Assembly: GCF_003129465.1 (NCBI RefSeq) | Contig: NZ_QFFF01000001.1 | Span: 2,341,501-2,405,500 of the forward strand | DNA: 64,000 nucleotides | Origin: Sphingosinicella humi | GTDB lineage: Bacteria; Pseudomonadota; Alphaproteobacteria; Sphingomonadales; Sphingomonadaceae | Direction: 5' to 3' | In this document: piece by piece, positions 1 through 64,000 of the stretch | Layout: every line of letters starts with the position of its first letter | How positions within the stretch are numbered: the first letter of the stretch is position 1 | Translations under genes and position numbers: made by a program | Notes under the pieces: model-generated | What the model saw: the letters and a program-made list of their open reading frames with translations, nothing else | Told to the model about the DNA's origin: nothing | Databases searched by the model: none

Positions 1-1
1 C

Positions 2-871
2 TCCCAGGTCCTCAACGCCGCGGACCACGGCCTCACGCCTAATCCGCGCGATCCGTTCATGCTCGATCGACTTGGGCAAATGCTCGAGAATGTCGACCGC
101 GTCGTGGTCGCCTGTGCTCCGCAACGGCGTGCCCAGTGGGCCCTGCTTCTCAAGGGCACGAACATTCAGGGGGAGTTGCTCTCGCTCGAATGCGAGCAGG
201 TGGGGGCCATAGGGGTGGGAAAGCTCGGGGACAGGGCCACGCTGGCCGTCTCCTGCGGTCCGTTGGATCTGCGAAGCAGGGCGCTGAAACGCGCGCTGGA
301 CCTGTCCGTGGCTGTCCCGTTGCTGGTCTTCCTTGCGCCGCTTTTCCTGCTCGTCGCGTTCCTGATCAAGATCGATAGCCCCGGACCGGTCTTCTTCCTG
401 CAGAAGAGAGTGGGCCGGGGTAACCGCATGTTCTTGATGACGAAATTCAGGAGCATGCGAATCGATGCGTGCGACTCGGACGGGGCGAGATCGACGAGCG
501 AGGACGATGACCGCGTGACTCGACTGGGCCATCTGCTCCGGAAAGCCAGCATCGACGAGCTGCCGCAACTGATCAATGTCGTCCGGGGCGAGATGAGCCT
601 CGTGGGGCCGAGGCCGCACGCACTGCAATCATTGGCGGGAGACAAGCTGTTTTGGGAGGTCGACGATCGATACTGGCATCGCCATGCCTGCAAGCCCGGG
701 ATCACCGGCCTAGCGCAAGTGCGCGGTTTCCGCGGCGCGACGCGGGAGAAGAGCGATCTCACCGACCGCTTGAAGGCCGATCTGGAATATCTGTCCGGCT
801 GGTCGATATGGCGCGACATCATCATCCTGTTCAGGACTGTTCGCGTGCTCGTCCATCCGCGCGCCTTCTGA
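2..871 (+). CDS. Polyprenyl-phosphate sugar-1-phosphate transferase, 5' end outside window
   Basis: Initiating glycosyltransferase of exopolysaccharide synthesis: it moves a sugar-1-phosphate onto undecaprenyl phosphate at the inner membrane. The frame is open to the left edge, so the gene begins upstream; the first internal ATG is at 59. The C-terminal bacterial sugar transferase domain is complete: a membrane-inserted hydrophobic segment (LSVAVPLLVFLAPLFLLVAF), then SPGPVFFLQKRVG, a KFRSM motif, SIDELPQLINV and the conserved GPRPH and KPGITGLAQV blocks. Dispersed aromatic/basic residues at the end are typical of the family. The rhamnose-nucleotide genes follow in the same direction after about 150 bases, so it probably starts assembly of a rhamnose-containing polymer. 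The exact donor sugar (glucose, galactose or other) cannot be read from the sequence. Confidence 0.88.
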   Translation, partial: SQVLNAADHGLTPNPRDPFMLDRLGQMLENVDRVVVACAPQRRAQWALLLKGTNIQGELLSLECEQVGAIGVGKLGDRATLAVSCGPLDLRSRALKRALDLSVAVPLLVFLAPLFLLVAFLIKIDSPGPVFFLQKRVGRGNRMFLMTKFRSMRIDACDSDGARSTSEDDDRVTRLGHLLRKASIDELPQLINVVRGEMSLVGPRPHALQSLAGDKLFWEVDDRYWHRHACKPGITGLAQVRGFRGATREKSDLTDRLKADLEYLSGWSIWRDIIILFRTVRVLVHPRAF

Positions 872-1020
872 CGTCGTCCGCCACCGATCATGGATCCTCG
901 CGGAATGGGACCTCCCGCTAGGGTGCGCAAGGTGAGGCCCGGGCCGAGCGGCCGCCCTGTGTAACGAGGTTGGGAGCGAGATGTCGCGTCCGTAGGGATC
1001 TGAGCAATTAAGGGGCGAGC

Positions 1021-1908
1021 ATGAGCATGCGTAAGGGGATCATTCTCGCGGGCGGAGCGGGAACCCGCCTGCATCCCATCACCAAGACCGTCAGCAAGCA
1101 ATTGATGCCGGTCTATGACAAGCCGATGATCTACTATCCCTTGTCGGTCCTCATGTTGTCAGGAATCCGTCACATCCTCATCATCACGACGCCGGCCGAT
1201 CAGGATGCGTTTATCGGCCTGCTCGGCGACGGTTCGCAGTGGGGCCTGGAGATCGAATATGCCGTTCAACCGAGCCCCGGCGGGCTCGCCCAGGCTTTCC
1301 ACATCGGGGCGGAGTTCGTCACAGGCGGGCCGAGCGCGCTCATCCTGGGAGACAATATCTTCTACGGCCATGGATTGGCCAACCTGCTCCGACGAGCCAA
1401 TGGACGCAAAACGGGCGCGACCGTGTTCGGTTATCATGTGTCGGACCCGAACCGCTACGGCGTGGTCGACTTCGATGCCAATGGTCGGGCGCAGTCGATC
1501 GAGGAAAAGCCCGCTTCGCCCAAATCCAATTTCGCGGTGACGGGCCTCTATTTCTACGACGAGCGCGTCGTCGAATATGCCCATTCGATCGTCCCCTCGG
1601 CCCGGGGCGAGCTCGAGATCACGGATGTGAATCGACTGTACCTCGAGGCAGGAGAGCTCCAGGTCGAGGTGATGGGGGCCGGACTGGCCTGGCTCGATAC
1701 GGGCACGCACGCCTCCTTGCTGGACGCCTCCCTGTTCACGAAGATCATCGAGGACAGGCAGGGATTGAAGGTCTGCTGTCCGGAAGAAGTCGCGTGGCGA
1801 ATGGGCTTCATTTCGGACGAGCAACTGGTCAAACTGGCGGAGCCGCTCTGCAAGAGCGGCTATGGCAATTATCTGCTCTCGATGATGGAGAAGGGCGGCC
1901 GGAGATGA
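1021..1908 (+). CDS. rfbA: Glucose-1-phosphate thymidylyltransferase RfbA
   Basis: First step of dTDP-L-rhamnose synthesis: glucose-1-phosphate + dTTP gives dTDP-glucose + PPi, in the cytoplasm. The protein has 295 residues, the normal RfbA length. The nucleotide-binding signature [15 protein letters not shown] lies at residues 8-22, followed by [16 protein letters not shown], the GDNIFYGH block that binds the sugar nucleotide, and [20 protein letters not shown]. An AAGGGG-type Shine-Dalgarno stands a few bases before the ATG. Its TGA overlaps the ATG of rfbC by four bases (ATGA), so the two are translationally coupled. Identity is very secure. Confidence 0.97.
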
Positions 1909-2453
1909 AGCTGGTCGACACGGCACTCCCCGAGGTGAAGCTCGTCGAGCCAAAGGTCATCGGCGACTGCCGCGGCTTCTTTCTCGAGTCGTGGAACGCG
2001 AGGGAGTTTGCCGAGGCCGGGCTCGAGGTTGGCTTCGTGCAGGACAATCATAGCCGGTCGGCAAAGGGCGTGCTGCGGGGCCTCCATTATCAAGTTACCC
2101 AGGTGCAGGGGAAACTCATCCGAGTCGTGGCGGGACGCGTATTCGACGTGGTCGTGGACTTGCGTCGATCGTCCCCTGGCTTTGGCCAATGGGTCGGAGT
2201 CGAGCTGTCGGCGCAGAACATGCGCATGCTCTGGTGCCCGCCCGGCTTTGCGCATGGATTCCTCGTGCTGGAGGACGGAACCGACGTTCTTTACAAGTGC
2301 ACGGACTATTACGCGCCGGAGCATGAGCGAACCTTGTTGTGGAACGACGACGATGTTGGCATCGAATGGCCGCTGGCGGAGATCGGGGGCCCTGTTCTTT
2401 CGGCTAAGGACGCACAGGGAGCCAGGCTCTGCGGCGCTGAGGTCTTTCCGTGA
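1905..2453 (+). CDS. rfbC: dTDP-4-dehydrorhamnose 3,5-epimerase RfbC
   Basis: Third step of the rhamnose pathway: epimerises C3 and C5 of dTDP-4-keto-6-deoxyglucose. I chose the ATG at 1905, which overlaps the rfbA stop, giving 182 residues; the reading frame stays open further upstream but that part is antisense-like noise within rfbA. Cupin-fold hallmarks are [11 protein letters not shown] near the N-terminus, FVQDNHSRS, the RGLHYQ segment with the catalytic His, [18 protein letters not shown], and [14 protein letters not shown]. Length and motifs match the family. The stop shares four bases with the GTG of rfbD (GTGA). Confidence 0.96.
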
Positions 2454-3316
2454 AGGCTCTGATCCTCGGCGCCGGCGGCCAGGTTGGACAGGCTCTCGAG
2501 CGCGCCGCACCGGCTGGGGCGGAATTGGCGCCGCTGCGGCGCCAGGATTGCGACATCGGAGAGGCATCACAGGTGGCAGGCGCGATCGATCGGTTGCGGC
2601 CGGACGTCGTCTTCAACGCGGCTGCGTATACGGCCGTCGATCTTGCCGAGAGCCAGGAGGACGCCGCGACGGTCATCAACGGGTCCGCGCCCGGCATGAT
2701 CGCCCAATGTGCGCGCCGGCGCGGTGCCCGTTTCATCCACGTCTCCACCGATTTCGTCTTCGACGGCAAGGCGTCCCGGCCTTACCGAACCGATGATCCG
2801 ACCAACCCCTTGAGCGCCTATGGCCGGTCCAAGCGCCTCGGTGAGGTGGAGGTGCTCGCCGCAGACCCGGATGCGCTCATCGTTCGCACGGCCTGGGTCT
2901 ATTCCGCCGGAGGACGCAATTTCGTGGCCACGATGCTGCGCCTGATGACGGAGCAGGGGAGCGTGCGCGTGGTCGACGATCAGGTCGGAACGCCGACCTC
3001 CGCCGAGTCGCTGGCACGAGCGCTTTGGCAGCTGGTGTTGGGCGGGGCTTCAGGGATCCATCATTTCACGGACGCCGGAGTGGCGAGCTGGTACGACTTC
3101 GGGGTCGCGGTCAGCGAGGAGGCCTTCGCGCTCGGCTTGCTCGGGGCGCCGGCCGATGTGGTGCCTGTCTCGACCACCGCCTTTCCAACCAAGGCTGAGA
3201 GGCCGTCTTTTTCGGTGCTCGATAAATCGCAGACCTGGCCCAGGCTGAGCGACCCGCCGCAACATTGGCGGGTCGGGCTCAGGAACGTCCTCGAGGAGGT
3301 GAAGGAAATTGGCTAA
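2450..3316 (+). CDS. rfbD: dTDP-4-dehydrorhamnose reductase RfbD
   Basis: Last step of dTDP-L-rhamnose synthesis: NAD(P)H-dependent reduction of dTDP-4-keto-rhamnose. The start is a GTG at 2450 that overlaps the rfbC stop by four bases. The 288-residue short-chain dehydrogenase has the Rossmann glycine motif GAGGQVG (residues 7-13), the catalytic Tyr124-x-x-x-Lys128 pair in YGRSK, FIHVSTDFVFDG and RTAWVYSAGGRNFV, all typical of RfbD. GGAGGTGAAGGA near its end doubles as the ribosome-binding site of rfbB. Confidence 0.96.
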   Translation: MKALILGAGGQVGQALERAAPAGAELAPLRRQDCDIGEASQVAGAIDRLRPDVVFNAAAYTAVDLAESQEDAATVINGSAPGMIAQCARRRGARFIHVSTDFVFDGKASRPYRTDDPTNPLSAYGRSKRLGEVEVLAADPDALIVRTAWVYSAGGRNFVATMLRLMTEQGSVRVVDDQVGTPTSAESLARALWQLVLGGASGIHHFTDAGVASWYDFGVAVSEEAFALGLLGAPADVVPVSTTAFPTKAERPSFSVLDKSQTWPRLSDPPQHWRVGLRNVLEEVKEIG

Positions 3317-4421
3317 CCTCCTCGTCACCGGCGGGGCCGGTTTCATCGGCGCCAACTTCGTTCGCTACTGGCGTGCACATCACCCTGACGACGCGATCGT
3401 CGTTCTCGACGCGCTCACCTATGCAGGCAACCGCGCCAATTTGAGCGGGGTCGAGGACATTTTGTTCGTCCATGACGACATACGTTCGACGGCCCTCGTC
3501 GCTTCCACGATCGACGACCATGACATCGACACGATCGTGCACTTCGCCGCCGAGAGCCACGTGGACCGATCCATCGATGGCCCCGACGCATTCCTTGAGA
3601 CCAACGTCAATGGAACGCACAGCCTTCTGAAGGCAGCCAAGACGGCTTGGCTCGACCGGGGAGGCGGACGGCCCCACCGGTTCCACCACATCTCGACGGA
3701 CGAGGTCTATGGCAGCCTCGGTCCGGACGAGCCGCCCTTCCTGGAAACCTCCACCTACGCGCCGAATTCCCCATATTCCGCTTCCAAGGCCGCCAGCGAT
3801 CATCTGGTGCGGGCCTATAACCGCACATACGGGCTCGCGACGACGACCACCAACTGTTCCAACAACTATGGTCCCTACCAATTTCCCGAGAAGCTGGTTC
3901 CGCTGTTCATCATCAACTGTCTCTCGGGGCGGAAGCTGCCAATCTACGGCGACGGGATGAACGTCCGGGATTGGTTGCACGTAGAGGATCATTGCCGGGC
4001 TATCGAAACGGTGCTCATGCGCGGGGAGATAGGCGAAACCTACAATGTCGGTGGCAGTGAGGAGCTGACCAACATGGCGGTGGTCGACGCTATATGCGAC
4101 GCCATGGAAGAGGCGTTCTCGGTGGATCCTGCTCTTGAGGCGCGTTTCCCTGACGCGCCGCCGGTCGGTGGCGCGCGCTTCTGCGCGCTCAAGTCCTACG
4201 TGACGGACCGACCGGGGCATGACCGGCGATATGCCATCGATGCCGGGAAGATCAGATCCGCTCTGGGATATAAGCCCCGGCAAACCTTCCGGGCCGGGCT
4301 GGCCGATACGATCCGCTGGTACCTTGACAATGAGGATTGGTGGCGTTCCGTAATGGACGGAAGTTACCGTGACTGGCTGGATCGAAACTATGCGGGCCGC
4401 ATGCTAGGGCAGCTCGCATAA
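3309..4421 (+). CDS. rfbB: dTDP-glucose 4,6-dehydratase RfbB
   Basis: Second step of the rhamnose pathway: NAD+-dependent conversion of dTDP-glucose to dTDP-4-keto-6-deoxyglucose. The start is a TTG at 3309, eight bases inside rfbD, with GGAGG at 3295-3299 as a strong Shine-Dalgarno. The 370 residues show TGGAGFIGANF (residues 7-17), the dehydratase Asp131-Glu132 in STDEVYG, and Tyr156-x-x-x-Lys160 in YSASK, so all catalytic residues are present. NNYGPYQFPEKLVPLFI and NVRDWLHVEDH are family signatures. It closes the rfbACDB unit. The non-ATG start could lower its expression relative to the others (inference). Confidence 0.97.
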   Translation: MANLLVTGGAGFIGANFVRYWRAHHPDDAIVVLDALTYAGNRANLSGVEDILFVHDDIRSTALVASTIDDHDIDTIVHFAAESHVDRSIDGPDAFLETNVNGTHSLLKAAKTAWLDRGGGRPHRFHHISTDEVYGSLGPDEPPFLETSTYAPNSPYSASKAASDHLVRAYNRTYGLATTTTNCSNNYGPYQFPEKLVPLFIINCLSGRKLPIYGDGMNVRDWLHVEDHCRAIETVLMRGEIGETYNVGGSEELTNMAVVDAICDAMEEAFSVDPALEARFPDAPPVGGARFCALKSYVTDRPGHDRRYAIDAGKIRSALGYKPRQTFRAGLADTIRWYLDNEDWWRSVMDGSYRDWLDRNYAGRMLGQLA

Positions 4422-4647
4422 CCCAGGTTATTCTCGCGGGGGCATTTTCTAGGTGGGGGGCAATTTTCATCCTGCGATAGCTGCTACCGCCAGGAGCGAA
4501 TGGACCCATATGCATGGCAGGGTCCGGCGCCAACCGGGCGCTGCGGCCGGCGAGGCAGGTCGCAAGGGGCTTCGGGCACCTGCGTGGATTAACAGGTTGT
4601 TAGGGATTTTTTACCGATTATCCAGGACCCCAGGTCTGGAGGTCGCG

Positions 4648-5214
4648 GTGGTCGCTCGTGCACGAATAATCGGAGTCGAAGACCAGGACGAGCGCGGAGA
4701 GGACCGAAACAAGCTGCTGTTCCATGCCGAGATCGATCAAGGCTCCGGGGATGTCGTGCCGGCACGCGTGCACAACGTCTCGCGCACCGGATTTCTGATC
4801 GAGATCGACTCCGACCTGCCGATCGGAAGCCAGATAGGGATCGACTTTGCCGACGTCGCCGCACCCGTGGCCGATGTAGTCTGGAGCAGCGGCGCGTTCT
4901 ACGGCTGTCAGTTCCACGAACCGATTTCAAAGGCCGATCTCCAGGCGATCGTCTCTAGCAGCCCCGTGCGCTGGCCTCGGTTCGGCCACACCACGAGTGC
5001 CGCCGGCATCCTAGGCAGGGCCGAAAGCATCATCGCCGGGCCTCCGGCCGAAGTCCTTGTAGCCACGCCAGACGGCCTCGCCGATGCCGCGACCGCCGAT
5101 GCGGATGGGAAAGCCGACAAATTTCCGGCTTACATGCGGTTTCACGGCATCGTTTGGGTCACGGTCCTGCTCTGGGCCCTGATTGCCGGGGTGGCTTGGC
5201 TAATGATTGGTTGA
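4648..5214 (+). CDS. PilZ-domain protein with C-terminal membrane anchor
   Basis: Likely c-di-GMP receptor next to the polysaccharide genes. From a GTG at 4648, preceded by GGAGG at 4638-4642, the protein has 188 residues. Both canonical PilZ signatures are present: RxxxR at R16-R20 (RGEDR) and NxSxxG at N43-G48 (NVSRTG). A hydrophobic segment close to the C-terminus (FHGIVWVTVLLWALIAGVAWL) would anchor it in the inner membrane with PilZ in the cytoplasm. The frame is open back to an ATG at 4453, but that stretch has no good ribosome site and includes a T-rich run, so I prefer 4648. It converges on the glycosyltransferase gene, overlapping its 3' end by 15 bases. A role in controlling polymer synthesis is inference from position. 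Confidence 0.82.
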   Translation: MVARARIIGVEDQDERGEDRNKLLFHAEIDQGSGDVVPARVHNVSRTGFLIEIDSDLPIGSQIGIDFADVAAPVADVVWSSGAFYGCQFHEPISKADLQAIVSSSPVRWPRFGHTTSAAGILGRAESIIAGPPAEVLVATPDGLADAATADADGKADKFPAYMRFHGIVWVTVLLWALIAGVAWLMIG

Positions 5215-6456
5215 TTCCGCTCTCGACACCCGCAGGTCCGCCGACGGGGGAGGTGCGTCCTCATTGTAGGGCTGAACCGCCATCGCGGAGATCAGCAGGG
5301 CTGAGAATTGCGACATGATCCCGATAATCGTGAGGGTCGCGCCGAGGGAGGCCCATTCCGGGCGGGGCAGGGGAAGCAGGTCTGACTGGATCCACTCCCC
5401 GACCAGGATCGCCAATATCGTCATACCGGCGAGCGTGACGAGGCCTCCTAGCAGGAGAGCCCTCTCCAGACGGAAGTGGGCATGGAATCGGGCGATGAGC
5501 CGGTTGTTCCGGTCGAAGCGCCTGCTCCACGAATAGCTCTTGGCCTGCAGTCCCAGGCTCAACGTCTGAAAGCCGACCACGCTCGCAATGGTCGCGAAGA
5601 CGCCGGTCACGGCCGAAGCGGGGCGGCCATCAAAATACAGAAGACCGAAAACGAGCGCCGCATGAAGGCCAAACCCCATCGCCATCAGGAGAAAGCCCGG
5701 CCACAGGAAAAGCTTGTTGGGAGAGTAGAGCAGCATCATGCGCAGGCTGCGCCAGCCGTCACGGAACGTGCGCAGCTTCGACATGCCTTTCCGAGCGCCC
5801 AGACGGATCGGAATCTCCTTTATCTTGAGGCCGGACAAGGCGGCATTGATGGCGAGCTCGAGATTGAACTCCATGCCGCGATTCATGGGCTTCACGGTTT
5901 CATAGGCATCGCGGCTGAACGCCCGCATACCGCAATAGACATCCGTGAACCGCGAGCGAAACATCATGTTCAGGATCCGCGTCAGGGCAGGATTCCCGAA
6001 CCAGCGGTGCAAGCTCTTTATCTCGGCATGACCGCCGCCGAGATATCGGCTGCCGGTGACGAAATCATATCCTTCGTCGGTCAAGGCGCGAAGGAAGTCC
6101 GGAATGTGCCGGAAATCGTAGGTGCCGTCGGCGTCCGCCATGACAAGGTATCGGCCGCGGGCATGCGTGAAGCCCTTCAAATAGGCATTGCCATAGCCCC
6201 TGCGGGGCTGATGAACGACGCGGGCCCCGTGGGATTGGGCGATCGCAACCGATGCATCGCTGGACCCGTTGTCGCATACGACCACCTCTCCATCGATGGC
6301 GTTCGCGGCGAACACGCGGAAGATGTCGTCAACGCATTCGCCTATCGCGTCCTCCTCGTTGAGGCAGGGGAGTACGACGGAGACGAGGGGGCTGGAGGTC
6401 TCCGGTTCAGCCTGCACGGGAGCCCGCGTTCGTTCCTTGGAGACAACCATCTTCAA
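5200..6456 (-). CDS. Family 2 glycosyltransferase, DPM1-like, with C-terminal membrane helices
   Basis: Predicted inverting GT-A enzyme moving a sugar from a nucleotide or to a polyprenyl carrier. It has 418 residues. The N-terminal domain starts with VSVVLPCLNEEDAIGE, then DNGSSDAS, and the metal-binding D108-A-D110 in MADADGTYD, followed by TGSRYLGG and GMRAFSRDA. Past about residue 255 there are three or four hydrophobic segments, as in dolichol-phosphate-mannose-synthase-like and undecaprenyl-phosphate glycosyltransferases. Its start overlaps the end of the upstream membrane-protein gene by four bases (6453-6456), so they form an operon. The acceptor is unknown; a role in the polymer of this locus, or in sugar modification of it, is likely. 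Confidence 0.87.
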   Translation of the reverse strand: MKMVVSKERTRAPVQAEPETSSPLVSVVLPCLNEEDAIGECVDDIFRVFAANAIDGEVVVCDNGSSDASVAIAQSHGARVVHQPRRGYGNAYLKGFTHARGRYLVMADADGTYDFRHIPDFLRALTDEGYDFVTGSRYLGGGHAEIKSLHRWFGNPALTRILNMMFRSRFTDVYCGMRAFSRDAYETVKPMNRGMEFNLELAINAALSGLKIKEIPIRLGARKGMSKLRTFRDGWRSLRMMLLYSPNKLFLWPGFLLMAMGFGLHAALVFGLLYFDGRPASAVTGVFATIASVVGFQTLSLGLQAKSYSWSRRFDRNNRLIARFHAHFRLERALLLGGLVTLAGMTILAILVGEWIQSDLLPLPRPEWASLGATLTIIGIMSQFSALLISAMAVQPYNEDAPPPSADLRVSRAESTNH

Positions 6457-7925
6457 CCTCCGGTTCGCAATCGCATGAGCCCGGTCCGGGCGAGCGGCAG
6501 CCTGTCCCGCAGCAGCTTGGGGCCGAACCTGAAGGTCAGCAGCAGCAGGGCCGCGGGAACAATCCAGATGATGCGGGCCTGATATCGCGGCCAGGGTTCG
6601 GACATCGCGCCGCAGACGGCAGCGTTCACCAGAACGGCCGTCAACACGATGCCGATTATGGTGGCGATCGCGGCGCGGTCCTCGGTTCCGACGCGATCGG
6701 CCCGCGACGCCACCCAGATCAGAATCAACCCGAAAGCGCTGAAGATGAGGAAGAGACGGCGGACTACCTCCAGTGCCGGCTCGGCGGGAAAGACGTAGGC
6801 CTCGCCTGGCAAGCTCCCCTCGATCTCGAAAAGGCGGAAGCTCTCCTGGGTCCGGGGATCCATGATCGGCTCGAGCACGTCTATCTGGACGAGTTGGGTC
6901 GCCCAGTTCCGCAGCGAAGCCGAGAGTTGCCCGACCGGGCGGGACGCGAAGGTGCCAAGGACGAATTCCGTCTGCTCGGCTCGCAGGCGGGCGCGTGTAG
7001 AGGCATCGGCCGCGGTGTAGCCTCCGCCCTGCTCGGCCGGTGCCCAGAGGAAGCTGCTCGCGTCGACCGCCTCAGGCATTTGGTAATCGCATAGCGCAAA
7101 CCGGTCGGGCTGCCGGCACGCCTCTTTCAGATAGTCGACCCCGGTGCCGTCGGCGAGAACTCGGGCCGTCACGAACGGGGGAGCGCCGATCGGGTGCCCG
7201 ATCAGGCTTCTCTCAGCCGCCTGATATGCGGGTCCTATCGACGCGCCGAGTATGAGCCCGCCGATCAGCGCCGCGGATGCGATCCACTTGTCCGAACCCT
7301 TCCACGAGCCGCTCACGGCGAGCGCAGCGATGCCGACGAGACCGGCAGCCGCAAGAATGGCGACATGTGTGGCATGGAATGAAGCCGACAGGACAAGAAG
7401 CAGCCAGGCTCCGATCCGGGTGGCCCGCGACTGACCCCGGGGCAGGAGCAGTAGGATCAGGCACAAGACCCCAATCCCGGCGAATATGTCCGGCATGGCG
7501 AAGGATATGAAGTAGGAGAGAGGAGTTGCGGCCGTCAGCACCGCCACCATGATCCAATAGGCAGCTACTCTGAACGGAGGCGATGTCAGGCCGGAGAGAG
7601 CGAAGAGGAGCCAGGAGCATGCGAGCGCCTGCAGGGCTGTCACTCCCCAAAGCGTCAGGTTCGACGTAACTATGAAAAAGATGAGACTATATGTGGGCGA
7701 TCTGGCGCCTACATAGTCCTGCTCAACCTGGCCCAGAGGAATGATCTGGGCGCGATTTTGATTAATCGCGGCCGTGATCTCGCTGTAGATATGCTCGCCG
7801 TACAAATAGTAGGTGCCGGAATCGTGGTAGATGAACGTGCGCCCATAGGCGAATGACATGGCAGCTAGAAGAACTGCGCCGGCAAGGATTTGCAGGAGGA
7901 TTGCCGTTCGCGCCCCTGTCCGCAT
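6453..7925 (-). CDS. Polytopic membrane protein, probable partner of the glycosyltransferase
   Basis: 490 residues with about ten hydrophobic segments (for example LLQILAGAVLLAAMSFAYG near the start and TIIGIVLTAVLVNAAVCGA near the end) separated by a large soluble loop at roughly 255-345. I do not recognise a named family. The layout, short N-terminal cytoplasmic tail, first helix followed by a loop with HDSGTYYLYGEH, and a long extracytoplasmic segment, resembles GT-C-type glycosyltransferases or O-antigen membrane enzymes, but no firm motif supports this. It is coupled by a four-base overlap to the GT2 gene, so they probably act on the same glycan. No glycosyltransferase GT-A motif is present. 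Confidence 0.75.
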   Translation of the reverse strand: MRTGARTAILLQILAGAVLLAAMSFAYGRTFIYHDSGTYYLYGEHIYSEITAAINQNRAQIIPLGQVEQDYVGARSPTYSLIFFIVTSNLTLWGVTALQALACSWLLFALSGLTSPPFRVAAYWIMVAVLTAATPLSYFISFAMPDIFAGIGVLCLILLLLPRGQSRATRIGAWLLLVLSASFHATHVAILAAAGLVGIAALAVSGSWKGSDKWIASAALIGGLILGASIGPAYQAAERSLIGHPIGAPPFVTARVLADGTGVDYLKEACRQPDRFALCDYQMPEAVDASSFLWAPAEQGGGYTAADASTRARLRAEQTEFVLGTFASRPVGQLSASLRNWATQLVQIDVLEPIMDPRTQESFRLFEIEGSLPGEAYVFPAEPALEVVRRLFLIFSAFGLILIWVASRADRVGTEDRAAIATIIGIVLTAVLVNAAVCGAMSEPWPRYQARIIWIVPAALLLLTFRFGPKLLRDRLPLARTGLMRLRTGG

Positions 7926-8089
7926 CTGGTCCAGAACCTCTCCAATCGGTGAGGGCCGGGCGCCGGTTTGCCGGTTCGTCAGGCGTTTTAGGGCAGCATT
8001 TTAGCACAAGATCTGCAACTCTCGCATAGCTCCGATCGGGTATATTGGCCTTGGTTGCGCCCGGCTCATGGAGCATCGGCCGCTGCCGA

Positions 8090-8911
8090 CTATTTGGCTG
8101 CCGGGGCAAAGCCTTCCTGATACTCGATTTCCGCTGCGCGTCTCAGGCCGCGCAGGCGCAACTCGAGGGTCTCGATAGCATTGTCCTGCAGGATTCTCTG
8201 AGAGGCGAGGTCGCGCCCGCTTCCCTCGGGCAGGGCGGCCGGAATCGTCGCGATCACGCGGGCGGCGATCAGCGGATCGGATTGCGGGATAACGAACGGC
8301 TCGCCCTGGGGAACGCGGCGAATCCGTTCGAGAAGCGGTTTGGAAAGAGCCGCCGAGTCCCATGCCACTACCTGCCTCACCTTGCGGACCCGGGCACGCT
8401 CGAGGATGGCGTCGATCTCGTCCAGCGTCGACGCGGCACCAAGCTTTTGCAGGACCGCCGGGTCGGCCGGACGCTGAAACAGGATCTGGTCCACGGAGAG
8501 AAGAACCCGATTCTGGAAGGAGCCGGGATTGTCTCGGATGAACGCCGCTACCTGATCGGGAGAAGGCGCTTCCTGTGAGCTGGCCATGGACTGCGCGAGC
8601 AATTCGGCAAGCTTCTCTCGTTCGAAACGGTTGAGAGCGAGGAGGTAAGCCGGAGTGCGGTCGAGATCGCGCCGGCGCGCCTCCTGCGCCAGCAGTTCCC
8701 GGTCGATCAATTCATCGAGCACCGCGGCGCGCTCGGGCGCGTTCGAGGTGGATGGCAGGTTGCGGACACGGAGTTCCTCGTCCAGCTCCGACTGGGTTAT
8801 CTCCGTCCCATTGACGACCGCCACGACCTGGCCTTCGGGATCGGCATTACTGCAGCCGATGGCGGAGAATAGAAGGGTAGTAATTGCAATGCGGCGGAAT
8901 CTGACCTGCAT
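8090..8911 (-). CDS. epsD: EpsD-like peptidyl-prolyl isomerase lipoprotein of an exosortase/EPS locus
   Basis: 273-residue exported protein with a lipoprotein signal peptide ending in LFSAIGC (Cys20). The mature protein is SurA/PpiC-like: AVVNGTEITQSELDEELR, then helical segments (VLDELIDRELLAQEARRR), as in the EpsD family that accompanies exosortase and polysaccharide genes. The parvulin part in the second half is degenerate (LLSVDQILFQRP), so catalysis is uncertain and it may serve as a chaperone. GGGAGAGAAGG gives a good ribosome site before the ATG. It lies head to head with the small accessory gene at 8979, leaving only 67 bases for both promoters. Confidence 0.82.
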   Translation of the reverse strand: MQVRFRRIAITTLLFSAIGCSNADPEGQVVAVVNGTEITQSELDEELRVRNLPSTSNAPERAAVLDELIDRELLAQEARRRDLDRTPAYLLALNRFEREKLAELLAQSMASSQEAPSPDQVAAFIRDNPGSFQNRVLLSVDQILFQRPADPAVLQKLGAASTLDEIDAILERARVRKVRQVVAWDSAALSKPLLERIRRVPQGEPFVIPQSDPLIAARVIATIPAALPEGSGRDLASQRILQDNAIETLELRLRGLRRAAEIEYQEGFAPAAK

Positions 8912-8978
8912 GCCTTCTCTCCCGCTACGGGACCGAATACTATACCTGTTCGTGTCTCGTGCAAATCACGGAGGGTGA

Positions 8979-9230
8979 ATGGAGACCATCTATGACTGGC
9001 TCAGCATCTCCGCTTTTGCAGGGCTGGTCGTGTTATTTCTGCACCGCTCATCCGAACTGGACGTTCCCAGGGATTCGCTGTGGCAATATCTTGCCGCGGG
9101 CGTGGGTCTCGCTCTTGCCAACTGGCTCGGCAATGAAGGACTTCATTGGCCGGCGATCGCGGCGCTGGTGGCGACGGGCGGCTATATTCACGTCGCGCTC
9201 CGGCCCTTCCGGCCGCCTCCCCAGAGCTAG
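8979..9230 (+). CDS. Small two-helix membrane protein, probable XrtV sorting system accessory protein
   Basis: 83 residues with three hydrophobic stretches (ISAFAGLVVLFL; LWQYLAAGVGLALANWL; AIAALVATGGYIHVAL) and a Pro-rich tail. CGGAGGGTGA just before the ATG is a good Shine-Dalgarno. Size, topology and position between epsD and epsI/xrtV agree with the small accessory protein that accompanies exosortase V in sphingomonads (known family association; exact assignment is from memory and context). It stands on the opposite strand from its neighbours. Function unknown; it may assist the sorting enzyme in the inner membrane. Confidence 0.72.
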   Translation: METIYDWLSISAFAGLVVLFLHRSSELDVPRDSLWQYLAAGVGLALANWLGNEGLHWPAIAALVATGGYIHVALRPFRPPPQS

Positions 9231-9248
9231 TCGCCGCCGGCGTCAAGG

Positions 9249-9977
9249 CTAGGCGGCGCCGGCGACGAGCGCGCGGGTCCTTCCGGACGGGCTATTTGCA
9301 AGCAGCTTCGCGAAGCGCTCGAGCTGCGGGGCTACGGCTTCCGTGCCGATGGCGGAGATCCGGACCAGCACGCCGTCCGGACGCCGCCCGACAAGGTCTT
9401 GCCTGATCGCCGAGATCCTTTGCGAGAAATATGTGACGGGGAACTCGCGTCCAACTCGAGTCCAGTAGAGGATCTGCTCGATGCGATCCGGAGCGGTCGC
9501 CGTCAGGCACCTCGCCTCGATGCGACGGCCGTCGCGCAGTGCGACGGATCGGGAGGGTCGCTCTTCAAGACGGAAGCCTGCGGCCGGATAGCAGCTTTCC
9601 GGCCGGTGCAACTGCACGCTGTCGTCCTGCGAGCTCGAATAGCCGACGAGCAGCATGAGTGGCGCAAGCTGCGGCGCGATATAGACGCGGGTCAGAACGT
9701 CGTCATAGGTCTTTTCGGTCAGCGGGCTTTCCCGCGACATCACCAGGCCCTCATCTGCCGCGTAGGACCATGGGCCGATCGCCGCTGGTATCAGGCTCTG
9801 GAGGCCGCCGCGCTCCATCGGAGCCGCGCGAGCGCCGCGCAGGCCGAGGTTCGAGAGCGCCGCGGTTCCCAGGGCGGCTGCGCCGATGATGAAGTCGCGG
9901 CGGGCCAGCGCCCGGGCGGCACCGGGCTGTTCCGAGCCCGCTTCGAGCCTGGCGCCCAGGAGGTCGGGCCTATTCAC
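9249..9977 (-). CDS. epsI: EpsI-family protein with twin-arginine-like leader, exosortase-associated
   Basis: From the GTG at 9977 the protein has 242 residues; AGGGA stands upstream and the start overlaps the exosortase stop by eight bases, whereas extending the frame to 10070 runs through the end of the exosortase gene. The N-terminus carries R26-R27-DFIIGAAALGTAALSNLG, a twin-arginine-like signal. The mature part shows the EpsI/DUF3485 features: IGPWSY near the start, YIAPQLAPLMLLVGYSSSQDD, and the HRPESCYPAAGF motif with conserved His and Cys. EpsI proteins accompany or are fused to exosortases and are needed for polymer production in several bacteria; their reaction is not established. 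It forms a coupled pair with xrtV. Confidence 0.88.
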   Translation of the reverse strand: MNRPDLLGARLEAGSEQPGAARALARRDFIIGAAALGTAALSNLGLRGARAAPMERGGLQSLIPAAIGPWSYAADEGLVMSRESPLTEKTYDDVLTRVYIAPQLAPLMLLVGYSSSQDDSVQLHRPESCYPAAGFRLEERPSRSVALRDGRRIEARCLTATAPDRIEQILYWTRVGREFPVTYFSQRISAIRQDLVGRRPDGVLVRISAIGTEAVAPQLERFAKLLANSPSGRTRALVAGAA

Positions 9978-10866
9978 GGCGATCCCTCGGCAGGACGGCC
10001 GCGATCCCCGCATCGACGGCGAACATGCCGGCCAGCGCGATGGCGAACATCGTGATGCCGGCCAGATCATGCGAAAATCCCTGCGCGACCCGGTCTCCGG
10101 AATAGACCGTAAGCAGCACCAGTATGACCACCCTCAAGAAATTGGCCGCGATCGCGATGGGGATGATCGCCGCGCACAGCAACGCCGAGTGAAGCCTCCC
10201 GGCATTTCGGGCGAGATGGACATAGAGAAGGCCGACGGCGGTCAGTCCCAGCAAGGAGTTCAGCCCCGCGCAGGCATCCTCGACCAACAGGCTATATTGA
10301 GCCACCTGAATAGAGACCCCGCTCCGTCCCACCAGGTAGCCGAGCTGATGCAGCAGAGTGACCACGGAATCGGAGATCCAGAGCTTGAGCGGCTGGGTCG
10401 CCTGGGCGACGAACGATTCCGGCACGGGAAGGAGAAAGCCTAGGAAGAGGATTGGAAACCAGTAATGCCCCAGGCCGGTTCGGCCCCACCGGAGGAAGAT
10501 AATGGCGATGAGCGAGAGATAGAGGCCGGCTGTCTCGAAAATCAGGATCCCGTAATTCCGTCCAAGGGCGTAGAGGATCAGGGCGGGCACAAGCCCAAGC
10601 GCGCCGAGCGAGGCTGGGCCCGGCCTCGCTGAGGCGGGAGGCCCCGCTCGCCAGAACAGCCATAGGGCGATGAACAGGACGAATGGGCCGTGTGCCCCCT
10701 GATCGCTTCGCCAGCTTGTTTGGGCGAGGCTGAACAAGGTGGGGAGTGTCAGGCCCAGAATGCCGATGGTCAGCAGCGCGCCCGATATGAGTGCTGGCGA
10801 GGGCGGCGCTTGCCGCGCCCGACGTGCGACTCCGCCTTGGCTTCCCTCGATCGTGGCCAGTCGCAT
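9970..10866 (-). CDS. xrtV: Exosortase, XrtV type
   Basis: Integral-membrane cysteine transpeptidase-like enzyme that processes PEP-CTERM tails. About eight hydrophobic helices are present. The proposed catalytic triad of exosortases is intact: Cys199 in EDACAGLNSL, Arg245 in NFLRVVIL and His266 in GFSHDLAG (numbered from the ATG at 10866, 298 residues). A GTG at 10911 is an alternative start adding 15 residues; the ATG at 10866 has a GGAG a few bases upstream. The association with a separate EpsI, EpsD and the small accessory protein suggests the V subtype; the subtype is inference. The candidate substrate gene lies divergently at 11145. Confidence 0.9.
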   Translation of the reverse strand: MRLATIEGSQGGVARRARQAPPSPALISGALLTIGILGLTLPTLFSLAQTSWRSDQGAHGPFVLFIALWLFWRAGPPASARPGPASLGALGLVPALILYALGRNYGILIFETAGLYLSLIAIIFLRWGRTGLGHYWFPILFLGFLLPVPESFVAQATQPLKLWISDSVVTLLHQLGYLVGRSGVSIQVAQYSLLVEDACAGLNSLLGLTAVGLLYVHLARNAGRLHSALLCAAIIPIAIAANFLRVVILVLLTVYSGDRVAQGFSHDLAGITMFAIALAGMFAVDAGIAAVLPRDRRE

Positions 10867-11021
10867 GACCCATGCTCCAAGGCGGCCAGCGGGATCAGGC
10901 CGCCCCCGCACCTTTTACATGCGCGGCACGACCCTGTCTCTGTCTTTCATTTCATCCTGCTAACGGGCTTGAGACGGGAGCGTTTCGCCTCAATAATATG
11001 AACTTTTACTCAGTGTGTTAG

Positions 11022-11050
11022 TTGACCGGCGAAGTCCGATTTAGTAAACA
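11022..11050 (+). promoter_or_regulatory. Candidate sigma-70-type promoter for the PEPxxWA-CTERM gene
   Basis: TTGACC at 11022-11027 and TAAACA at 11045-11050 are separated by exactly 17 bases, about 95 bases before the start codon at 11145. The surrounding stretch is markedly richer in A/T than the neighbouring genes. A short inverted repeat (GGTCTG...CAGACC, 11080-11097) lies in the predicted leader. Pattern only; no proof of activity. Confidence 0.4.
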
Positions 11051-11144
11051 CCGAGGGTTGCGGAAAAGACGTTTAAGGTGGTCTGGCGCTTCAGACCGGA
11101 TGGAGGATTTGAGCGGGGTTTGAAACTAGGCAGGGAGGAATAGC

Positions 11145-11684
11145 ATGAAAAGCCTCGTTGCGATCACCCTTGTAGCCCTCTCGTCATTCGCCGCCGCGCC
11201 CGCTGCGCAGGCAGCCGATGTCATACTCGTTCCGCATCCCAGTGGCGATTTTTCTGGCTTTTTCGGTCAGACGGTAAGCGCGCCCGGGCCGTTTACTTCA
11301 ACATTCACGTTCAACGTCCCGACGACCAGTCATGTGGGCGCAACGTTGAGCACGTTCGCTGTGAGCACCATCACCGACATCAATTTCGTGTCTGCATTCC
11401 TCAACGGGACGCCTTTCAACCTGTTCGCGATAACCACAGCGCATGGTCAGGCGGAGTTCGGTTTCGCCTCGCGAACGTCGATCGGGGGTGGACTTCATAA
11501 CCTGGTGGTGAACGGCACCTCAGGAGGCGGCGCGTCCTTCGCGGGGACGGTTTCCGTCTCGCCGGTCTCACCGATCCCGGAACCCTCGACCTGGGCCTTG
11601 ATGCTACTCGGCTTCGGAGTGGTCGGTTATTCGCTTCGGCGCCGCCGGCAGCGGGCGAAGGTGACGAAGGTCTCGTTCGCCTGA
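11145..11684 (+). CDS. Exported PEPxxWA-CTERM protein, probable exosortase substrate
   Basis: 179 residues. A Sec signal peptide (KSLVAITLVALSSFAAAPAAQA) is followed by a Ser/Thr/Gly-rich beta-type body without Cys. The C-terminus is a complete sorting signal: PEPSTWA beginning at residue 145, a hydrophobic segment (LMLLGFGVVGYSL) and a basic RRRR cluster. This is the PEPxxWA variant common in sphingomonads and caulobacters. AGGGAGGAA before the ATG is a strong ribosome site. It lies divergently from xrtV, so it is the obvious local substrate of that enzyme (inference from position). The role of the mature protein in the polymer matrix is unknown. Confidence 0.9.
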   Translation: MKSLVAITLVALSSFAAAPAAQAADVILVPHPSGDFSGFFGQTVSAPGPFTSTFTFNVPTTSHVGATLSTFAVSTITDINFVSAFLNGTPFNLFAITTAHGQAEFGFASRTSIGGGLHNLVVNGTSGGGASFAGTVSVSPVSPIPEPSTWALMLLGFGVVGYSLRRRRQRAKVTKVSFA

Positions 11685-12401
11685 CGACAGTCAAGCGCTA
11701 AGAGCGCTGCGCCTCGCCAGGAGCGTGCCAGCTCTTGGGACGAGTGCGCGCGACGCATGATCTCTGCATTTGCAACGAACGCGTCAGGGTCGCAGCGATG
11801 GCACCGAGCACCGCATCACGCGCCGCCAGAAGCCCGTGTTCTCGACAATGGCGTCCGAGATTTTCGACATGTGTATGGAGCGCGGCGTGATTGGCCGGGC
11901 TGCTGCCGACCAGCACGGAGGGCTTGGGAATTGGGCCGACCGGGTGAAGCCAAACACATGCTTTATCGTCGTTATGGCGGGATCGTAGGTGCTTCCGGCG
12001 CCAAGGCTTCCTGTGCGAGCGCAGCAGCGGGCAGGAGATGGATCGAGAAAAGGTAGGCGGTCGCGACGATAAACCTGGGAAGACGCATGAACTCACCCAT
12101 GCAAGCCCTGATGAGCTGATTACTGCAACCCTAAAGCAACTACTTCGGATGTGAGATGTCCAGCCTTCGAAACATGGTGCGGTGGGATTCGGAACGATCC
12201 TTCTCGCCAGCGTGGCGCCACGTGACACGATTCTCGGCAAGCTGGCACGTGACACTTACGTCCAGGTGAAGGGGTGCGATCCAAATTTGGGGTGGAACTA
12301 TTGCGATTGAATGGCAGGGACTGTGTGGAGCCGTCCGACTGCGTTTATTTGACCGATATTCGACAACTTTAGGTTGTCACGGCTTAAGTGCTTGAAACCG
12401 C
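11685..12401. other. Poorly coding 0.7-kb stretch between the exosortase locus and tRNA-Glu
   Basis: No gene of recognisable family lies here. Several medium open frames exist on both strands but their translations look random and lack ribosome sites. The only item with sensible features is a 42-codon frame with a signal-peptide-like translation at 11972-12100. The A/T-rich part at 12290-12400 probably includes the region downstream of tRNA-Glu. Decay of a former gene is possible but cannot be shown. Confidence 0.5.
11972..12100 (-). CDS. Possible 42-residue secreted peptide
   Basis: A short frame starting ATG-GGT-GAG-TTC-ATG encodes a peptide whose first half reads like a Sec signal (LPRFIVATAYLFSIHLLPAAALA), followed by QEALAPEAPTIPP and a TAA. 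A weak AGGG stands six bases before the ATG; the internal ATG at 12088 is an alternative. The predicted cleavage after ALA would release only about 13 residues, rich in Pro and Ala. It could be a genuine small protein, the 5' remains of a secreted protein gene, or chance. I do not recognise it. Confidence 0.3.
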   Translation of the reverse strand: MGEFMRLPRFIVATAYLFSIHLLPAAALAQEALAPEAPTIPP

Positions 12402-12477
12402 TGGTGACCCCTACGGGACTCGAACCCGTGTTTTCGCCGTGAGAGGGCGACGTCCTAGACCGCTAGACGAAGGGGCC
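12402..12477 (-). tRNA. tRNA-Glu (anticodon CTC)
   Basis: 76 nt including an encoded CCA. Seven-base-pair acceptor stem GGCCCCT/AGGGGTC with one G-T pair, D-arm with AGCGGTCTAGG, anticodon stem TCGCC/GGCGA around the loop CTCTCAC giving anticodon CTC, and T-arm ACGGG-TTCGAGT-CCCGT. Discriminator base A. It decodes GAG, the dominant Glu codon in this GC-rich genome. Confidence 0.96.
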
Positions 12478-12545
12478 AACGCTGGTCGCGTGGGCGAGGT
12501 CCGGCGCATATGGGGCGGCGGGCGGGTCTGTCAAGCGGCTCGTGG

Positions 12546-13769
12546 CTAGGCCGCCGCCGCATCCTCGGCGCGGCGCCTCAGCATGTCGGCGACCAGCTCA
12601 GCCAGCTCCATGGCCTGGGCGGCGTTGAGCCTGGGGTCGCAATGAGTGTGGTAGCGGTCGGAAAGGTCCTGCTCGGTGAGCTTGGCGGCGCCGCCGGTGC
12701 ATTCGGTGACGTTCCGGCCGGTCATCTCGATATGGATGCCCCCGGCGCGCGCGCCTTCGGCGGGGCAGAGCGCGAAGAAGGCGCGCACCTCCGCCAGGAT
12801 GCGGGCCATCGGGCGGGTCTTGTAGCCATTGGCGGCCTTGATCGTGTTGCCGTGCATCGGATCGCAGGCCCAAAGGACGGGATGACCCTCGCTCGCCACC
12901 GCCCGGAGCAGCGGCGGCAGCGCGGCAGCGATCGGCTCGTGGCCCATCCGGGCGATGAGCGTGATCCGACCGGCCGCGCGGGCCGGATTGAGCGTATCGA
13001 GGAGCCGCAGCAGGGTGTCGGCATCGAGCGAGGGCCCGCATTTGATGCCGATCGGATTGGCGAGGCCGCGCGCGAATTCGACATGAGCGGAGCCCGGGAA
13101 GCGCGTGCGGTCGCCGATCCAGAGGAAATGGGCCGACGCGCCATAGAAGCGGCCGCTCACCGGGTCGCGGCGCACCAGCGCTTCCTCGAAGGGAAGCAGC
13201 AGCGCCTCGTGGCTGGTGTAGAAGGGCTCACCTGCTTTGCTCGCCAGCTCCCTCAGATGGGCGAGCGTCGCCGTCGCCTGGCTGTAGGCGCGGAACATGC
13301 GCTCGGGCGCGGGGACGCGCGCCGCCGGGTCGAAGGCGATGCCGTTGACGATGTCGCCGCGATAAGCGGGCAGCCGCACGCCCGCCTTCTCCTCCATGTC
13401 GGCTGTCCTCGGCTTGGCGAATTGTCCCGCCATCCGGCCGACGCGGATGACGGGCAGGCCGGACGCAGCGCCGACGAGCGCGCCCATGGCGGCGATCAGG
13501 CTGTGGCCGGAGCGGATGGTCTCCGGGGAGAATTCGGCGAAGCTCTCGGCGCAGTCGCCGCCCTGGAGGAGGAAGGCGCGCCCGGCCTGCGCCTCGGCGA
13601 GGGCGGCCCCGAGCGCGTCCACCTCGGAAAACGCGACGAGCGGCGGATAGGCGGCGAGTTCTCGCGCGGCGGCCGCGAGGGCCTCTGGATCCGGCCAGGT
13701 CGGCTGTTGGCGAATGTCATGGCCGCGCCAGCTCGAAGGGGTCCACTCCGGCGTCATAGCCGCCGCCAT
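12546..13769 (-). CDS. 3-deoxy-7-phosphoheptulonate synthase, class II (short form)
   Basis: First step of the shikimate pathway: phosphoenolpyruvate + erythrose-4-phosphate to DAHP. Class II features are clear: PSSWRGHDIRQQPTWPD near the N-terminus, LLQGGDCAESFAEF with the metal-binding Cys, RVGRMAGQFAKPRT, YRGDIVNGI, YTSHEALLLPFEEALVR, SAHFLWIGDRTR, NPIGIKCGPS, the His in ACDPMHGNT, the Glu in HIEMTGRNVTEC and the Asp in HCDPRLN. At 407 residues it is shorter than the usual 440-470: the segment that normally lies between the helix after ERMFRAYSQATATL and YTSHEALLLP is reduced to about ten residues. All active-site residues remain, so it should be active; the loss may affect allosteric control. 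Confidence 0.94.
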   Translation of the reverse strand: MAAAMTPEWTPSSWRGHDIRQQPTWPDPEALAAAARELAAYPPLVAFSEVDALGAALAEAQAGRAFLLQGGDCAESFAEFSPETIRSGHSLIAAMGALVGAASGLPVIRVGRMAGQFAKPRTADMEEKAGVRLPAYRGDIVNGIAFDPAARVPAPERMFRAYSQATATLAHLRELASKAGEPFYTSHEALLLPFEEALVRRDPVSGRFYGASAHFLWIGDRTRFPGSAHVEFARGLANPIGIKCGPSLDADTLLRLLDTLNPARAAGRITLIARMGHEPIAAALPPLLRAVASEGHPVLWACDPMHGNTIKAANGYKTRPMARILAEVRAFFALCPAEGARAGGIHIEMTGRNVTECTGGAAKLTEQDLSDRYHTHCDPRLNAAQAMELAELVADMLRRRAEDAAAA

Positions 13770-13831
13770 AGGCGGTTGCGCAGGCAGCGCAAGAGGCCTT
13801 CAAAGTCCGGTTGGAGGGCCGGGAAGAGGCG

Positions 13832-14773
13832 TCAGCCTCCTCGCGGCACGCCGAGCTCGTCGGCGGCGCGGTTGAGCTGGGCCGTGGTCGCGGCATCCCC
13901 CTCGAAGGCCGCCAGGGCCGAACGAAGGGCGTCCGAGGCGGCGTCCGTCTCGCCGAGGACCATGCGGGACCGCATCAGCCTTATCCAGCCGGCCGCATCC
14001 CTGGGGTTCGCTTCCAGGCGCCGGGCGAGGCCCTCGACCATGCCCTCCACCATCGCGTCCTGCTGGCTGGGCGGGATCGAGGAGGCGGCGGCCATCTGCT
14101 CGGGCGTGGGGCCGGGGATCGCGGCGGTGGCCGTCGATCCTCCCGAAGGCGGCGGCATCCGGCCGGCGATGTCGATATCCTGCTTCTCGGCCGCCAGCTG
14201 GATGGTGCGGCGAAGATCCACCTCCCAGGGCGCGCCCGCGGGCGTGTCCTTGAGCAGCGCGATCCAGTCGTCGATCGCGGCGGCATGCTGGCCCTGAAGG
14301 TCCTTCTGGACGGCGATGAAGTAGCGGGCGCGCGGGTCGGCCGGGTCGATCGCCAGCGCGCGCCGGAAGGCCGCGGCGGCTTCCGGCGAGACTTGGGTGC
14401 TGGCGGTCTGGAGCGCTTCGCCGAGCGAGGACCAGTTTTCCGCCTTGTCGGGTTCGATCTCGGCGGCGCGGCGATAGGCGGAGGCCGAACGCATCAAATC
14501 GCCGATCTCGAAATAGGACCAGCCAAGCATTCGCCAGCCCTCGGCATTGTCGGGGTCTTCGCGAAGCCGCGCCTCCAGGCCGGCGATCATCGTCTGGACA
14601 TCCGCCACCGGCTCGTCCGGCCTGACGTTTCCGTGGGGCGAGGCCTCCTTGGGGGCGCCGTCGCCCGACCGGTAGATGGCAACTCCAGCCGAAGCCGCGG
14701 CGATGATGCCGGCCGCGACGAGGGCGATAGTAGCCGTCTGCGGGCGCGATCCTGTGGACGAAGAAGCGGTCAT
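13832..14773 (-). CDS. CcmI/CycH-like TPR protein with N-terminal membrane anchor
   Basis: 313 residues: one N-terminal transmembrane helix (TIALVAAGIIAAASAGVAIY), then a periplasmic TPR region at about 55-165 (NAEGWRMLGWSYFEIGDLMRSA; KAENWSSLGEAL; DPRARYFIAVQ) and a C-terminal helical part with another TPR-like unit (DAAGWIRLMRSRMVLG). The pattern matches the C-terminal half of CcmH/CycH, the apocytochrome-c chaperone of the system I maturation machinery. No other ccm gene lies in the window, so this is either a detached ccmI or a paralogue. Its place just before a region coding for more than 25 heme c sites makes a helper role in cytochrome maturation attractive (inference). Confidence 0.75.
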   Translation of the reverse strand: MTASSSTGSRPQTATIALVAAGIIAAASAGVAIYRSGDGAPKEASPHGNVRPDEPVADVQTMIAGLEARLREDPDNAEGWRMLGWSYFEIGDLMRSASAYRRAAEIEPDKAENWSSLGEALQTASTQVSPEAAAAFRRALAIDPADPRARYFIAVQKDLQGQHAAAIDDWIALLKDTPAGAPWEVDLRRTIQLAAEKQDIDIAGRMPPPSGGSTATAAIPGPTPEQMAAASSIPPSQQDAMVEGMVEGLARRLEANPRDAAGWIRLMRSRMVLGETDAASDALRSALAAFEGDAATTAQLNRAADELGVPRGG

Positions 14774-14921
14774 AAGTCGAACCTGTCACTCTCAAAATAA
14801 TCGCCGTCAAGTCTGGCGCGGACCATTGAAGCTGCTACAGTATGAAGCGGCTGTTCACTGCGGCAACTCTCTCGCGCGACTTGGGACGTCGCTGCGGCCG
14901 TGGTGACCAGGGGAGGGTGAA

Positions 14922-17357
14922 ATGACCGCGGCATTCGACATCGCCATTGTCGGATCGGGGCCTGCCGGCCTCAGCGCCGCCGCGCGCGCGGCCGAACTGG
15001 GCATCAGCCACGTGCTGCTGGAGAAGACCGACCATCTCTCCGACACCATCTACAGATATCAGAAGGGCAAGCATGTGATGGCGACGCCGAGCCAGCTGGT
15101 GCTGCGCTCGGACATGGATTTCGAGGCCGGCAAGCGCGAGAAGGTGCTGGGCACCTGGGACACGCAGGCGGCGGGCCGCAAGATCAATGTGAAGCTCAAC
15201 GCCGAGGTGAAGGCGATCGCCGGCGACAGGGGCGATTTCACCCTCACGCTGACCAATGGCGAGGCGATCAAGGCGGGCAGCGTCATCCTCGCCATCGGCA
15301 CCCAGGGCAATCCCAACAAGATGCGCTGCGAGGGCGGCGACCTGCCGCATATCCAGTATCAGCTCGACGATCCCGGCGAATATGTGGACGAGCATATCAC
15401 CGTGATCGGCTCGGGCGATGCGGGGATCGAGAATGCGCTGGGCCTCGCCGCCGACCCGGAACAGGGCAATGTCGTCACCATCCTCAATCGCGGCACCGAT
15501 TTCGCGCGGGCGAAGGGCGCCAACGTCAAGCTGCTGATGGAGGCGCGCGACGGCGGCCGCATCAACGTGATGACGGAGACCACGCCGTCGAAGGTGGAGC
15601 CGGGCTGGCTCGTCCTCGACACCCGCGACGGCGAGCAGAGGATCCGCTGCGACCGCATTATCGCGCGCATGGGCTCCGCGGCGCCGCGCGCCTTCGTCGA
15701 AGGTTGCGGCATCGAATTCACCAGCGAGGATCGCGAGGCCTTTCCGAAGCTGTCGCCCAGCTTCGAGAGCACCGAGCCGGGCATCTACGTCATCGGCGCG
15801 CTGGCCGGCTATCCGCTGATCAAGCACTGCATGAACCAGGGCTATGACGTCGTCGAGTTCATCAACGGCAACCGCGAGCTGAAACCCGCCGACGAGCCGA
15901 TCCTGGAGGCCAAGTTCAGGGGCCTGCCGGGCCGCCGGCCGGTCGACGAATGGCTGGAGTTCCTGCGCGCCAACGTCACCATCCTCAATGAGCTTTCGCC
16001 GCTTCAGATGCGCGAGTTTATGCTCGACAGCGAGGTCCGCTATTATCCCGCCGGAACGGTCGTGTTCGAGCGGAACGAGCCCGGTTCGTCGCTCTTCACC
16101 ATCGCCGACGGCTCGGTGTTGGTCGAGGTCAATCCGAAGGACCCGTCGATCACCGTCCCGATCGGGAAAGGTTCCATATTCGGGGAGGTCGGTCTCATCT
16201 CCGGCCGCCGCCGCGGCGCCACCATCCGCACGGCCGAAGATTCGATCCTGGTCGAAGTCTCCCGCACGGCGGCGCTGAAGCTGATGGCGACCGTCCCGGC
16301 CGCCAAGCGCGCCATCACCCGCATCTCGACGGAGCGGCAGCTTCTGCAGATGTTCGGCTCGGGCCTGACCGCGGACGACCTCGCGGAAGTGCTCGAGACG
16401 GCCGAGATCAAGCGGGTGCGTGCCGGCGAGGCGATCATCACCGAAGGCGAGGAAGGCTACGACATCTACGTCATCCGCCAGGGCTCGATGGTGGTCGAGA
16501 AGTCGATTGGCGGGAAGCCGGTCTTCCTCTCCTATCTCCCCGCCGGCTCCTATGTCGGCGAGATGGCGCTGATCGACGGCGGCCGCCGCACGGCCACGGT
16601 GCGCGCGGCGATCAAGTCGGAGGTGATCAAGCTCGACGGCGACGCCTTCCGCCGCCTGCTGGCGAAGAAGCCGCAGCTCAAGATCAAGGCCGAGACCGAC
16701 ATGGCCTCGCGCAAGGCGCTTACCAGCTTCGTCGAATCCAAGAAGGACGGCTTCGAAGGCGTGGTCGACATGTACAGCTCGGTCGCCAACTTCCTGGTCG
16801 AGAACGGCATCGGCGAGGCCACTGACGTCCTCCTCATCGACGAGAATCTCTGCGTCGGCTGCGACAATTGCGAGAAGGCGTGCGCGGACAGCCATGAGGG
16901 TCTCAGCCGGCTCAACCGCGAGGCGGGCAAGACCTACGCGCACCTTCATGTGCCGACCTCTTGTCGCCACTGCGAGCATCCGCACTGCATGGCCGACTGC
17001 CCGCCCAATGCGATCCACCGCGGGCCGGACGGCGAGGTTTTCATCGACGACAGCTGCATCGGCTGCGGCAACTGCCAGCGGAACTGCCCCTATGGCGTCA
17101 TCCGCATGGACAAGGTTCCGCCAAAGAAGCCAAACCTGCTCGCCTGGCTGATCGCCGGCCTTGGGCCCGGCCCGGGCGAGCCGCCCAAAAAGTGGACCGA
17201 GGCGCGGGTTTCGCCGGAGACGCCCAAGAAGGCCATCAAGTGCGACATGTGCGCGGGGATTTCGGGCGGCCCGGCCTGCGTGCGCGCGTGCCCGACCGGC
17301 GCCGCCATCCGCGTCGCGCCCGAGCAGTTCCTCTCGGTCGCGAGGCTGGGGGAGTGA
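14922..17357 (+). CDS. Flavoprotein / double cyclic-nucleotide-binding / four [4Fe-4S] fusion protein
   Basis: 811 residues in three modules. Residues 1-325 are a two-Rossmann FAD/NAD(P) oxidoreductase of thioredoxin-reductase type (VGSGPAGLSAAARAAELG at the start and ITVIGSGDAGIENA near 155) but without a CxxC redox pair. Residues 347-470 and 473-600 are two CNB domains, each with a phosphate-binding cassette (FGEVGLISGRRRGATI; VGEMALIDGGRRTATV) retaining Glu and Arg. From about 640 there is a DmsB/NrfC-like ferredoxin region with four Cys groups: CVGCDNCEKAC, CRHCEHPHCMADC, CIGCGNCQRNC and CDMCAGISGGPACVRAC. No signal peptide, so cytoplasmic. It heads an operon with a b-type membrane protein, a decaheme protein and a phosphodiesterase; it likely feeds electrons from NAD(P)H into the membrane under cAMP or cGMP control (inference). 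AGGGGAGGGTGA precedes the ATG. Confidence 0.9.
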   Translation: MTAAFDIAIVGSGPAGLSAAARAAELGISHVLLEKTDHLSDTIYRYQKGKHVMATPSQLVLRSDMDFEAGKREKVLGTWDTQAAGRKINVKLNAEVKAIAGDRGDFTLTLTNGEAIKAGSVILAIGTQGNPNKMRCEGGDLPHIQYQLDDPGEYVDEHITVIGSGDAGIENALGLAADPEQGNVVTILNRGTDFARAKGANVKLLMEARDGGRINVMTETTPSKVEPGWLVLDTRDGEQRIRCDRIIARMGSAAPRAFVEGCGIEFTSEDREAFPKLSPSFESTEPGIYVIGALAGYPLIKHCMNQGYDVVEFINGNRELKPADEPILEAKFRGLPGRRPVDEWLEFLRANVTILNELSPLQMREFMLDSEVRYYPAGTVVFERNEPGSSLFTIADGSVLVEVNPKDPSITVPIGKGSIFGEVGLISGRRRGATIRTAEDSILVEVSRTAALKLMATVPAAKRAITRISTERQLLQMFGSGLTADDLAEVLETAEIKRVRAGEAIITEGEEGYDIYVIRQGSMVVEKSIGGKPVFLSYLPAGSYVGEMALIDGGRRTATVRAAIKSEVIKLDGDAFRRLLAKKPQLKIKAETDMASRKALTSFVESKKDGFEGVVDMYSSVANFLVENGIGEATDVLLIDENLCVGCDNCEKACADSHEGLSRLNREAGKTYAHLHVPTSCRHCEHPHCMADCPPNAIHRGPDGEVFIDDSCIGCGNCQRNCPYGVIRMDKVPPKKPNLLAWLIAGLGPGPGEPPKKWTEARVSPETPKKAIKCDMCAGISGGPACVRACPTGAAIRVAPEQFLSVARLGE

Positions 17358-17369
17358 GATGCCTACATT

Positions 17370-17463
17370 CGTCATTCCGGCGAAAGCCGGAACCCAAGAA
17401 CACCGGCGGCACACATGTTTCGCAGGCGGCGTTCCTGGATCCAGGATCAAGTCCGGGATGACG
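17370..17463. repeat. REP-like inverted repeat, family A
   Basis: Arms CGTCATTCCGG (17370-17380) and CCGGGATGACG (17453-17463) are inverted with one mismatch, and inside them lie CGAAAGCCGGAACCC and GGATCCAGGATC. The same unit (CGTCATTCC...GGGATGACG with a GCGAAAGC stem) recurs at 25199, 46734 and 51028. It separates the 811-aa fusion gene from the membrane gene at 17497, leaving little room for a promoter, so it may act as an mRNA hairpin between two genes of one operon. Confidence 0.8.
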
Positions 17464-17496
17464 AAGGAAAGGGCGAGGGGGGTCGTGCCCTAGATC

Positions 17497-18372
17497 ATGG
17501 CGAGCAGGGGGATATCGCGGACGGAGCTGAAGGAGGGGGCGAGCCATGAGGGCTTTCTCCGCCATAAGCGATTCCGCTGGCTGAAGATCGCGCTGGGGCT
17601 CTCGCTGCTGAGCCTCCTCGTCTACGCCTTCACCGACGTTCAGCCGCGCCACAATGGCGGCAGCTGGCTCGGCTATACGCTCGGCACGATCGGGGCGCTG
17701 CTGATCCTGTGGCTGACCCTGCTGGGCCTGCGCAAGCGGGCGATGACGCGGGGACGCTGGTCGCTGAAGGCCTGGACGTCGGCCCACGTCTATCTGGGCT
17801 TGTCGCTGATCGTCGTCGCGACGCTCCACACCGGATTCCAGTTCGGCTGGAACGTCCATACGCTCGCCTACGCGCTGATGATGCTGGTCATCGCGTCGGG
17901 CATCTACGGGATCTCCGTCTACGCGACGCTGCCGCAGGCGCTCAGCGACAATCGCGCGGAAATGACCAAGCCGCAGATGATCGACGCCGTCGCCAAGCTC
18001 GATCGGCAGCTTCGCACGGCGGCGCAGCCGCTTACGGTGGACGATACCGAGATCGTCACTCTCTCGCTGGACGATGACGTCTTCGGCGGCGGCCTTATTC
18101 GGCGCCTGTCGGGCCGTTATCCGCGCTGCGGCACCGCGCGGGCGCTGCGCGAGCTCCAGGATCGACTGGCCGTGTCCTCCGGCCGGGAAGCGGAGGCACT
18201 CGAGACGGTGACGGACCTGCTGGAGCGCAAGCTCGCCGCCCTCTCACGCATCCGGCGGCAGCTGAAGCTCCGCGCGATGCTGGAGGTCTGGCTCTACATC
18301 CATGTGCCCATCACCTTCGCCCTGATCGCGGCGCTCAGCGCCCACATCCTCAGCGTCTTCTTCTACTGGTGA
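17497..18372 (+). CDS. Predicted di-heme b-type membrane protein
   Basis: 291 residues with five or so membrane segments: LALGLSLLSLLVYAF-type helix at 30-46, 58-78, 93-112, 122-145, a soluble part at 150-255, and a C-terminal helix at 264-290. His97 and His111 are 14 apart in one helix, and His269 and His283 are 14 apart in the last, the spacing for two stacked b hemes as in cytochrome b561/NarI/DMSO-reductase-type quinol proteins. I do not recognise a named family. The start is the first ATG after an in-frame TAG and has no clear Shine-Dalgarno. Lying between an iron-sulfur fusion protein and a membrane-anchored decaheme cytochrome, it is the natural electron bridge across the inner membrane (inference). 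Confidence 0.75.
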   Translation: MASRGISRTELKEGASHEGFLRHKRFRWLKIALGLSLLSLLVYAFTDVQPRHNGGSWLGYTLGTIGALLILWLTLLGLRKRAMTRGRWSLKAWTSAHVYLGLSLIVVATLHTGFQFGWNVHTLAYALMMLVIASGIYGISVYATLPQALSDNRAEMTKPQMIDAVAKLDRQLRTAAQPLTVDDTEIVTLSLDDDVFGGGLIRRLSGRYPRCGTARALRELQDRLAVSSGREAEALETVTDLLERKLAALSRIRRQLKLRAMLEVWLYIHVPITFALIAALSAHILSVFFYW

Positions 18373-18382
18373 GCGGGGCGCT

Positions 18383-20173
18383 ATGACCTTCCTCCTCCGC
18401 CAGATTTCGCACAGCGCCGAAGGCCGCGAGATCGTCCGCCCCTCGCGCGTCGAGGCGGACCGGCTGACCATCGGCCGCAGCCCCGAATGCAATATCCACC
18501 TCACCGATCTTGCCGTCGCGCTTCACCATGCGACGGTCGAGCGGACGGGCGAGCGCCTCAGGCTGACGAGCGAGAAGGGGCTCTATGTCGAGCTGAACGG
18601 ACGCAAGACCCAGGCCGGCGTCATTGAGGTGGCGGCCGGCGGCGAGATCCGCATCGCCAGCCACCTCATTCGAATAGCCGCCGCCCCGGCGGATGCCGAC
18701 GAGATCGCGATCGACATTGAGCGGGTGGGGGAGGTCGGCGGCGGCAAGTCGCGATCCGCCGAGCGGATGTTCTCGCTGGCTTCGGTCATGCCGAGCAAGC
18801 GGGCGGCGGCCTGGGGGCTGATCGCGCTCGTCCTCGCTCTCTTCCTTGCCTGGCCGATCAAGGGCTATTTCGACCGCCAGCAGGAAACGGAGGCGGTGCA
18901 GCGCTTTCACGCCGACCAGATGTGGTCGAGCGGCAAGCTGTCGCTCGCCCATACGGCTCTCGAGAATGACTGCCAGGCCTGCCATGTGAAAGCGTTCGAG
19001 GCCGTGCGGGACGCCGCCTGCAAGAACTGCCATACCGGCATTCACGACCATGCCGACCCGTTCCGCCTGGCGCGCGCTCAGCCGGACCTCACCACCTGGG
19101 GCAAGGTCGAGCTCGCCTTCAAGGAGACGTTCGACATCCCGCCGGGCCGCTGCGTCGAGTGCCATACCGAGCATGAAGGCGCGACGCGGATGCCGGCGAC
19201 CGCGCAGCGCTTCTGCAGCGATTGCCATGCCACGCTGGAGGATCGCCTGCCCGACACAAAGCTCGCCAATGCCGGCGATTTCGGCACCGCCCATCCGGAG
19301 TTCCAGCCGGCGCTCATCACCAACTGGGACGCCGACCGGCCGGTCGTGAGGCGCGTGTCCCTCGCGCAGAAGCCGCGCGAGGACAGCAACCTAAAATTCC
19401 CGCACGACCTGCATTTGTCGAAGACCGGCGGGGTGCCTCAGATGGCGCGGCGGCTGGACGGCGAGTTCGGCTTCGGTCAGGCGCTCGAATGCAAGGACTG
19501 CCACGTGCCGACGCCCGACGGCGTCCGCTTCCAGCCGATCAACATGGAGGAGGATTGCGGCATGTGCCACAGCCTCGCCTTCGATCGGGTGGGCGGGACC
19601 GTCCGCACCCTGCGGCATGGAGAGCCGCAACAGGTCATCGCCGACCTCCGCACCCTCTATGGCGGCCGCTCGGGCGGTTCATGGAACGGTGCGGACCGGC
19701 GCCGGCCCGGCCTCCATGGCGCTCCGGCAGGTTCGGTGAGTGCGGCGCAGGCGATCCGGGCGACCTTCTCGCCCGGCGGCGCCTGTTACGATTGTCACCA
19801 GGTGGTCGCACCGCCGCCGGGATCGCTTGCCTTCGATATCCGGCCGGTCGCCTTCCCGATGCGCTATATGCAGAAGGGCTGGTTCGATCATCGCGCGCAC
19901 CAGACGGAGGACTGCGCCAGCTGCCATCTGGCGGAGAAGTCGGCCGCGGCCAGCGACCTGCTGCTGCCCGATCTCGCCAGCTGCCGCGAATGCCATGGCG
20001 GTGAAAGCGCCCGCGCCGAGGTGCCGTCGAGCTGCGCCATGTGCCACGATTATCATATGGACGAAGGCGCGCCTTCCATGCTGATCAGGGAGCGGGTGCG
20101 CGGTAAGAAGAAAGATACGGTTATAGCCGATACCGCCAAGCTGCGGCGCGCCGCCGCCGCCGAAAGACGATAG
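18383..20173 (+). CDS. FHA-domain, membrane-anchored decaheme cytochrome c
   Basis: 596 residues. Residues 1-98 form a forkhead-associated-type domain with the GRSPECNIHLTD...HHATVE core, predicted cytoplasmic. A transmembrane helix at 141-160 (AAAWGLIALVLALFLAWPIK) follows, and the remainder would be periplasmic, with ten CxxCH heme sites: CQACH (197), CKNCH (213), CVECH, CSDCH, CKDCH, CGMCH, CYDCH, CASCH, CRECH and CAMCH. FHA domains bind phosphothreonine or act as protein docks, so this fuses a signalling module directly to a multiheme wire. It starts ten bases after the di-heme b gene and ends seven bases before the phosphodiesterase gene: one operon. The cytochrome part resembles the c3/c7 superfamily; the full architecture is not one I know as a named protein. 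Confidence 0.88.
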   Translation: MTFLLRQISHSAEGREIVRPSRVEADRLTIGRSPECNIHLTDLAVALHHATVERTGERLRLTSEKGLYVELNGRKTQAGVIEVAAGGEIRIASHLIRIAAAPADADEIAIDIERVGEVGGGKSRSAERMFSLASVMPSKRAAAWGLIALVLALFLAWPIKGYFDRQQETEAVQRFHADQMWSSGKLSLAHTALENDCQACHVKAFEAVRDAACKNCHTGIHDHADPFRLARAQPDLTTWGKVELAFKETFDIPPGRCVECHTEHEGATRMPATAQRFCSDCHATLEDRLPDTKLANAGDFGTAHPEFQPALITNWDADRPVVRRVSLAQKPREDSNLKFPHDLHLSKTGGVPQMARRLDGEFGFGQALECKDCHVPTPDGVRFQPINMEEDCGMCHSLAFDRVGGTVRTLRHGEPQQVIADLRTLYGGRSGGSWNGADRRRPGLHGAPAGSVSAAQAIRATFSPGGACYDCHQVVAPPPGSLAFDIRPVAFPMRYMQKGWFDHRAHQTEDCASCHLAEKSAAASDLLLPDLASCRECHGGESARAEVPSSCAMCHDYHMDEGAPSMLIRERVRGKKKDTVIADTAKLRRAAAAERR

Positions 20174-20180
20174 GCCGCCG

Positions 20181-21035
20181 ATGCTGATAGCGCAGATTAC
20201 CGACATCCATCTGGGCTTCGAGCCGAACAATCCCGCCGAGTTCAACAGGAAGCGCCTCGATCGGACGCTGAGGGCGCTGTGCGCGATGACGCCGCAGCCC
20301 GACCTGCTGCTCGCCACCGGCGACCTGTCCGACAGCGGAGACGACGAGGTCTCCTATCGCCGCCTCAAGAGCGCGCTGGCCGCCTGTCCCTTTCCCGTCT
20401 GGTTCTGCATGGGCAATCACGACGACCGTGCGGCTTTCCTTAAATATTTCCCGCACGTGCCCTCGGCCGACGGCTTCATCCAATATGTGATCGAGGAATT
20501 CCCGGTCCGCATCCTGATGCTCGACACGCTGGAGGAAGGGCGGCACGGCGGCGGCTATTGCGAGACGCGCGGCGCCTGGCTGAAGGCGCGGCTTGCCGAG
20601 CAGCCGGAGCGGCCGACCATCCTCGTCCTCCATCACCCGCCGATCGAGACGGGCCTCAGCTGGATGACCGAAAATCCGGAGGCGGAGTGGGTGCGGCGTC
20701 TTCGCTCGATCGTCGAAGGTCATCCCAACATCGTCGCCATGCTGACCGGCCATCTCCACCGCGCGATCACCACCCAATGGGCGGGGACGACGCTCGCCGT
20801 CTGTCCCTCGACGGCGCCGCAGGTGGCGCTCGATCTGGCTGAAATCGATCCCGACAAGCCGGACGGTCGCCCGATGATCGTGGCCGATCCACCGGGCTAC
20901 GCCCTCCATTATTGGAACGGCGAGGGGCTCATCTCCCACTACGACACCGCCGAGGACCACACCGTCCTCGCCCGTTACGAACCGGCCCTTCAGCCGCTGG
21001 TGCAGATGCTCGTGGCGGAGAGGAAGGACGCCTAA
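20181..21035 (+). CDS. CpdA-like metallophosphoesterase (cyclic-nucleotide phosphodiesterase)
   Basis: 284 residues with all motifs of class III cyclic-nucleotide phosphodiesterases: D-x-H in ITDIHLGF (D8, H10), GDLSDSG, GNHDDRAAF, VLHHPPIETG and TGHLHRAIT. Two metal ions are bound in this fold, and cAMP is the usual substrate of CpdA/Rv0805-type enzymes; the specificity here is inferred. It is the last gene of the operon whose first protein has two cyclic-nucleotide-binding domains, so it may reset the signal that those domains read. A pair of hairpins follows the stop codon. Confidence 0.88.
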   Translation: MLIAQITDIHLGFEPNNPAEFNRKRLDRTLRALCAMTPQPDLLLATGDLSDSGDDEVSYRRLKSALAACPFPVWFCMGNHDDRAAFLKYFPHVPSADGFIQYVIEEFPVRILMLDTLEEGRHGGGYCETRGAWLKARLAEQPERPTILVLHHPPIETGLSWMTENPEAEWVRRLRSIVEGHPNIVAMLTGHLHRAITTQWAGTTLAVCPSTAPQVALDLAEIDPDKPDGRPMIVADPPGYALHYWNGEGLISHYDTAEDHTVLARYEPALQPLVQMLVAERKDA

Positions 21036-21037
21036 TT

Positions 21038-21080
21038 CCTCCCCACGATTCGTGGGGAGGGGGACCACCCGAAGGGTGGT
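21038..21080. repeat. Hairpin repeat, family C, at the junction of convergent operons
   Basis: CCTCCCCACGA-TTCGTGGGGAGG (21038-21060) is a near-perfect hairpin, followed at once by ACCACCCGAAGGGTGGT (21064-21080). A second copy of the first hairpin stands at 38089-38113 behind another + strand gene. It could act as a bidirectional transcription stop between the two convergent operons, though no T-run follows. Confidence 0.65.
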
Positions 21081-21224
21081 GGAGGGGTGACTGCCCTGAG
21101 GGTGGCGCGGTTCGCGCCCCAACCGAAACCCGAACGAGACTGGCGCGTCCGACGAGCCATCCCCCTCTCGGCGCCGTTACCATGCTCCGCATGATCCCCC
21201 TCCCCAGCAAAAGCTAGGGAGGAT

Positions 21225-24200
21225 TTACTGCACCCAGTCCGCGAAGGTGCCGGTGTCGCTGACCCGGTAGACGAAACCCCGTCGGTTCAGGAACAGGCGC
21301 TCCATCTCGGCGCGGTTGAAGGGGCGGGAGCCGAGGCGGCCGAAGACGGCGATCTGGCCGCCGGTTTCGTCCACCGCGCGATCTCGGTCCAAACCCTTGG
21401 AAAGGCCGAGGGCGGGCGCGGGCGTGCGGGCCCAGGCGATCAGCTCAGGTTTGGGCGCGGGTGAGAAGCCGTAGAAATTGGGTTGGCTGTCGGGCGAGGT
21501 GAGTTGGAGGACCTTGAGGCCGTTCCGCCCGTCCGCGACATAGGCGAAGAGCGAGGCATTGGTGGAGCCAACGATCACGTCCCGAACGTCGTTCATGCGC
21601 CCGTCGAGCGTCACCTTCTGATAGAGGCTCGGCCGTTCCGGATTGGTGACGTTGACGATCACCAGGCCCTCGGGGCCGCCCGCGACATAGGCGTAGGTGC
21701 GCGCGACGTAGAGGCCGTGGGCATCGGCCAGAGGCACCGTCGCCTCCGGGATGAGGCTAGGCTGATCCATGCGGGTCACGTCGATCAGCTTGAGGCCCTC
21801 GGCGTCGGTGACCCAGAGATAGCGGAACTGGAGGGCCGACGAGCGCGCGTCGCGGAGTGGTACGGTGGCGACGTGGCGCGGACGGAGCGGATCGTCGAGG
21901 TCGACGACCACCAGCCCCGCCGCGGCGGTAATGTAGGCATAATGACCCGCCAACGTGACGTGGCGGGCGTCGGTGAGGACGCCGCCCTCGTTCCAGGTGA
22001 CGGCGCGCTTCAGATCGTTGTTGCGCGGCTCGCCGTCCGCGAAGGTGTTGACGTCGACCAGGATCAGCCCCTCGTCGGCATCGGTGACGACGGCATAATT
22101 GTAGATCGGGTGGAAGGGCTGCTCCTGGTTCGCCTCGCGCATCGCCGGCGTGTTGCGTTCGGGCGCGATCGACTGGTTGGTGGGGAGCGCCATGCAGGTC
22201 GCGTTCTTCGTCTTCACACGAGCATCATGGCCGAGCGGCGAGAAGGGCGCGGTGACGATACGCTCCGACAGGCCCTTGTTGCCGATCGAGGCGACGTCGT
22301 AGACGCGGAAGCCGCCCTTGCCCTCGGCGACGAACATATATTCCCCGCGCAGCTGCAGGCAGCGGACGGCGCCGTCCGTGCCCTGGACGACATTGGCGAA
22401 CTGCTCCAGCGCCTGGGTTTCGCCGCTGAGCTTGCTGTCGAACGTCTTGCCCCGGGTCCATTCGATGAGCTCGCGGCCGTTGCGCTCGACGTGGAGGCGC
22501 CAATAGTCGGGATAGGCGTAGCGGTGGAGGTAGGAGCCCAGCACCGCCTGCGGCTCCTCCCATTCGGTGACGCGGACCGCCTCGAAACCGTCCTCCAGCC
22601 CGACCCAGGCGTGAAGCCCGACGAAGTTCACGAAATTGGTCCCCTGGAGCAGCAGCTGCGCCATGATGGCGTTGTTGTCGTTGGCCTCGCTCAGATGGCA
22701 GTCGGAGCAGGTCTTGGTCTCGGTCTTGCGGACAGTGTGCGGGAAATGGGGCGCGAAAGCCTGGGATGAGAAGCCGATGGCGCTGATCGGCGGCTGCTGG
22801 ATGTAGATGCGCTCGCGGTTGAGGTTGGTCGAGGAGAGGACCAGCGCCGAGCTCGAGCGGACCGGGGCGACGATATTGCCCTTCGTCGTCTGGTGGACGC
22901 CGAGCTGGAACATCTGGTCGCGCGCGACCTGCGGATTGTAGGTCGCGAAGTTGCGGGTCTCGATGCCGTCATATTTGTGGCTGGAGGTCTTCCAGTTGGC
23001 CTCGATCGGAAGGTGGCAGCCGCCGCACGACGTGGTCCAGCTCAAATGGCAGGTGAAGCAGGCCATCTCGTCCGGCTTGTGGGCGAGATCGGTGTCGGCG
23101 ACGCCCGTTCCGAAGGTGAACTGGCCCGTCTCCGCCCCGGCTTTCGACATCAGCTTCGCCCGCGCCGACTTCATGTTGAAGCTCGGGTGGTCGCGGTCGA
23201 CGCTGTCCTTCACCAGGCTCACTTCCCATTCGAGTTCGGGATCGACGATCGAACGCTGGATGAGTACGCGGCGGCCGTCGTCGCTCTCCATCCACTCGAA
23301 GCGGCGGCGGCCGTCCTCGTTGCGGATGAGGGCGAGATTGTTGCCCTTGGGCGGCGCGGCCGGGCCCGAGGTGAGGAGCGTCGGATAGTCCTTGGCCGTG
23401 CCGTGGCAGTCCTTGCAGGCGATCTCGATCGCGTTGGCGACTTCGCCATAGATGAAGCCGGTGCCGTGGCTGTCCTGGCTGAAGTGACAGTCGGCGCACT
23501 GCATGCCCTTTTCGGCATGGATATCCATCATGTGGACGGCCTTGCCGGGATTGACGCCCGGCTCGACGAACTCGCCTTCGCCCGCGCGGCGGAATTTCTC
23601 GGGATCGTCGGGCGGGACGATGTTGCCGTCGGCGTCGAGCAGGTTGCCCTCGCGGTCGCGCTTGAAGACGGCGCGGAAGTTCCAGCCGTGGCCGTGATAG
23701 TCGGCGAACTGCGTATGCTTCGCCTTGGGATTGACGTCGTCATAGACGTTGCGGAGGAAATCGAGGTCGGACCATTTGCCGCGAGGGCCGGCGCCCTCCG
23801 GGTTGCGCTCCAGCGTCTTGTGGACCTCTTCGGCGGTCGGATATTTCTGCTTCTCAGGCCACATCAACGGCGCGTCGGACTCATAGTCCCACATGGTGTA
23901 GCCGAGATAGCTGTTCAGGAAGATGTTGGGCTGGTGCATGTGGCAATTCATGCACTGCGCGGTCGGGATGGCGCGGGTGAAGACGTGCCGGATCGGATGG
24001 CCCTTCTCCTTCGTCGTCGTGACTACGTCCAAGCGCGTATGCTGAGCTAGTTCTCCCGGACGGCGTGTCCATTCACTAATAATTGTCTCACGTTCGCCTT
24101 CACCGTGTCCCTCTTCCATCTGGCGCGCGATGGTGGGATCCACCGTCGCCGTCTGACCGTCGCGGCCATATTTCGCATAAAGCAGGCTGTGCCGCGGCTC

Positions 24201-25313
24201 GCGGTCGTTGGCGTAGACGACATGGCAGCCGGCGCAGCCCGACTGACGATAGTCGCCGGGCTGATCGTTGGTCCCCATGAACCACATGAACGGGTCGTTG
24301 AGGCGCGTCTTGTGGATGTTGAGGATGGGGATGGCGACGCGGAGCCCGGTGCCGGGGCCGCGGTTCGACTGGCGGATGTCGGGCCGGCCTGATTCCTCGA
24401 GGCGCTGGATGGAGCCGGTGGGCGAGGGGAGGCCGATCTCCGGGAACTGCGTATTGATGGTCCGGCCGCCGCGCTCGAAGACGCGAAAGATGTCGGCCGG
24501 CGGAATGACATGCCAGGTGGGGAGGGGGTAGAGCTCGGCGAGCACACCGCGCGCTTGCTGCTTTTCGCTGAGCGTGCCGTCCGGGCCGGTCGGCGAGACG
24601 ATCTTCGCCGGCTCGCCGGTGCGGGTGTAAGCCTCTCCGAAGATGTAATTCTTCATCGGCGCGATGCCGTTATTGTAGGCCGCGCCGCCCATGAACATCG
24701 CGCCGGTCGCCATCAGCGATCGTTCGGCGGCCTCGATCACTTCGATATGGCAGGCCCCGCAGCTTTCGCGGGCCACGCGATAGTCGGACGGGTTGACGAA
24801 GCGGATATATTCCGGCGCCTCGCGGTTCAGCAAAGTGTAGCTACGCGTCGGGTTGGCGCTCGACGGCCAGTGCCAGCTTTCGGGATATTTCGGGAGCACA
24901 TGCGCCTGGTTGCGCGCCGCGACATAGGCGGGGGCGTTGTGGTTCGAGACGTCGGTGGCGAAGACGCTCGCATTGCCGCCATGGCAGTCGGTGCAGCCGA
25001 GCACGACCGCGGGCGATTTGTGCATGGTCTTGGCGTCGCTCGCCGTGTGGCAGCTGACGCAGCCGGCGCTCTTCGCGTCGGCCATGTCCCATTCCTGCGT
25101 GCGCGGCGCCGGCTCGGCCCGGACGAGGCTGTAGTCGCGCTCGACGGGCTTTTCTGTCTCGGCAGCGATTAGGGGGGCTGCGAGAGTAGCCATCACAACC
25201 GTCATCCCCGCGAAAGCGGGGATCCCGCTTTTCTTCATCCAAGCTGCAAAGAGAGAAGAAGCGGGATTCCCGCTTTCGCGGGAATGACGGAAGAAGGTGG
25301 ACAGCCGACGCAT
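21225..25313 (-). CDS. 1362-residue decaheme cytochrome c with C-terminal LVIVD propeller repeats
   Basis: Ten heme c sites lie between about residues 85 and 870: CVSCH, CTDCH, CGACH, CAGCH, CMNCH, CADCH, CKDCH, CFTCH, CGGCH and CSDCH. From about 975 to 1270 follow repeats of the LVIVD type (for example AYITAAAGLVVVDLDDP, LWVTDAEGLKLIDVTR, AYVAGGPEGLVIVNVTNP), which fold as a beta-propeller in surface proteins. The N-terminus is odd: a REP-type repeat (25199-25290) lies within codons 8-38, so the annotated start yields RHSRESGNP and GIPAFAGMT. From Met26 (25238) the sequence MKKSGIPAFAGMTVVM followed by ATLAAPLIAA reads as a usable signal peptide. The ATG at 25313 overlaps the stop of the barrel gene. 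Likely periplasmic or cell-surface electron carrier; function unknown. Confidence 0.87.
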   Translation of the reverse strand: MRRLSTFFRHSRESGNPASSLFAAWMKKSGIPAFAGMTVVMATLAAPLIAAETEKPVERDYSLVRAEPAPRTQEWDMADAKSAGCVSCHTASDAKTMHKSPAVVLGCTDCHGGNASVFATDVSNHNAPAYVAARNQAHVLPKYPESWHWPSSANPTRSYTLLNREAPEYIRFVNPSDYRVARESCGACHIEVIEAAERSLMATGAMFMGGAAYNNGIAPMKNYIFGEAYTRTGEPAKIVSPTGPDGTLSEKQQARGVLAELYPLPTWHVIPPADIFRVFERGGRTINTQFPEIGLPSPTGSIQRLEESGRPDIRQSNRGPGTGLRVAIPILNIHKTRLNDPFMWFMGTNDQPGDYRQSGCAGCHVVYANDREPRHSLLYAKYGRDGQTATVDPTIARQMEEGHGEGERETIISEWTRRPGELAQHTRLDVVTTTKEKGHPIRHVFTRAIPTAQCMNCHMHQPNIFLNSYLGYTMWDYESDAPLMWPEKQKYPTAEEVHKTLERNPEGAGPRGKWSDLDFLRNVYDDVNPKAKHTQFADYHGHGWNFRAVFKRDREGNLLDADGNIVPPDDPEKFRRAGEGEFVEPGVNPGKAVHMMDIHAEKGMQCADCHFSQDSHGTGFIYGEVANAIEIACKDCHGTAKDYPTLLTSGPAAPPKGNNLALIRNEDGRRRFEWMESDDGRRVLIQRSIVDPELEWEVSLVKDSVDRDHPSFNMKSARAKLMSKAGAETGQFTFGTGVADTDLAHKPDEMACFTCHLSWTTSCGGCHLPIEANWKTSSHKYDGIETRNFATYNPQVARDQMFQLGVHQTTKGNIVAPVRSSSALVLSSTNLNRERIYIQQPPISAIGFSSQAFAPHFPHTVRKTETKTCSDCHLSEANDNNAIMAQLLLQGTNFVNFVGLHAWVGLEDGFEAVRVTEWEEPQAVLGSYLHRYAYPDYWRLHVERNGRELIEWTRGKTFDSKLSGETQALEQFANVVQGTDGAVRCLQLRGEYMFVAEGKGGFRVYDVASIGNKGLSERIVTAPFSPLGHDARVKTKNATCMALPTNQSIAPERNTPAMREANQEQPFHPIYNYAVVTDADEGLILVDVNTFADGEPRNNDLKRAVTWNEGGVLTDARHVTLAGHYAYITAAAGLVVVDLDDPLRPRHVATVPLRDARSSALQFRYLWVTDAEGLKLIDVTRMDQPSLIPEATVPLADAHGLYVARTYAYVAGGPEGLVIVNVTNPERPSLYQKVTLDGRMNDVRDVIVGSTNASLFAYVADGRNGLKVLQLTSPDSQPNFYGFSPAPKPELIAWARTPAPALGLSKGLDRDRAVDETGGQIAVFGRLGSRPFNRAEMERLFLNRRGFVYRVSDTGTFADWVQ
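25199..25290. repeat. REP-like inverted repeat, family A, inside the 5' end of a cytochrome gene
   Basis: Two 32-base arms (25199-25230 and 25259-25290), nearly perfect complements (CCGTCATCCCCGCGAAAGCG and its inverse CGCTTTCGCGGGAATGACGG), enclose a 28-base loop. The element falls in frame within the first 38 codons of the decaheme/LVIVD gene and seems to supply part of its signal sequence. As RNA it would form a long hairpin directly after the start codon. Confidence 0.88.
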
Positions 25314-27670
25314 CAGAAGGTCAGCACCGCGTTGAACAGGACCGAATAATAGACATCGTCGCGGTCGCTGTTGGCGAAGAGGTCCTTGAAGCCGTCGCCG
25401 GGGACGAGCGCCGCCGCCGAGGCCCGAAGCACGATGTTCTGGGTCATCTTCGGCCGCCAGATGGTGGCGACGGAGAGGTCGAAGCCGATGTCCTTGGCGA
25501 TGCTGCCTTCGTTGCGCAGCTCCTTGAGGACGGCCGTGTCCTCGAACCAGAGGTGATTGGCGTTGGCGCTGATGCGGAATTCGGGGGTCAAGTCCGCGTC
25601 GACGCCGACGCCGGCGAGGATCGTGCCGGGATTGTTGAAATTCGACTGGCCCTGCTCCTTGGAGGAACGGAGCGAATTCAAAATGCCGTTGCGACCGTTG
25701 ATCGAGACGGCGCGGCCGCCGCCGGCGAAGGGAATGGTCTGGCGGATCCAGTAGCTGGTGTCGGCGCCGGCGAAGATCGGGTTTTCGAAGATCGTGTCGA
25801 AGCCCGCTTCGGTCCCGTTATGGGGGTCGCTGTCGCCGCTGGCGTAGAGGAAGGAGCCGCGGAAGCGGAGCCAGTTATAGTCGTAGCTCGGCTCGGCGGC
25901 GAAGAACCAGGCGCGGATATCGGATTCCTCGCCGGTGAAGATGCTGTCCCGGTCGCGGCCGAAGGCGCCATAGGCCTGCGCCGAGAGGTTGATGCGACCG
26001 ATCCGCCCGTCGGCGGCATAGCCCAGATAGAAGACGTCATAGTCGCGCGCCCGCAGGTTCCCGATCAGCGCCGGGCGGACGGGGAAGCCATTGTCGTCGA
26101 CCTCGATCTCGCCCTTCTCGCGGTTCGCGTTCCAAGTGAGGCTGAGCTGGCTGGTGAGGCCGACGAAGGGAAAGTCCTGACGGTAGACATTGGCGGTGAC
26201 GACCCAGTCGTCGCGCGGCGTCTGCGTCACATCGTTGAGGCCGCTGTTGGTATCCTTTTCCAGCCGCCAGAAGCCGGCGAGATTATACTGCCAGCGATTA
26301 TTGTCGCGGTTGCCGAACAGGCGGAAGCCGAGCTGCTGGTCGTTGAACAGGAAGCCCCGGAAATCGGACTGGAAAGGCTGGATGCCGGCGCGCAGGGAAT
26401 CGAAGTCGTAGCGATCCGAGACGTTGCGGATGTGATAGTCGACGAAGGCTTCCTGCACGCCCAGGAAATGGTCCAGGCGATCGGTGCCCTTGCTCGGCTC
26501 GACGAACAGCACGCGCCGCTCGGACACGTCGACATAGTTGACGTTGTAGGCGAGCGTCAGCCGGTATTCGACGTCCGGCGGCTTGTAGGCGGTCGAACCC
26601 TTGATCAGCGACACGCTGCCGATGAAGGTCTGGGCCAGGACGAGGCTGTCATTCTTGCCGAAGACGTCGATGCTGCCCGGCCGATCGGTCGTCTGGACGC
26701 CGACGGGGATGGGGAAGGTGCGCGGCTCCACCACCGTGTCGGAAATGGCGTTGACGACGAAGAACCAGTCGTCACCTTGGAGGCCGAGGAATTTGGGCGT
26801 CCTGCATTTGGGGAGCCCGGCCTCCCGCCGCCGCGCCTGCTCCGCCTCGGTCGGGATGCAAAGCGGACGATCGCCCTTCAGCGTATTCTGGTGATAGGGG
26901 TCCCACCAGCGTTCCTTGACGATGCCGAGCGTCTCGATCAGGCGCCAGCGGTCCGGCACCGGGATCTGGTCCGTCGGAAAGGCTTCCGGCGGCGGGGAGC
27001 GGAGGGCACCCTCATTGGTCTGCGTCACCTCCGGCGGAAGCTCGCGCTGCGGGACGCCGGGGCGGCGACGGCCGTCGAGCAGCGGGTCGTCGGCGCTGGT
27101 GCCGGCCGGCGGCGCCTCGGTCGAAACCTGCGCCGTTACGGGCAGCACCATGGGATCGACAGCGGCGCTCTCGTCCCAGCTCGACTGAGAGGCCGGCAGC
27201 AGGAGGCCGGGCGGAATGTCGAAGGCGGTCCGTGTCGTTGCGGGAGGTTGCGCATTCGCTTCCGCCAGCCGGACCGGACTCGCATCCGGCGCCGGGAGAT
27301 CGATCTCGATGCTGGCAAGCTGGAGCCTGGCTTCGATCCGTTCCGGGATGATCGGCTTGAGGGCGAGCGGTTCGCCTTCACCAAGGGACGCCAGCATCCT
27401 CTCGCGCCGCTCGCGAAGGACATCGGCGATCTGATCGACATAGACGCGCGGATCGTAATCGCGCTCCTTGGGCGTGGCCGCCGGCAGGGCCTGCGCCATC
27501 GTCAGCAGCAGGGGCGGCGGGGGCAGGGCGCTCTGCATGGTGAGGAGCAGCGTGCCGTCCGCTTCGGGATCGACATTCGGCGGCGGCGCCGCGATCACCA
27601 AGGTCTGCGGATCGATGTCGGCTCCGCCCAACGACGCGACGAGTTGAATGAGGGGGGCGGAGAGCTGCAC
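25313..27670 (-). CDS. Outer-membrane beta-barrel protein of the multiheme cluster
   Basis: 785 residues. The first 250 are Pro/Ala-rich and look unstructured; from about 255 on (PDRWRLIETLGIVKERWWDPYHQN) the sequence alternates polar and hydrophobic residues with frequent aromatic girdles (YRLTLAYNVNYVDVS; QLGFRLFGNRDNNRWQYNLAGFW; YDVFYLGYAADGRIG) and ends in Phe (LFNAVLTF), as outer-membrane barrels do. I do not recognise a named porin family. No signal peptide is visible. The GTG start lies nine bases after, and in the same frame as, the TAG of the HbpS-like gene, so its export may depend on that upstream product, on readthrough, or on a start I cannot see. Its neighbours suggest a conduit for electrons or substrate across the outer membrane (inference). 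Confidence 0.78.
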   Translation of the reverse strand: MQLSAPLIQLVASLGGADIDPQTLVIAAPPPNVDPEADGTLLLTMQSALPPPPLLLTMAQALPAATPKERDYDPRVYVDQIADVLRERRERMLASLGEGEPLALKPIIPERIEARLQLASIEIDLPAPDASPVRLAEANAQPPATTRTAFDIPPGLLLPASQSSWDESAAVDPMVLPVTAQVSTEAPPAGTSADDPLLDGRRRPGVPQRELPPEVTQTNEGALRSPPPEAFPTDQIPVPDRWRLIETLGIVKERWWDPYHQNTLKGDRPLCIPTEAEQARRREAGLPKCRTPKFLGLQGDDWFFVVNAISDTVVEPRTFPIPVGVQTTDRPGSIDVFGKNDSLVLAQTFIGSVSLIKGSTAYKPPDVEYRLTLAYNVNYVDVSERRVLFVEPSKGTDRLDHFLGVQEAFVDYHIRNVSDRYDFDSLRAGIQPFQSDFRGFLFNDQQLGFRLFGNRDNNRWQYNLAGFWRLEKDTNSGLNDVTQTPRDDWVVTANVYRQDFPFVGLTSQLSLTWNANREKGEIEVDDNGFPVRPALIGNLRARDYDVFYLGYAADGRIGRINLSAQAYGAFGRDRDSIFTGEESDIRAWFFAAEPSYDYNWLRFRGSFLYASGDSDPHNGTEAGFDTIFENPIFAGADTSYWIRQTIPFAGGGRAVSINGRNGILNSLRSSKEQGQSNFNNPGTILAGVGVDADLTPEFRISANANHLWFEDTAVLKELRNEGSIAKDIGFDLSVATIWRPKMTQNIVLRASAAALVPGDGFKDLFANSDRDDVYYSVLFNAVLTF

Positions 27671-27679
27671 CGGCGTCGC

Positions 27680-29656
27680 CTATTTGCCCTGGCAGACGTT
27701 CTGCGCGCTGGTGTCGAGGAAGGGCGCGAACGGGCAGTTCACGTAGCGCAGCCTCACCTGGGCATCGCCAAGGTCGACGACGACCTGGTCGGCGCGGATG
27801 GCAGGGTCGGCATTGCCGATGCCGCCGATCCTGAGGCCGCCCTCGTGCAGCCCGAGGAAGCTGATCATGTCGTCCTGGTCGATGCCGTCGCCGGAGACGC
27901 CGATGCCGCCGACCAGCTGGTTGCCGCGAAAGATCGGAACGGAACCGGGAAAGATCTGGATGCCGTTCTCCAGCGGGTTCTGCCCCGTCGCCACGTCGGG
28001 CGCCTGGGTGCAGCGGCGCGGCGTATCGGCTCCGGCGCCGAGGACGAAGGCGGCGTGCTGGCGGATATTGGCCTCGACCAGCGCCGACTGGAGTCCGGTG
28101 GAGAAGGGATTGAACTCCGTGATCGGGCGCGAGAAGGGTCCGTGCGGCCGGCCGAGCTCGCCGTCGGGAAAGAAGGGTCGCGAGAGGTTGCCACCGGCTC
28201 GATCGGAAAAGGCGAACTGGCCGGTGAGCGCCGACGGATCGCCGAGGAAAGCCCTCGCCGCCGCCACATACATGCTGACGTCCGGATCGGGATTGGCCTG
28301 GAGCGACCGGGCGGCGCGGGCGCTGGACAGGAAGGTGGCCGTGCGCGCCTTCTGCAGCGAAACGTCGATGCCGAAGATCGGCGCGTCGGGCGCGCGGACG
28401 ATACCCAGCACCTCGCCATGGGTATCGACCAGCGAGATGGAGACCTGGGCGCGGCTGTCCAGCGGCCGCCGGATCTGCGCGCGGGCGCGGCTCATGATCT
28501 TGAACGCTTCCTCCAGAACCGCCTCCACCTCGGCGCGCGTGAGGGGCTGGGAAACGTCGCCGCCGTCGGTGGCGCCGCGGATCGGGTAGCGGTTGGCGCC
28601 GGCGCCGTTGGTGAGGATGAAGGCGTCCGGATTGTCGAATTCGCCCGCCGTGGCGGCGCGGATGCCGGACGCCTCGGTCCCGTAGGCGCGGCCGGCGATG
28701 AGCCCGCTCGTGCTGTCATAATAGCCGCGAACCGAGGTGAGGGCGCCCGCCTGGCCGTCGATAGCCGAGAAGGCCAGGGCGCTGGCCGGGTTGCTGAGGA
28801 GGTCCGCCCCGGCCGCGTCGGTGAAGCGCAGGCTGGTGCCGTCCACCGTGATGCGGTTGGCGCGGATGGCTTCGGGCGCGGCGAATCCCGTCGTGGCCGC
28901 CAGCGCGATGATCTCTTCATCGTCCTTGTCGACGTCCTGGACCTCGGGGTCGAAGCCGTAGACGCCGTCGGCCATGACGCCGACGCCGCCGACCAGCACG
29001 CCATTCTTGTAGAGCGGCAGCCCGCCGGGATCGGCGGAAAGGCCGAGCGGCGAGCGCTTGGGGCCGATGAAACCGTCCGAGCCGGTGTTGCCGTTGAAGC
29101 GTGCAGCCAGATCGGAGCAGGGGAGCTGGCTGAACTGAACGCCGAACAGCGGTCCGCTTTCCAACCCCTGCGTCGCTGCGGAGGGGGGGAAATGCTCCTG
29201 CACGATCATCGACGCGGTGCGGGTCGAGAAGGCATTGCCGCCGGAGGAGAGATAGGCGCCGGTGATCGCCTTGGCGATGGCGCCGGCGACGGCGGCCGGA
29301 AGGTCGACGCCCTGGAGGTCGTGCGTGCTGCCATTGGGGCCGCGCGGCACGAACAGGCGCTGGTTCGCCCCGTTCATCGTGAACACGGCCAGGATGTTGC
29401 CGACGCGATCAGAGACGGCGATGGTCGCGGGACGCTTGCGGGCGTTCGCCTCGGCGACCGCCTGGGCGATGATGCGGCCGACATCGGCGGAGCTGAGCGC
29501 TTCGCGCGCCGGAACATCGTAAAGGCGGGTGGGCGTCGGCGCGGGCGTGGGGGTCGGCGTTGGCGTCGGCGTCGGGGTCGCGCTGCCGCCGCCGCCTCCA
29601 CAGGACGCGACCAGCAGCGAGGCGATGGCGAGCAGACTGGCGGCGGAATGGCGCAT
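27680..29656 (-). CDS. Tandem HbpS/GlcG-domain lipoprotein
   Basis: 658 residues. A lipoprotein signal ends in SLLVASC (Cys19), followed by Gly-rich and (Pro-Thr)n linkers to about residue 43. Two GlcG/HbpS-type (DUF336) domains follow: the first with SSADVGRIIAQAVAEANAR and ATIAVSDRVGNILAVF, the second from about 370 with LTRAEVEAVLEEAFKI and VSISLVDTHGEVLGIVR. Each shows the family's late segment (GGVGVMADGVYG; GGIGVSGDGIDQDD). This family includes heme-binding sensors and glycolate-utilisation proteins of unclear role; here the cytochrome context favours heme binding. Anchored by lipid to a membrane. Its ATG shares a base with the stop of the pentaheme gene, so they are coupled. Confidence 0.85.
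   Translation of the reverse strand: MRHSAASLLAIASLLVASCGGGGGSATPTPTPTPTPTPAPTPTRLYDVPAREALSSADVGRIIAQAVAEANARKRPATIAVSDRVGNILAVFTMNGANQRLFVPRGPNGSTHDLQGVDLPAAVAGAIAKAITGAYLSSGGNAFSTRTASMIVQEHFPPSAATQGLESGPLFGVQFSQLPCSDLAARFNGNTGSDGFIGPKRSPLGLSADPGGLPLYKNGVLVGGVGVMADGVYGFDPEVQDVDKDDEEIIALAATTGFAAPEAIRANRITVDGTSLRFTDAAGADLLSNPASALAFSAIDGQAGALTSVRGYYDSTSGLIAGRAYGTEASGIRAATAGEFDNPDAFILTNGAGANRYPIRGATDGGDVSQPLTRAEVEAVLEEAFKIMSRARAQIRRPLDSRAQVSISLVDTHGEVLGIVRAPDAPIFGIDVSLQKARTATFLSSARAARSLQANPDPDVSMYVAAARAFLGDPSALTGQFAFSDRAGGNLSRPFFPDGELGRPHGPFSRPITEFNPFSTGLQSALVEANIRQHAAFVLGAGADTPRRCTQAPDVATGQNPLENGIQIFPGSVPIFRGNQLVGGIGVSGDGIDQDDMISFLGLHEGGLRIGGIGNADPAIRADQVVVDLGDAQVRLRYVNCPFAPFLDTSAQNVCQGK
29526..29580. 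repeat. Low-complexity GGCGTC/GGGGTC tract coding a Pro-Thr linker
   Basis: A run of six-base units (GGCGTCGGC, GGGGTCGGC and variants) encodes the (PT)n linker behind the lipid-attachment site of the HbpS-like lipoprotein. Such tracts can gain or lose units by slippage without loss of frame. Confidence 0.7.
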
Positions 29657-31038
29657 CAGCGAAGGCTCCTGATCGCGGACGCCGCCCGGCCGAGGCTCGC
29701 GCGGAATTCGCGAGGCCGGTAGGCGTTGGGATCGCGCACCGCCCGATAGGCGGTGTTGAGGTCGCCGCGGATGGATTGGGCGGCGCCCGGCCCGACCGCG
29801 CCCATGTTCACGAGCGCCGACAACAGCGTGTCGGTCGCCATCACCGCCTGGACGCTGCCGGCATAGTCGGTGAAGCGGTCGGACACCGCTTCATGGGTGA
29901 TCGCATCGACGATGGCGAAGGCCTGGGCCGGGCCGAGATCGGCAGCGGCGAAGGCGTTGGCGAGGGCGCGGGCGCTGTCGCGGAGCGTGACTGCGGCGGC
30001 GACGGCGGCGGCGCGATCCTTGGCCATCGCCTGGTGGAAGGCGCGGCTGTCGCGAGTGAAGCGGTCGGCGAGGCTCGGCGCCACCACCTTCGCGGCGGCG
30101 GCCAGCATGATCATATTCTCGTCGTTATAGGGCGGCATGCCCTCCGGGATCGGGCGGCCGGGATTGTCGAGCGCGGTCGGCGCGAAGCGCGGGTCGTCGG
30201 AAATGGGACGATGGCAGCTGTGGCAGTCGAGGAAATAGAATTCCGGGAACATGCCTTCCATGCCGCGCCGGGCGTCGGCGAAGAGGCTGAGCGAGCGGTC
30301 GAGCGCCATGGCCTGGCCGACGGCCCACATCTTCACCGGGTTGGTCCGGCCCTTGCGGGCGGCATAATCGGCGTCTTCATTGTGATGCTGCTGGAGGGTC
30401 GAGAAGAGATCGAGCTCGAAGGCGATGCGCGGGTGGCCGGCCGCCATGATGCGATGGCTGACGAACTGGCCGGAGTCGGCCGAGCCGAAATGGCAGTCGA
30501 GACAGACGCTGGCGCGCGCCTTCGGATTGTCGAGCGGGATCATGCCGCGCGACACGTTGGCGGCGTGGTTCGCGCCCACGGCATAATGGCTGGAGAGCCA
30601 GCTGGAGGCGGCGCCGTGACAGGCCTCGCAGCCCACTCCGTCCGAGGTCTGGAAACGGGCGCCGCGCGATCCGCCGGCCGGGGTCGCATGGCAGCCGAGG
30701 CACATCGGCGCGCTCGTCGCCTCGCCGATGCCGAGCCGCTGGGCGATGGCGCGCGAGCGTGGCTCGGCCAGGACCTGCCAGGCGCGGCTATGCGCCCCCG
30801 ACGGGCTGGACGGGTCCTGCCAGATCATCAGCTCATCCTGGCGCACGATCTTGCCGTCGGCTTCGGAGCGGCCGTGGCAGGTGGTGCCGCCGCAAGTGGC
30901 GACGCCCACCACCGTTCGCCCCGCCGCGGTCTGCGCGGTGGCGACGGCGGCTTCGGGCCGGACTAGAAACAGGACGAGCAGCACGAGCGCGAGGCCCGCG
31001 GCTCCACAGATTATCGCCAGACTGCGATTGCGCCCCAT
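29656..31038 (-). CDS. Membrane-anchored pentaheme cytochrome c
   Basis: 460 residues. An uncleaved-looking N-terminal helix (LAIICGAAGLALVLLVLFLV, 7-26) anchors a periplasmic domain with five heme sites. The first is C49-GGTT-C54-H, a CX4CH spacing; the others are CLGCH, CEACH, CLDCH and CHSCH. Extra conserved His (SSHYAVGANHA, SHRIMAAGHPR, QQHHNEDAD) can serve as distal ligands, in a layout like cytochrome c554 and related multiheme proteins. The C-terminal third is helical with no heme sites. It is the first gene of the four-gene minus-strand operon, so it may take electrons from the inner membrane and hand them to the outer-membrane part (inference). Confidence 0.87.
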   Translation of the reverse strand: MGRNRSLAIICGAAGLALVLLVLFLVRPEAAVATAQTAAGRTVVGVATCGGTTCHGRSEADGKIVRQDELMIWQDPSSPSGAHSRAWQVLAEPRSRAIAQRLGIGEATSAPMCLGCHATPAGGSRGARFQTSDGVGCEACHGAASSWLSSHYAVGANHAANVSRGMIPLDNPKARASVCLDCHFGSADSGQFVSHRIMAAGHPRIAFELDLFSTLQQHHNEDADYAARKGRTNPVKMWAVGQAMALDRSLSLFADARRGMEGMFPEFYFLDCHSCHRPISDDPRFAPTALDNPGRPIPEGMPPYNDENMIMLAAAAKVVAPSLADRFTRDSRAFHQAMAKDRAAAVAAAVTLRDSARALANAFAAADLGPAQAFAIVDAITHEAVSDRFTDYAGSVQAVMATDTLLSALVNMGAVGPGAAQSIRGDLNTAYRAVRDPNAYRPREFRASLGRAASAIRSLR

Positions 31039-31143
31039 GTCTTTCCCCCACGCCGCCTGGTCTTTGCCGAGCGGGCGCCCACCGGTCCATGACTAGGCCA
31101 AAGTCGTGCATCCTTTCAAGGCTGGACGGCGATTTTCATCGAC

Positions 31144-31173
31144 TTGACGATCGTTGGAACAAAGCCCGATACA
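31144..31173 (+). promoter_or_regulatory. Candidate promoter for the acetolactate-synthase-like gene
   Basis: TTGACG at 31144-31149 and GATACA at 31168-31173 (18-base spacer) lie about 100 bases before the chosen start at 31273, inside the 234-base gap between the divergent cytochrome operon and this gene. The -35 fit is good and the -10 is moderate. Confidence 0.35.
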
Positions 31174-31272
31174 CAACTGCGGGGGGAAGAGGCCGATCGC
31201 GTACGTCTCAGCTCGCCGAAGTGCTTGCGTCGACAGTTCGTCAAAAAACACAAGATCAGCGGAGACGGCGTT

Positions 31273-32922
31273 ATGGCTATCAAGGCCTCGGACCTGTTCA
31301 TCCAATGCCTCGAAGAAGAAGGCGTCGAATATATCTTCGGCGTTCCCGGGGAGGAAAATCTCGACTTTCTCGATAGTCTCTCCCGCTCCGACAAGATCAA
31401 ACTGATCCTGACGCGGCACGAGCAGGGCGCCGGATTCATGGCGGCCACTTATGGGCGACATACCGGCAAGGCCGGCGTCTGCCTGTCGACGCTTGGACCG
31501 GGCGCGACCAACTTCGTGACCGCCGCCGCCTATGCGCAATTGGGCGGCATGCCGATGATGATGATCACCGGGCAGAAGCCGATCAAGAAATCGAAACAGG
31601 GCCGCTTTCAGATATTGGACGTGGTCGCGATGATGGGGCCCATCACCAAATATACCCATCAACTCGCTTCGTCCGACAATATCCCGAGCCGGGTGCGGGA
31701 GGCGTTCCGCCTGGCCGAGGAGGAGAAGCCGGGCGCCGTCCATCTCGAGCTGCCCGAAGACGTCGCCGACGAGCACACCTCGTCACGGCCGCTGAAGGCG
31801 AGCCTGCATCGCCGCCCTACCGCCGACGTGAAGGCGGTCCGCGCCGCGGTCAACGCGATCGAGAAGGCGCGCTCGCCGGTGCTCGTCATCGGCGCCGGCG
31901 CGAACCGCAAGATGACCAGCCGGATGCTCGGCCAGTTCGTCGAGAAGACCGGCATCCCCTTCGTTACGACGCAGCTGGGCAAGGGCGTGCTCGACGAGAC
32001 GAGCCCGAAGTTCCTCGGTTGCGCCGCGCTGTCGGCCGGCGACTTCGTCCACCGGGCGATTGAATCGGCGGACCTCATCATCAATGTCGGTCATGACGTG
32101 ATCGAGAAGCCGCCCTTCTTCATGAAGCAAGGCGGTACCGAGGTCGTCCACATCAGCACCAAGACGGCGGAGGTGGACCCGGTCTACTTCCCGCAGATCG
32201 AGGTCATCGGCGACATCGCCAATGCCATCTGGCAGATCAAGGAGGATATCCTCCCGCAGGGCACCTGGAATTTCGACACGATGATGAAGGCGCGCGCTGC
32301 CGAGATCGCCCACCGCGATTCCATGTGCGACGACATGCGCTTTCCGATCTTCCCCGCCTGCCTCGTCAAATTCATCCGCGATGCGATGCCGGCGGACGGC
32401 ATCATCTGCCTCGATAACGGCGTCTACAAGATCTGGTTCGCGCGAAACTATCCTGCGCGGATGCCGAATACGGTGCTGCTCGACAACGCCCTGGCGACGA
32501 TGGGAGCGGGGCTTCCCTCCGCCATGGCGTCCAAGATGGTGCATCCGGGCCGCAAGGTGATGGCGATCTGCGGCGACGGCGGCTTCATGATGAACAGCCA
32601 GGAGTTGGAGACGGCGGTCCGCCTCGGCCTTGATCTCACCGTGCTGATCCTCAACGACAACAGCTACGGCATGATCCGCTGGAAGCAGGCCAATATGGGC
32701 TTCGAGGATTGGGGCCTCACCTACGGCAATCCCGACTTCGTCAAATATGCCGAGAGCTACGGCGCGAAGGGCCATCGCGTCACCAGCGCCGACATGCTGC
32801 CGGGCCTGCTCAGGGAATGTCTCGACACGCCGGGCGTCCACCTCATCGACTGTCCGGTCGACTATGCGGACAATGACCGTATCCTCAACAAGGAGATCAA
32901 GGAGCTGAGCGCGGCGGTGTAG
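31273..32922 (+). CDS. Acetolactate synthase large-subunit-type ThDP enzyme
   Basis: 549 residues from the ATG at 31273 (GGAG upstream). Thiamine-diphosphate enzyme fold: the catalytic Glu50 in LTRHEQGAGF, CLSTLGPGATNFVTA, the GQKPIKKSKQGRFQ loop, and the ThDP/Mg motif from CGDGGFMMNSQELE (near 433) to NDNSYGM. It resembles biosynthetic or catabolic acetolactate synthases (pyruvate to 2-acetolactate), but no regulatory small subunit follows, so it is either an AlsS-type catabolic enzyme or a related 2-keto-acid enzyme. An aldehyde dehydrogenase gene lies 154 bases downstream in the same direction and probably belongs to the same pathway. Substrate not determinable from sequence. Confidence 0.85.
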   Translation: MAIKASDLFIQCLEEEGVEYIFGVPGEENLDFLDSLSRSDKIKLILTRHEQGAGFMAATYGRHTGKAGVCLSTLGPGATNFVTAAAYAQLGGMPMMMITGQKPIKKSKQGRFQILDVVAMMGPITKYTHQLASSDNIPSRVREAFRLAEEEKPGAVHLELPEDVADEHTSSRPLKASLHRRPTADVKAVRAAVNAIEKARSPVLVIGAGANRKMTSRMLGQFVEKTGIPFVTTQLGKGVLDETSPKFLGCAALSAGDFVHRAIESADLIINVGHDVIEKPPFFMKQGGTEVVHISTKTAEVDPVYFPQIEVIGDIANAIWQIKEDILPQGTWNFDTMMKARAAEIAHRDSMCDDMRFPIFPACLVKFIRDAMPADGIICLDNGVYKIWFARNYPARMPNTVLLDNALATMGAGLPSAMASKMVHPGRKVMAICGDGGFMMNSQELETAVRLGLDLTVLILNDNSYGMIRWKQANMGFEDWGLTYGNPDFVKYAESYGAKGHRVTSADMLPGLLRECLDTPGVHLIDCPVDYADNDRILNKEIKELSAAV

Positions 32923-32952
32923 ATACGAACCGCGCGGGGAATGAAACCATTT

Positions 32953-33060
32953 CGCTCATCCTGAGGAGGGACTGAGCCTGGCGAAGGCCCGTCTCGAAGG
33001 GCCGTGTATGTCCTTCGAGACGCCGCTTCGACTTCGCTCAGCGGCTCCTCAGGATGAGCG
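32953..33060. repeat. REP-like inverted repeat, family B
   Basis: Arms CGCTCATCCTGAGGAG (32953-32968) and CTCCTCAGGATGAGCG (33045-33060) are perfect complements and contain inner complementary parts (GTCTCGAAGG / CCTTCGAGAC). This element type is widespread in alphaproteobacterial intergenic DNA. It ends 16 bases before the aldehyde dehydrogenase start and is in frame with it, so gene callers may wrongly extend the protein into it. Confidence 0.85.
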
Positions 33061-33076
33061 GGAAGAGAGACAGACG

Positions 33077-34543
33077 ATGACCAAGCTCAAGGACACCTAC
33101 CCCCTTTACCTCGCCAACGAGGCGAAGCAGCCGAACACCGACCTCGAGGTCACCGACAAATATACGGGCAAGGTCGCGTTCCGTACGGCGTTGGCGGACG
33201 CAAAGACGATCGATGCCGGCATCGCCGCCGCGGTGGAGGCGGCCGAGCCGATGACGCGGATGGCGAGCTATGAGCGGCAGGCGGTGCTCCAGCATTGCGT
33301 CGATCGATTCCGGGAGCGGTTCGACGAGCTCGCTTATGCGCTCTGCGTCGAAGCCGGGAAGCCGATCAACGATGCGGAAGGGGAGGTGACGCGCCTCATC
33401 GATACGTTCCGCATCGCCGCCGAAGAGGCGGTGCGCATGACGGGGGAGGTCCAGCCGCTCGACATCTCGAAACGCGCGCGCGGTTATCTCGGCATCTGGA
33501 AGCGCGTGCCGATCGGGCCGTGCAGCTTCATCGCGCCCTTCAACTTCCCGCTGAACCTCGCCGCCCACAAGATCGCGCCGGCGCTCGCCGTCGGCTGCCC
33601 CTTCGTGATGAAGCCGGCGAGCCGCACGCCGCTTGGCGCCCTCATCATCGGCGAGGTTCTGGCGGAGACGAACCTGCCCAAGGGCGCTTTCTCGATCCTT
33701 CCCGCCAGCCGCGACGGCGCCGATCTCTTCACCGAGGATGATCGGCTGAAGCTGCTTTCCTTCACCGGCTCGCCGGGCGTCGGCTGGGAGCTGAAGGGGA
33801 AGGCGGGCAAGAAGAAGGTGGTGCTGGAGCTGGGCGGCAATGCGGCGGTGATCGTCGACGCCGATGCCGATCTCGACGATGCAGTCGAGCGGATCATCTT
33901 CGGTGCCTTCTACCAGTCCGGCCAGAGCTGCATCGGCGTCCAGCGCATCATCATTCACGAATCCGTATATGACGCGCTTCGGGACCGGCTGGTGGGCAAG
34001 GCGAAGACGCTCGTCGCCGGCGATCCGCACGACCGGAAGACCTTCATCGGACCGATGATCGACGTGAAGGAGGCCAAGCGCCTCGACGACTGGATCCAGG
34101 AGGCCGTGAGCGGCGGTGCCACGATCCTGTGCGGCGGCAAGCGAGACGGGGCGATGCTGGAGGCGACCTTGCTCGAAGGCGTCGATCGCTCCGCCACCGT
34201 CTATCGCGAGGAGGCTTTCGGGCCCGTCGCGATTCTGTCCAAGTTTCGTGATTTCAATGCGGCGCTGGACGAGGTCAACGACAGCAAGTTCGGGCTCCAG
34301 GCCGGCATCTTCACCCGCGACTTGTTCAAGACCCTGAACGCCTGGGATCGGCTCGACGTCGGCGGCGTCGTCATCAACGACGTGCCCAGCTACCGGGTCG
34401 ACAACATGCCCTATGGCGGCGTCAAGGATAGCGGGCTGGGACGGGAAGGCATCCGCTTCGCCATGGAGGACATGACCGAGATCCGGAATCTGGTCATTCG
34501 GCGGCGGGAGGAAGGACCGCCGAAGAAGCAGATAGGCGAATAG
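33077..34543 (+). CDS. Aldehyde dehydrogenase (NAD(P)-dependent)
   Basis: 488 residues from the ATG at 33077; the frame remains open upstream but only through the repeat element. Oxidises an aldehyde to its acid with NAD(P)+. Motifs: PFNFPLNLAAHKIAPALAVG, FTGSPGVGWELKG in the coenzyme site, general base Glu in LELGGNAAVIV (about 251) and nucleophile Cys in SGQSCIGVQR (about 285), then EEAFGPVAIL and MPYGGVKDSGLGREG. It resembles glyceraldehyde/lactaldehyde/succinate-semialdehyde-type dehydrogenases, substrate unknown. Pairing with the ThDP enzyme hints that the latter's product or by-product is an aldehyde (inference). Confidence 0.9.
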   Translation: MTKLKDTYPLYLANEAKQPNTDLEVTDKYTGKVAFRTALADAKTIDAGIAAAVEAAEPMTRMASYERQAVLQHCVDRFRERFDELAYALCVEAGKPINDAEGEVTRLIDTFRIAAEEAVRMTGEVQPLDISKRARGYLGIWKRVPIGPCSFIAPFNFPLNLAAHKIAPALAVGCPFVMKPASRTPLGALIIGEVLAETNLPKGAFSILPASRDGADLFTEDDRLKLLSFTGSPGVGWELKGKAGKKKVVLELGGNAAVIVDADADLDDAVERIIFGAFYQSGQSCIGVQRIIIHESVYDALRDRLVGKAKTLVAGDPHDRKTFIGPMIDVKEAKRLDDWIQEAVSGGATILCGGKRDGAMLEATLLEGVDRSATVYREEAFGPVAILSKFRDFNAALDEVNDSKFGLQAGIFTRDLFKTLNAWDRLDVGGVVINDVPSYRVDNMPYGGVKDSGLGREGIRFAMEDMTEIRNLVIRRREEGPPKKQIGE

Positions 34544-34547
34544 TCCG

Positions 34548-34922
34548 CTACTCGCTGCCCGTCTCCACAGGCGCCGCCGGTTCGGACTCCGGGCAGGGGA
34601 AGCTTTCGGTCAGGGCTTCGTAGATCGCGGCGGAAGCCGCTTTTCTCCGCACCTCGGGATTGCCGTCCAGATACTCGACGACGGCATCGGCGGCCTCGCG
34701 GTTCGTCATTTGCGGAAGGCAGAAGCTTTCCCGTCCCCGCGCCGCCTCCAGCAGGAACATGCCGTCGACCGTGCCGGTGATATACATGGAGCATTGGCCG
34801 GCATTGGGCCGGCTGCAGATGTCGAACAGCGCCTGCGCGGTGAAGAAGGAGGGGATGAGCGGGACGGGAGACGCCGCCTGCGCCATGACCAGCCCGGCGA
34901 GCGCCAGCCCAGGTGTCATCAT
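34548..34922 (-). CDS. Rap1a/Tai-like small exported protein
   Basis: From ATG at 34922 (AAGGAT upstream) 124 residues. The N-terminus is a signal peptide (MMTPGLALAGLVMAQAASP). The mature part has the Rap1a/Tai pattern: FFTAQALFDICSRP, QCSMYITGTVDGMF, ESFCLPQMTNREAADAVVEYLDGNPEVRRKAA and a final FPCPES, with four Cys that can form two disulfides. The family is named for type VI secretion immunity proteins but most members stand alone, as here, with no effector nearby; so immunity function is not implied. It converges on the aldehyde dehydrogenase gene four bases away. Confidence 0.78.
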   Translation of the reverse strand: MMTPGLALAGLVMAQAASPVPLIPSFFTAQALFDICSRPNAGQCSMYITGTVDGMFLLEAARGRESFCLPQMTNREAADAVVEYLDGNPEVRRKAASAAIYEALTESFPCPESEPAAPVETGSE

Positions 34923-35021
34923 CTGAATATCCTTCCGGCTGCGGATAAGGCGTGAGCTCGGGCTCGCCATCTTACCGGACGAGGACCGGCCTTCAACCCC
35001 GCCGATCCGACGAAAGGATCG

Positions 35022-35723
35022 TCAGGCCGCGACTCCGCCGGCCTTGGCGATGCGTTCGTTGCTCGCCCGGAGCTTGGCCTTGAGAGAGGCGGTGAAGCCT
35101 TGTTCGAGGGCGTGGCGGACGTCCTCATGCGCGGCGAGATAGGGGCGCAGAGCCTCGGCGGGGGCGCACCAGAAGCGGGCAGGGCCGTCGAGTATGACCG
35201 TGGCGCTCGCCGCATCGCCGGAAAGTACGGTGACTTCGCCGATCAGGTCGCCGGCGCGGCAGGTACCAACGCGCTTGCCGTGGCTCATCACCCGCGCCTC
35301 GCCGCTGCTCAGATAGAAGAGGTGCGTCACGGCCTCTTCCTCGCGCGTCAGCACGTCGCCCGCGCGGCCCGAGAGCCAGAAACCCTGGTCGAGCAGGTGG
35401 CGGGCGCGGCTGCGCGGGAGAGCGGAGAGGACGCCGGAAAGCATTGCCTCCTCCTCCTCGGTGAAGCGGGTCCTGGCGTTCTCGATAAGGCGCCGGCCGA
35501 GGACGAGCAGCGACGCGACCATCAGCAGGCCCCACCAGAAGGCGGCGACGACGTTGCCGGTCCAGAAAAGAGCGTGGCAGAGGCCGATCAGCGCGGCTAT
35601 GGCTATGAAGGCGCGGGCAAGCTTGAAGTGGCCCGACATGACGCCGAGCACGAGCAGCAGAAAGGCCAGCTGGCCTATCAGACCGCCCGCCGTAAACGCC
35701 GATCCAAGTCCCTCAGCCGTCAT
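35022..35723 (-). CDS. Membrane protein with C-terminal cyclic-nucleotide-binding domain (Popeye-like layout)
   Basis: 233 residues from ATG at 35723 (GGGGGAAG upstream). Three hydrophobic segments at about 14-75 (GLIGQLAFLLLVLGVM; AFIAIAALIGLCHALF; VVAAFWWGLLMVASLLVLG) are followed by a cytoplasmic CNB-like domain: FWLSGRAGDVLTREEEAVTHLFYLSSGEARVM, then GDLIGEVTVLSGDAASATV, a phosphate-binding cassette that lacks the usual Arg. The order of three helices then CNB resembles Popeye-domain proteins. Nucleotide binding is therefore uncertain. It adds to the cluster of cAMP-related genes in this window. Confidence 0.78.
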   Translation of the reverse strand: MTAEGLGSAFTAGGLIGQLAFLLLVLGVMSGHFKLARAFIAIAALIGLCHALFWTGNVVAAFWWGLLMVASLLVLGRRLIENARTRFTEEEEAMLSGVLSALPRSRARHLLDQGFWLSGRAGDVLTREEEAVTHLFYLSSGEARVMSHGKRVGTCRAGDLIGEVTVLSGDAASATVILDGPARFWCAPAEALRPYLAAHEDVRHALEQGFTASLKAKLRASNERIAKAGGVAA

Positions 35724-35907
35724 CGCTTCCCCCAGGGGCCAACCCGCCCGAATATGCGCCGAAACCAGCGTCTTTGCAAAGCGGCACGCGACGGGGGCCA
35801 CGGCCGGCGCGACCAGCCTGAACGACAAGTTGCCACAGGTTCAGCCTTGTCTTTATATGAAGCGGCCATGACACGCGCCCGCGTCCCCGGGCGCTCACTC
35901 GCGAATT

Positions 35908-38082
35908 ATGGAGATCGTTTTGAAAGCAGTTTTTCTGACGGGTGCGGCCGCGCTCGCCCTCGGCGGTGCCATCGCCGCAGTTCCCGTGGCGGCGCAGGAC
36001 GCCGCCACGGGGCAGGCTTCGGCTAAAGCGCAGGCCGCCGTGCCCAGCAACATCCTTCTCGCCGACTGGAGCGGCCCCTATGACGGCGTGCCGCCGTTCG
36101 ACAAGGCGACGCCGCAGATGTTCCCGGAGGCGCTGCAGTTCGCCATCGACGAGCAGCGCCGCGAGGTGCTCGCCATCGCCGACAATCCGGCGGCGGCGAC
36201 CTTCGAGAATACGGTCGAGGCGCTGGACAAGAGCGGCCAGAGGCTGGACCGCGTGCTCTCCGTCTTCGGCGTGATGACGAGCAACATGGCGACGCCCGAA
36301 TATCAGGCGCTCGACAAGGAATGGTCGCCCAAGCTCTCGGCGGCCTATGACGAGATCATCCTCAACCCCAAGCTCTTCCAGCGCGTGAAGGCGGTGTACG
36401 CGGCCCGCGAGACTTCGGGCCTTGACGCCAAGCAGCAGCGGCTGGTGACCCGCCTCTACGACCAGTTCGTCCGCCGCGGCGCCAATCTCAACGAAGAGCA
36501 GAAGAAGCAGCTTTCGGCCTACAACCAGCAGCTGGCCGAGAAGTTCGCGACCTTCAGCGAGAAGGTGCTGGCCGACGAGAGCACCTACATCACCGCCACC
36601 GAGGCTGAACTCGCCGGCGTGCCCGACGACGTGAAGGCCGCCGCCGCGTCCGCCGCCAAGGAGCGGAGCCTGCCGGAGGGCAGCTACGCCATCGTCAACA
36701 CCCGCTCGGCGGTCGATCCGGTGCTGACCTTCGCCGACAACCGCGCGCTGCGCGAGAAGGTCTGGAAGGCTTTCGTCAACCGCGGCGACAATGGCGATGC
36801 CAACGACACCAACGCGCTCATCGCCGACATCGTGAAGCTGCGCGCCGACCGCGCCAAGCTGCTCGGCTTCGAGAACCACGCCGAGTGGCGGATGCAGGAC
36901 ACGATGGCCGGCACGCCCGCCGAGGCACAGGAGCTGATGATGCGCGTCTGGCCGGCGGCCATCGCGCGCGTGAAGGAGGAGGTCGCCGACCAGCAGGCGG
37001 TCGCCGACAAGCTCGGCCACAACATTACGATCGAGCCGTGGGACTATCGCTACTATCAGGAGAAGGTCCGCAAGGAGCGCTACGATCTCTCCCAGGAGGA
37101 GATCAAACCCTACTTCGCCCTCGATAACATCATCGAAGCCTCCTACTGGGCGGCGGGCGAGCTGTACGGGCTGGACTTCAAGGAGATCACCGGCACCGTT
37201 CCCACCTGGCATCCGGACATCCGCGTCTACAGCGTCACCGATCGCAAGACCGGCGACCAGATCGGCGTCTTCTACCGCGACGATTTCGCGCGCACCGGCA
37301 AGCGTTCGGGCGCCTGGGCGACGACCTATCGCAGCCACGCCGGCCTTCTCGGTGACGAAATCGTGCTCGGCTCGAACAACAACAACTTCGTGAAGCCGGC
37401 GCCGGGCGAGCCCGTGCTGATCAGCCTCGACGATGCCGAGACGCTGTTCCACGAATTCGGTCACGCCATCCACTATTTCCTGTCGGACGTCCATTATCCG
37501 AGCTTCGGCGGGACGCCGCGGGACTTTGTGGAGTATCCGAGCCAGGTCAACGAGAACTGGCTGATGACGCCAGCCGTGCTCAGCAAGTTCGCGAAGCACT
37601 ACAAGACGGGCGAGGCGATGCCGCAGGCGCTGATCGACAAGATCGAGAAGGCGCAGACCTTCAACCAGGGTTTCGCGACGACGGAATATCTGTCGTCCGC
37701 GCTGGTCGACATGGCGCTTCACACCGATGCCGACGGCGTCGTCGATCCCGACACGTTCGAGCGGGAGACGCTGGCGAAGCTCGGCATGCCCGAAGAGTTG
37801 GTGATGCGGCACCGCCTGCCGCACTTCAACCACCTCTTCTCGTCGGACAGCTACTCGGCCGGCTATTACTCCTACCTGTGGTCGGAGACGATGGACGCCG
37901 ACACCTGGGCGGCGTTCGAGGAGACCGGCAACGTCTGGGACAAGGCGACGGCCGAGCGGTTCAAGGCGACCTTGCTCTCCACCGGCAACGAGACCGACCG
38001 CGCCGAGGCCTATCGGGCCTTCCGCGGCCGCGATCCGGACGTGAACGCGCTCCTCAAGAAGCGCGGCTTTCCGACGAACTGA
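35908..38082 (+). CDS. dcp: M3-family peptidyl-dipeptidase Dcp
   Basis: 724 residues. Zinc metallopeptidase with the HExxH motif in LFHEFGHAIHYF (about 515) and the downstream Glu region YPSQVNENWLM. The N-terminal signal (LKAVFLTGAAALALGGAIAAVPVAAQ) sends it to the periplasm, unlike cytoplasmic oligopeptidase A. Domain order and length fit Dcp, which removes C-terminal dipeptides. The ATG at 35908 may itself be part of a Shine-Dalgarno: GGAGA at 35910-35914 stands five bases before a TTG at 35920 that begins MKAVFL, a better signal-peptide start. A family C hairpin and an intrinsic terminator follow the stop. Confidence 0.93.
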   Translation: MEIVLKAVFLTGAAALALGGAIAAVPVAAQDAATGQASAKAQAAVPSNILLADWSGPYDGVPPFDKATPQMFPEALQFAIDEQRREVLAIADNPAAATFENTVEALDKSGQRLDRVLSVFGVMTSNMATPEYQALDKEWSPKLSAAYDEIILNPKLFQRVKAVYAARETSGLDAKQQRLVTRLYDQFVRRGANLNEEQKKQLSAYNQQLAEKFATFSEKVLADESTYITATEAELAGVPDDVKAAAASAAKERSLPEGSYAIVNTRSAVDPVLTFADNRALREKVWKAFVNRGDNGDANDTNALIADIVKLRADRAKLLGFENHAEWRMQDTMAGTPAEAQELMMRVWPAAIARVKEEVADQQAVADKLGHNITIEPWDYRYYQEKVRKERYDLSQEEIKPYFALDNIIEASYWAAGELYGLDFKEITGTVPTWHPDIRVYSVTDRKTGDQIGVFYRDDFARTGKRSGAWATTYRSHAGLLGDEIVLGSNNNNFVKPAPGEPVLISLDDAETLFHEFGHAIHYFLSDVHYPSFGGTPRDFVEYPSQVNENWLMTPAVLSKFAKHYKTGEAMPQALIDKIEKAQTFNQGFATTEYLSSALVDMALHTDADGVVDPDTFERETLAKLGMPEELVMRHRLPHFNHLFSSDSYSAGYYSYLWSETMDADTWAAFEETGNVWDKATAERFKATLLSTGNETDRAEAYRAFRGRDPDVNALLKKRGFPTN

Positions 38083-38088
38083 GCCATT

Positions 38089-38113
38089 CCTCCCCACGAT
38101 TTTCGTGGGGAGG
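38089..38113. repeat. Hairpin repeat, family C
   Basis: CCTCCCCACGA-TTT-TCGTGGGGAGG, a second copy of the hairpin at 21038. It lies seven bases after the dcp stop codon and just before the terminator. Confidence 0.7.
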
Positions 38114-38121
38114 ACATAAAG

Positions 38122-38157
38122 AAAGCGGCGCCTCCCTCAGGAGACGCCGCTTTTTCT
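38122..38157 (+). terminator. Intrinsic terminator of dcp
   Basis: AAAGCGGCG (38122-38130) pairs perfectly with CGCCGCTTT (38145-38153), with further pairing CCTCC/GGAG in the loop, followed by a run ending TTTTTCT. Good Rho-independent structure for the + strand. Confidence 0.85.
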
Positions 38158-38174
38158 CTGTACAAAGCGAAGGT

Positions 38175-38933
38175 TCAGTTCTCGGGGGTGGCCGCGGCCA
38201 TCGCCGGCCGCTCGAGCGCGGCGATCAGAACGTCGAGCTGCGCATCGCAGTCGTTTTCGATGAGCGTCGATGCCATCGCTTCCGGCTCCGGCGGCTCGGC
38301 CGCGAGCGTCTTGAAAGTCACGACGGTCGGCTTCTCGGCGCCGCCCCAGTTCAGGCGATACTGGGCGCCGGAGGTGACGGCGAGATCGGACGGCCAGGAG
38401 ACGGTCGGCTCGCCGGCCTGCCACTGGACCGTGCGGTTCGCGCCGTCGCTGGCCCGCGTGACCGTCAGCGTCACCGGCTTGGTCGCATCGGCGCGCCACA
38501 GCGTGACATGCGCCGGATCGGTCAGGCAGACATTGGAGCTCTTGGCGACGTCGACATGCCAGATGCTCGCCGGGCGGACGTCGGTCGCTCCGCCGACATT
38601 GCGCACAGCCCCGATGCGAGCCCGCCGCGCCGGGCCGCCCGCAACCGAAGCGATCGCCGATCGATTATTCGCCTGGGCGGGGCCGCTGGGCGTGAAGGTG
38701 CCCGGCCCCCGAAGCGTGCGGGTGCCGCGGCTGTCGAGCAGGACGAGCGTGTCGTTGGCCTGCAGAGTGATGCGCGCGTCGTCGGCGAGTTTCTTGCCGG
38801 CCGGGAAGCTCCGGGCCGACGGGCCGAGCGCCCGAACGACGAGTGCTTCCGCCGCCGCGGCGGTGGCGCTGGACGCGATCAACAAAGCCGCGGCAAGACG
38901 CGCGGCAATGGCTTTATTTGGACCCCAAGACAA
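38175..38933 (-). CDS. Exported protein of unknown function coupled to the CHASE2 cyclase
   Basis: 252 residues with a signal peptide (AIAARLAAALLIASSATAAAA). The mature protein starts with LVVRALGPSARSFPAGKKL and has a run like FecR-type sugar/ligand domains (ITLQANDTLVLLDSRGTRTLRGPGTF), then a beta-rich C-terminal half with WRADATKPVTLTVTR and a conserved-looking Cys near the end (ENDCDAQLDVLIAAL). I do not recognise it with certainty. Its start overlaps the cyclase end by 20 bases, so the two are made together; it may present a periplasmic signal to the CHASE2 domain (inference). Confidence 0.72.
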   Translation of the reverse strand: MSWGPNKAIAARLAAALLIASSATAAAAEALVVRALGPSARSFPAGKKLADDARITLQANDTLVLLDSRGTRTLRGPGTFTPSGPAQANNRSAIASVAGGPARRARIGAVRNVGGATDVRPASIWHVDVAKSSNVCLTDPAHVTLWRADATKPVTLTVTRASDGANRTVQWQAGEPTVSWPSDLAVTSGAQYRLNWGGAEKPTVVTFKTLAAEPPEPEAMASTLIENDCDAQLDVLIAALERPAMAAATPEN

Positions 38934-40917
38934 AGTGACCTCCCGGACCTGCTTCTCTTATCCTATACACAAAATTAGCCAGCGCCGCATCTTCCTTATG
39001 GGCCTCAGCCAACTGTTCCAATTCGGGAAGTGCGGACATGTCGCCGCCGTCGAACCGCTCCCATAGAGTAGTGAGCGTCTGCCGGAGCGTTGTGTCCATT
39101 TGCGGCGCGGGCTCCCAGACTTCGACCGGCGTGGCGCGGCCGCTAAGGACGATGCGACCCATAGGGCGGAAGAGGTCGAGCGTCGATTGACGCCTCGCCT
39201 CGCTGCTGACGAGGATCGTGGTCTTCAGCGACTTGTTCGCGGATTCCAGCCGCGCGGCGGTGTTCATGCCGTCGCCGAGGGCGGTATACTGGATGCGTCC
39301 CTCGCCGCCGAAATTGCCGACGACCGCTTCGCCGCGGTGGAGGCCGACCCGAGTCTTGCCGAGCGGCGGAATGTCGTCGCCGCCGGAGCGGGCGAATTCC
39401 TGCCCCGCCTCGTACATGGCGACGGCGGCATTGATGGCGCGGTCGGCATCGTCCTCGCGCGCGATCGGTGCGCCCCAGAAGGCGACGACGGCGTCGCCGA
39501 CGAACTTGTCGATCGTGCCGCCATGCTTCAGCACCGTATCGCTCAATAGGTCGAGATAGCGGTTGAGGAGGGTCGAGAGCTGCTCCGGGGTGATCGCGTG
39601 GCTGAGCTTGGTGAAGCCCTCCATGTCGGTGAAAATGGCATAGATCTGCCGCTTCTCGCCCTTCAAAGCCAGGCGTTCGGGATCGCGGAGGATCTGGTTG
39701 GCGATGTCGACGGGCAGATATTTGCCGAGCGTCGACTGGGCGAAGCGGCGCTGCTCCGAGCCGACCGCCCGGGCGGCCGTGCCGACCGCGGCGAACGCGA
39801 ACAGCCACCCCACCGCCCAGCCGAAGGCGGGAAGGCCGAGCGTGTCGATGTTGCCGGCCTGGACCAGGAAGGGCAGCGAGACGAAGAAAATCACCTGGCC
39901 GATCAGCACCGCGGCCAGCTTCCAGCTGCGCATTTCGAGCAGGCTGGTGAGGCCGCCGGCGACGACGACCGCGACCGCCACCAGCCAGAGCGCCCAGCCG
40001 GGAATGGCGGCCGGCAGCTTACCGTCGAGCAGCTGGGCGAGAAGATGGGCGTGGACCTCGACGCCCTTGGTCAGTCGGCCGTCCAGGCGGCTCATCGGCG
40101 TCTCATAATCGTCGACGTCCTGGATATCGCCGCCGATCAGCACGTGGCGGCCCTCGATCTGCGGCCTCAGCGCATCGGCGAAATCGGTGACGAAGAGATC
40201 GATGGGAAGCTTGGAGAAGACGGGATAGTCGAGGCTCTCGGGCAGGCGAAAGGCGATGCTGCGCGAATAGTCCCGGAACTCCGGATGGATCGGCGCCATG
40301 GCGGTGGCGAGCAGCGGCGGCAGGCTGTCAGGCTGGCGGGGCCAGCTGCGGATGACCCCGTCCTCCAGGTCGGGCTCGAGCATGATGCTGGCCGGCTTCA
40401 CCGCGCCGGGGCCGATCCGGTCGAGGAAGCCGGTGAGGAACTGCTCCTGCCACAATTTCATGTAATCGGGGCTGGTGGCGTTGGAGGCGAAGGCAAGCCA
40501 GGTCGGCGTCTCGACCCGTCGGAAGGCGTCGATCAGGATCGGGTCCTCGGCCTGCGGCTGATCGATCAAAATGTCGATGCCGATCGACTTGGGGTTCATC
40601 GCGTCGATCTTGAGGAGCGCGTTGGCGAGCATCTCCCGGTCGAGCGGCGAGCGCTTGGCGAGCGCTTCCAGCGTCTCGTCGGTGTAGACGACCATCACGA
40701 TGCGGTCGTCCTGCGGCATCCGCTCGGCGGTTTCGAGCAGGCGGATGTCGTAGAGGGCACGCTCGGCGTCCTTCGCCAGCGGTATATCCCAGCTGTAGCG
40801 GGCGAAGAGGAGGCCGAGGACGAGGAACAGGACCATGCCCGCGAGGCGCATGGGGCCGACCTGCCGAAGCGTGCGCTTCGCCCGGCTCGTCCAGTTCGGT
40901 CCTGCGGAATCCCCCAT
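38914..40917 (-). CDS. CHASE2-domain class III adenylate cyclase
   Basis: 667 residues from ATG at 40917. N-terminal helix (MRLAGMVLFLVLGLLFARY), a periplasmic CHASE2 domain of about 270 residues (IPLAKDAERALYDIRLL through HVLIGGDIQDVDDYETPM...HAHLLAQLLDGK), three transmembrane helices, then a cytoplasmic cyclase domain from about 420. Both metal-binding Asp are present (FTDMEGFTKLS and FVGDAVVAFWGAP), as are the Lys in IDKFVGDA and Asp in YTALGDGMNTAARLES, which favour ATP over GTP. So it should make cAMP in response to an envelope signal. The phosphodiesterase at 20181 and CNB proteins at 14922 and 35022 are candidate partners (inference). Confidence 0.92.
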   Translation of the reverse strand: MGDSAGPNWTSRAKRTLRQVGPMRLAGMVLFLVLGLLFARYSWDIPLAKDAERALYDIRLLETAERMPQDDRIVMVVYTDETLEALAKRSPLDREMLANALLKIDAMNPKSIGIDILIDQPQAEDPILIDAFRRVETPTWLAFASNATSPDYMKLWQEQFLTGFLDRIGPGAVKPASIMLEPDLEDGVIRSWPRQPDSLPPLLATAMAPIHPEFRDYSRSIAFRLPESLDYPVFSKLPIDLFVTDFADALRPQIEGRHVLIGGDIQDVDDYETPMSRLDGRLTKGVEVHAHLLAQLLDGKLPAAIPGWALWLVAVAVVVAGGLTSLLEMRSWKLAAVLIGQVIFFVSLPFLVQAGNIDTLGLPAFGWAVGWLFAFAAVGTAARAVGSEQRRFAQSTLGKYLPVDIANQILRDPERLALKGEKRQIYAIFTDMEGFTKLSHAITPEQLSTLLNRYLDLLSDTVLKHGGTIDKFVGDAVVAFWGAPIAREDDADRAINAAVAMYEAGQEFARSGGDDIPPLGKTRVGLHRGEAVVGNFGGEGRIQYTALGDGMNTAARLESANKSLKTTILVSSEARRQSTLDLFRPMGRIVLSGRATPVEVWEPAPQMDTTLRQTLTTLWERFDGGDMSALPELEQLAEAHKEDAALANFVYRIREAGPGGHFVLGSK

Positions 40918-40986
40918 TCGACCGCCCCCCAAGCGACCTTTGATCCTTTGCTGATTATAGGAAATCGGCCCTGAGTCCACCGCTCC

Positions 40987-42060
40987 TCAGCGGGCGCCGG
41001 CGCGCTGGGCCTGGTTCCAGGCGAGGTCCGCCAGGCCTTCGAGCCCGGCCGCCATCTTGTCGGCATGGGCCGAGGCGGCGGTGCCGCGCGCGATCCGGCC
41101 CTTGATGCCGTGAAGGATGGCGGCGAGGCGGAACATGTTGAAAGCGACGTAGAAATCGAGATCGGGGATGCCGCTTCGCCCGGTGCGCTCGCAATAGGCG
41201 GCGACATATTCCGCTTCCGAAGGGATGTTGAGCGCGCGAAGATCGACGCCGGCGAGCCCGGCGGTGAGCCCGCTCGCGGGCATGCGGTACATCATCAGGT
41301 GATAGGCGAAGTCGGACAGCGGATGGCCGAGCGTGGAAAGCTCCCAGTCCAGCACGGCGAGGACTTTCGGCTGCGTCGGATGGAAGATCATATTGTCGCA
41401 GCGGAAGTCGCCGTGGATGATGCGCGCTTCGTCCTCACCGGCCGGGATATTGTCCGGCAGCCATTCGACCAGCCGGTCCATCGCCGCGACGCGGCCCGCT
41501 TCGGCATCGCCCAGATACTGTTTGGACCAGCGGCCGATCTGCCGCTCGAAATAATTGCCCGGCTTGCCATAGTCGCCGAGGCCGATCGCGTCCGGATCGA
41601 GGCCGTGCAGGCGGGCGAGGGTGAGGTTCATCGCGTCGAAATAGGCCGGCCGCTCGGCGGCGCTCAGCTCGGGAAAGGCCGCTTCCCAGAATATGCGACC
41701 CTCGACCATGTCCATCACGTAGAAAGCGGTGCCGATGACGCTGTCGTCCTCGCACAGGGCGACTGCCCGCGCGACCGGGAAACCCTGCTTTCCGAGTGCC
41801 GCGATCACCCGATATTCCCGCTCCACCGCATGGGCGCCGGGGAGCAGCCGTCCGGGCGGCTTGCGCCTTAGCACATAGGCGCGCGTCGGGGTGACGAGCT
41901 TGTAGGTGGGATTGGACTGGCCGCCCTTGAACTGCTCGACGCTCAACGGGCCCGCGAAGCCGGGCACTTCCCGCTCCAGCCATCGTTCCAGCCTGCCAAT
42001 GTCGAAGCGATGCGCTTCCCGGACTTCCGTCGTGCCGCTGTTCTGCGCGCTTCTGTCCAT
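40987..42060 (-). CDS. APH-fold phosphotransferase family protein (ACAD10/11-like)
   Basis: 357 residues. Kinase-like fold: FKGGQSNPTYKLVTP, the ATP-binding YVLRRKPPGRLLPGAHAVEREYRV, catalytic HGDFRCDNMIFHP (Brenner-type) and metal-binding LDWELSTLGHPLSDFAY. It belongs to the group near acyl-CoA dehydrogenases ACAD10/ACAD11, thought to phosphorylate hydroxyacyl-CoA or similar metabolites, rather than aminoglycoside resistance enzymes. No acyl-CoA dehydrogenase lies adjacent here. It sits 27 bases upstream-to-downstream from malate synthase G on the same strand, perhaps co-transcribed. Confidence 0.85.
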   Translation of the reverse strand: MDRSAQNSGTTEVREAHRFDIGRLERWLEREVPGFAGPLSVEQFKGGQSNPTYKLVTPTRAYVLRRKPPGRLLPGAHAVEREYRVIAALGKQGFPVARAVALCEDDSVIGTAFYVMDMVEGRIFWEAAFPELSAAERPAYFDAMNLTLARLHGLDPDAIGLGDYGKPGNYFERQIGRWSKQYLGDAEAGRVAAMDRLVEWLPDNIPAGEDEARIIHGDFRCDNMIFHPTQPKVLAVLDWELSTLGHPLSDFAYHLMMYRMPASGLTAGLAGVDLRALNIPSEAEYVAAYCERTGRSGIPDLDFYVAFNMFRLAAILHGIKGRIARGTAASAHADKMAAGLEGLADLAWNQAQRAGAR

Positions 42061-42087
42061 GGCGGGCCTCCTTCCTTGTCGGGCGAG

Positions 42088-44205
42088 CTATTGCTCGCTC
42101 TTCAGCCTCAGGCGGTGGGCGTGGAGGAGCGGCTCGGTATAGCCGGAGGGCTGCGTCGGGCCTTCGAAAATAAGTGCCGCCGCCGCCTGGAAGGCCAGGC
42201 TGTCGGGGGTCAGCGGGCGGTAGAGGGGGTCACCTTCATTCTGGCGATCCACGACCTTGGCCATGCGCGCCAGCGCGGCTTCGACCTCTGCGCGGGTGAC
42301 GATGCCGTGCATCAGCCAGTTGGCGATGTGCTGGCTGGAAATCCGGCAGGTGGCGCGGTCCTCCATCAGGCCGACATCGTGGATGTCCGGCACTTTCGAG
42401 CAGCCGACCCCCTGGTCGATCCAGCGAACGACATAGCCGAGGATGCCCTGGACGTTATTCTCCAGCTCCTCGCGCACCTCGTCTGGGCTCCAGTTGCGGC
42501 CAGCGGCGACCGGGATGGTGAGAATGTCATGGAGCTTCGCGGCAGCGCGGCCCGCCAGTTCGCGCTGGCGCGCGGCGACGTCGACCCGGTGATAGTGAAT
42601 GGCGTGGAGCGTCGCGGCCGTGGGGGAGGGGACCCAGGCCGTGTTGGCGCCCGCCTCGGGATGGGCGATCTTCTGCGCCAGCATGTCCGCCATCCGATCC
42701 GGCATCGCCCACATGCCCTTGCCGATCTGGGCCCGCCCGGAAAAGCCGCAGGCAAGGCCGACATCGACATTATTGTCTTCATAGGCCTTGAGCCAAGCCG
42801 ATGACTTCATCTCGCCCTTGCGGATCGTCGGGCCCAGCTTCATCGAGGTGTGGATCTCGTCGCCGGTGCGGTCGAGGAAGCCCGTGTTGATGAAGACGAC
42901 CCGGTCCTTCACCGCATGGATCACGGCGGCGAGATTGACGCTCGTCCGGCGCTCCTCGTCCATCACGCCGATCTTGATGGCGTGGCGGGGAAGGCCGAGC
43001 ACGTCCTCGGTGCGGTCGAACAGGCGATTGGCGAAAGCCGCCTCGTCGGGGCCGTGCATCTTGGGCTTGACGATGTAGATGGAGCCGGCGGGACTATTGG
43101 CGCGGGCGCCGCGCAGGTCGTGCAGCGCGATGAGCGATGTAAACACGGCGTCGGCGAGCCCTTCCTGAACCTCCTCGCCATCGAGCCGCATCATCGGGTT
43201 GGTCATGAGATGACCGACATTGCGCACGAACAGCAGCGCACGCCCCTTCAGCGTGAGCGTGGCGCCGCCGGGCGCCTCATAGTGCCGGTCGGGCTCCAAG
43301 CGCCGCTCGAGCGGCTTCCCGCCCTTGTCGAACCGCGCCGTAAGGTCGCCCTTCATGAGGCCCAGCCAGCTGCGGTAGACGCCGATCTTCTCCTCCGCGT
43401 CGACGGCGGCAACGCTGTCCTCGCAATCCATGATCGCGGTGATGGCGCTCTCCAGGAGGATGTCGGCAACGCCCGCGCGGTCCTCGCGTCCGATCGGATG
43501 ATGGGCGTCCAGCCGGATTTCGACATGGAGATTGTTGTGGCGAAGGAGGATGGCATCGCCGGCGCGCCAGCCGGCAAGGGCTGAGGGATCCTTGAGGCCG
43601 CCGCGATTGGTGGAGAGGACGCCATCCTCGACGGCATAGCGGGTCACCTCGGCATGGCTGCCGCCGGTCAAGGGCGCAATCTCGTCGAGGAAGCGCCGGC
43701 CCCAGGCGATGACAAGGCGTCCGCGTTCCGCGTCATAGCCGCCAGACGGGGGAAGATCGCCCATGGCGTCGGTGCCGTAGAGCGCGTCATACAGGCTGCC
43801 CCAGCGCGCGTTGGCGGCGTTGAGGGCGTAGCGGGCATTGTTGACGGGGACGACGAGCTGCGGGCCGGCAATGTCGGCGATTTCCGGATCAACGCCGCGG
43901 GTGCCGATGGCGAAAGGAGACGGGCGGTCGACCAGATAGCCGATCTCGTGCAGGAACGTCTCCTCTTCGGCGGGGTCGGGAGCGCGTCCCGAGAGGCTCT
44001 CGTTGCGGGCGTCGATCTCCGCCTGGAGCCGCTCACGCTCGCGCAGCAGCCGCTTGTTCTCGGGCGTCAAGTCGCGGAGCAGGGCCGAGAAGCCGCGCCA
44101 GAAGACGGCCGCGTCGATGCCGGTGCCGGGCAGGGCCTCATCCTCGACGAAGGCCCTGAGAGCCCGATCCACCTCGATCCCGGAGATCAGTTCATAGTCG
44201 GCCAC
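42088..44205 (-). CDS. glcB: Malate synthase G
   Basis: Condenses glyoxylate and acetyl-CoA to malate in the glyoxylate bypass. From the GTG at 44205 the protein has 705 residues, normal for isoform G; AAAGGGG lies seven bases before. The frame runs open to 44466 but that part covers the terminator and the antisense of the neighbouring barrel gene. Family motifs: [17 protein letters not shown] with the catalytic region, [17 protein letters not shown], the PKMHGPDE segment, [15 protein letters not shown] and [18 protein letters not shown], and a late [16 protein letters not shown] segment. Identity is secure. Confidence 0.96.
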
Positions 44206-44272
44206 GGCGCGCCCCCTTTGCTTTCGCCCCGCTATGTTCGACTGGAGGCGCCGCTTCAATAGCGCAAAGGAA

Positions 44273-44302
44273 AGGGAGGGAGCGCCGCGGCGCTCCCTCC
44301 CT
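44273..44302. terminator. Strong GC-rich hairpin, probable terminator of the barrel-protein gene
   Basis: A perfect 14-base-pair palindrome (AGGGAGGGAGCGCC / GGCGCTCCCTCCCT around GC) located 21 bases after the stop of the minus-strand barrel gene. On the minus strand it is followed by a T-rich TTCCTTT. Confidence 0.75.
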
Positions 44303-44323
44303 CCTTGTTTCGGTCCGATGCTT

Positions 44324-44893
44324 TTAGAAGCGGAAGCCGAAGGTCGCGGCGACCTGGTGGCGCGACAGGCCGGCTTCATAGTTGGAGTAGCGATACTCCG
44401 TGCCGACATAGCTGTTGGTGCCGAGCGCGTACTGGGCGCCCACGCCGGCACGGATGCCGTCGCCATTGGCCGACTCGCTGGTCGTCACGCCGCCCTCGGT
44501 CACCGTCGCCTTGATGCGGGCGTTGGTGTAGCCGAGCTTGCCGTAGAGGTTGACGCGGTCGGAGACGGCGGTGGTGACGCGGCCGCCGACATAAAGATCC
44601 CGACCGGCGGAGATCTTGGCGCTGTCGGCGCCGTCGACGAATTCGATGTCGGTGGTGGCGTCGGCCGCTTCTGCGTCGATGCCGACCGAGGTCGTCGGGG
44701 TCACGGCGAAGTCGTAGCCGATGCCGACACCGTAGAGCACGCCGTCCTGGCTCTCATCATCGGGGCCGAAGTCGACGCGGACATTGTCATAGCCGACAAC
44801 CCCCTCGATGCGGGCGCCCGAGACCGGCGCGGCGAGCGCCGGCGCGGTGATGGCGGTGGCGGCGAAAGCGAACGCAACAAAACTGAGCTTCAT
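44324..44893 (-). CDS. Small outer-membrane beta-barrel protein (opacity/OmpA-like)
   Basis: 189 residues from ATG at 44893 (AAAGGA upstream). Signal peptide [21 protein letters not shown], then an eight-strand-type barrel: [76 protein letters not shown] and a terminal VAATFGFRF ending in Phe. This is the pattern of porin-family/OprF-N-like surface proteins of sphingomonads. Single-gene unit with its own terminator. Function beyond outer-membrane structure is unknown. Confidence 0.88.
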
Positions 44894-45120
44894 GATTGTC
44901 CTTTCTGGTGTGGTGTTGAAGCCATACACCAGTAAGGCCCGAATTGTGGCGGCTCCGTGGCTGAATGGCTCCGCGATTGTGGCGGCGCCGCCCTGACGCG
45001 CCCCCTTGGGAATCGAAGAAAATTATTCAAGAGGGGACGGCTGTTGCGGCAGTGCAACATAGTGCCTGGCGGCTCGCCTTTCGGGCGCGGCTTTGTTAAG
45101 GGCGCGCCGAATTCGATTCC

Positions 45121-46725
45121 ATGGATCTCACCTTGATGCTGAACCGACCGACCGGCCGCCCGGACCGGCGCACCTTCGCGATCATCTCGCACCCGGACGC
45201 CGGCAAGACGACGCTCACCGAAAAGCTGCTCCTCTTCGGCGGCGCCATCCATCTCGCCGGCGAGGTGAAGGCGCGCGGAGCGAACCGCCGCGCCCGCTCG
45301 GACTGGATGAAGATCGAGCAGCAGCGCGGCATCTCAGTCACCAGCTCGGTGATGACCTTCGAGCATGAGGGCGTGACCTACAATCTGCTCGACACGCCGG
45401 GCCACGAGGACTTTTCCGAGGACACCTATCGCACGCTCACCGCCGTCGATTCCGCCGTGATGGTGATCGACGCGGCGCGCGGTATCGAGACCCAGACGCG
45501 CAAGCTGTTCGAGGTCTGCCGGCTGCGCAACGTGCCCATCATCACCTTCGTCAACAAGGTCGACCGCGAGGGCAAGGAGCCGTTCGCCCTGCTCGACGAG
45601 ATCGCCGACGTGCTGGCGCTGGACGTCGCGCCGATGAGCTGGCCGGTGGGCATGGGCGGGGAGTTCGAGGGCATTTACGACCTTCGGGCCGACCGGCTGC
45701 ATTTGCCGGCCAAGACCGACAGCGGCCATTTCGAGGGAAACACGGCGGAGTTCACCGGCCTCGACGATCCCAAGCTCGCCGAGACCGTCTCGGCCGAAGG
45801 GCTCGCCCGGCTGCGCGAGGAAGCCTCGCTCGCCGTCGCGGCCTATCCGGAGTTCGACTCCGCCGCCTACCTCGCCGGCGATCTGACTCCGGTCTATTTC
45901 GGATCGGCGCTGAAGGAATTCGGCGTCGGGGAGCTGATCGCGGCGCTCGGCGAGCATGCGCCGTCGCCGCTGCCGCAGCCGGCGAGTTCCGGCCCGGTCG
46001 ATCCGGACCACAACGCCGTCACCGGCTTCATCTTCAAGGTCCAGGCCAACATGAACCCGCAGCACCGCGACCGCGTGGCGTTCATGCGGCTCTGCTCGGG
46101 GCGGTTCAAGCGCGGCATGAAGCTGCTCCAGCCCTCGACCGGCAAGTCGATCGCGGTGCACAGCCCGATCCTGTTCTTCGCCCAGAACCGGGAGCTGGCC
46201 GACGAGGCCTTTCCCGGCGACATCATCGGCATTCCCAATCACGGCACGCTCCGGGTCGGCGACACGCTGACCGAGGATGCGGCGATCAGCTTCACCGGCC
46301 TTCCCAACTTCGCGCCGGAGATATTGCGCCGAGTGGTGCTCGCCGACCCCACCAAGACCAAGCAGCTGAGGAAGGCGCTGGACGATATGGCGGAAGAGGG
46401 GGTGACGCAGGTCTTCTACCCTTCGATCGGCGCCAACTGGATCGTCGGCGTCGTCGGCCAGCTCCAGCTCGATGTGCTGATCTCGCGACTGGAGGCCGAG
46501 TATAAGGTCGACGCGCGGTTCGAGCCGTCGCCCTGGGACACTGCGCGCTGGATCGCGGCCGACAACCCGGCCGATCTCAAAGCCTTCATGGAGACCCACA
46601 AGAACGCCACCGCCACCGACCGCGATGGCGCGCCGGTATTCATGGCGAAGGATCTGTGGGAGCTCAATTTCCACGAGCAGCGCAATCCAAAGCTGCGCTT
46701 CACGGCGACGAAGGAGCGGGCGTGA
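45121..46725 (+). CDS. prfC: Peptide chain release factor 3
   Basis: GTPase that removes RF1/RF2 from the ribosome after termination. 534 residues. G1 motif SHPDAGKTTLTEKLL, switch region QQRGISVTSSV, G3 DTPGHEDFSEDTYRTL, G4 NKVDREGKEPF; then the RF3-specific parts FIFKVQANMNPQHRDRVAFMRLCSG and the C-terminal domain VVGQLQLDVLISRLEAEYKVDARFEPSP. The Shine-Dalgarno before 45121 is weak; the ATG at 45136 is an alternative. Confidence 0.96.
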   Translation: MDLTLMLNRPTGRPDRRTFAIISHPDAGKTTLTEKLLLFGGAIHLAGEVKARGANRRARSDWMKIEQQRGISVTSSVMTFEHEGVTYNLLDTPGHEDFSEDTYRTLTAVDSAVMVIDAARGIETQTRKLFEVCRLRNVPIITFVNKVDREGKEPFALLDEIADVLALDVAPMSWPVGMGGEFEGIYDLRADRLHLPAKTDSGHFEGNTAEFTGLDDPKLAETVSAEGLARLREEASLAVAAYPEFDSAAYLAGDLTPVYFGSALKEFGVGELIAALGEHAPSPLPQPASSGPVDPDHNAVTGFIFKVQANMNPQHRDRVAFMRLCSGRFKRGMKLLQPSTGKSIAVHSPILFFAQNRELADEAFPGDIIGIPNHGTLRVGDTLTEDAAISFTGLPNFAPEILRRVVLADPTKTKQLRKALDDMAEEGVTQVFYPSIGANWIVGVVGQLQLDVLISRLEAEYKVDARFEPSPWDTARWIAADNPADLKAFMETHKNATATDRDGAPVFMAKDLWELNFHEQRNPKLRFTATKERA

Positions 46726-46733
46726 CCGTGGAC

Positions 46734-46815
46734 GTCACCCCGGCGAAGGCCGGGGTCTCGCGGAGCCCCGCCGCGACTGCTCGTCCTGGGATCCCAGCCT
46801 TCGCCGGGATGATGA
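46734..46815. repeat. REP-like inverted repeat, family A, at a start codon
   Basis: GTCACCCCGGCGAAGGCCGGGGT (46734-46756) and ATCCCAGCCTTCGCCGGGATGA (ending 46815) form the two halves of a family A element between prfC and the flavoprotein gene. Its right end abuts the TTG start at 46817. Confidence 0.8.
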
Positions 46816-46816
46816 A

Positions 46817-47992
46817 TTGACCACCCTCTACGATGCGATCGTCCTCGGCGCCGGCGGCGCGGGGCTGATGTGCGCGGCGACCGCCGGCCAGCGCGAGCGG
46901 CGGGTGCTGCTGATCGACCATGCCGATCAGCCGGGTAAGAAGATCCTCATCTCCGGCGGCGGGCGATGCAACTTTACCAACATCCACACCGCGCCCGACC
47001 GCTATCTCTCCGCCAATCCCCATTTCGCCAAATCGGCGCTCAGCCGCTACACCGCTCGGGATTTTATCGATCTCGTCGACCGGCACGGCATCGCCTGGCA
47101 CGAGAAGACGCTGGGCCAGCTCTTCTGCGACGGCTCGGCGCGGCAGATCGTCGCCATGCTGATGGAGGAATGCGCGAAGGGCGCGGCCCGTGTTTCCCTG
47201 GGCAAGCCGGTGCGCGACGTGGAGCATGCGGATGGGCAGTTCCGCGTCCGCTACGGCGAGTTGACCGCCTCGGCGCCGGCCCTGGTGATCGCGACGGGCG
47301 GGCCGTCGATACCGAAAATGGGGGCGACCGGCTTCGCCTACGATCTCGCGCGCAAGTTCGGCCTGAAGGTGGTCGAACCCCGGCCGGCGCTTGTGCCCTT
47401 GACCCTGGGCGGCGACGAAGTGCTGTTCCGCGAGCTCTCGGGCGTCGCGACGGAAGTGGTTGCCCGGGCCGGCAAGGCGGCGTTTCGCGAGGCGGCGCTG
47501 TTCACGCACAAGGGACTTTCCGGCCCGGCCATCCTGCAGGTGTCGTCCTACTGGCGCCATGGCGAGCCGGTCGGGATAGACTTCCTACCAGCCTCCGGCC
47601 GCCACTGGCTCCTGGACGCCAAGCGCGAACGCCCCAGGACGCATTTCCACACCCTCCTCGGCGAACGCCTGCCCGGCCGCCTGGCGGAGGCGCTCACCAA
47701 GCGGCTCGGCCTCTGGGGCGAACTCGCCAACATGCCGGACCGCAAGCTTGAAGAGGCGGAAAGGCGGCTGGCCGATTGGCAGTTCAGTCCGAACGGCACC
47801 GAGGGCTTTGCCAAGGCCGAAGTGACGGCGGGGGGAATCAGCACTGACGGCCTCTCCTCCCGCACGATGGAGGCCAAGCGGGTGCCCGGCCTCTATGCCA
47901 TCGGCGAGGGCGTCGATGTCACCGGATGGCTCGGCGGCTATAACTTCCAATGGGCGTGGGCGAGCGGCTGGGCCGCCGGCCAGGCCCTGTGA
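46817..47992 (+). CDS. BaiN/HI0933-family FAD-dependent oxidoreductase
   Basis: 391 residues from a TTG at 46817; no ATG or GTG fits, because the family's N-terminus (YDAIVLGAGGAGLMCA) begins five residues later and the upstream codons belong to the repeat. Features: dinucleotide motif GAGGAGLMCAATAGQ, DHADQPGKKILISGGGRCNFTN (family signature), VIATGGPSIPKMGATGFAYDLA, LFTHKGLSGPAILQVSSYW, and C-terminal GGISTDGLSSRTMEAKRVPGLYAIGEGVDVTGWLGGYN. Homologues (YhiN, BaiN) are flavoproteins with poorly known substrates. The ribosome site would have to come from the repeat end (GGGATGATGAA). Confidence 0.9.
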   Translation: MTTLYDAIVLGAGGAGLMCAATAGQRERRVLLIDHADQPGKKILISGGGRCNFTNIHTAPDRYLSANPHFAKSALSRYTARDFIDLVDRHGIAWHEKTLGQLFCDGSARQIVAMLMEECAKGAARVSLGKPVRDVEHADGQFRVRYGELTASAPALVIATGGPSIPKMGATGFAYDLARKFGLKVVEPRPALVPLTLGGDEVLFRELSGVATEVVARAGKAAFREAALFTHKGLSGPAILQVSSYWRHGEPVGIDFLPASGRHWLLDAKRERPRTHFHTLLGERLPGRLAEALTKRLGLWGELANMPDRKLEEAERRLADWQFSPNGTEGFAKAEVTAGGISTDGLSSRTMEAKRVPGLYAIGEGVDVTGWLGGYNFQWAWASGWAAGQAL

Positions 47993-48003
47993 CCCGCGTG
48001 CCG

Positions 48004-48177
48004 CTAGAAGAAGGATTTCTTTCGAAGATCGTTCATCAGGTATAGCGTATCCTGGCGGATGTTGCCTATGCGAGCGAGCTCATGCTCGCTGGTCCGCGTC
48101 TCGCGCGCGATGTTTTCGACGGTGTCGGCAAGCCTTGCCACGATCTGGCAGAGCTGAAGGGCGGCTTCGGGCTTCAT
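48004..48177 (-). CDS. Small conserved-looking protein of unknown function (57 aa)
   Basis: From ATG at 48177, preceded by a strong GGGGGAG, 57 residues with no signal peptide. It is probably all helical and charged (LQLCQIVARLADTVENIARE; SEHELARIGNIRQDTLYLMND), perhaps a coiled-coil, ending in KKSFF. Not recognised. Convergent with the flavoprotein gene, 11 bases away, and divergent from the helicase gene. Confidence 0.65.
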   Translation of the reverse strand: MKPEAALQLCQIVARLADTVENIARETRTSEHELARIGNIRQDTLYLMNDLRKKSFF

Positions 48178-48307
48178 CTGGTCTCCCCCTGGCGAACCCG
48201 GCCCCCATGCCGCGGTCCGCTGGCCCATTCTTATCACTGATCCAAGCCAAGTCGAAGACCCCGTTTCTCATTCCTCCCTTGCCGCCTTCGCGGCGCAACC
48301 CATTTGG

Positions 48308-50014
48308 ATGTCCATGCACTTTTCCCAATTGCCGCCGATGCTCGGCGAAGCTCTCGCCGCCCGCGGCTATGCCGCGCCGACACCGGTCCAGGCCGCCGTG
48401 CTGGAACCGGCGGCGGAGGGGAGGGACCTCATCGTCTCCGCCCAGACCGGGTCCGGCAAGACCGTCGCGTTCGGTCTTGCCATGGCGCCGCAGCTGCTCG
48501 AGCCGAACGGTGAGCTACCCTATATCCGCGAGCCGCTCGCCCTGATCATCGCGCCGACGCGCGAGCTCGCGCTTCAGGTCAGCCGGGAGCTGATCTGGCT
48601 CTACGGCAAGGCCGGCGCCCGCATCGCCACCTGCGTCGGCGGCATGGATGCGTCGAAGGAGCGCCGGAACCTGGCCCAGGGCGCCCATATCGTCGTCGGG
48701 ACGCCCGGACGCCTCCGCGACCATCTCGAACGTGGCGCGCTCGATCTCTCAAGCCTGCGCGTCGCGGTGCTCGATGAGGCCGATGAGATGCTCGACATGG
48801 GCTTTCGCGAGGACCTCGAGGAAATTCTCGACGCGACGCCGCAGGAGCGCCGGACGCTGCTTTTCTCGGCGACCATGCCCAGGCCCATCGTCGCGCTTGC
48901 CCGGCGTTACCAGCGGGACGCCTTGCGCATCTCGACCGTCGGCGAGGATCGCGGCCATGGCGACATCAGCTATCAGGCGATGGCCGTCGCCCCGGCCGAT
49001 ATCGAACATGCCGTAGTCAATCTGCTACGCCTCCACGAGGCGGAGACGGCGATGCTGTTCTGTGCCACCCGCGACAATGTCCGCCGGCTCCACGCCAGCT
49101 TGATCGAGCGGGGCTTCGACGCCGTCGCGCTGTCGGGCGAGCACAGCCAGAACGAGCGCAACGCCGCCCTCCAGGCGCTGCGCGACCGGCGGGCCCGCGT
49201 CTGCGTCGCCACCGATGTCGCCGCGCGCGGTATCGACCTTCCGACCCTGTCTCTGGTCGTTCACGTCGAGCTGCCGCGCGACGCCGAGACGCTCCAGCAC
49301 CGATCGGGTCGCACTGGGCGTGCCGGCAAGAAGGGCACGGCGGTGCTGATCGTCCCTTATCCGCGCCGCAAGCGGGTCGACATGATGCTGCGCGGCGCGC
49401 GGATCGCGGCCGAATGGGTGAAGCCGCCCACGCCCGAGGATATCCGCCGTAACGACCGCGAGCGGCTGCTGGCGGCCCTGCTGGAACCGGTCGAGGTCGA
49501 CGACGAGGACCGCGAGATCGCCCAGCGGCTGCTCGCCGAGCGCGGTTCCGAAGAGATTGCGGCGGCCCTCGTTCGTGCTCACCGCGCGCGCCTGCCAGCG
49601 CCCGAGGAAATGCTCGACCAGGGAGCCGGCGAGCGGCCCGGGCCGGGCGGTCCCCGCCCGGGCTTTGAGGACACGGTCTGGTTCCGCATGGATGTCGGCC
49701 GGCGCCATAACGCCGATCCGCGCTGGATATTGCCGCTGCTCTGCCGGCGCGGCCACATCACCAAGAACGAGATCGGCGCCATCCGCATCGCCGCCAGCGA
49801 AACCTTGTTCGAGATTCCCCGCACCGCCGCCGGCCGGTTCGCCGCCGCGCTGAAGCGGACGGAGGGCGGCGATCCGGAAGGCGAGGGGGGCGTCCGGATC
49901 GAGCCGGTGCAGGGCAAGCCGCGCGAGGAGGCGCGGCGTAACCGACGCGCAGGGCCGCCGCCGACGCGTCACAAGGCCAAGCCTTTCCGGGCAAGGCCGA
50001 AAAGGCCGCGGTGA
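48308..50014 (+). CDS. DEAD-box RNA helicase, DbpA/DeaD-like
   Basis: 568 residues. All helicase motifs are present: Q-motif GYAAPTPVQAAVL, AQTGSGKTVAFGL, PTRELALQV, TPGRLRDHL, VLDEADEMLDMGF, FSATMPRP, DVAARGIDLPTLSLVVH and HRSGRTGRAGKKG. Residues 455-530 (TVWFRMDVGRRHNADPRWILPLLCRRGHITKNEIGAIRI) form a DbpA/CsdA-type RNA-binding domain, followed by a basic tail. Likely acts in ribosome assembly or RNA remodelling. Its TGA overlaps the ATG of the next gene. Confidence 0.93.
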   Translation: MSMHFSQLPPMLGEALAARGYAAPTPVQAAVLEPAAEGRDLIVSAQTGSGKTVAFGLAMAPQLLEPNGELPYIREPLALIIAPTRELALQVSRELIWLYGKAGARIATCVGGMDASKERRNLAQGAHIVVGTPGRLRDHLERGALDLSSLRVAVLDEADEMLDMGFREDLEEILDATPQERRTLLFSATMPRPIVALARRYQRDALRISTVGEDRGHGDISYQAMAVAPADIEHAVVNLLRLHEAETAMLFCATRDNVRRLHASLIERGFDAVALSGEHSQNERNAALQALRDRRARVCVATDVAARGIDLPTLSLVVHVELPRDAETLQHRSGRTGRAGKKGTAVLIVPYPRRKRVDMMLRGARIAAEWVKPPTPEDIRRNDRERLLAALLEPVEVDDEDREIAQRLLAERGSEEIAAALVRAHRARLPAPEEMLDQGAGERPGPGGPRPGFEDTVWFRMDVGRRHNADPRWILPLLCRRGHITKNEIGAIRIAASETLFEIPRTAAGRFAAALKRTEGGDPEGEGGVRIEPVQGKPREEARRNRRAGPPPTRHKAKPFRARPKRPR

Positions 50015-50463
50015 TGGTGCGCATCCTCGTCGACGCGGACGCCTGCCCGGTGAAGGAGGAAGTCTACAAGGTCGCGTGGCGGCACGAGGTGCCGGTGGCG
50101 ATCGTCAGCAACAGCTTCCTTCGCGTCCCCGATCATCCGTTGATCGAGCGCATCGTGGTCGGTTCCGGCTTCGACGCGGCCGACGACTGGATTGCCGACG
50201 CGTCCGACACGGGCACGATCGTGGTCACCGCCGATATCCTGTTGGCGGACCGATGCCTCAAGGCGGGCGCGACCGTGATCGGCTCCAACGGCAAGCCCTT
50301 CACCGCCAACTCGATCGGCGCCGCCATCGCCACCCGCGCCATAATGGCCGATCTTCGGGCCGGCGGCGATTCCGTTGGCGGGCCGCCGCCCTTTTCCAAG
50401 GCCGACCGATCGCGCTTTCTTTCGGCGCTCGACGAGGCTCTGGTACGGCTGAAACGTAGCTGA
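50011..50463 (+). CDS. YaiI/YqxD family (DUF188) protein
   Basis: 150 residues, the usual length. Family features: ILVDADACPVKEEVYKVA, VAIVSNSFLRVPDHP, VGSGFDAADDWIAD, IVVTADILLADRCLKAGA and GPPPFSKADRSRFL near the end. PIN/NYN-like nuclease fold is predicted for the family, but the role is unknown. Coupled to the helicase gene by ATGA-type overlap, which suggests RNA metabolism (inference). Confidence 0.92.
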   Translation: MMVRILVDADACPVKEEVYKVAWRHEVPVAIVSNSFLRVPDHPLIERIVVGSGFDAADDWIADASDTGTIVVTADILLADRCLKAGATVIGSNGKPFTANSIGAAIATRAIMADLRAGGDSVGGPPPFSKADRSRFLSALDEALVRLKRS

Positions 50464-50626
50464 GACGAACCGTTCGGCGTCGCTATCGCTCGCCCTGTCC
50501 TGCGCCAGGACCCAGCGTCTCAATATCGGGACTTTCGTTCATCTGGGATACAGGCTTCGGAGCCATTTTCGACGCGGGCGTTAACCAAGTCACATGGTTA
50601 GCGGAGCGACGAGGGGCAGTCTTTTC

Positions 50627-50977
50627 ATGGCGATGTATGTCTATCAGACCGACGGATATCCCGTCGGCTTCCGGTTCAGCGATTTTATTCACGCCATGGA
50701 CGGTCGTCCGCTGGGGCGCCTCTTCGGCACGCACGTCTACCGCCTCGACGGCAGCTACGTCGGCGAGTTGTTCAAGGAGATGGTGGTGGCCAAGCCGACC
50801 GTGAATGTGAGGCCCATCGCCCCGATCGATCCGCCGGCCTCGGTTCCGAGCCCCGGCCCCAGCTACCGCCGCCGTGCCATCGTCGATTACGGCTACCGGG
50901 ACGTTTTCCATCTGCTCTGCGAGGGTGATCAGACCCCCCTGTACCTCGACGAGCCGATGGCAATCGCCGCTGAATAA
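50627..50977 (+). CDS. Small protein with a four-fold beta-flower-like repeat domain
   Basis: 116 residues from ATG at 50627 (GAGGGG about ten bases before); an ATG at 50594 would add 11 residues without a good ribosome site. The first half has repeated short strands: YVYQTDGYPVGFRF, HAMDGRPLGRLFG, HVYRLDGSYVGELF, each with a DG-turn, as in small beta-flower domains. A Pro-rich linker (IAPIDPPASVPSPGPSYRRR) and a short C-terminal segment follow. No signal peptide. Function unknown; homologues are common as stand-alone proteins. Confidence 0.65.
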   Translation: MAMYVYQTDGYPVGFRFSDFIHAMDGRPLGRLFGTHVYRLDGSYVGELFKEMVVAKPTVNVRPIAPIDPPASVPSPGPSYRRRAIVDYGYRDVFHLLCEGDQTPLYLDEPMAIAAE

Positions 50978-51027
50978 GCGGTGGGCGCGGCGGTGGTCCC
51001 CCCTGCCGCCGCGCCACATTCTTTCGG

Positions 51028-51093
51028 TCCCCGGTGAACGCTAGGATCCAGCTAGAGTCACTGTTCTGGATTCCGGCTTTCGCCGGGGATCGA
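51028..51093. repeat. REP-like inverted repeat, family A, diverged copy
   Basis: TCCCCGGTGAACGCTAGGATCCAG and CTGGATTCCGGCTTTCGCCGGGGA are inverted but the left arm has diverged from the family. It lies between the beta-flower gene and the 3' end of the DUF885 gene. Confidence 0.65.
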
Positions 51094-51097
51094 TTGA

Positions 51098-52936
51098 TTA
51101 GACCTTCATCCGCGCCGCGACGCGGTCGTTCACCAGCTTCTCGAGGACGGTGAGGGGCACCGAGCCCTGCAGCAGCACCTGGTGGAAGTCCTTGATGTCG
51201 AAGCGGTCGCCGAGCTTGTTCTTGGCGTCCGTGCGCAGCCGATCCCAGACGATATGGCCGACCTTGTAGCTCGTCGCCTGGCCCGGCCAGACGGTGTAGC
51301 GGTCGATCTCGCCCTGGCTGCGGCCGCGGGCGATGCCGGTGGTGGCGATGAAATAGTCGGTCGCTTTCTCGCGGCTCCAACGCTTGGCGTGGAGGCCGGT
51401 GTCGACGACGAGGCGGGTGGCGCGGAACAGGAATGACTGGAGCATGCCGGCGCGGCCGAGCGGATCGCCCTCGAACATGCCCATCTCGTCCGCCAGCTGC
51501 TCCGAATAGAGCGCCCAGCCTTCCGAATAGGCCGAATAGCCGCCGAGGCGGCGGATCAGTGGGATCTCGGTCGATTCCTGCGCGAGGCTCACCTGGAGAT
51601 GATGGCCCGGCGTCGCCTCGTGATGGGTGAGGGTGGCGAGGCCGAATTTCGGACGATCGAACGTGTCGCGCAGGTTGATATAATAAATGGCGGGGCGGGA
51701 GCCATCGAGCGGCGCGCTGTCATAATAGCCGCCCGGCGCCCCCGCCTGGATCAGCGGCGGCACGCGGCGCACCTCCACTTCCGCTTTGGGGAGGGTGGCA
51801 AAGGCCTCGGACAGGCGCGCGTCCATCGCCTCGATCTGCCGGTTGAGCTGCGCGAGCAGCGCCGCGCGGCCCTCGTCGGTATTCGGATAGAGCTGCTCCG
51901 GGTCCTTGTTCAGCTGAGCCAGCCGCTCGCCGGGCGTCCCTTGCGTCAAGCCGTGGGCGCGGAGGATCGGATCAAGCTGCGCCTCGATGTCCGCTACCTG
52001 CTCGAGGCCGAGCTGATGCACTTCCTCGGGCGTCATGTTGGTGGTCGTCGACGCCTTGATCGCGCCGTCATAATAGGCCTCGCCGTCCGGCAGGCGCCAC
52101 ACGCCGGCATCGTGGGTGGCGCGGGCGCGCAGATCCTCGACGGTGGCGATATGCCGATCGAGCGCGGGGAACACGCCGCTGGCGACGATCTTTTCGGCCT
52201 TGGCGGCATAATCGTCGCCAAGCCCCGCTTCCTTCGCCCGTCGCGCGAGGGAGGAGACGAGGATCGTCTCGGCCGCCGGTTGGTCGCGGAGCGCGTGGAG
52301 CTGCTTCAACGTCGTGTCGAGAATGTAGTCGGGCGCAAAGACGCCGCTCGCAGCATCTTCCTTCTGCCGGGCCAGGCTATCGTCGAGCGCCTTCGGGAAT
52401 TGCGAGAGGCGCGACAGATAGGCGTCGGCGTCGGCCGCATTGTCGACTGGGTGCTGGGTGTCGAGGAAATCAGGAATGCCGCGATAGGGGCCGGTCAGCT
52501 GGCTGATCACATAGGGCGCGAAACGCCCGCCGGCGGAGCCATAGGAAAAGCGCTCGCTCGCGGTGATGCCGCGCAGCAGACCATATTCGACGACGTCGTA
52601 ATCGATCGCGCTTGCGTAGGAGAGCGTCTCGCGGTCGACCGCGCGCAGCTCCGCCAGCTCGGCCTTGGCGCGGGCGAGGTCCTTCGCCTTGCCTGCGGCG
52701 GAATAGTCGTCGAGCTGGCTCCTCAGTCCGGCGCGATCGCCCTTGTCGAGACCGAGGCCGGTGGCGCGTTCGGGGCTGTCCTCCAGGCGGCCGTAGAAGA
52801 AGCGGTCGAGCATGGCCTTCAGCCGTGCATCCTCGCCGCCGGCTGCCGCGGTTGCCTGCGCCAGCACGGAATAGCCCGGCAGCGACGCGCTGAGCGCCAC
52901 TGCACCCGCCGAGACCATGAACGACCTGCGATCCAT
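51098..52936 (-). CDS. DUF885-family peptidase-like exported protein
   Basis: 612 residues from ATG at 52936; the frame runs on to 54265 but that is antisense of the efflux gene. The N-terminus MDRRSFMVSAGAVALSASLPG is a twin-arginine-type signal. The metallopeptidase-like core is THHEATPGHHLQV with a downstream YSEGWALYSEQLADEMG, the zinc-ligand pattern of the DUF885/M32-like group. Family members are taken to be carboxypeptidases or prolyl-type peptidases; substrate unknown. Its Shine-Dalgarno GGGAGAGGG lies in one arm of a strong hairpin (52940-52971). A second DUF885 gene begins at 63329. Confidence 0.88.
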   Translation of the reverse strand: MDRRSFMVSAGAVALSASLPGYSVLAQATAAAGGEDARLKAMLDRFFYGRLEDSPERATGLGLDKGDRAGLRSQLDDYSAAGKAKDLARAKAELAELRAVDRETLSYASAIDYDVVEYGLLRGITASERFSYGSAGGRFAPYVISQLTGPYRGIPDFLDTQHPVDNAADADAYLSRLSQFPKALDDSLARQKEDAASGVFAPDYILDTTLKQLHALRDQPAAETILVSSLARRAKEAGLGDDYAAKAEKIVASGVFPALDRHIATVEDLRARATHDAGVWRLPDGEAYYDGAIKASTTTNMTPEEVHQLGLEQVADIEAQLDPILRAHGLTQGTPGERLAQLNKDPEQLYPNTDEGRAALLAQLNRQIEAMDARLSEAFATLPKAEVEVRRVPPLIQAGAPGGYYDSAPLDGSRPAIYYINLRDTFDRPKFGLATLTHHEATPGHHLQVSLAQESTEIPLIRRLGGYSAYSEGWALYSEQLADEMGMFEGDPLGRAGMLQSFLFRATRLVVDTGLHAKRWSREKATDYFIATTGIARGRSQGEIDRYTVWPGQATSYKVGHIVWDRLRTDAKNKLGDRFDIKDFHQVLLQGSVPLTVLEKLVNDRVAARMKV

Positions 52937-52939
52937 ATA

Positions 52940-52971
52940 CCCTCTCCCGATTTTTGTCTTTCGGGAGAGGG
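52940..52971 (-). promoter_or_regulatory. Hairpin covering the ribosome-binding site of the DUF885 gene
   Basis: CCCTCTCCCGA (52940-52950) and TCGGGAGAGGG (52961-52971) are perfect complements around a ten-base loop. On the minus strand the 3' arm ends three bases before the ATG at 52936 and contains the Shine-Dalgarno GGGAGAGGG, so the leader can hide its own ribosome site. No T-run follows, so it is a poor terminator for the upstream efflux gene. Confidence 0.6.
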
Positions 52972-52995
52972 CTAAAGGAGCGAAGGGCGGACTGT

Positions 52996-54423
52996 CTACC
53001 TTCGTGAAACCGTGGGCGCGGCCTCCCAGCCCCCACCAAGCGCGAGGAAGACGGCGATCTGGTTGGTCGAAAGCTGGGCCTCCGATTGGGCCAGGGCCGT
53101 TTCCGTCTGGGCCAGCGAACGCTCGGCGTCGAGCACCACCTGGAAAGGATCGCGACCGGATTCGAAGCGGAGGCGGGCGATGCGGGCGGCTTCGGCGCTT
53201 TGCTCCCTCGCCCGGCGCAAGGTGGCGACCCGGTCCAGCTCCTTGGCGTAGCGGGTGAGGGCGCTTTCCGTCTCCTCCAGGGCCCTCAGCCAAGTGCCGT
53301 CGAAGCGGGCGAGGGCGGCGTCGGCCGACGCTTCCGCCTGGGCGACGCGCGCCCGCGCACCGGAAGTGTTGGGGAAGCTCCAGGAGATGAGCGGACCCAG
53401 GGCATAGCGGAAGGCGCCACCCGTGAAGAGATCGCCGATCGCCGTCGCGGTGGCGCCGATCGAACCGCCGAGGCTGATGTCGGGATAGAGCTCTGCCGTA
53501 GCGACGCCGATGCGCGCCGTCGCCGCGGCGAGATCGCGCTCCGCCTGGCGGATATCGGGGCGGCGGCTCAGAAGGGAGGCGCCATCGCCGACGGGAATGG
53601 GTTGGCCGAGAGCAGGGGGCGCCTCGCAGGACGCGACCTCCTGGGGGAACTCCGCCGGCGGCCGGCCGGTCAGCACCGACAGGCGGTAGAGCGCCGTCTG
53701 CCGCGCGGCCTCGAGCGTCGGAATGGCCGCTCGCGTCTGTTCCAGCTGGGCTCCGGCCTGGTTGGTCTCCAGCGCCGTGCCGCGCCCGCCTTCCAGCAGG
53801 CGGCGCGTCAGGTCGTAGGTCTGCTCCTGAAGCGCGACGCTCCGCCGCGCGACGCCCAATTGCCGCCCGGCATTGCAGGCGTCGGCATAGGCGCGGGCCG
53901 TCTCGGCCGCGACGGTGATGCGGGTGAAGTCGAAGGCCGCCTGGACGGCCTCCACGTCCGCCCGGCTCGCCTCGATGGCGCGGCGGACCCGGCCGAACAG
54001 GTCGAGCTGATAGCCGATGTCGAAACCGATATCGTAGAACTCGCCATCCTCCATCGCCTCGTCGGAGCCGTTGGCCGCGCCCGAGGCCCGGCCATAGCTG
54101 GCGGTGCCGCTGACGGTGGTGGAGGGAAGGCGGCCGGCGCGCACTTCGCGCAGCACCGCGCGCGAGCGGGCGAGATTGGCCGCGGCCTCGCGAAGGTCCG
54201 TGTTGTGGGTCAGCGCCTCCTGCACGAGCTGGTCGAGCAGCGGATCGCTGTAAAGGCTCCACCATTGGCCCGGCGGCTCGTCCCCCGTGAAAGCGGGAGA
54301 CTCGCCTCCGATGAAGGCGGATTGGCCCGGGGCGTCCGGCGCCGGAGAGCTGTAGTCGGGGCCGACCGTGGCGCAGCCGGCGAGGGCCAGGGCGCTTACG
54401 GCGGCAAGGAGGGTACGCATCAT
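52996..54423 (-). CDS. Outer-membrane efflux factor, NodT/OprM family
   Basis: 475 residues from the ATG at 54423. Lipoprotein signal ends in ALALAGC (Cys16); then VGPDYSSPAPDAP and PPGQWWSLYSDPLLDQLVQEALTHNTDLREAAANL, standard for NodT-type TolC homologues. Two duplicated halves with long coiled helices follow, including LLSRRPDIRQAERDLAAATARIGVA and LYPDISLGGSIG. Third gene of the tripartite RND operon; its ATGATGA overlaps the stop of the pump gene. Length and motifs are complete. Confidence 0.94.
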   Translation of the reverse strand: MMRTLLAAVSALALAGCATVGPDYSSPAPDAPGQSAFIGGESPAFTGDEPPGQWWSLYSDPLLDQLVQEALTHNTDLREAAANLARSRAVLREVRAGRLPSTTVSGTASYGRASGAANGSDEAMEDGEFYDIGFDIGYQLDLFGRVRRAIEASRADVEAVQAAFDFTRITVAAETARAYADACNAGRQLGVARRSVALQEQTYDLTRRLLEGGRGTALETNQAGAQLEQTRAAIPTLEAARQTALYRLSVLTGRPPAEFPQEVASCEAPPALGQPIPVGDGASLLSRRPDIRQAERDLAAATARIGVATAELYPDISLGGSIGATATAIGDLFTGGAFRYALGPLISWSFPNTSGARARVAQAEASADAALARFDGTWLRALEETESALTRYAKELDRVATLRRAREQSAEAARIARLRFESGRDPFQVVLDAERSLAQTETALAQSEAQLSTNQIAVFLALGGGWEAAPTVSRR

Positions 54424-57400
54424 TTCGCAGGTCCTTCCGGCGCCGTCAGCGGGTCGTGCGGCGTTCCGCCATAGGCGGTGGGATAGTGAGTCTCCTTCTC
54501 CGCTCGCTTGGGGAAGAAGCGGGTCCAGCCGCGCGTCACCACGTAGAAGACCGGCGTGAAGATCAGGCCGAAGATGGTGACGCCGAGCATGCCGAACACC
54601 ACGGCCGTGCCGAGCGCCTGGCGCATTTCCGCGCCCGGGCCCACCGCTATGGCGAGCGGCAGAACGCCGAAGATGAAGGCGAAGCTGGTCATCAGGATCG
54701 GCCGCAGGCGCGAGCGGGCGGCGGTGACCGCCGCGTCGAACCGGTTCATGCCCTGATCCTCCTCCGCCTGCTTGGCGAACTCGACGATCAGGATCGCGTT
54801 CTTCGCGGCGAGCCCGACGAGAACGACGAGCCCGATCTGCGTCAGGATGTTGTTGTCCATTCCGCGCAGGTTCACGCCGAACATGGCCGCGAGGATACAC
54901 ATGGGCACGATCAGGATGACCGCCAGCGGCAGGGTCAGCGCCTCATATTGCGCCGCCAGCACCAGGAAGACGAACACCACCGCCAGCAGGAAGATGAGCG
55001 CCGCGGTATTGCCCGCCGCTTTCTCCTGGAAGGCGAGGCCGGTCCATTCGTAGCTGAATCCGGGCGGCAGCTTTTCGGCGGCCAGTTGCTCCATTGCCCC
55101 CAGTGCCGCGCCCGATGAGATGCCGGGCGCGGACGAGCCTTGCAGCTCGGCCGCCGGGAACAGGTTGTAGCGCACGACGCGGACGGGGCCGCTGTCCTCC
55201 TTGATGGTCGCGACCGAGGAGAGCGGCACCATCTCGCCGCTCGCCGAGCGCACCTGGAGGCGGCCTATGTCCGCGCGGTCGTTGCGCGAGGTCGGCTCGG
55301 CCTGCGCGGTCACGCGGAAGGTGCGGCCGAACAGGTTGAAGTCGTTGACGTAGGTCGAGCCCAGATAGGTGCCAAGCGCCTCGAATATCTGCGCCGGCTG
55401 GACGCCGAGCAGCTGCGCGCGGTCGCGATCGATATCGGCCTCAAGGCGCGGAGAGCCGGTGTTGAACAGCGAGAAGACCTGGGTGACCTCGGGCACCTGC
55501 TGCGCGGACATCATCATGTCCATGGTCACGCCCGCGAGCGCGTCGTAGCCGGCGCCGGAGCGGTCCTGGATCATCATCATGAAGCCGCTGCCGTTGCCGA
55601 GGCCCGGCACGGCCGGCGGCGCGATGAAGAAGACGTTGGCCTGGTCGATCTCGCCGGCGATCTTGCCGGTCAACTGCTGCGACAAGGCGGTGGCGCTCAT
55701 CGCGGGATCGCGCCGCTCCTCGAAGTCGGAGAGCTTGAGGAACATGGTCGCCGCGTTCGACGCCTGGGAGAAGCTGGCGCCGTCGAGGCCAGCGAAGGTC
55801 GCGGCGTCGATCACGCCCTCGGTCTCCATCGCGATCTCCCGCGTGCGGTCGAGCACCGCGGCCGTGCGCTCCAGCGAAGCGCCCGGCGGAAGCTGGACGA
55901 CGCCGATCAGGAAGCCCTGGTCCTGCTCCGGGATGAAGCCGGTCGGCGTGTCCATCAGCCGCCAGCCGGTCAGCGCGAGAAGACCGGCATAGACGACCAG
56001 CACGATCGTCGTCATGCGCACCAGCTTCGCCGTCAGCGTGCCGTAATTTTCCGAAAGCCAGTCGAAGCCCCGGTTGAACTTGGCGGCGCCGACGCGAACG
56101 GGGCGCAGCCAACGCGGGCCATGGTCGATCTCATTCTCCTTGTGCGGCTTCAGCAGCAGCGCCGCCATGGCCGGGGAGAGGGTGAGGGACACGAGCAGCG
56201 AGATGAGCGTCGCCGACGCAATGGTGACGGCGAACTGCCGGTAGAAGATGCCCGGAATGCCGGACACGAACGCCGTCGGCACGAACACCGCCACGAGCAC
56301 CAAGCCGATGGCGATGAGGGCGCCGGAGACTTCGCGCATCGTCCGATGCGCCGCCTCTCTGGGCGTAAGGCCGTTTCGGACATGCTTTTCCACCGCCTCG
56401 ACGACGACGATGGCGTCGTCGACGACGATGCCCACCGCCAGCACCAGCGCGAACAGCGACAGCGAGTTGATCGAGAAACCGAGCGCCAGCTGCACGGCGA
56501 AAGTGCCGATCAGCGCCACCGGAATGGCGATGATCGGAATGATCGCGGCGCGCCAAGTCTGGAGGAAGACGAGGACGACGAGCATGACGAGCACGATCGC
56601 CTCGATCAGCGTCTCCTGCACCGCCTCGACCGACGCCGCGACATATTCGGTGGGGTTGTAGGGGATCGAATATTGGATGCCGGCGGGGAAGTCCCTGGAC
56701 GCTTCCTCGACCTCGTTCAGCACCAGCTCGGCGGCGTCGAGGGCGTTGGCGCCGGGCTGCTGGATGATTGCCAGCGCCACGCCGCGCTTGCCGCTGAACG
56801 TGCCCTGGATGCCGTAATCCTGCGATCCGAGCTCCACTCGCGCCACGTCGCGGACGCGGGTGATGGCGCCCGTCTCCGCGTCCGTCTTGATGACGATATT
56901 GGCGAACTGGGCGGGGTCGTTGAGGCGACCCTGAACCTGGATCGGCAGCTCGAAGGCGGGATTGCCCGACGCAAAGGGCGGCTGGCCGATGGCGCCGCCG
57001 GCCACCTGCACATTCTGGGTGCGGAGCGCCTGGACGATCTCGCTGGCGGTCAGATTGCGGGCGGCCGCGCGGTCCGGATCGATCCAGACGCGCATCGAAT
57101 AATTGCCGCCGCCGAACACCATCACGCCGCCGACACCCTCGATGCGCAGCAGCCGGTCGCGCAGGTTCGTGTTCGCGAAGTTGCCGATATAGTCGATGTC
57201 GAGGTCGGGATTCGTCGAGGTGAGGGCGACGATCATCAGGAAGCCTTCGGACTGCTTCGCGACGGTCACGCCTATTCGGCGCACTTCCTCGGGCAGACGC
57301 GGCTCGACCAGCGCCACCCGGTTTTGGACCAGCACCTGGGCTTCATCGAGGTCGGTGCCCGGCTTGAACGTGACCGTGATCGCCGCCTGCCCGGCCGACG

Positions 57401-57653
57401 TCGAGGATGACGTCATGTAGAGCATGTTCTCGACGCCGTTGATCTCCTGCTCCAGCGGCGCGGCGACGGTTTCGGCCATCGTCTCGGCGGTGGCGCCGGG
57501 ATAGAAGGCCTGGACGCTGATCGTCGGCGGCGCGATCTCCGGATATTGGGAGAGCGGCAGCTGCGGATAGGCGAAGGCGCCGATCAGGGTGATGAACACC
57601 GCGATCACCGACGCGAAGATCGGCCGCTCGATGAAGAAGGAGGATATGTTCAT
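54420..57653 (-). CDS. RND multidrug efflux pump, HAE1 family (AcrB/MexB-like)
   Basis: 1077 residues. Proton-driven inner-membrane pump. N-terminus MNISSFFIERPIFASVIAVF is typical of HAE1 permeases, followed by YPEIAPPTISVQAFYPGA, the transmembrane-4 charged pair in LALVLAVGIVVDDAIVVVEAVE, and LSPAMAALLLKPH. The periplasmic docking domains are intact (RAQLLGVQPAQIFEALGTYLGSTYVNDFNLFGR). Second half repeats the 12-helix layout, with GLAAKNAILIVEFAKQ. Operon position between adaptor and outer-membrane factor gives a complete pump; substrates cannot be read. Confidence 0.96.
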   Translation of the reverse strand: MNISSFFIERPIFASVIAVFITLIGAFAYPQLPLSQYPEIAPPTISVQAFYPGATAETMAETVAAPLEQEINGVENMLYMTSSSTSAGQAAITVTFKPGTDLDEAQVLVQNRVALVEPRLPEEVRRIGVTVAKQSEGFLMIVALTSTNPDLDIDYIGNFANTNLRDRLLRIEGVGGVMVFGGGNYSMRVWIDPDRAAARNLTASEIVQALRTQNVQVAGGAIGQPPFASGNPAFELPIQVQGRLNDPAQFANIVIKTDAETGAITRVRDVARVELGSQDYGIQGTFSGKRGVALAIIQQPGANALDAAELVLNEVEEASRDFPAGIQYSIPYNPTEYVAASVEAVQETLIEAIVLVMLVVLVFLQTWRAAIIPIIAIPVALIGTFAVQLALGFSINSLSLFALVLAVGIVVDDAIVVVEAVEKHVRNGLTPREAAHRTMREVSGALIAIGLVLVAVFVPTAFVSGIPGIFYRQFAVTIASATLISLLVSLTLSPAMAALLLKPHKENEIDHGPRWLRPVRVGAAKFNRGFDWLSENYGTLTAKLVRMTTIVLVVYAGLLALTGWRLMDTPTGFIPEQDQGFLIGVVQLPPGASLERTAAVLDRTREIAMETEGVIDAATFAGLDGASFSQASNAATMFLKLSDFEERRDPAMSATALSQQLTGKIAGEIDQANVFFIAPPAVPGLGNGSGFMMMIQDRSGAGYDALAGVTMDMMMSAQQVPEVTQVFSLFNTGSPRLEADIDRDRAQLLGVQPAQIFEALGTYLGSTYVNDFNLFGRTFRVTAQAEPTSRNDRADIGRLQVRSASGEMVPLSSVATIKEDSGPVRVVRYNLFPAAELQGSSAPGISSGAALGAMEQLAAEKLPPGFSYEWTGLAFQEKAAGNTAALIFLLAVVFVFLVLAAQYEALTLPLAVILIVPMCILAAMFGVNLRGMDNNILTQIGLVVLVGLAAKNAILIVEFAKQAEEDQGMNRFDAAVTAARSRLRPILMTSFAFIFGVLPLAIAVGPGAEMRQALGTAVVFGMLGVTIFGLIFTPVFYVVTRGWTRFFPKRAEKETHYPTAYGGTPHDPLTAPEGPAK

Positions 57654-57665
57654 GTCGGGCTATCC

Positions 57666-58856
57666 TCAACGCGCCGCCGCGGCCGGCGTCGCGACGGACG
57701 CCGGGGGTGCGTTGGCGGGCTCGATGGCCTTGCCTTCCTGGAGGGTGGGCGGCTTGATCTGGCCGGCCTTCGCGGTGACCGTCTGGCCCGGCATCGCGCG
57801 CTGGATGCCGCCGATGATGACTCGGTCGCTCTGCTCGATCCCGCTGCGGATGACGCGCAGGTCGCCCAGCATCGGTCCGAGTACGACCGGCTTCGGCACG
57901 ACCTTGCCTTCCTTGTCGACGACATAGAGCAGCTTGCGGGCGGCGTCGGTGACGATCGCCGTGTCCGGCACCAGCATCGCCCGATAGGGCTGGGTGCCGG
58001 CGAGACGCAGATGGCCGAACATGCCCGGCTTCAGGAATCCGTCCGGGTTCTGCACGACCGCGCGGGCGCGCACCGTGCCGGAGGCGGAGCCGATGGTCGT
58101 GTCGACGAAATCGAGCGTGCCGGCATGGGCGTATGTGCTCTCGTCCTGGAGGCGGATGCGCACCGGCGTGCCGCGCGAGGCGCCCGAATTCTGCCTCTGA
58201 TATTTGAGCAGCAGCGCTTCGGAACCCTCGAAGGCGAAGTGGATGGGATTGGTCGAGACGATGGTGGTGAGCACCGTCTGGTCGGCCGTCACGCTGTTGC
58301 CGACATCGACCAGCCGCTCCGACACCCGGCCGGAGATCGGCGCCGCCACGCTCGTGAAGCCGACGGTGAGCTGGTTGGCGCGGACGGCGGCCCGGGCGGC
58401 GTTGACGTCGGCGAGGCCGGTGCGGACGGCGGCCTCGCGCGCCTCCACTTCCTCCTCGCTCGCGGCGCGGGAAGCCGCCAGCGTCTTCGATCGCTCCAGC
58501 TCGGTGCGGGCGTTGGCGAGCGATGCCTCGGCCCGGGCGAGCTGCGCCCGCGCCTGATCGAGCTGCGCCTGCGCCGGGCGGGCGTCGACCGTGAACAGGG
58601 TCTGCCCCGCCCGGACATAGTCACCGTCGCGGAAATGTACGCGCTGGAGATAGCCGGTGACGCGCGGCTTCACCTCGACGCGCTGAATCGCCTCGAAGCG
58701 GCCGACATAATCGTCCCAGTCGACAACTTCCTGGACCAGCGGCGCGGCAACGGTGACCGGCGGCGCGGGCGGCGGCTGCTGCGACTCGCCCGACGAACAG
58801 GCGGAGAGGAGCAGCACGAGACCGGCGGCCGCCGCAGCGAAGCTTTTGAAATACAT
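57666..58856 (-). CDS. RND efflux periplasmic adaptor (AcrA/MexA-like) lipoprotein
   Basis: 396 residues. Lipid-attachment site in LVLLLSAC near residue 20, followed by barrel-sandwich motifs (VEVKPRVTGYLQRVHFRDGDYVRAGQTLFTVDARPAQ), a coiled-coil hairpin (LDQARAQLARAEASLANARTELERSKTLAA) and membrane-proximal domains (VAAPISGRVSERLVDVGNSV; GMFGHLRL). First gene of the operon, 12 bases before the pump gene. Divergent from a TetR gene. Confidence 0.95.
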   Translation of the reverse strand: MYFKSFAAAAAGLVLLLSACSSGESQQPPPAPPVTVAAPLVQEVVDWDDYVGRFEAIQRVEVKPRVTGYLQRVHFRDGDYVRAGQTLFTVDARPAQAQLDQARAQLARAEASLANARTELERSKTLAASRAASEEEVEAREAAVRTGLADVNAARAAVRANQLTVGFTSVAAPISGRVSERLVDVGNSVTADQTVLTTIVSTNPIHFAFEGSEALLLKYQRQNSGASRGTPVRIRLQDESTYAHAGTLDFVDTTIGSASGTVRARAVVQNPDGFLKPGMFGHLRLAGTQPYRAMLVPDTAIVTDAARKLLYVVDKEGKVVPKPVVLGPMLGDLRVIRSGIEQSDRVIIGGIQRAMPGQTVTAKAGQIKPPTLQEGKAIEPANAPPASVATPAAAAR

Positions 58857-58940
58857 ATTAATAATATCCTGTAACGCTGCCTGGGCGGATCGACGTCCGC
58901 TCGATCTGGCCGCCCTGGGTCGATGGCGGACGACGCACCT

Positions 58941-58977
58941 ATGAACCTGTTCATCTCATGTCAACGACTGTCGACAT
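58941..58977. promoter_or_regulatory. Palindromes between the RND operon and its TetR gene, with minus-strand -35
   Basis: ATGAACCTGTTCAT (58941-58954) has perfect six-base arms. ATGTCAACGACTGTCGACAT (58958-58977) is an imperfect 20-base palindrome. On the minus strand TTGACA (58964-58959) is a consensus -35 facing the efflux operon and lies within the second palindrome, so a bound repressor would block it. TetR binding is inferred from position and symmetry. Confidence 0.55.
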
Positions 58978-59025
58978 AAAAGTCATCACGCGTTGACCTT
59001 GCTACAAGCTATGGTATTGAAAGCC

Positions 59026-59613
59026 ATGAAATGTTCCGACCTCGGGCCGGGGCGCACCCGCAACGCCGCCGCCACCCGCCAAGCCATCCTCATCGCCGCC
59101 ACCCGACGCTTCCTCCAGGACAGCTATGAGTGCGTCGGCCTTCGCGACATCGCCCGCGACGCCGGCGTCGATGTCGCGCTGGTCAGCCGCTATTTCGGTA
59201 GCAAGGAGGAGCTTTTTCAGGAGGTGCTGCGCGGCGATCGCGAAGGCAAGCTGCCGCTCGACGGGGATTCGACCGACCTGCCCGCGCGCCTCGCCGATCT
59301 CATGCTCGACAATGGCTGTGAAACCGACCGCAACGATGTCGAGCGCTTGCTGATCATCCTGCGCTCAGCCTCGTCTCCCAAGGCCGCCGAGATCGTGCGG
59401 GAATCGCTGCGCCATGACGTCCTAGAGCCCTTCGCGGATCTGATCGGAGGCCGCAACGCTCCGGTGCGGGCGAGCTTCGCCATGGCCATATTCATGGGGA
59501 CGACGATCCTGCGCACCGTCATGCAGGTCGGTCCCCTCTGCGACGAGGACCGGGGCATCGTCCGCCGCAAGCTCGAACAGCTGTTCGAGGCCGCCTTGTC
59601 GGAGCAGCCTTAG
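59026..59613 (+). CDS. TetR/AcrR-family repressor, probable regulator of the RND operon
   Basis: 195 residues from ATG at 59026; ATG at 59011 and TTG at 58993 are also open in frame and none has a strong Shine-Dalgarno. The N-terminal HTH is clear: RNAAATRQAILIAATRRFLQDSYECVGLRDIARDAGVDVALVSRYFGSKEELFQEVL. The ligand domain has no close hallmark except the TetR_C-type layout (DIARDAG to LEPFADLIGG). It is divergent from the pump operon, the common arrangement for local repressors. Confidence 0.88.
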   Translation: MKCSDLGPGRTRNAAATRQAILIAATRRFLQDSYECVGLRDIARDAGVDVALVSRYFGSKEELFQEVLRGDREGKLPLDGDSTDLPARLADLMLDNGCETDRNDVERLLIILRSASSPKAAEIVRESLRHDVLEPFADLIGGRNAPVRASFAMAIFMGTTILRTVMQVGPLCDEDRGIVRRKLEQLFEAALSEQP

Positions 59614-59634
59614 ACGGTGAGTTTCAAGAGGAAG

Positions 59635-59708
59635 TGGAGGCCCGAGCCGGAATCGAACCGGCGTGCAAGGATTTGCAGTCCTCTGCGTAACCACTCCGCC
59701 ATCGGGCC
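59635..59708 (-). tRNA. tRNA-Cys (anticodon GCA)
   Basis: 74 nt including encoded CCA. Acceptor stem GGCCCGA/TCGGGCC, D-arm with GAGTGGTTA, anticodon stem and loop GGACT-GCA-AATCC, T-arm CCGG-TTCGATT-CCGG, discriminator T. It marks the left border of the integrase-carrying segment; its 5' end faces that segment. Confidence 0.95.
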
Positions 59709-59749
59709 GGAGCGGCGGAAATGGTAGGGTTTTGGGGTGGTGTCAATGT

Positions 59750-59780
59750 CGAGTTCGCAGTTTTTTGGACCGAGTTCGCA
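59750..59780. repeat. 10-base direct repeats between tRNA-Cys and the integrase
   Basis: CGAGTTCGCA occurs at 59750-59759 and again at 59771-59780, 21 bases apart, that is two helical turns. Such evenly spaced repeats next to an integrase gene are often arm-type binding sites; no second copy was seen elsewhere in the window. The function is inferred. Confidence 0.4.
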
Positions 59781-59815
59781 CTGACTTGATTTGTTCTCAC
59801 CCAAGATCGAGCTGG

Positions 59816-60841
59816 CTATGCGTGCTCCGCCTTCTCCATCGCCGCCTTCGACCGCAGGCGCTGCGAGGCATATTTTAGCGCCATTTTGAACGTCTCATGA
59901 CCGAGGACAGATTCGATCTCTGCGACGGTGCAGCCGGCTTCCTCAAGCATCGATCCAGCAGCATAACGAAGGCCGTGAAGGGAGCGGTCGTTGGGCATCT
60001 CTTCGACCGCTCGGACAGCACGTCCTACGGCTGATGAGAGGCTGTTTGCATTATACGGGCGGCCTACAGCGCTCGTGCATATCATGATGCCGCGCTTGCC
60101 ATCAGCATCAAGCTTGCGGCGCAGATCGTTGAGGTGATCCCTGAGGACGGGGTGACACGCGATTATAAGCGGATTTCCGGTTTTGGACTGCCTCACCCGA
60201 ACAACATCGCCCTGAAACTGCTGCCAAGTCATTCGGGCTACGTCCGCGACGCGCTGTCCGGTATAGAGGGTTACCAGAATGACGGTCTTCATGAAGGCTG
60301 GCGTCTCTTTGAGCATCAGTGCAATTTCGGCCTCAGACCAGACGACATATTCCTTCTCGCCACCCTTGCGGCTCAACTTCTTGATCCCTGCGGCTGGGTT
60401 AAAGCCTTCTGCAACTAGGTCGTCCTCTTCCGCCCAGCTATAAAGGCGCGACATCATCTGTTTGATTTTATGAGCCTTACGTGGCGTGGCGGCGTAGTCA
60501 TCCCGCACCGCCTTGATCATTTTCCGAGTGACGAATGCGAACGGTTGGTCGCCCATCTCGCGGTCTATTAGATCAAGCGTCTGAAGGTAGTCCTTCTGCG
60601 TAGCATCCGACAGCGATGCTAGTTCAACGCTCTTGCGATATTTCGCTGTAAGCCAAGCTAGAGACTGACGGTTTTCGGTCGGCTCCGCTTTGTTCACTTT
60701 CGCCATCAACTCGCTGTAGCGCTTATGAAATGCCTCTGAGCCAGGCTGCTCAGGGAGGGGCACGTCGCCGATTTTACTGTGGCGGAAGCGCCAATAGCGG
60801 CCCTTGGCGATATAGGTGTAGCGGAGGTTAGTTCGTGCCAC
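59816..60841 (-). CDS. Tyrosine-type site-specific integrase
   Basis: 341 residues from a GTG at 60841. A SAM-like core-binding domain at about 60-150 (LAWLTAKYRKSVELASLSDATQKDYLQTLDL) precedes the catalytic domain. Catalytic residues: Arg in TGQRVADVARM (about 195), Lys in RQSKTGNPL, His289-x-x-Arg292 in LHGLRYAAG, His315 in VLGHETF and Tyr324 in ALKYASQ, so the enzyme looks intact. Its 5' end overlaps the HTH gene by 14 bases. It lies 108 bases from tRNA-Cys, the usual target class of such integrases, though on the 5' side of that gene. Confidence 0.93.
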   Translation of the reverse strand: MARTNLRYTYIAKGRYWRFRHSKIGDVPLPEQPGSEAFHKRYSELMAKVNKAEPTENRQSLAWLTAKYRKSVELASLSDATQKDYLQTLDLIDREMGDQPFAFVTRKMIKAVRDDYAATPRKAHKIKQMMSRLYSWAEEDDLVAEGFNPAAGIKKLSRKGGEKEYVVWSEAEIALMLKETPAFMKTVILVTLYTGQRVADVARMTWQQFQGDVVRVRQSKTGNPLIIACHPVLRDHLNDLRRKLDADGKRGIMICTSAVGRPYNANSLSSAVGRAVRAVEEMPNDRSLHGLRYAAGSMLEEAGCTVAEIESVLGHETFKMALKYASQRLRSKAAMEKAEHA

Positions 60842-61136
60842 GGCGACGCTCCAGGAACCGGCGTTCCACCTCAGCAGCTTCCGCTAATCGATCAGGCTCG
60901 GCAAGCGGTTGATTTCCCAAACGGTCAGCATATCGATCGAGGTCCGCGCGGTCCCACAGCACACACCTGCCGATGGTGTGAGCTGCGATATTGAGGCTTC
61001 GAAAGGTACTGGGGCTGACACCCAGATATGGGGCAGCCAATTCAATCCTCATAAGGCGCGGCCAGTCGGGCAGGATCGGTCGAACGGGAGCATCCCGTCG
61101 AGCCTCCTCTGACTGATTGACCGTCCCCAAGCTCAT
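60828..61136 (-). CDS. AlpA/MerR-like helix-turn-helix protein, probable excisionase or regulator
   Basis: 102 residues. The central part reads PRLMRIELAAPYLGVSPSTFRSL followed by RCVLWDRADLDRYADRL: the winged helix pattern of excisionase/AlpA-type DNA-binding proteins that select a site through the HTH and a short wing. Overlapped by the integrase start and itself overlapping the upstream gene's stop, so the three are translated as a unit. Directionality factor or transcription regulator of the element (inference). Confidence 0.78.
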   Translation of the reverse strand: MSLGTVNQSEEARRDAPVRPILPDWPRLMRIELAAPYLGVSPSTFRSLNIAAHTIGRCVLWDRADLDRYADRLGNQPLAEPDRLAEAAEVERRFLERRRGTN

Positions 61137-61669
61137 TAGCCGCTAACCTTCGCCTCTTCTGTAGGGGCGATTGCCTGAGCTGAGTGGAGGAGGAGATGCT
61201 TCGAGAGGACACCGTCGACCCGAAAATCGAGGCCTCTCAAGTCCGGATTGTTGAGAAAGGGAAGGATAGACCCGACGAAATGATCCTCGCGTCCATCTTC
61301 GTAAATTATGGTGGCGGCGGATGTCGTGCGGCAGACACGGACCTCTTTGACGGTTGCCAGGGTGTCGCGATGGCCGAGGAGATCTCTGATGGCGTGATGG
61401 AGAAACCAATCCGAGCCATCGGCATGCTTCTTGACCGACTTGAGCGACCGGATGCGGCTTGCCGTGGCGTCGGCAGCAGTAGGGATGCTGGATCCAGCGA
61501 GAACCAGGAGGATCCAAGCGGCTTCCGCCGGACCAATCGTGGGGGCGTTGGGGCCTCGCCCGCCCACAGGCAGCAGCTCCATGGAGCGAAGCTTCCGAGT
61601 GATCATGTCGAGGCTCGCCGCCGACGCGCCATATTGGGTGAGAAATTTTTCGAACTGTCGAACGTTCAC
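61136..61669 (-). CDS. Uncharacterised element-borne protein
   Basis: 177 residues from GTG at 61669, chosen because AAAGGAAG lies seven bases before; a TTG at 61708 is upstream. The N-terminus VRQFEKFLTQYGASAASLDMITRKLRSMELLPVGGRG looks like a DNA-binding helix bundle, followed by AEAAWILLVLAGS and a beta-rich second half (KEVRVCRTTSAATIIYEDGRED). I do not recognise the family. It is the first gene of the integrase operon, which fits a replication or regulatory role in the element (inference). The base composition is lower in GC in its promoter region. Confidence 0.6.
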   Translation of the reverse strand: MNVRQFEKFLTQYGASAASLDMITRKLRSMELLPVGGRGPNAPTIGPAEAAWILLVLAGSSIPTAADATASRIRSLKSVKKHADGSDWFLHHAIRDLLGHRDTLATVKEVRVCRTTSAATIIYEDGREDHFVGSILPFLNNPDLRGLDFRVDGVLSKHLLLHSAQAIAPTEEAKVSG

Positions 61670-61929
61670 CGTGAAACTTCCTTTCGTGAAAACCACAATA
61701 GAACCCAATTGGAGAAGTTACAAATGGAATTTTTGCAGCCTTTGTCCTTCGTGGGTGCGCCTACAGGTCTAGGGGGCGAGAACTAACCGGGTTGAAGAAG
61801 GTCAGCGTCTTCGGGAACTCAAGCTGCTGCCGCGAGAGAAAAGGCTCAGGGCACCCTCAAGCCAAGGTGGGTTCGACCGAGACCCCCGGCTGGGTTAGGC
61901 TCAATAAATGAACTCAGAGGGGAGGGGAT

Positions 61930-62463
61930 ATGTCTGCAGATTTAGGTTTGATATTGCGAGCTGCACATTTCGCAGCTCAGCGGCATAGCACGCAGCGCCG
62001 CAAGGATGCGGCCGCTTCTCCCTACATTAATCATCCGCTGGCGGTCGCTGCGATCCTGGCGGAGGAGGGAGGCATCACCGACAGCGTCACAATCGTCGCG
62101 GCCCTGCTACATGACGTGGTCGAAGACACCGTGACGACGCCGGATGAGGTCCACGAACACTTTGGTGGGGAGGTGGCGAGCGTCGTCGCTGAAGTCACAG
62201 ACGACAAGAAATTGGAGCCGGCTGAGCGTAAGAGACTTCAGATCCAGAAAGCGTCCTCAAAGTCCGAACGAGCAAAGCTCGTGAAGATGGCCGACAAAAT
62301 CGCCAATTTGCGAGATCTTGTGAGCTGCCCGCCCCCTGATTGGGATCATCAACGTCGGTGTGACTATTTCGAGTGGGCGCATCAGGTTGTGGAAGGCTTG
62401 CGAGGCGTTAGCAGGCCCTTAGAGGAGGCCTTTGATCGGGCTTATGAACTCAGGCCCGCTTAA
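61930..62463 (+). CDS. Stand-alone HD-domain (p)ppGpp hydrolase, Mesh1/SAH type
   Basis: 177 residues, only the hydrolase module of RelA/SpoT. Motifs: [17 protein letters not shown] (His35), the H61-D62 pair in [10 protein letters not shown] with Glu65-Asp66, [20 protein letters not shown] and [15 protein letters not shown], all in the order of SpoT/Mesh1 hydrolases. No synthetase, TGS or ACT domain. GAGGGGAGGGG gives a strong ribosome site. Known activity of the family is removal of the 3'-pyrophosphate from (p)ppGpp. It lies in the segment with the integrase on the opposite strand; a role in neutralising an alarmone-producing toxin or in host control is inference. Confidence 0.87.
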
Positions 62464-62723
62464 CGGTTGAAGACTCAAAATGGATGGCTCCGGCTTCCCG
62501 CGCCATTTCGCCATCGCTCGATGGTCTGATTTGCGCCCATTGCTGCCGGGCGAGCCGCTAGCGGGGGTGCCGACAATTGGAATTGCTGTCATGCGGGTTG
62601 ATGTCAATCTCGATCGAAAATTGTGCGCTGATCGGTCAAGCTATTGGGTTCACACCGAGGATTGACACACGCAGTAGCGGGAGCATGGCCTGTCGCCAGC
62701 CTACAATCTCCAGGGGATTGCAC
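62464..62723. other. Non-coding or degenerate stretch between the HD hydrolase and the zinc-ribbon gene
   Basis: 260 bases. A 61-codon frame at 62480-62665 exists but has no ribosome site and its translation shows no pattern. I see no RNA gene, terminator or repeat here. Confidence 0.4.
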
Positions 62724-63038
62724 TCAAGTCTGCTGGACCCACTGCTTCGCGCAAGAAGGGCACTTTATCCTCAGCTGCTTTCGGCGGGGCACCCGCATCC
62801 TCCGACTACAGCTCGGACAACTGAGCACAGCGGCAGCCGCTTCAGCCGTCCAGGTTGCAAGATCTCTTTCATCAACCAGCACGTTGCCTTCTTCATCTTC
62901 AACCTGAGCAAACAAGTGACCATTCTCAGCTTTTGCCCTCGCAGCTAGCACCGCTACATACAGATCATTGAAAGGGTGCCGGTCGATGTGGCCTTCTAAA
63001 GGACCATACATTGGCATTGCTGCAGCGTAGAATGTCAT
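62724..63038 (-). CDS. Small zinc-ribbon protein of unknown function
   Basis: 104 residues from ATG at 63038 (GGAG six bases upstream). The C-terminus has two CPSC pairs (Cys74/77 and 93/96) spaced as a zinc ribbon, with basic residues between (RRMRVPRRKQLRIK). The N-terminal part begins MTFYAAAMPMYGPLEGH and is mixed. The frame extends to 63368 but overlaps the next gene's start and lacks support. Not recognised; zinc ribbons of this kind bind nucleic acids or mediate protein contacts. Divergent from the DUF885 gene. Confidence 0.62.
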   Translation of the reverse strand: MTFYAAAMPMYGPLEGHIDRHPFNDLYVAVLAARAKAENGHLFAQVEDEEGNVLVDERDLATWTAEAAAAVLSCPSCSRRMRVPRRKQLRIKCPSCAKQWVQQT

Positions 63039-63328
63039 GACGGCTCCGCCTCCGACTGTGCTCTGCTCGATATGCCGGTCGAATCTTAAAGGCGGCTTTC
63101 CACTCTTCCTCCGCCACTCACCGAAGGGGGGCGCTTTGGCCCCCTCTTGCACGAAGGACGGACGGTCCGCTCGCGGCCAGACGGAGACGTTCGGCTGTGC
63201 TGGCATTGCAGACATCTGCTCAGCGGCCCTTCCTGGCGCGTCAGCATAGAACGTCTGACCTCGTGATAACTGCAGCTTCACCGCATCCATCGGGGCCGAT
63301 AAGCTGACCTCACAGGAGGGTCCCAAAT

Positions 63329-64000
63329 ATGCGCCAATCGCTTCTTCTCGCCGCCAGCGCCTTCGCATTCGCTGTGCCTTCGTTTTCTGCCGTCTCGGCC
63401 CAGGCGCCGGCAGTCGTGGCGGAGGCGGAGGACGCGCGCTTGTATGCGTTCCTGGACAAGGAATTTGCCGAGCAGCTGCGACACAATCCTCAACTGGCGA
63501 CGCGGCTTGGCATGAAGGAGGGACAGGATCGGCTCGACGACATCAGCGAGGCCGCTGAGCTCCGGGAGCTGGAATGGCGCCGCGCCAGCGTTTCGCGCAT
63601 GAAGTCGCAATTCGACCGCGCCAAGCTCTCCCCAAGCGCGCAGGTCAACTACGACATCTGGGCGCTTGAGCTCGACCGTGCAGAGCTCCGCTACCGCTAC
63701 CGCCAATATTCGCCGCCTTTCTACTCGTTCCTCTATTCGGCACATTCGCGGCTGCCCGATTTCATGATCAACACGCACGTCGTGCAGGATGCGGCCGACA
63801 TGCGGGCCTATGCAGCCCGCCTTCGCGCCATCCCGGCAGTGCTGGACGAAGCCATCACCCAAAGCCGGGCCTCCGCTGCGATCGGCGTGCACGCACCGAA
63901 ATTCCAGGTCGAGCGTGTGATCGACGGCAGCCGGGCCATCATCACCGGTGCACCGTTCGATGAAGGCGCCGCCTCGCCTCTGTGGGCCGATGCTGAAGCC
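63329..64000 (+). CDS. DUF885-family exported protein, 3' end outside window
   Basis: First 224 codons of a second DUF885 protein. ATG at 63329 follows AGGAGGG by eight bases. A Sec signal (SLLLAASAFAFAVPSFSAVSAQA) precedes the mature N-terminus EAEDARLYAFLDKEFAEQLRHNPQLATRLGM, the same layout as the gene at 51098 (short helix, then a 'G' motif). The HH...H peptidase motif lies beyond the edge. Its signal is Sec-type, unlike the twin-arginine-type leader of the 51098 protein. Confidence 0.88.
   Translation, partial: MRQSLLLAASAFAFAVPSFSAVSAQAPAVVAEAEDARLYAFLDKEFAEQLRHNPQLATRLGMKEGQDRLDDISEAAELRELEWRRASVSRMKSQFDRAKLSPSAQVNYDIWALELDRAELRYRYRQYSPPFYSFLYSAHSRLPDFMINTHVVQDAADMRAYAARLRAIPAVLDEAITQSRASAAIGVHAPKFQVERVIDGSRAIITGAPFDEGAASPLWADAEA

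Follow-up and report, generated by a model that had tools for sequence, protein, structure and literature searches.

Two convergent operons in Sphingosinicella humi encode what we consider, with slightly more confidence than doubt, to be a single cyclic-nucleotide-gated electron path across the cell envelope, leading from NAD(P)H to the periplasm and outer membrane and ending at an enzyme-like decaheme cytochrome with LVIVD repeats. The inner half of this system resembles a conduit proposed for iron-oxidizing bacteria; the outer half does not. Trans-envelope multiheme systems have been studied chiefly in metal-respiring or iron-oxidizing bacteria. Here an equally elaborate system, with near-fixed heme numbers and with CNB domains within its electron-entry protein, is found in ordinary aerobic bacteria, and since some hosts are cultivable and genetically tractable, its function would be directly testable by means of a deletion strain.

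Results

The eight open reading frames that a first-pass annotation had assigned to the system lie where it had placed them in the window, the 64,000-nucleotide stretch analyzed as a whole (Table 1), and its tally of 25 heme c sites, two predicted b hemes and 16 iron–sulfur cysteines held up. The window contains 27 copies of the pattern coding for CXXCH. Dinucleotide shuffles average 2.33, with a maximum of 10, and none of 100 reached 27, ruling out chance as the source of the heme motifs. Three cytochromes hold 24 of the 27 (10 in the FHA-decaheme protein, 10 in the LVIVD protein and four in the pentaheme protein, where an added CX4CH brings the heme c total to 25).

Table 1. The two operons and their neighbors, with positions in the window.
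Feature	Position	Strand	Status and basis
CcmH/CycH-type TPR protein (cytochrome c maturation), divergent from operon A	13832..14773	-	PF23914, 81.7 bits (cut-off 42)
Fusion protein: YpdA-like FAD/NAD(P) domain, two CNB domains, sixteen Fe–S cysteines	14922..17357	+	Core; Pfam and NCBIfam
Membrane protein with two predicted b hemes, PCC3/PCC4 IMP kind	17497..18372	+	Core; motif definition from PMC5566968
Decaheme protein with a degenerate FHA domain and one hydrophobic segment (141-159)	18383..20173	+	Core; Pfam, hydropathy, heme counts, FHA columns
CpdA/SpdA-like metallophosphodiesterase	20181..21035	+	Accessory; PF00149
Decaheme cytochrome with LVIVD repeats, ORF of 1362 aa	21225..25313	-	Core; Pfam
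Inverted-repeat element overlapping the start of the LVIVD ORF	25199..25290	.	Arms 25199-25230 and 25259-25290, 32 nt, 94% complementary
Outer-membrane barrel, predicted 18 strands, AlgE-like	25313..27670	-	Core; model and Foldseek
Lipoprotein with HbpS/GlcG-type domains	27680..29656	-	Core; PF03928, 80 bits, three stretches
Pentaheme cytochrome (4 CXXCH + 1 CX4CH), N-terminal hydrophobic segment	29656..31038	-	Core; PF13435, 43 bits
Acetolactate-synthase-type ThDP enzyme, divergent from operon B	31273..32922	+	Associated; NF006187, 886 bits (cut-off 509); start by eye
Aldehyde dehydrogenase, adjoining the acetolactate synthase gene	33077..34543	+	Associated; PF00171, 465 bits; start by eye

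The first protein of operon A matches Pfam Pyr_redox, cNMP_binding (two stretches) and 4Fe-4S. Its 16 cysteines lie within the last 220 residues, as in 97 of the 98 proteins counted; the glycines of the FAD motif GxGxxG are kept in 95 of 97 aligned rows (the other two have gaps there), and nearly every row retains the second Rossmann motif, GxGDA[AG]. Both CNB domains of the window protein carry the glutamate and arginine of the phosphate-binding cassette, marking it as a putative cyclic-nucleotide receptor. Across the 97 rows the arginine is invariant in both domains, and the glutamate is found in 96 in the first and in 80 in the second, which lacks it in 17; the alanine and threonine that follow the arginine in the first domain are retained in just 70 and 79. 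The proposed cyclic-nucleotide input gains support from the retained arginine and, within the family (Sphingomonadaceae), from the adjoining phosphodiesterase.

Two WX3HX13H motifs occur in all 96 orthologues of the membrane protein, the window's included, and SGXXG in 94; by a hydropathy threshold the window protein has four hydrophobic segments and its G505 counterpart three, versus the five expected for PCC4. The FHA-decaheme protein has 10 CXXCH in 94 of 97 orthologues and nine in the remaining three. In its FHA domain the phosphothreonine-contact serine of SxxH is alanine in the window, and serine falls outside the five commonest residues there in 97 rows; the domain is therefore a degenerate FHA, and a role as phosphothreonine reader is disfavored. 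The window protein retains the arginine of GR, as do 74 of the 97 rows. A YscD-type Pfam model scores 29.9 bits on this domain, under its cut-off of 33.2.

Two neighbors accompany operon A in the family. The phosphodiesterase, which matches Pfam Metallophos (68.9 bits) and misses the NCBIfam equivalog cut-offs for SpdA (136 versus 400 bits) and CpdA (92 versus 225), lies beside the operon in 33 of 33 family loci and in none of 80 distant loci within the stretch examined; it is accordingly no longer counted as a core part, as it had been at first. The TPR protein, a likely partner of the system, lies next to operon A in all but one of 33 family loci; in the exception (G122) it adjoins operon B.

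In operon B, the start of the LVIVD protein is uncertain because the inverted-repeat element overlaps it; the true start probably lies downstream of 25313. All 117 orthologues contain 10 CXXCH, and the mean identity of 0.64 (89 loci) is the highest among the six core proteins compared. Conservation so far above that of the FHA-decaheme protein (0.33) would suit a component that does catalysis better than one that merely relays electrons. Two points count against such a role: fourteen histidines outside the motifs are invariant in 50 rows of the heme domain, enough for ten bis-His hemes, and the model of this domain (pLDDT 51, pTM 0.47) is too poor to show an open heme site. Pentaheme orthologues have four CXXCH and one CX4CH in 94 of 95 cases; judged by eye from gammaproteobacterial relatives, its N-terminal segment could be a signal peptide instead of an anchor. 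The HbpS lipoprotein has a lipobox-like LVASC in the window, and 78 of 105 orthologous ORFs show such a pattern within 90 residues of their start, the other 27 lacking it.

The barrel had been read as a sign of an MtrB-type conduit, and its predicted structure points elsewhere. The model (residues 181-785; pLDDT 80.7, pTM 0.81) has 18 strands, MtrB being 26-stranded, and among the best 50 of 784 Foldseek matches AlgE comes first, followed by chitoporin and OprD-type channels, with MtrB not among them. AlgE shares the predicted fold with E-values down to 2e-16 and TM-scores up to 0.71 by target length (0.46-0.51 by query length); it differs in that identity is 11-14% and no alginate genes were recognised in the operon. 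Pfam Alginate_exp matches four of 55 barrel members scanned, with no match for the window row, and the barrel and LVIVD profiles found no match among solved structures at E up to 1. MtrCAB, MtoAB and PioAB likewise combine a barrel with multiheme cytochromes, which here share one operon, and one host (L175) is a biocathode isolate, by its record title alone; both points speak for a periplasmic cytochrome threaded through the barrel toward minerals or electrodes, as in MtrAB or PioAB. An 18-strand, AlgE-like barrel in place of the large MtrB type would nevertheless make such threading unlikely, no cytochrome of the system reaches the 192-bit cut-off of the DmsE/MtrA-family decaheme model TIGR03508 (scores of 17.6 and 18.6 bits), and we judge this arrangement improbable. 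The MtrC/OmcA-type model PF22113 reaches 31.2 bits (cut-off 30) on the FHA-decaheme protein, over just 31 residues, and stays below its cut-off on the other two cytochromes.

Rather than scattering independently among relatives, the operon-A and operon-B markers share the same 52 of 149 family genomes, a co-occurrence counted without regard to phylogeny; the B marker occurs in 53, and the lone B-only genome is 67% complete. In 11 genomes a single contig holds both markers at a distance of more than 60 kb; in 13 they are on different contigs, and at least five of these have both markers at least 30 kb from contig ends. The operons are thus clearly unlinked in at least 16 of the 52, and they are non-adjacent in 28. 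Lack of adjacency might suggest two unrelated operons that converge here by accident. Co-inheritance despite unlinking, however, indicates one system, and of the 80 distant loci retained 43 hold all seven core genes together, with a single strand used in 40 and gene order kept in 38. These two observations rule out independent operons, and we give an accidental pairing practically no credence; the claim of a single multi-gene electron-transfer system is borne out in the family and far beyond it. The LVIVD decaheme has at least 594 matching stretches in a collection of one genome per species, with hosts that include sphingomonads, Steroidobacter, Haliea, Colwellia and Duganella.

Three genomes, G297 (76% complete), G181 and G149, carry the flavin–CNB–Fe–S protein, the cytochrome b protein and the FHA-decaheme protein with no barrel match, which suggests that operon A serves as a module for electron entry. 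This separate occurrence also weighs against a system for heme or polymer handling, in which the barrel and the HbpS lipoprotein would move heme or a polyanion in or out and the cytochromes would reduce the cargo. The AlgE fold and the HbpS domains would suit such a role, as would the two-partner-secretion genes next to operon B in each of the two Sphingobium records with annotation, and the ShlB-type matches (48-60% identity) near it in five family loci (G021, G107, G067, G147 and G075). Yet the only non-core families recurring in at least five of the 80 distant loci, HbpS fragments aside, are PP2C-, FHA-, small unknown protein-, short-chain dehydrogenase- and CcmI-like, and we regard cargo handling as quite improbable. 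Two-partner secretion was rejected as a fixed part of the system: the large exoprotein has just 29-43% identity outside Sphingobium, and many loci show neither of the two.

Discussion

What is the relation of this system to known porin–cytochrome conduits? The literature drawn on includes He et al. 2017 (PMC5566968) and PMC10734462; a search for the gene combination, with most subscription journals and preprints outside its reach, returned just the PCC3/PCC4 work, one methanogen paper (LVIVD) and one cave-metagenome paper (PCC4). In He et al., PCC4 is a putative porin–cytochrome cluster with 4-, 5- and 10-heme cytochromes, PCC3 cytochromes have heme-site medians of 34 and 21 along with low-complexity repeats, and the WX3HX13H and SGXXG motifs define the inner-membrane protein of both (PMC5566968). 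Four loci, recognized as PCC4-like by composition, share with operon A the gene order CNB/Fe–S protein, membrane protein with two WX3HX13H motifs, 10-heme cytochrome, and they also hold a 3–4-CXXCH cytochrome related to the pentaheme protein. Judging from these sequence comparisons, PCC4-like loci hold homologues of the inner half, namely of the CNB/Fe–S protein, the di-heme membrane protein and the 4-CXXCH cytochrome. The likeness of the 10-heme proteins was set aside as a specific link, as the FHA-decaheme profile scores PCC3-like 21-24-heme proteins about equally. As in PCC4 subgroup II, a PF13247 Fe–S gene lies directly upstream of the IMP gene (43.7 bits, cut-off 26.2).

The differences lie in the flavin domain, the heme numbers and the outer half. 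In L280, a PCC4-like locus typed by Pfam, the cluster includes a FAD/NAD/2Fe-2S reductase as a protein of its own, whereas the flavin domain is fused here; the cytochromes have 10, 4 (plus one CX4CH) and 10 motifs rather than 4, 5 and 10; and PCC3, despite its shared inner-membrane protein, has very large heme numbers and low-complexity repeats where the present numbers (10/5/10) are nearly fixed. The LVIVD, HbpS and barrel profiles found no match in the PCC4-like loci, nor was an FHA domain seen there, and the barrel profile had no match among ORFs picked from 12 related loci (recognized by composition, the porin of each unconfirmed). The first-pass contention that known conduits lack FHA, CNB and HbpS parts thus survives, as far as these PCC4-like loci go, for FHA and HbpS and fails for CNB. 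Its broader reading, one distinct, undescribed conduit with cAMP input, keeps the single co-conserved system and the CNB cassettes, and loses the contrast with PCC4 on CNB, the MtrB-type barrel and the phosphodiesterase as a core part. The PCC4 link provides a parts list, in which a shared inner unit is apparently coupled to different outer ends.

This homology bears on the direction of flow. Electrons might run inward, the LVIVD protein oxidizing an external donor, such as Fe(II) or Mn(II), and passing electrons to the quinone pool or NAD(P), much as He et al. modeled for PCC4, where an extracellular donor feeds quinone (PMC5566968). At its cytosolic end, however, the present system has a protein of the flavin/NAD(P) type. 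Donors at the level of Fe(II) can reduce NAD(P) only in an uphill reaction, and several of the named hosts are heterotrophs. We consider inward flow unlikely, albeit the most serious of the alternatives.

We propose instead the following model of outward flow. Cytosolic NAD(P)H would reduce the FAD domain of the fusion protein, whose four predicted [4Fe-4S] clusters would pass electrons to the di-heme b membrane protein. From there electrons would move to the membrane-anchored decaheme and pentaheme cytochromes in the periplasm and on to the LVIVD decaheme, which is probably the terminal oxidoreductase. The HbpS-type lipoprotein and the AlgE-like channel may assist the LVIVD protein, the channel passing substrate or product across the outer membrane, and cyclic nucleotide bound to the tandem CNB domains would set the rate of electron entry. 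The flavin-motif glycines, the separate reductase in the L280 cluster and the invariant CNB arginine speak for this model. Against it, a donor other than NAD(P)H might serve the flavin domain, or the domain might work in the opposite direction.

More tentatively, and with doubt prevailing, we speculate that the LVIVD protein is the terminal enzyme of an unrecognized redox system, driven by NAD(P)H and controlled by a second messenger, that hundreds of aerobic proteobacterial species possess, and that it reduces a compound passing through the dedicated AlgE-type channel, with cyclic-nucleotide control in most hosts and an added PP2C/FHA phospho-signaling pair in some Gammaproteobacteria. The best NCBIfam match of the LVIVD protein is ExtM of the Geobacter Ext selenite/tellurite operon, at 71.6 bits far under that family's cut-off of 800.

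Genes for the acetolactate synthase and the aldehyde dehydrogenase often accompany the system in this family. Matches to the former at 70% identity or more occur in 45 of 53 system-bearing and five of 96 other family genomes, the gene being missing from eight of the 53; near distant loci it appears in just eight of 80, some at 42-45% identity. The aldehyde dehydrogenase, for which every NCBIfam equivalog fell under its cut-off, is found at 70% identity or more within the stretch examined in 19 of 37 family loci of operon B.

We conclude that the two convergent operons of the window are inherited together and encode a genuine electron-transfer system of wide distribution, a variant of the PCC4 kind of porin-cytochrome cluster with a different outer end; the literature searched held no description of it. 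The eight open reading frames from which the first-pass annotation had proposed a multiheme conduit with cAMP input are all present where it placed them, 189 bases separating the operons. The window holds 27 CXXCH-coding patterns, against a shuffle mean of 2.33 and a count of 27 in none of 100 shuffles. Three cytochromes account for 24 of them and, with one CX4CH in the pentaheme, yield the 25 heme c sites originally counted.

Features of the two operons, their surroundings and selected related loci (positions in the window unless a locus is named)
Feature	Position	Strand	Observation
Operon A, four ORFs	14922-21035	+	
Fusion protein, operon A gene 1		+	Pfam: pyridine-nucleotide oxidoreductase, cNMP-binding in two stretches, several 4Fe-4S
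Membrane protein (cytb), operon A gene 2		+	Pfam: Ni_hydr_CYTB signal, 25.4 bits, under cut-off 30.1
FHA-decaheme, operon A gene 3		+	Pfam: FHA, cytochrome c7/c3
Phosphodiesterase, operon A gene 4		+	Pfam: Metallophos
Operon B, four ORFs	31038-21225	-	
Large decaheme (LVIVD protein), operon B		-	Pfam: LVIVD, c7/c3
Lipoprotein, operon B		-	Pfam: HbpS
Pentaheme, operon B		-	Pfam: Cytochrome_C554
Barrel, operon B		-	No match in Pfam search
Palindromic-looking stretch	~17365-17466		Between fusion gene and cytb; similar by eye to the 25199-25290 element, absent from repeat-search output
Inverted-repeat element	25199-25290		Overlaps LVIVD ORF start
tRNA-Cys gene adjoining phage-type integrase	59635-60841		Integrase at 59816-60841, PF00589, 52.6 bits
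GC dip	60001-62000		0.569
PP2C-like and tandem-FHA genes, examples	L178 14919-17062; L201 15080-16874		Mostly directly after pentaheme gene
Small protein, examples	L195 5704-6153; L200 5773-6222		Mostly ~150 aa; seen in seven more loci
Megaplasmid stretches adjoining operon B	L031 33000-41153; L032 32923-41126		L031: Sphingobium herbicidovorans pMSHV

Co-inheritance and Distribution

The FHA-decaheme protein, marking operon A, is present in 52 of 149 Sphingomonadaceae genomes, and the barrel, marking operon B, in 53, including all of those 52 (Fisher p ~1e-39, kinship ignored); the sole barrel-only genome, G022, is 67% complete. Both markers are missing from G053 and G129, the remaining two genomes drawn from the window's genus. 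The markers lie within 15 kb of each other in 24 of the 52 genomes, 15-60 kb apart in 4, more than 60 kb apart in 11 and on separate contigs in 13. Since assembly breaks can cause the last arrangement, unlinking was counted only far from contig ends, and in five of the 13 (G139, G087, G075, G031 and G119) both matches lie at least 30 kb from them. The co-conservation that the first-pass annotation had put forward as a check is borne out in the family, both markers occupying the same genomes even when unlinked. The four-gene block of operon B is complete in 35 of 37 family loci, the gene missing from the other two falling where the stretch or the contig ends, and operon A with the phosphodiesterase in 33 of 33, this gene lying ~17 kb further on in G072. 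A CcmH/CycH-type TPR gene accompanies operon A in 32 of these 33 and stands beside operon B in the remaining one.

Beyond the family, the barrel profile matched four further genomes (12 of 398 phylum-wide). Two of the genomes outside the family, G513 and G505, carry the seven genes other than the phosphodiesterase in one single-direction cluster, with one foreign gene inserted in G513 and a GC content of 37% in the G505 stretch; in G298 a co-directional core cluster runs as far as the contig end, with the pentaheme undetected. An LVIVD alignment scan of a one-genome-per-species collection confirmed at least 594 stretches, among which a single gene could in principle be counted more than once; the best 80, all distinct loci, served as our distant sample. 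Their hosts, by title, include Colwellia, Thalassotalea, Haliea, Parahaliea, Steroidobacter, Alcanivoracaceae, Duganella, Tahibacter, a Nitrosomonas MAG and several Alpha- and Betaproteobacteria. One locus (L238) comes from a MAG labelled Bordetella parapertussis; its cluster is common to environmental Betaproteobacteria, and the name is probably the assembler's label, not the identity of the organism. Among these best 80 of at least 594, in which many contigs stop within the cluster, the LVIVD protein occurs in 80, the barrel in 78, HbpS in 69, the FHA-cytochrome in 63, the fusion protein in 62, cytb in 61 and the pentaheme in 60. Rather than scattering independently, all seven occur together in 43 of the 80, 40 co-directional and 38 with a common order. 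The phosphodiesterase, initially counted among the eight genes of the system, was found in none of these 43 nor elsewhere in the 80 within the stretches covered, and outside the family only in G400, at 40% identity. Because the seven recur in distant loci without it, they form the core, and the phosphodiesterase is an addition.

Conserved Build and the Outer Components

The heme numbers of the system barely drift. Ten heme motifs are present in 117 of 117 LVIVD proteins and 94 of 97 FHA-cytochromes. Of 95 pentahemes, 94 have four motifs plus CX4CH; all 96 membrane proteins counted carry two WX3HX13H motifs, and 97 of 98 fusion proteins have 16 cysteines in the C-terminal part. Mean pairwise identity across 89 loci is 0.64 for the LVIVD protein, 0.55 for the barrel, 0.53 each for HbpS and the fusion protein, 0.45 for cytb and 0.33 for the FHA-cytochrome. 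With conservation so far above that of its wire-like partner, the LVIVD protein (~1300 residues) would resemble an enzyme more than a surface wire; the structure model of its heme domain (pLDDT 51) was too poor for use. The inverted repeat at the start of its ORF may supply part of the signal peptide, and the N-terminus in a relative (L126) resembles that of the window's ORF.

What is the role of the barrel? An AlphaFold2 model of residues 181-785, built with 55 rows (pLDDT 80.7, pTM 0.81), predicts 18 long strands, whereas MtrB has 26. In Foldseek, AlgE filled ranks 1-15 (E 2e-16 to 2e-13), followed by chitoporin and OprD/Occ channels; Pfam Alginate_exp at E 0.01 was matched by four of the 55 members, the window's row not among them. 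The predicted fold is AlgE-like rather than MtrB-type, which speaks against a porin-cytochrome conduit of the MtrB type. We consider it improbable that an 18-strand barrel houses a cytochrome and therefore favor a channel for substrate or product.

Relation to PCC3 and PCC4

PCC3 and PCC4 were proposed by He et al. 2017 (PMC5566968). As described there, the inner-membrane proteins of both have five predicted helices, an SGXXG motif and two WX3HX13H motifs in common and are proposed to carry two b hemes; PCC4 further comprises a porin and three cytochromes (4, 5 and 10 hemes), and in its subgroup II an Fe-S gene (pfam13247) lies upstream. Published PCC4 genomes include Zetaproteobacteria, Hyphomicrobium and Oceanospirillum beijerinckii. 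The membrane protein of the window likewise has the motifs common to PCC3 and PCC4 and an upstream Fe-S gene; hydropathy did not confirm five helices. A membrane-protein alignment search matched 30 of 398 genomes. The barrel profile had no match in 18 of the 30, and from these 18 we took 12 loci for comparison, against which small set the following E values were computed. In four (L279, L280, L283 and L287) a 566-607-aa homologue of the fusion protein's CNB/Fe-S part (E 2e-61 to 6e-47) is followed by the membrane protein (E 7e-18 to 6e-12) and a 10-heme protein, with an upstream 3-4-CXXCH cytochrome related to the pentaheme (E 9e-23 to 2e-18). We infer that these are PCC4-like, the label being tempered by a 5-heme protein in two only (L280 and L287) and no confirmed porin. 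The FHA-decaheme profile matches their 10-heme proteins (E 7e-22 to 6e-14), a weak link because the 21-24-heme PCC3-like proteins match about equally well. By Pfam, L280 combines CNB and 4Fe-4S in one protein and has a separate FAD/NAD/2Fe-2S reductase, whereas the window's flavin domain sits in the fusion protein.

LVIVD, barrel and HbpS profiles matched none of the 12 loci. In the PCC4-like loci, homologues of the CNB/Fe-S, membrane and cytochrome components occur without these three. The inner half therefore looks like an electron-entry unit common to both kinds of cluster, and the window's outer half is distinct. The earlier view that known conduits lack CNB and HbpS parts holds for HbpS (0 of 12 loci) and is not supported for CNB, present in the four PCC4-like loci. 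Three other loci (L276-L278) carry only the fusion protein, cytb and FHA-cytochrome, with no barrel match, the flavin-CNB-FeS and membrane proteins being joined in one ORF of ~1120 aa in L276 and L278. L281, L282 and L285 are PCC3-like, a two-WX3HX13H membrane protein preceding a 21- or 24-heme cytochrome, and L284 and L286 are partial.

Putative Control Inputs and Genomic Neighbors

The CNB cassette arginine is conserved in both domains of 97 of 97 fusion proteins, and the glutamate in 96 of the first and 80 of the second; the Ala and Thr following the arginine in the first domain are conserved in 70 and 79 of 97. Judged by its sequence, the decaheme's FHA domain is degenerate. By sequence clustering, 20 of the 80 distant loci have a PP2C-like gene and 17 a tandem-FHA gene, Pfam confirming two of each (L178 and L197; L178 and L201), and a motif scan of the 80 found a single Ser/Thr-kinase-like gene (L223), confirmed by Pfam. 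Putative second-messenger or phospho-signalling genes thus recur near the system, their parts differing by group. In nine of the 80 loci the small protein of the table sits between the FHA-decaheme and HbpS genes; two tested had no Pfam match.

Of 37 family loci with operon B, 21 have an acetolactate-synthase-type gene (NF006187, 886 bits) within the stretch read and 19 an aldehyde dehydrogenase. At 70% identity or more, the synthase occurs in 45 of 53 system-bearing family genomes (G022 included) versus 5 of 96 others (G006, G008, G037, G084 and G121; Fisher p 4e-24, kinship ignored). Among the 80 distant loci, synthase matches occur in 8 (42-73% identity) and aldehyde dehydrogenase in 7 (25-76%). 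These neighbors are circumstantially compatible with a putative NAD(P)H-fed outward path. A gene that we take, by eye, to be glutamate-dehydrogenase-like lies near the system in seven family loci, G400 and G513. On the two megaplasmid stretches, operon B directly adjoins genes for a ShlB/FhaC-type secretion protein and for a repeat-rich exoprotein, the latter of 2092 or 2138 aa; L031 further carries, near operon A, another ShlB gene along with genes for a 2OG-Fe(II) oxygenase and a metallophosphoesterase. The low-GC tRNA-Cys/integrase stretch of the window is possibly an integrated island.
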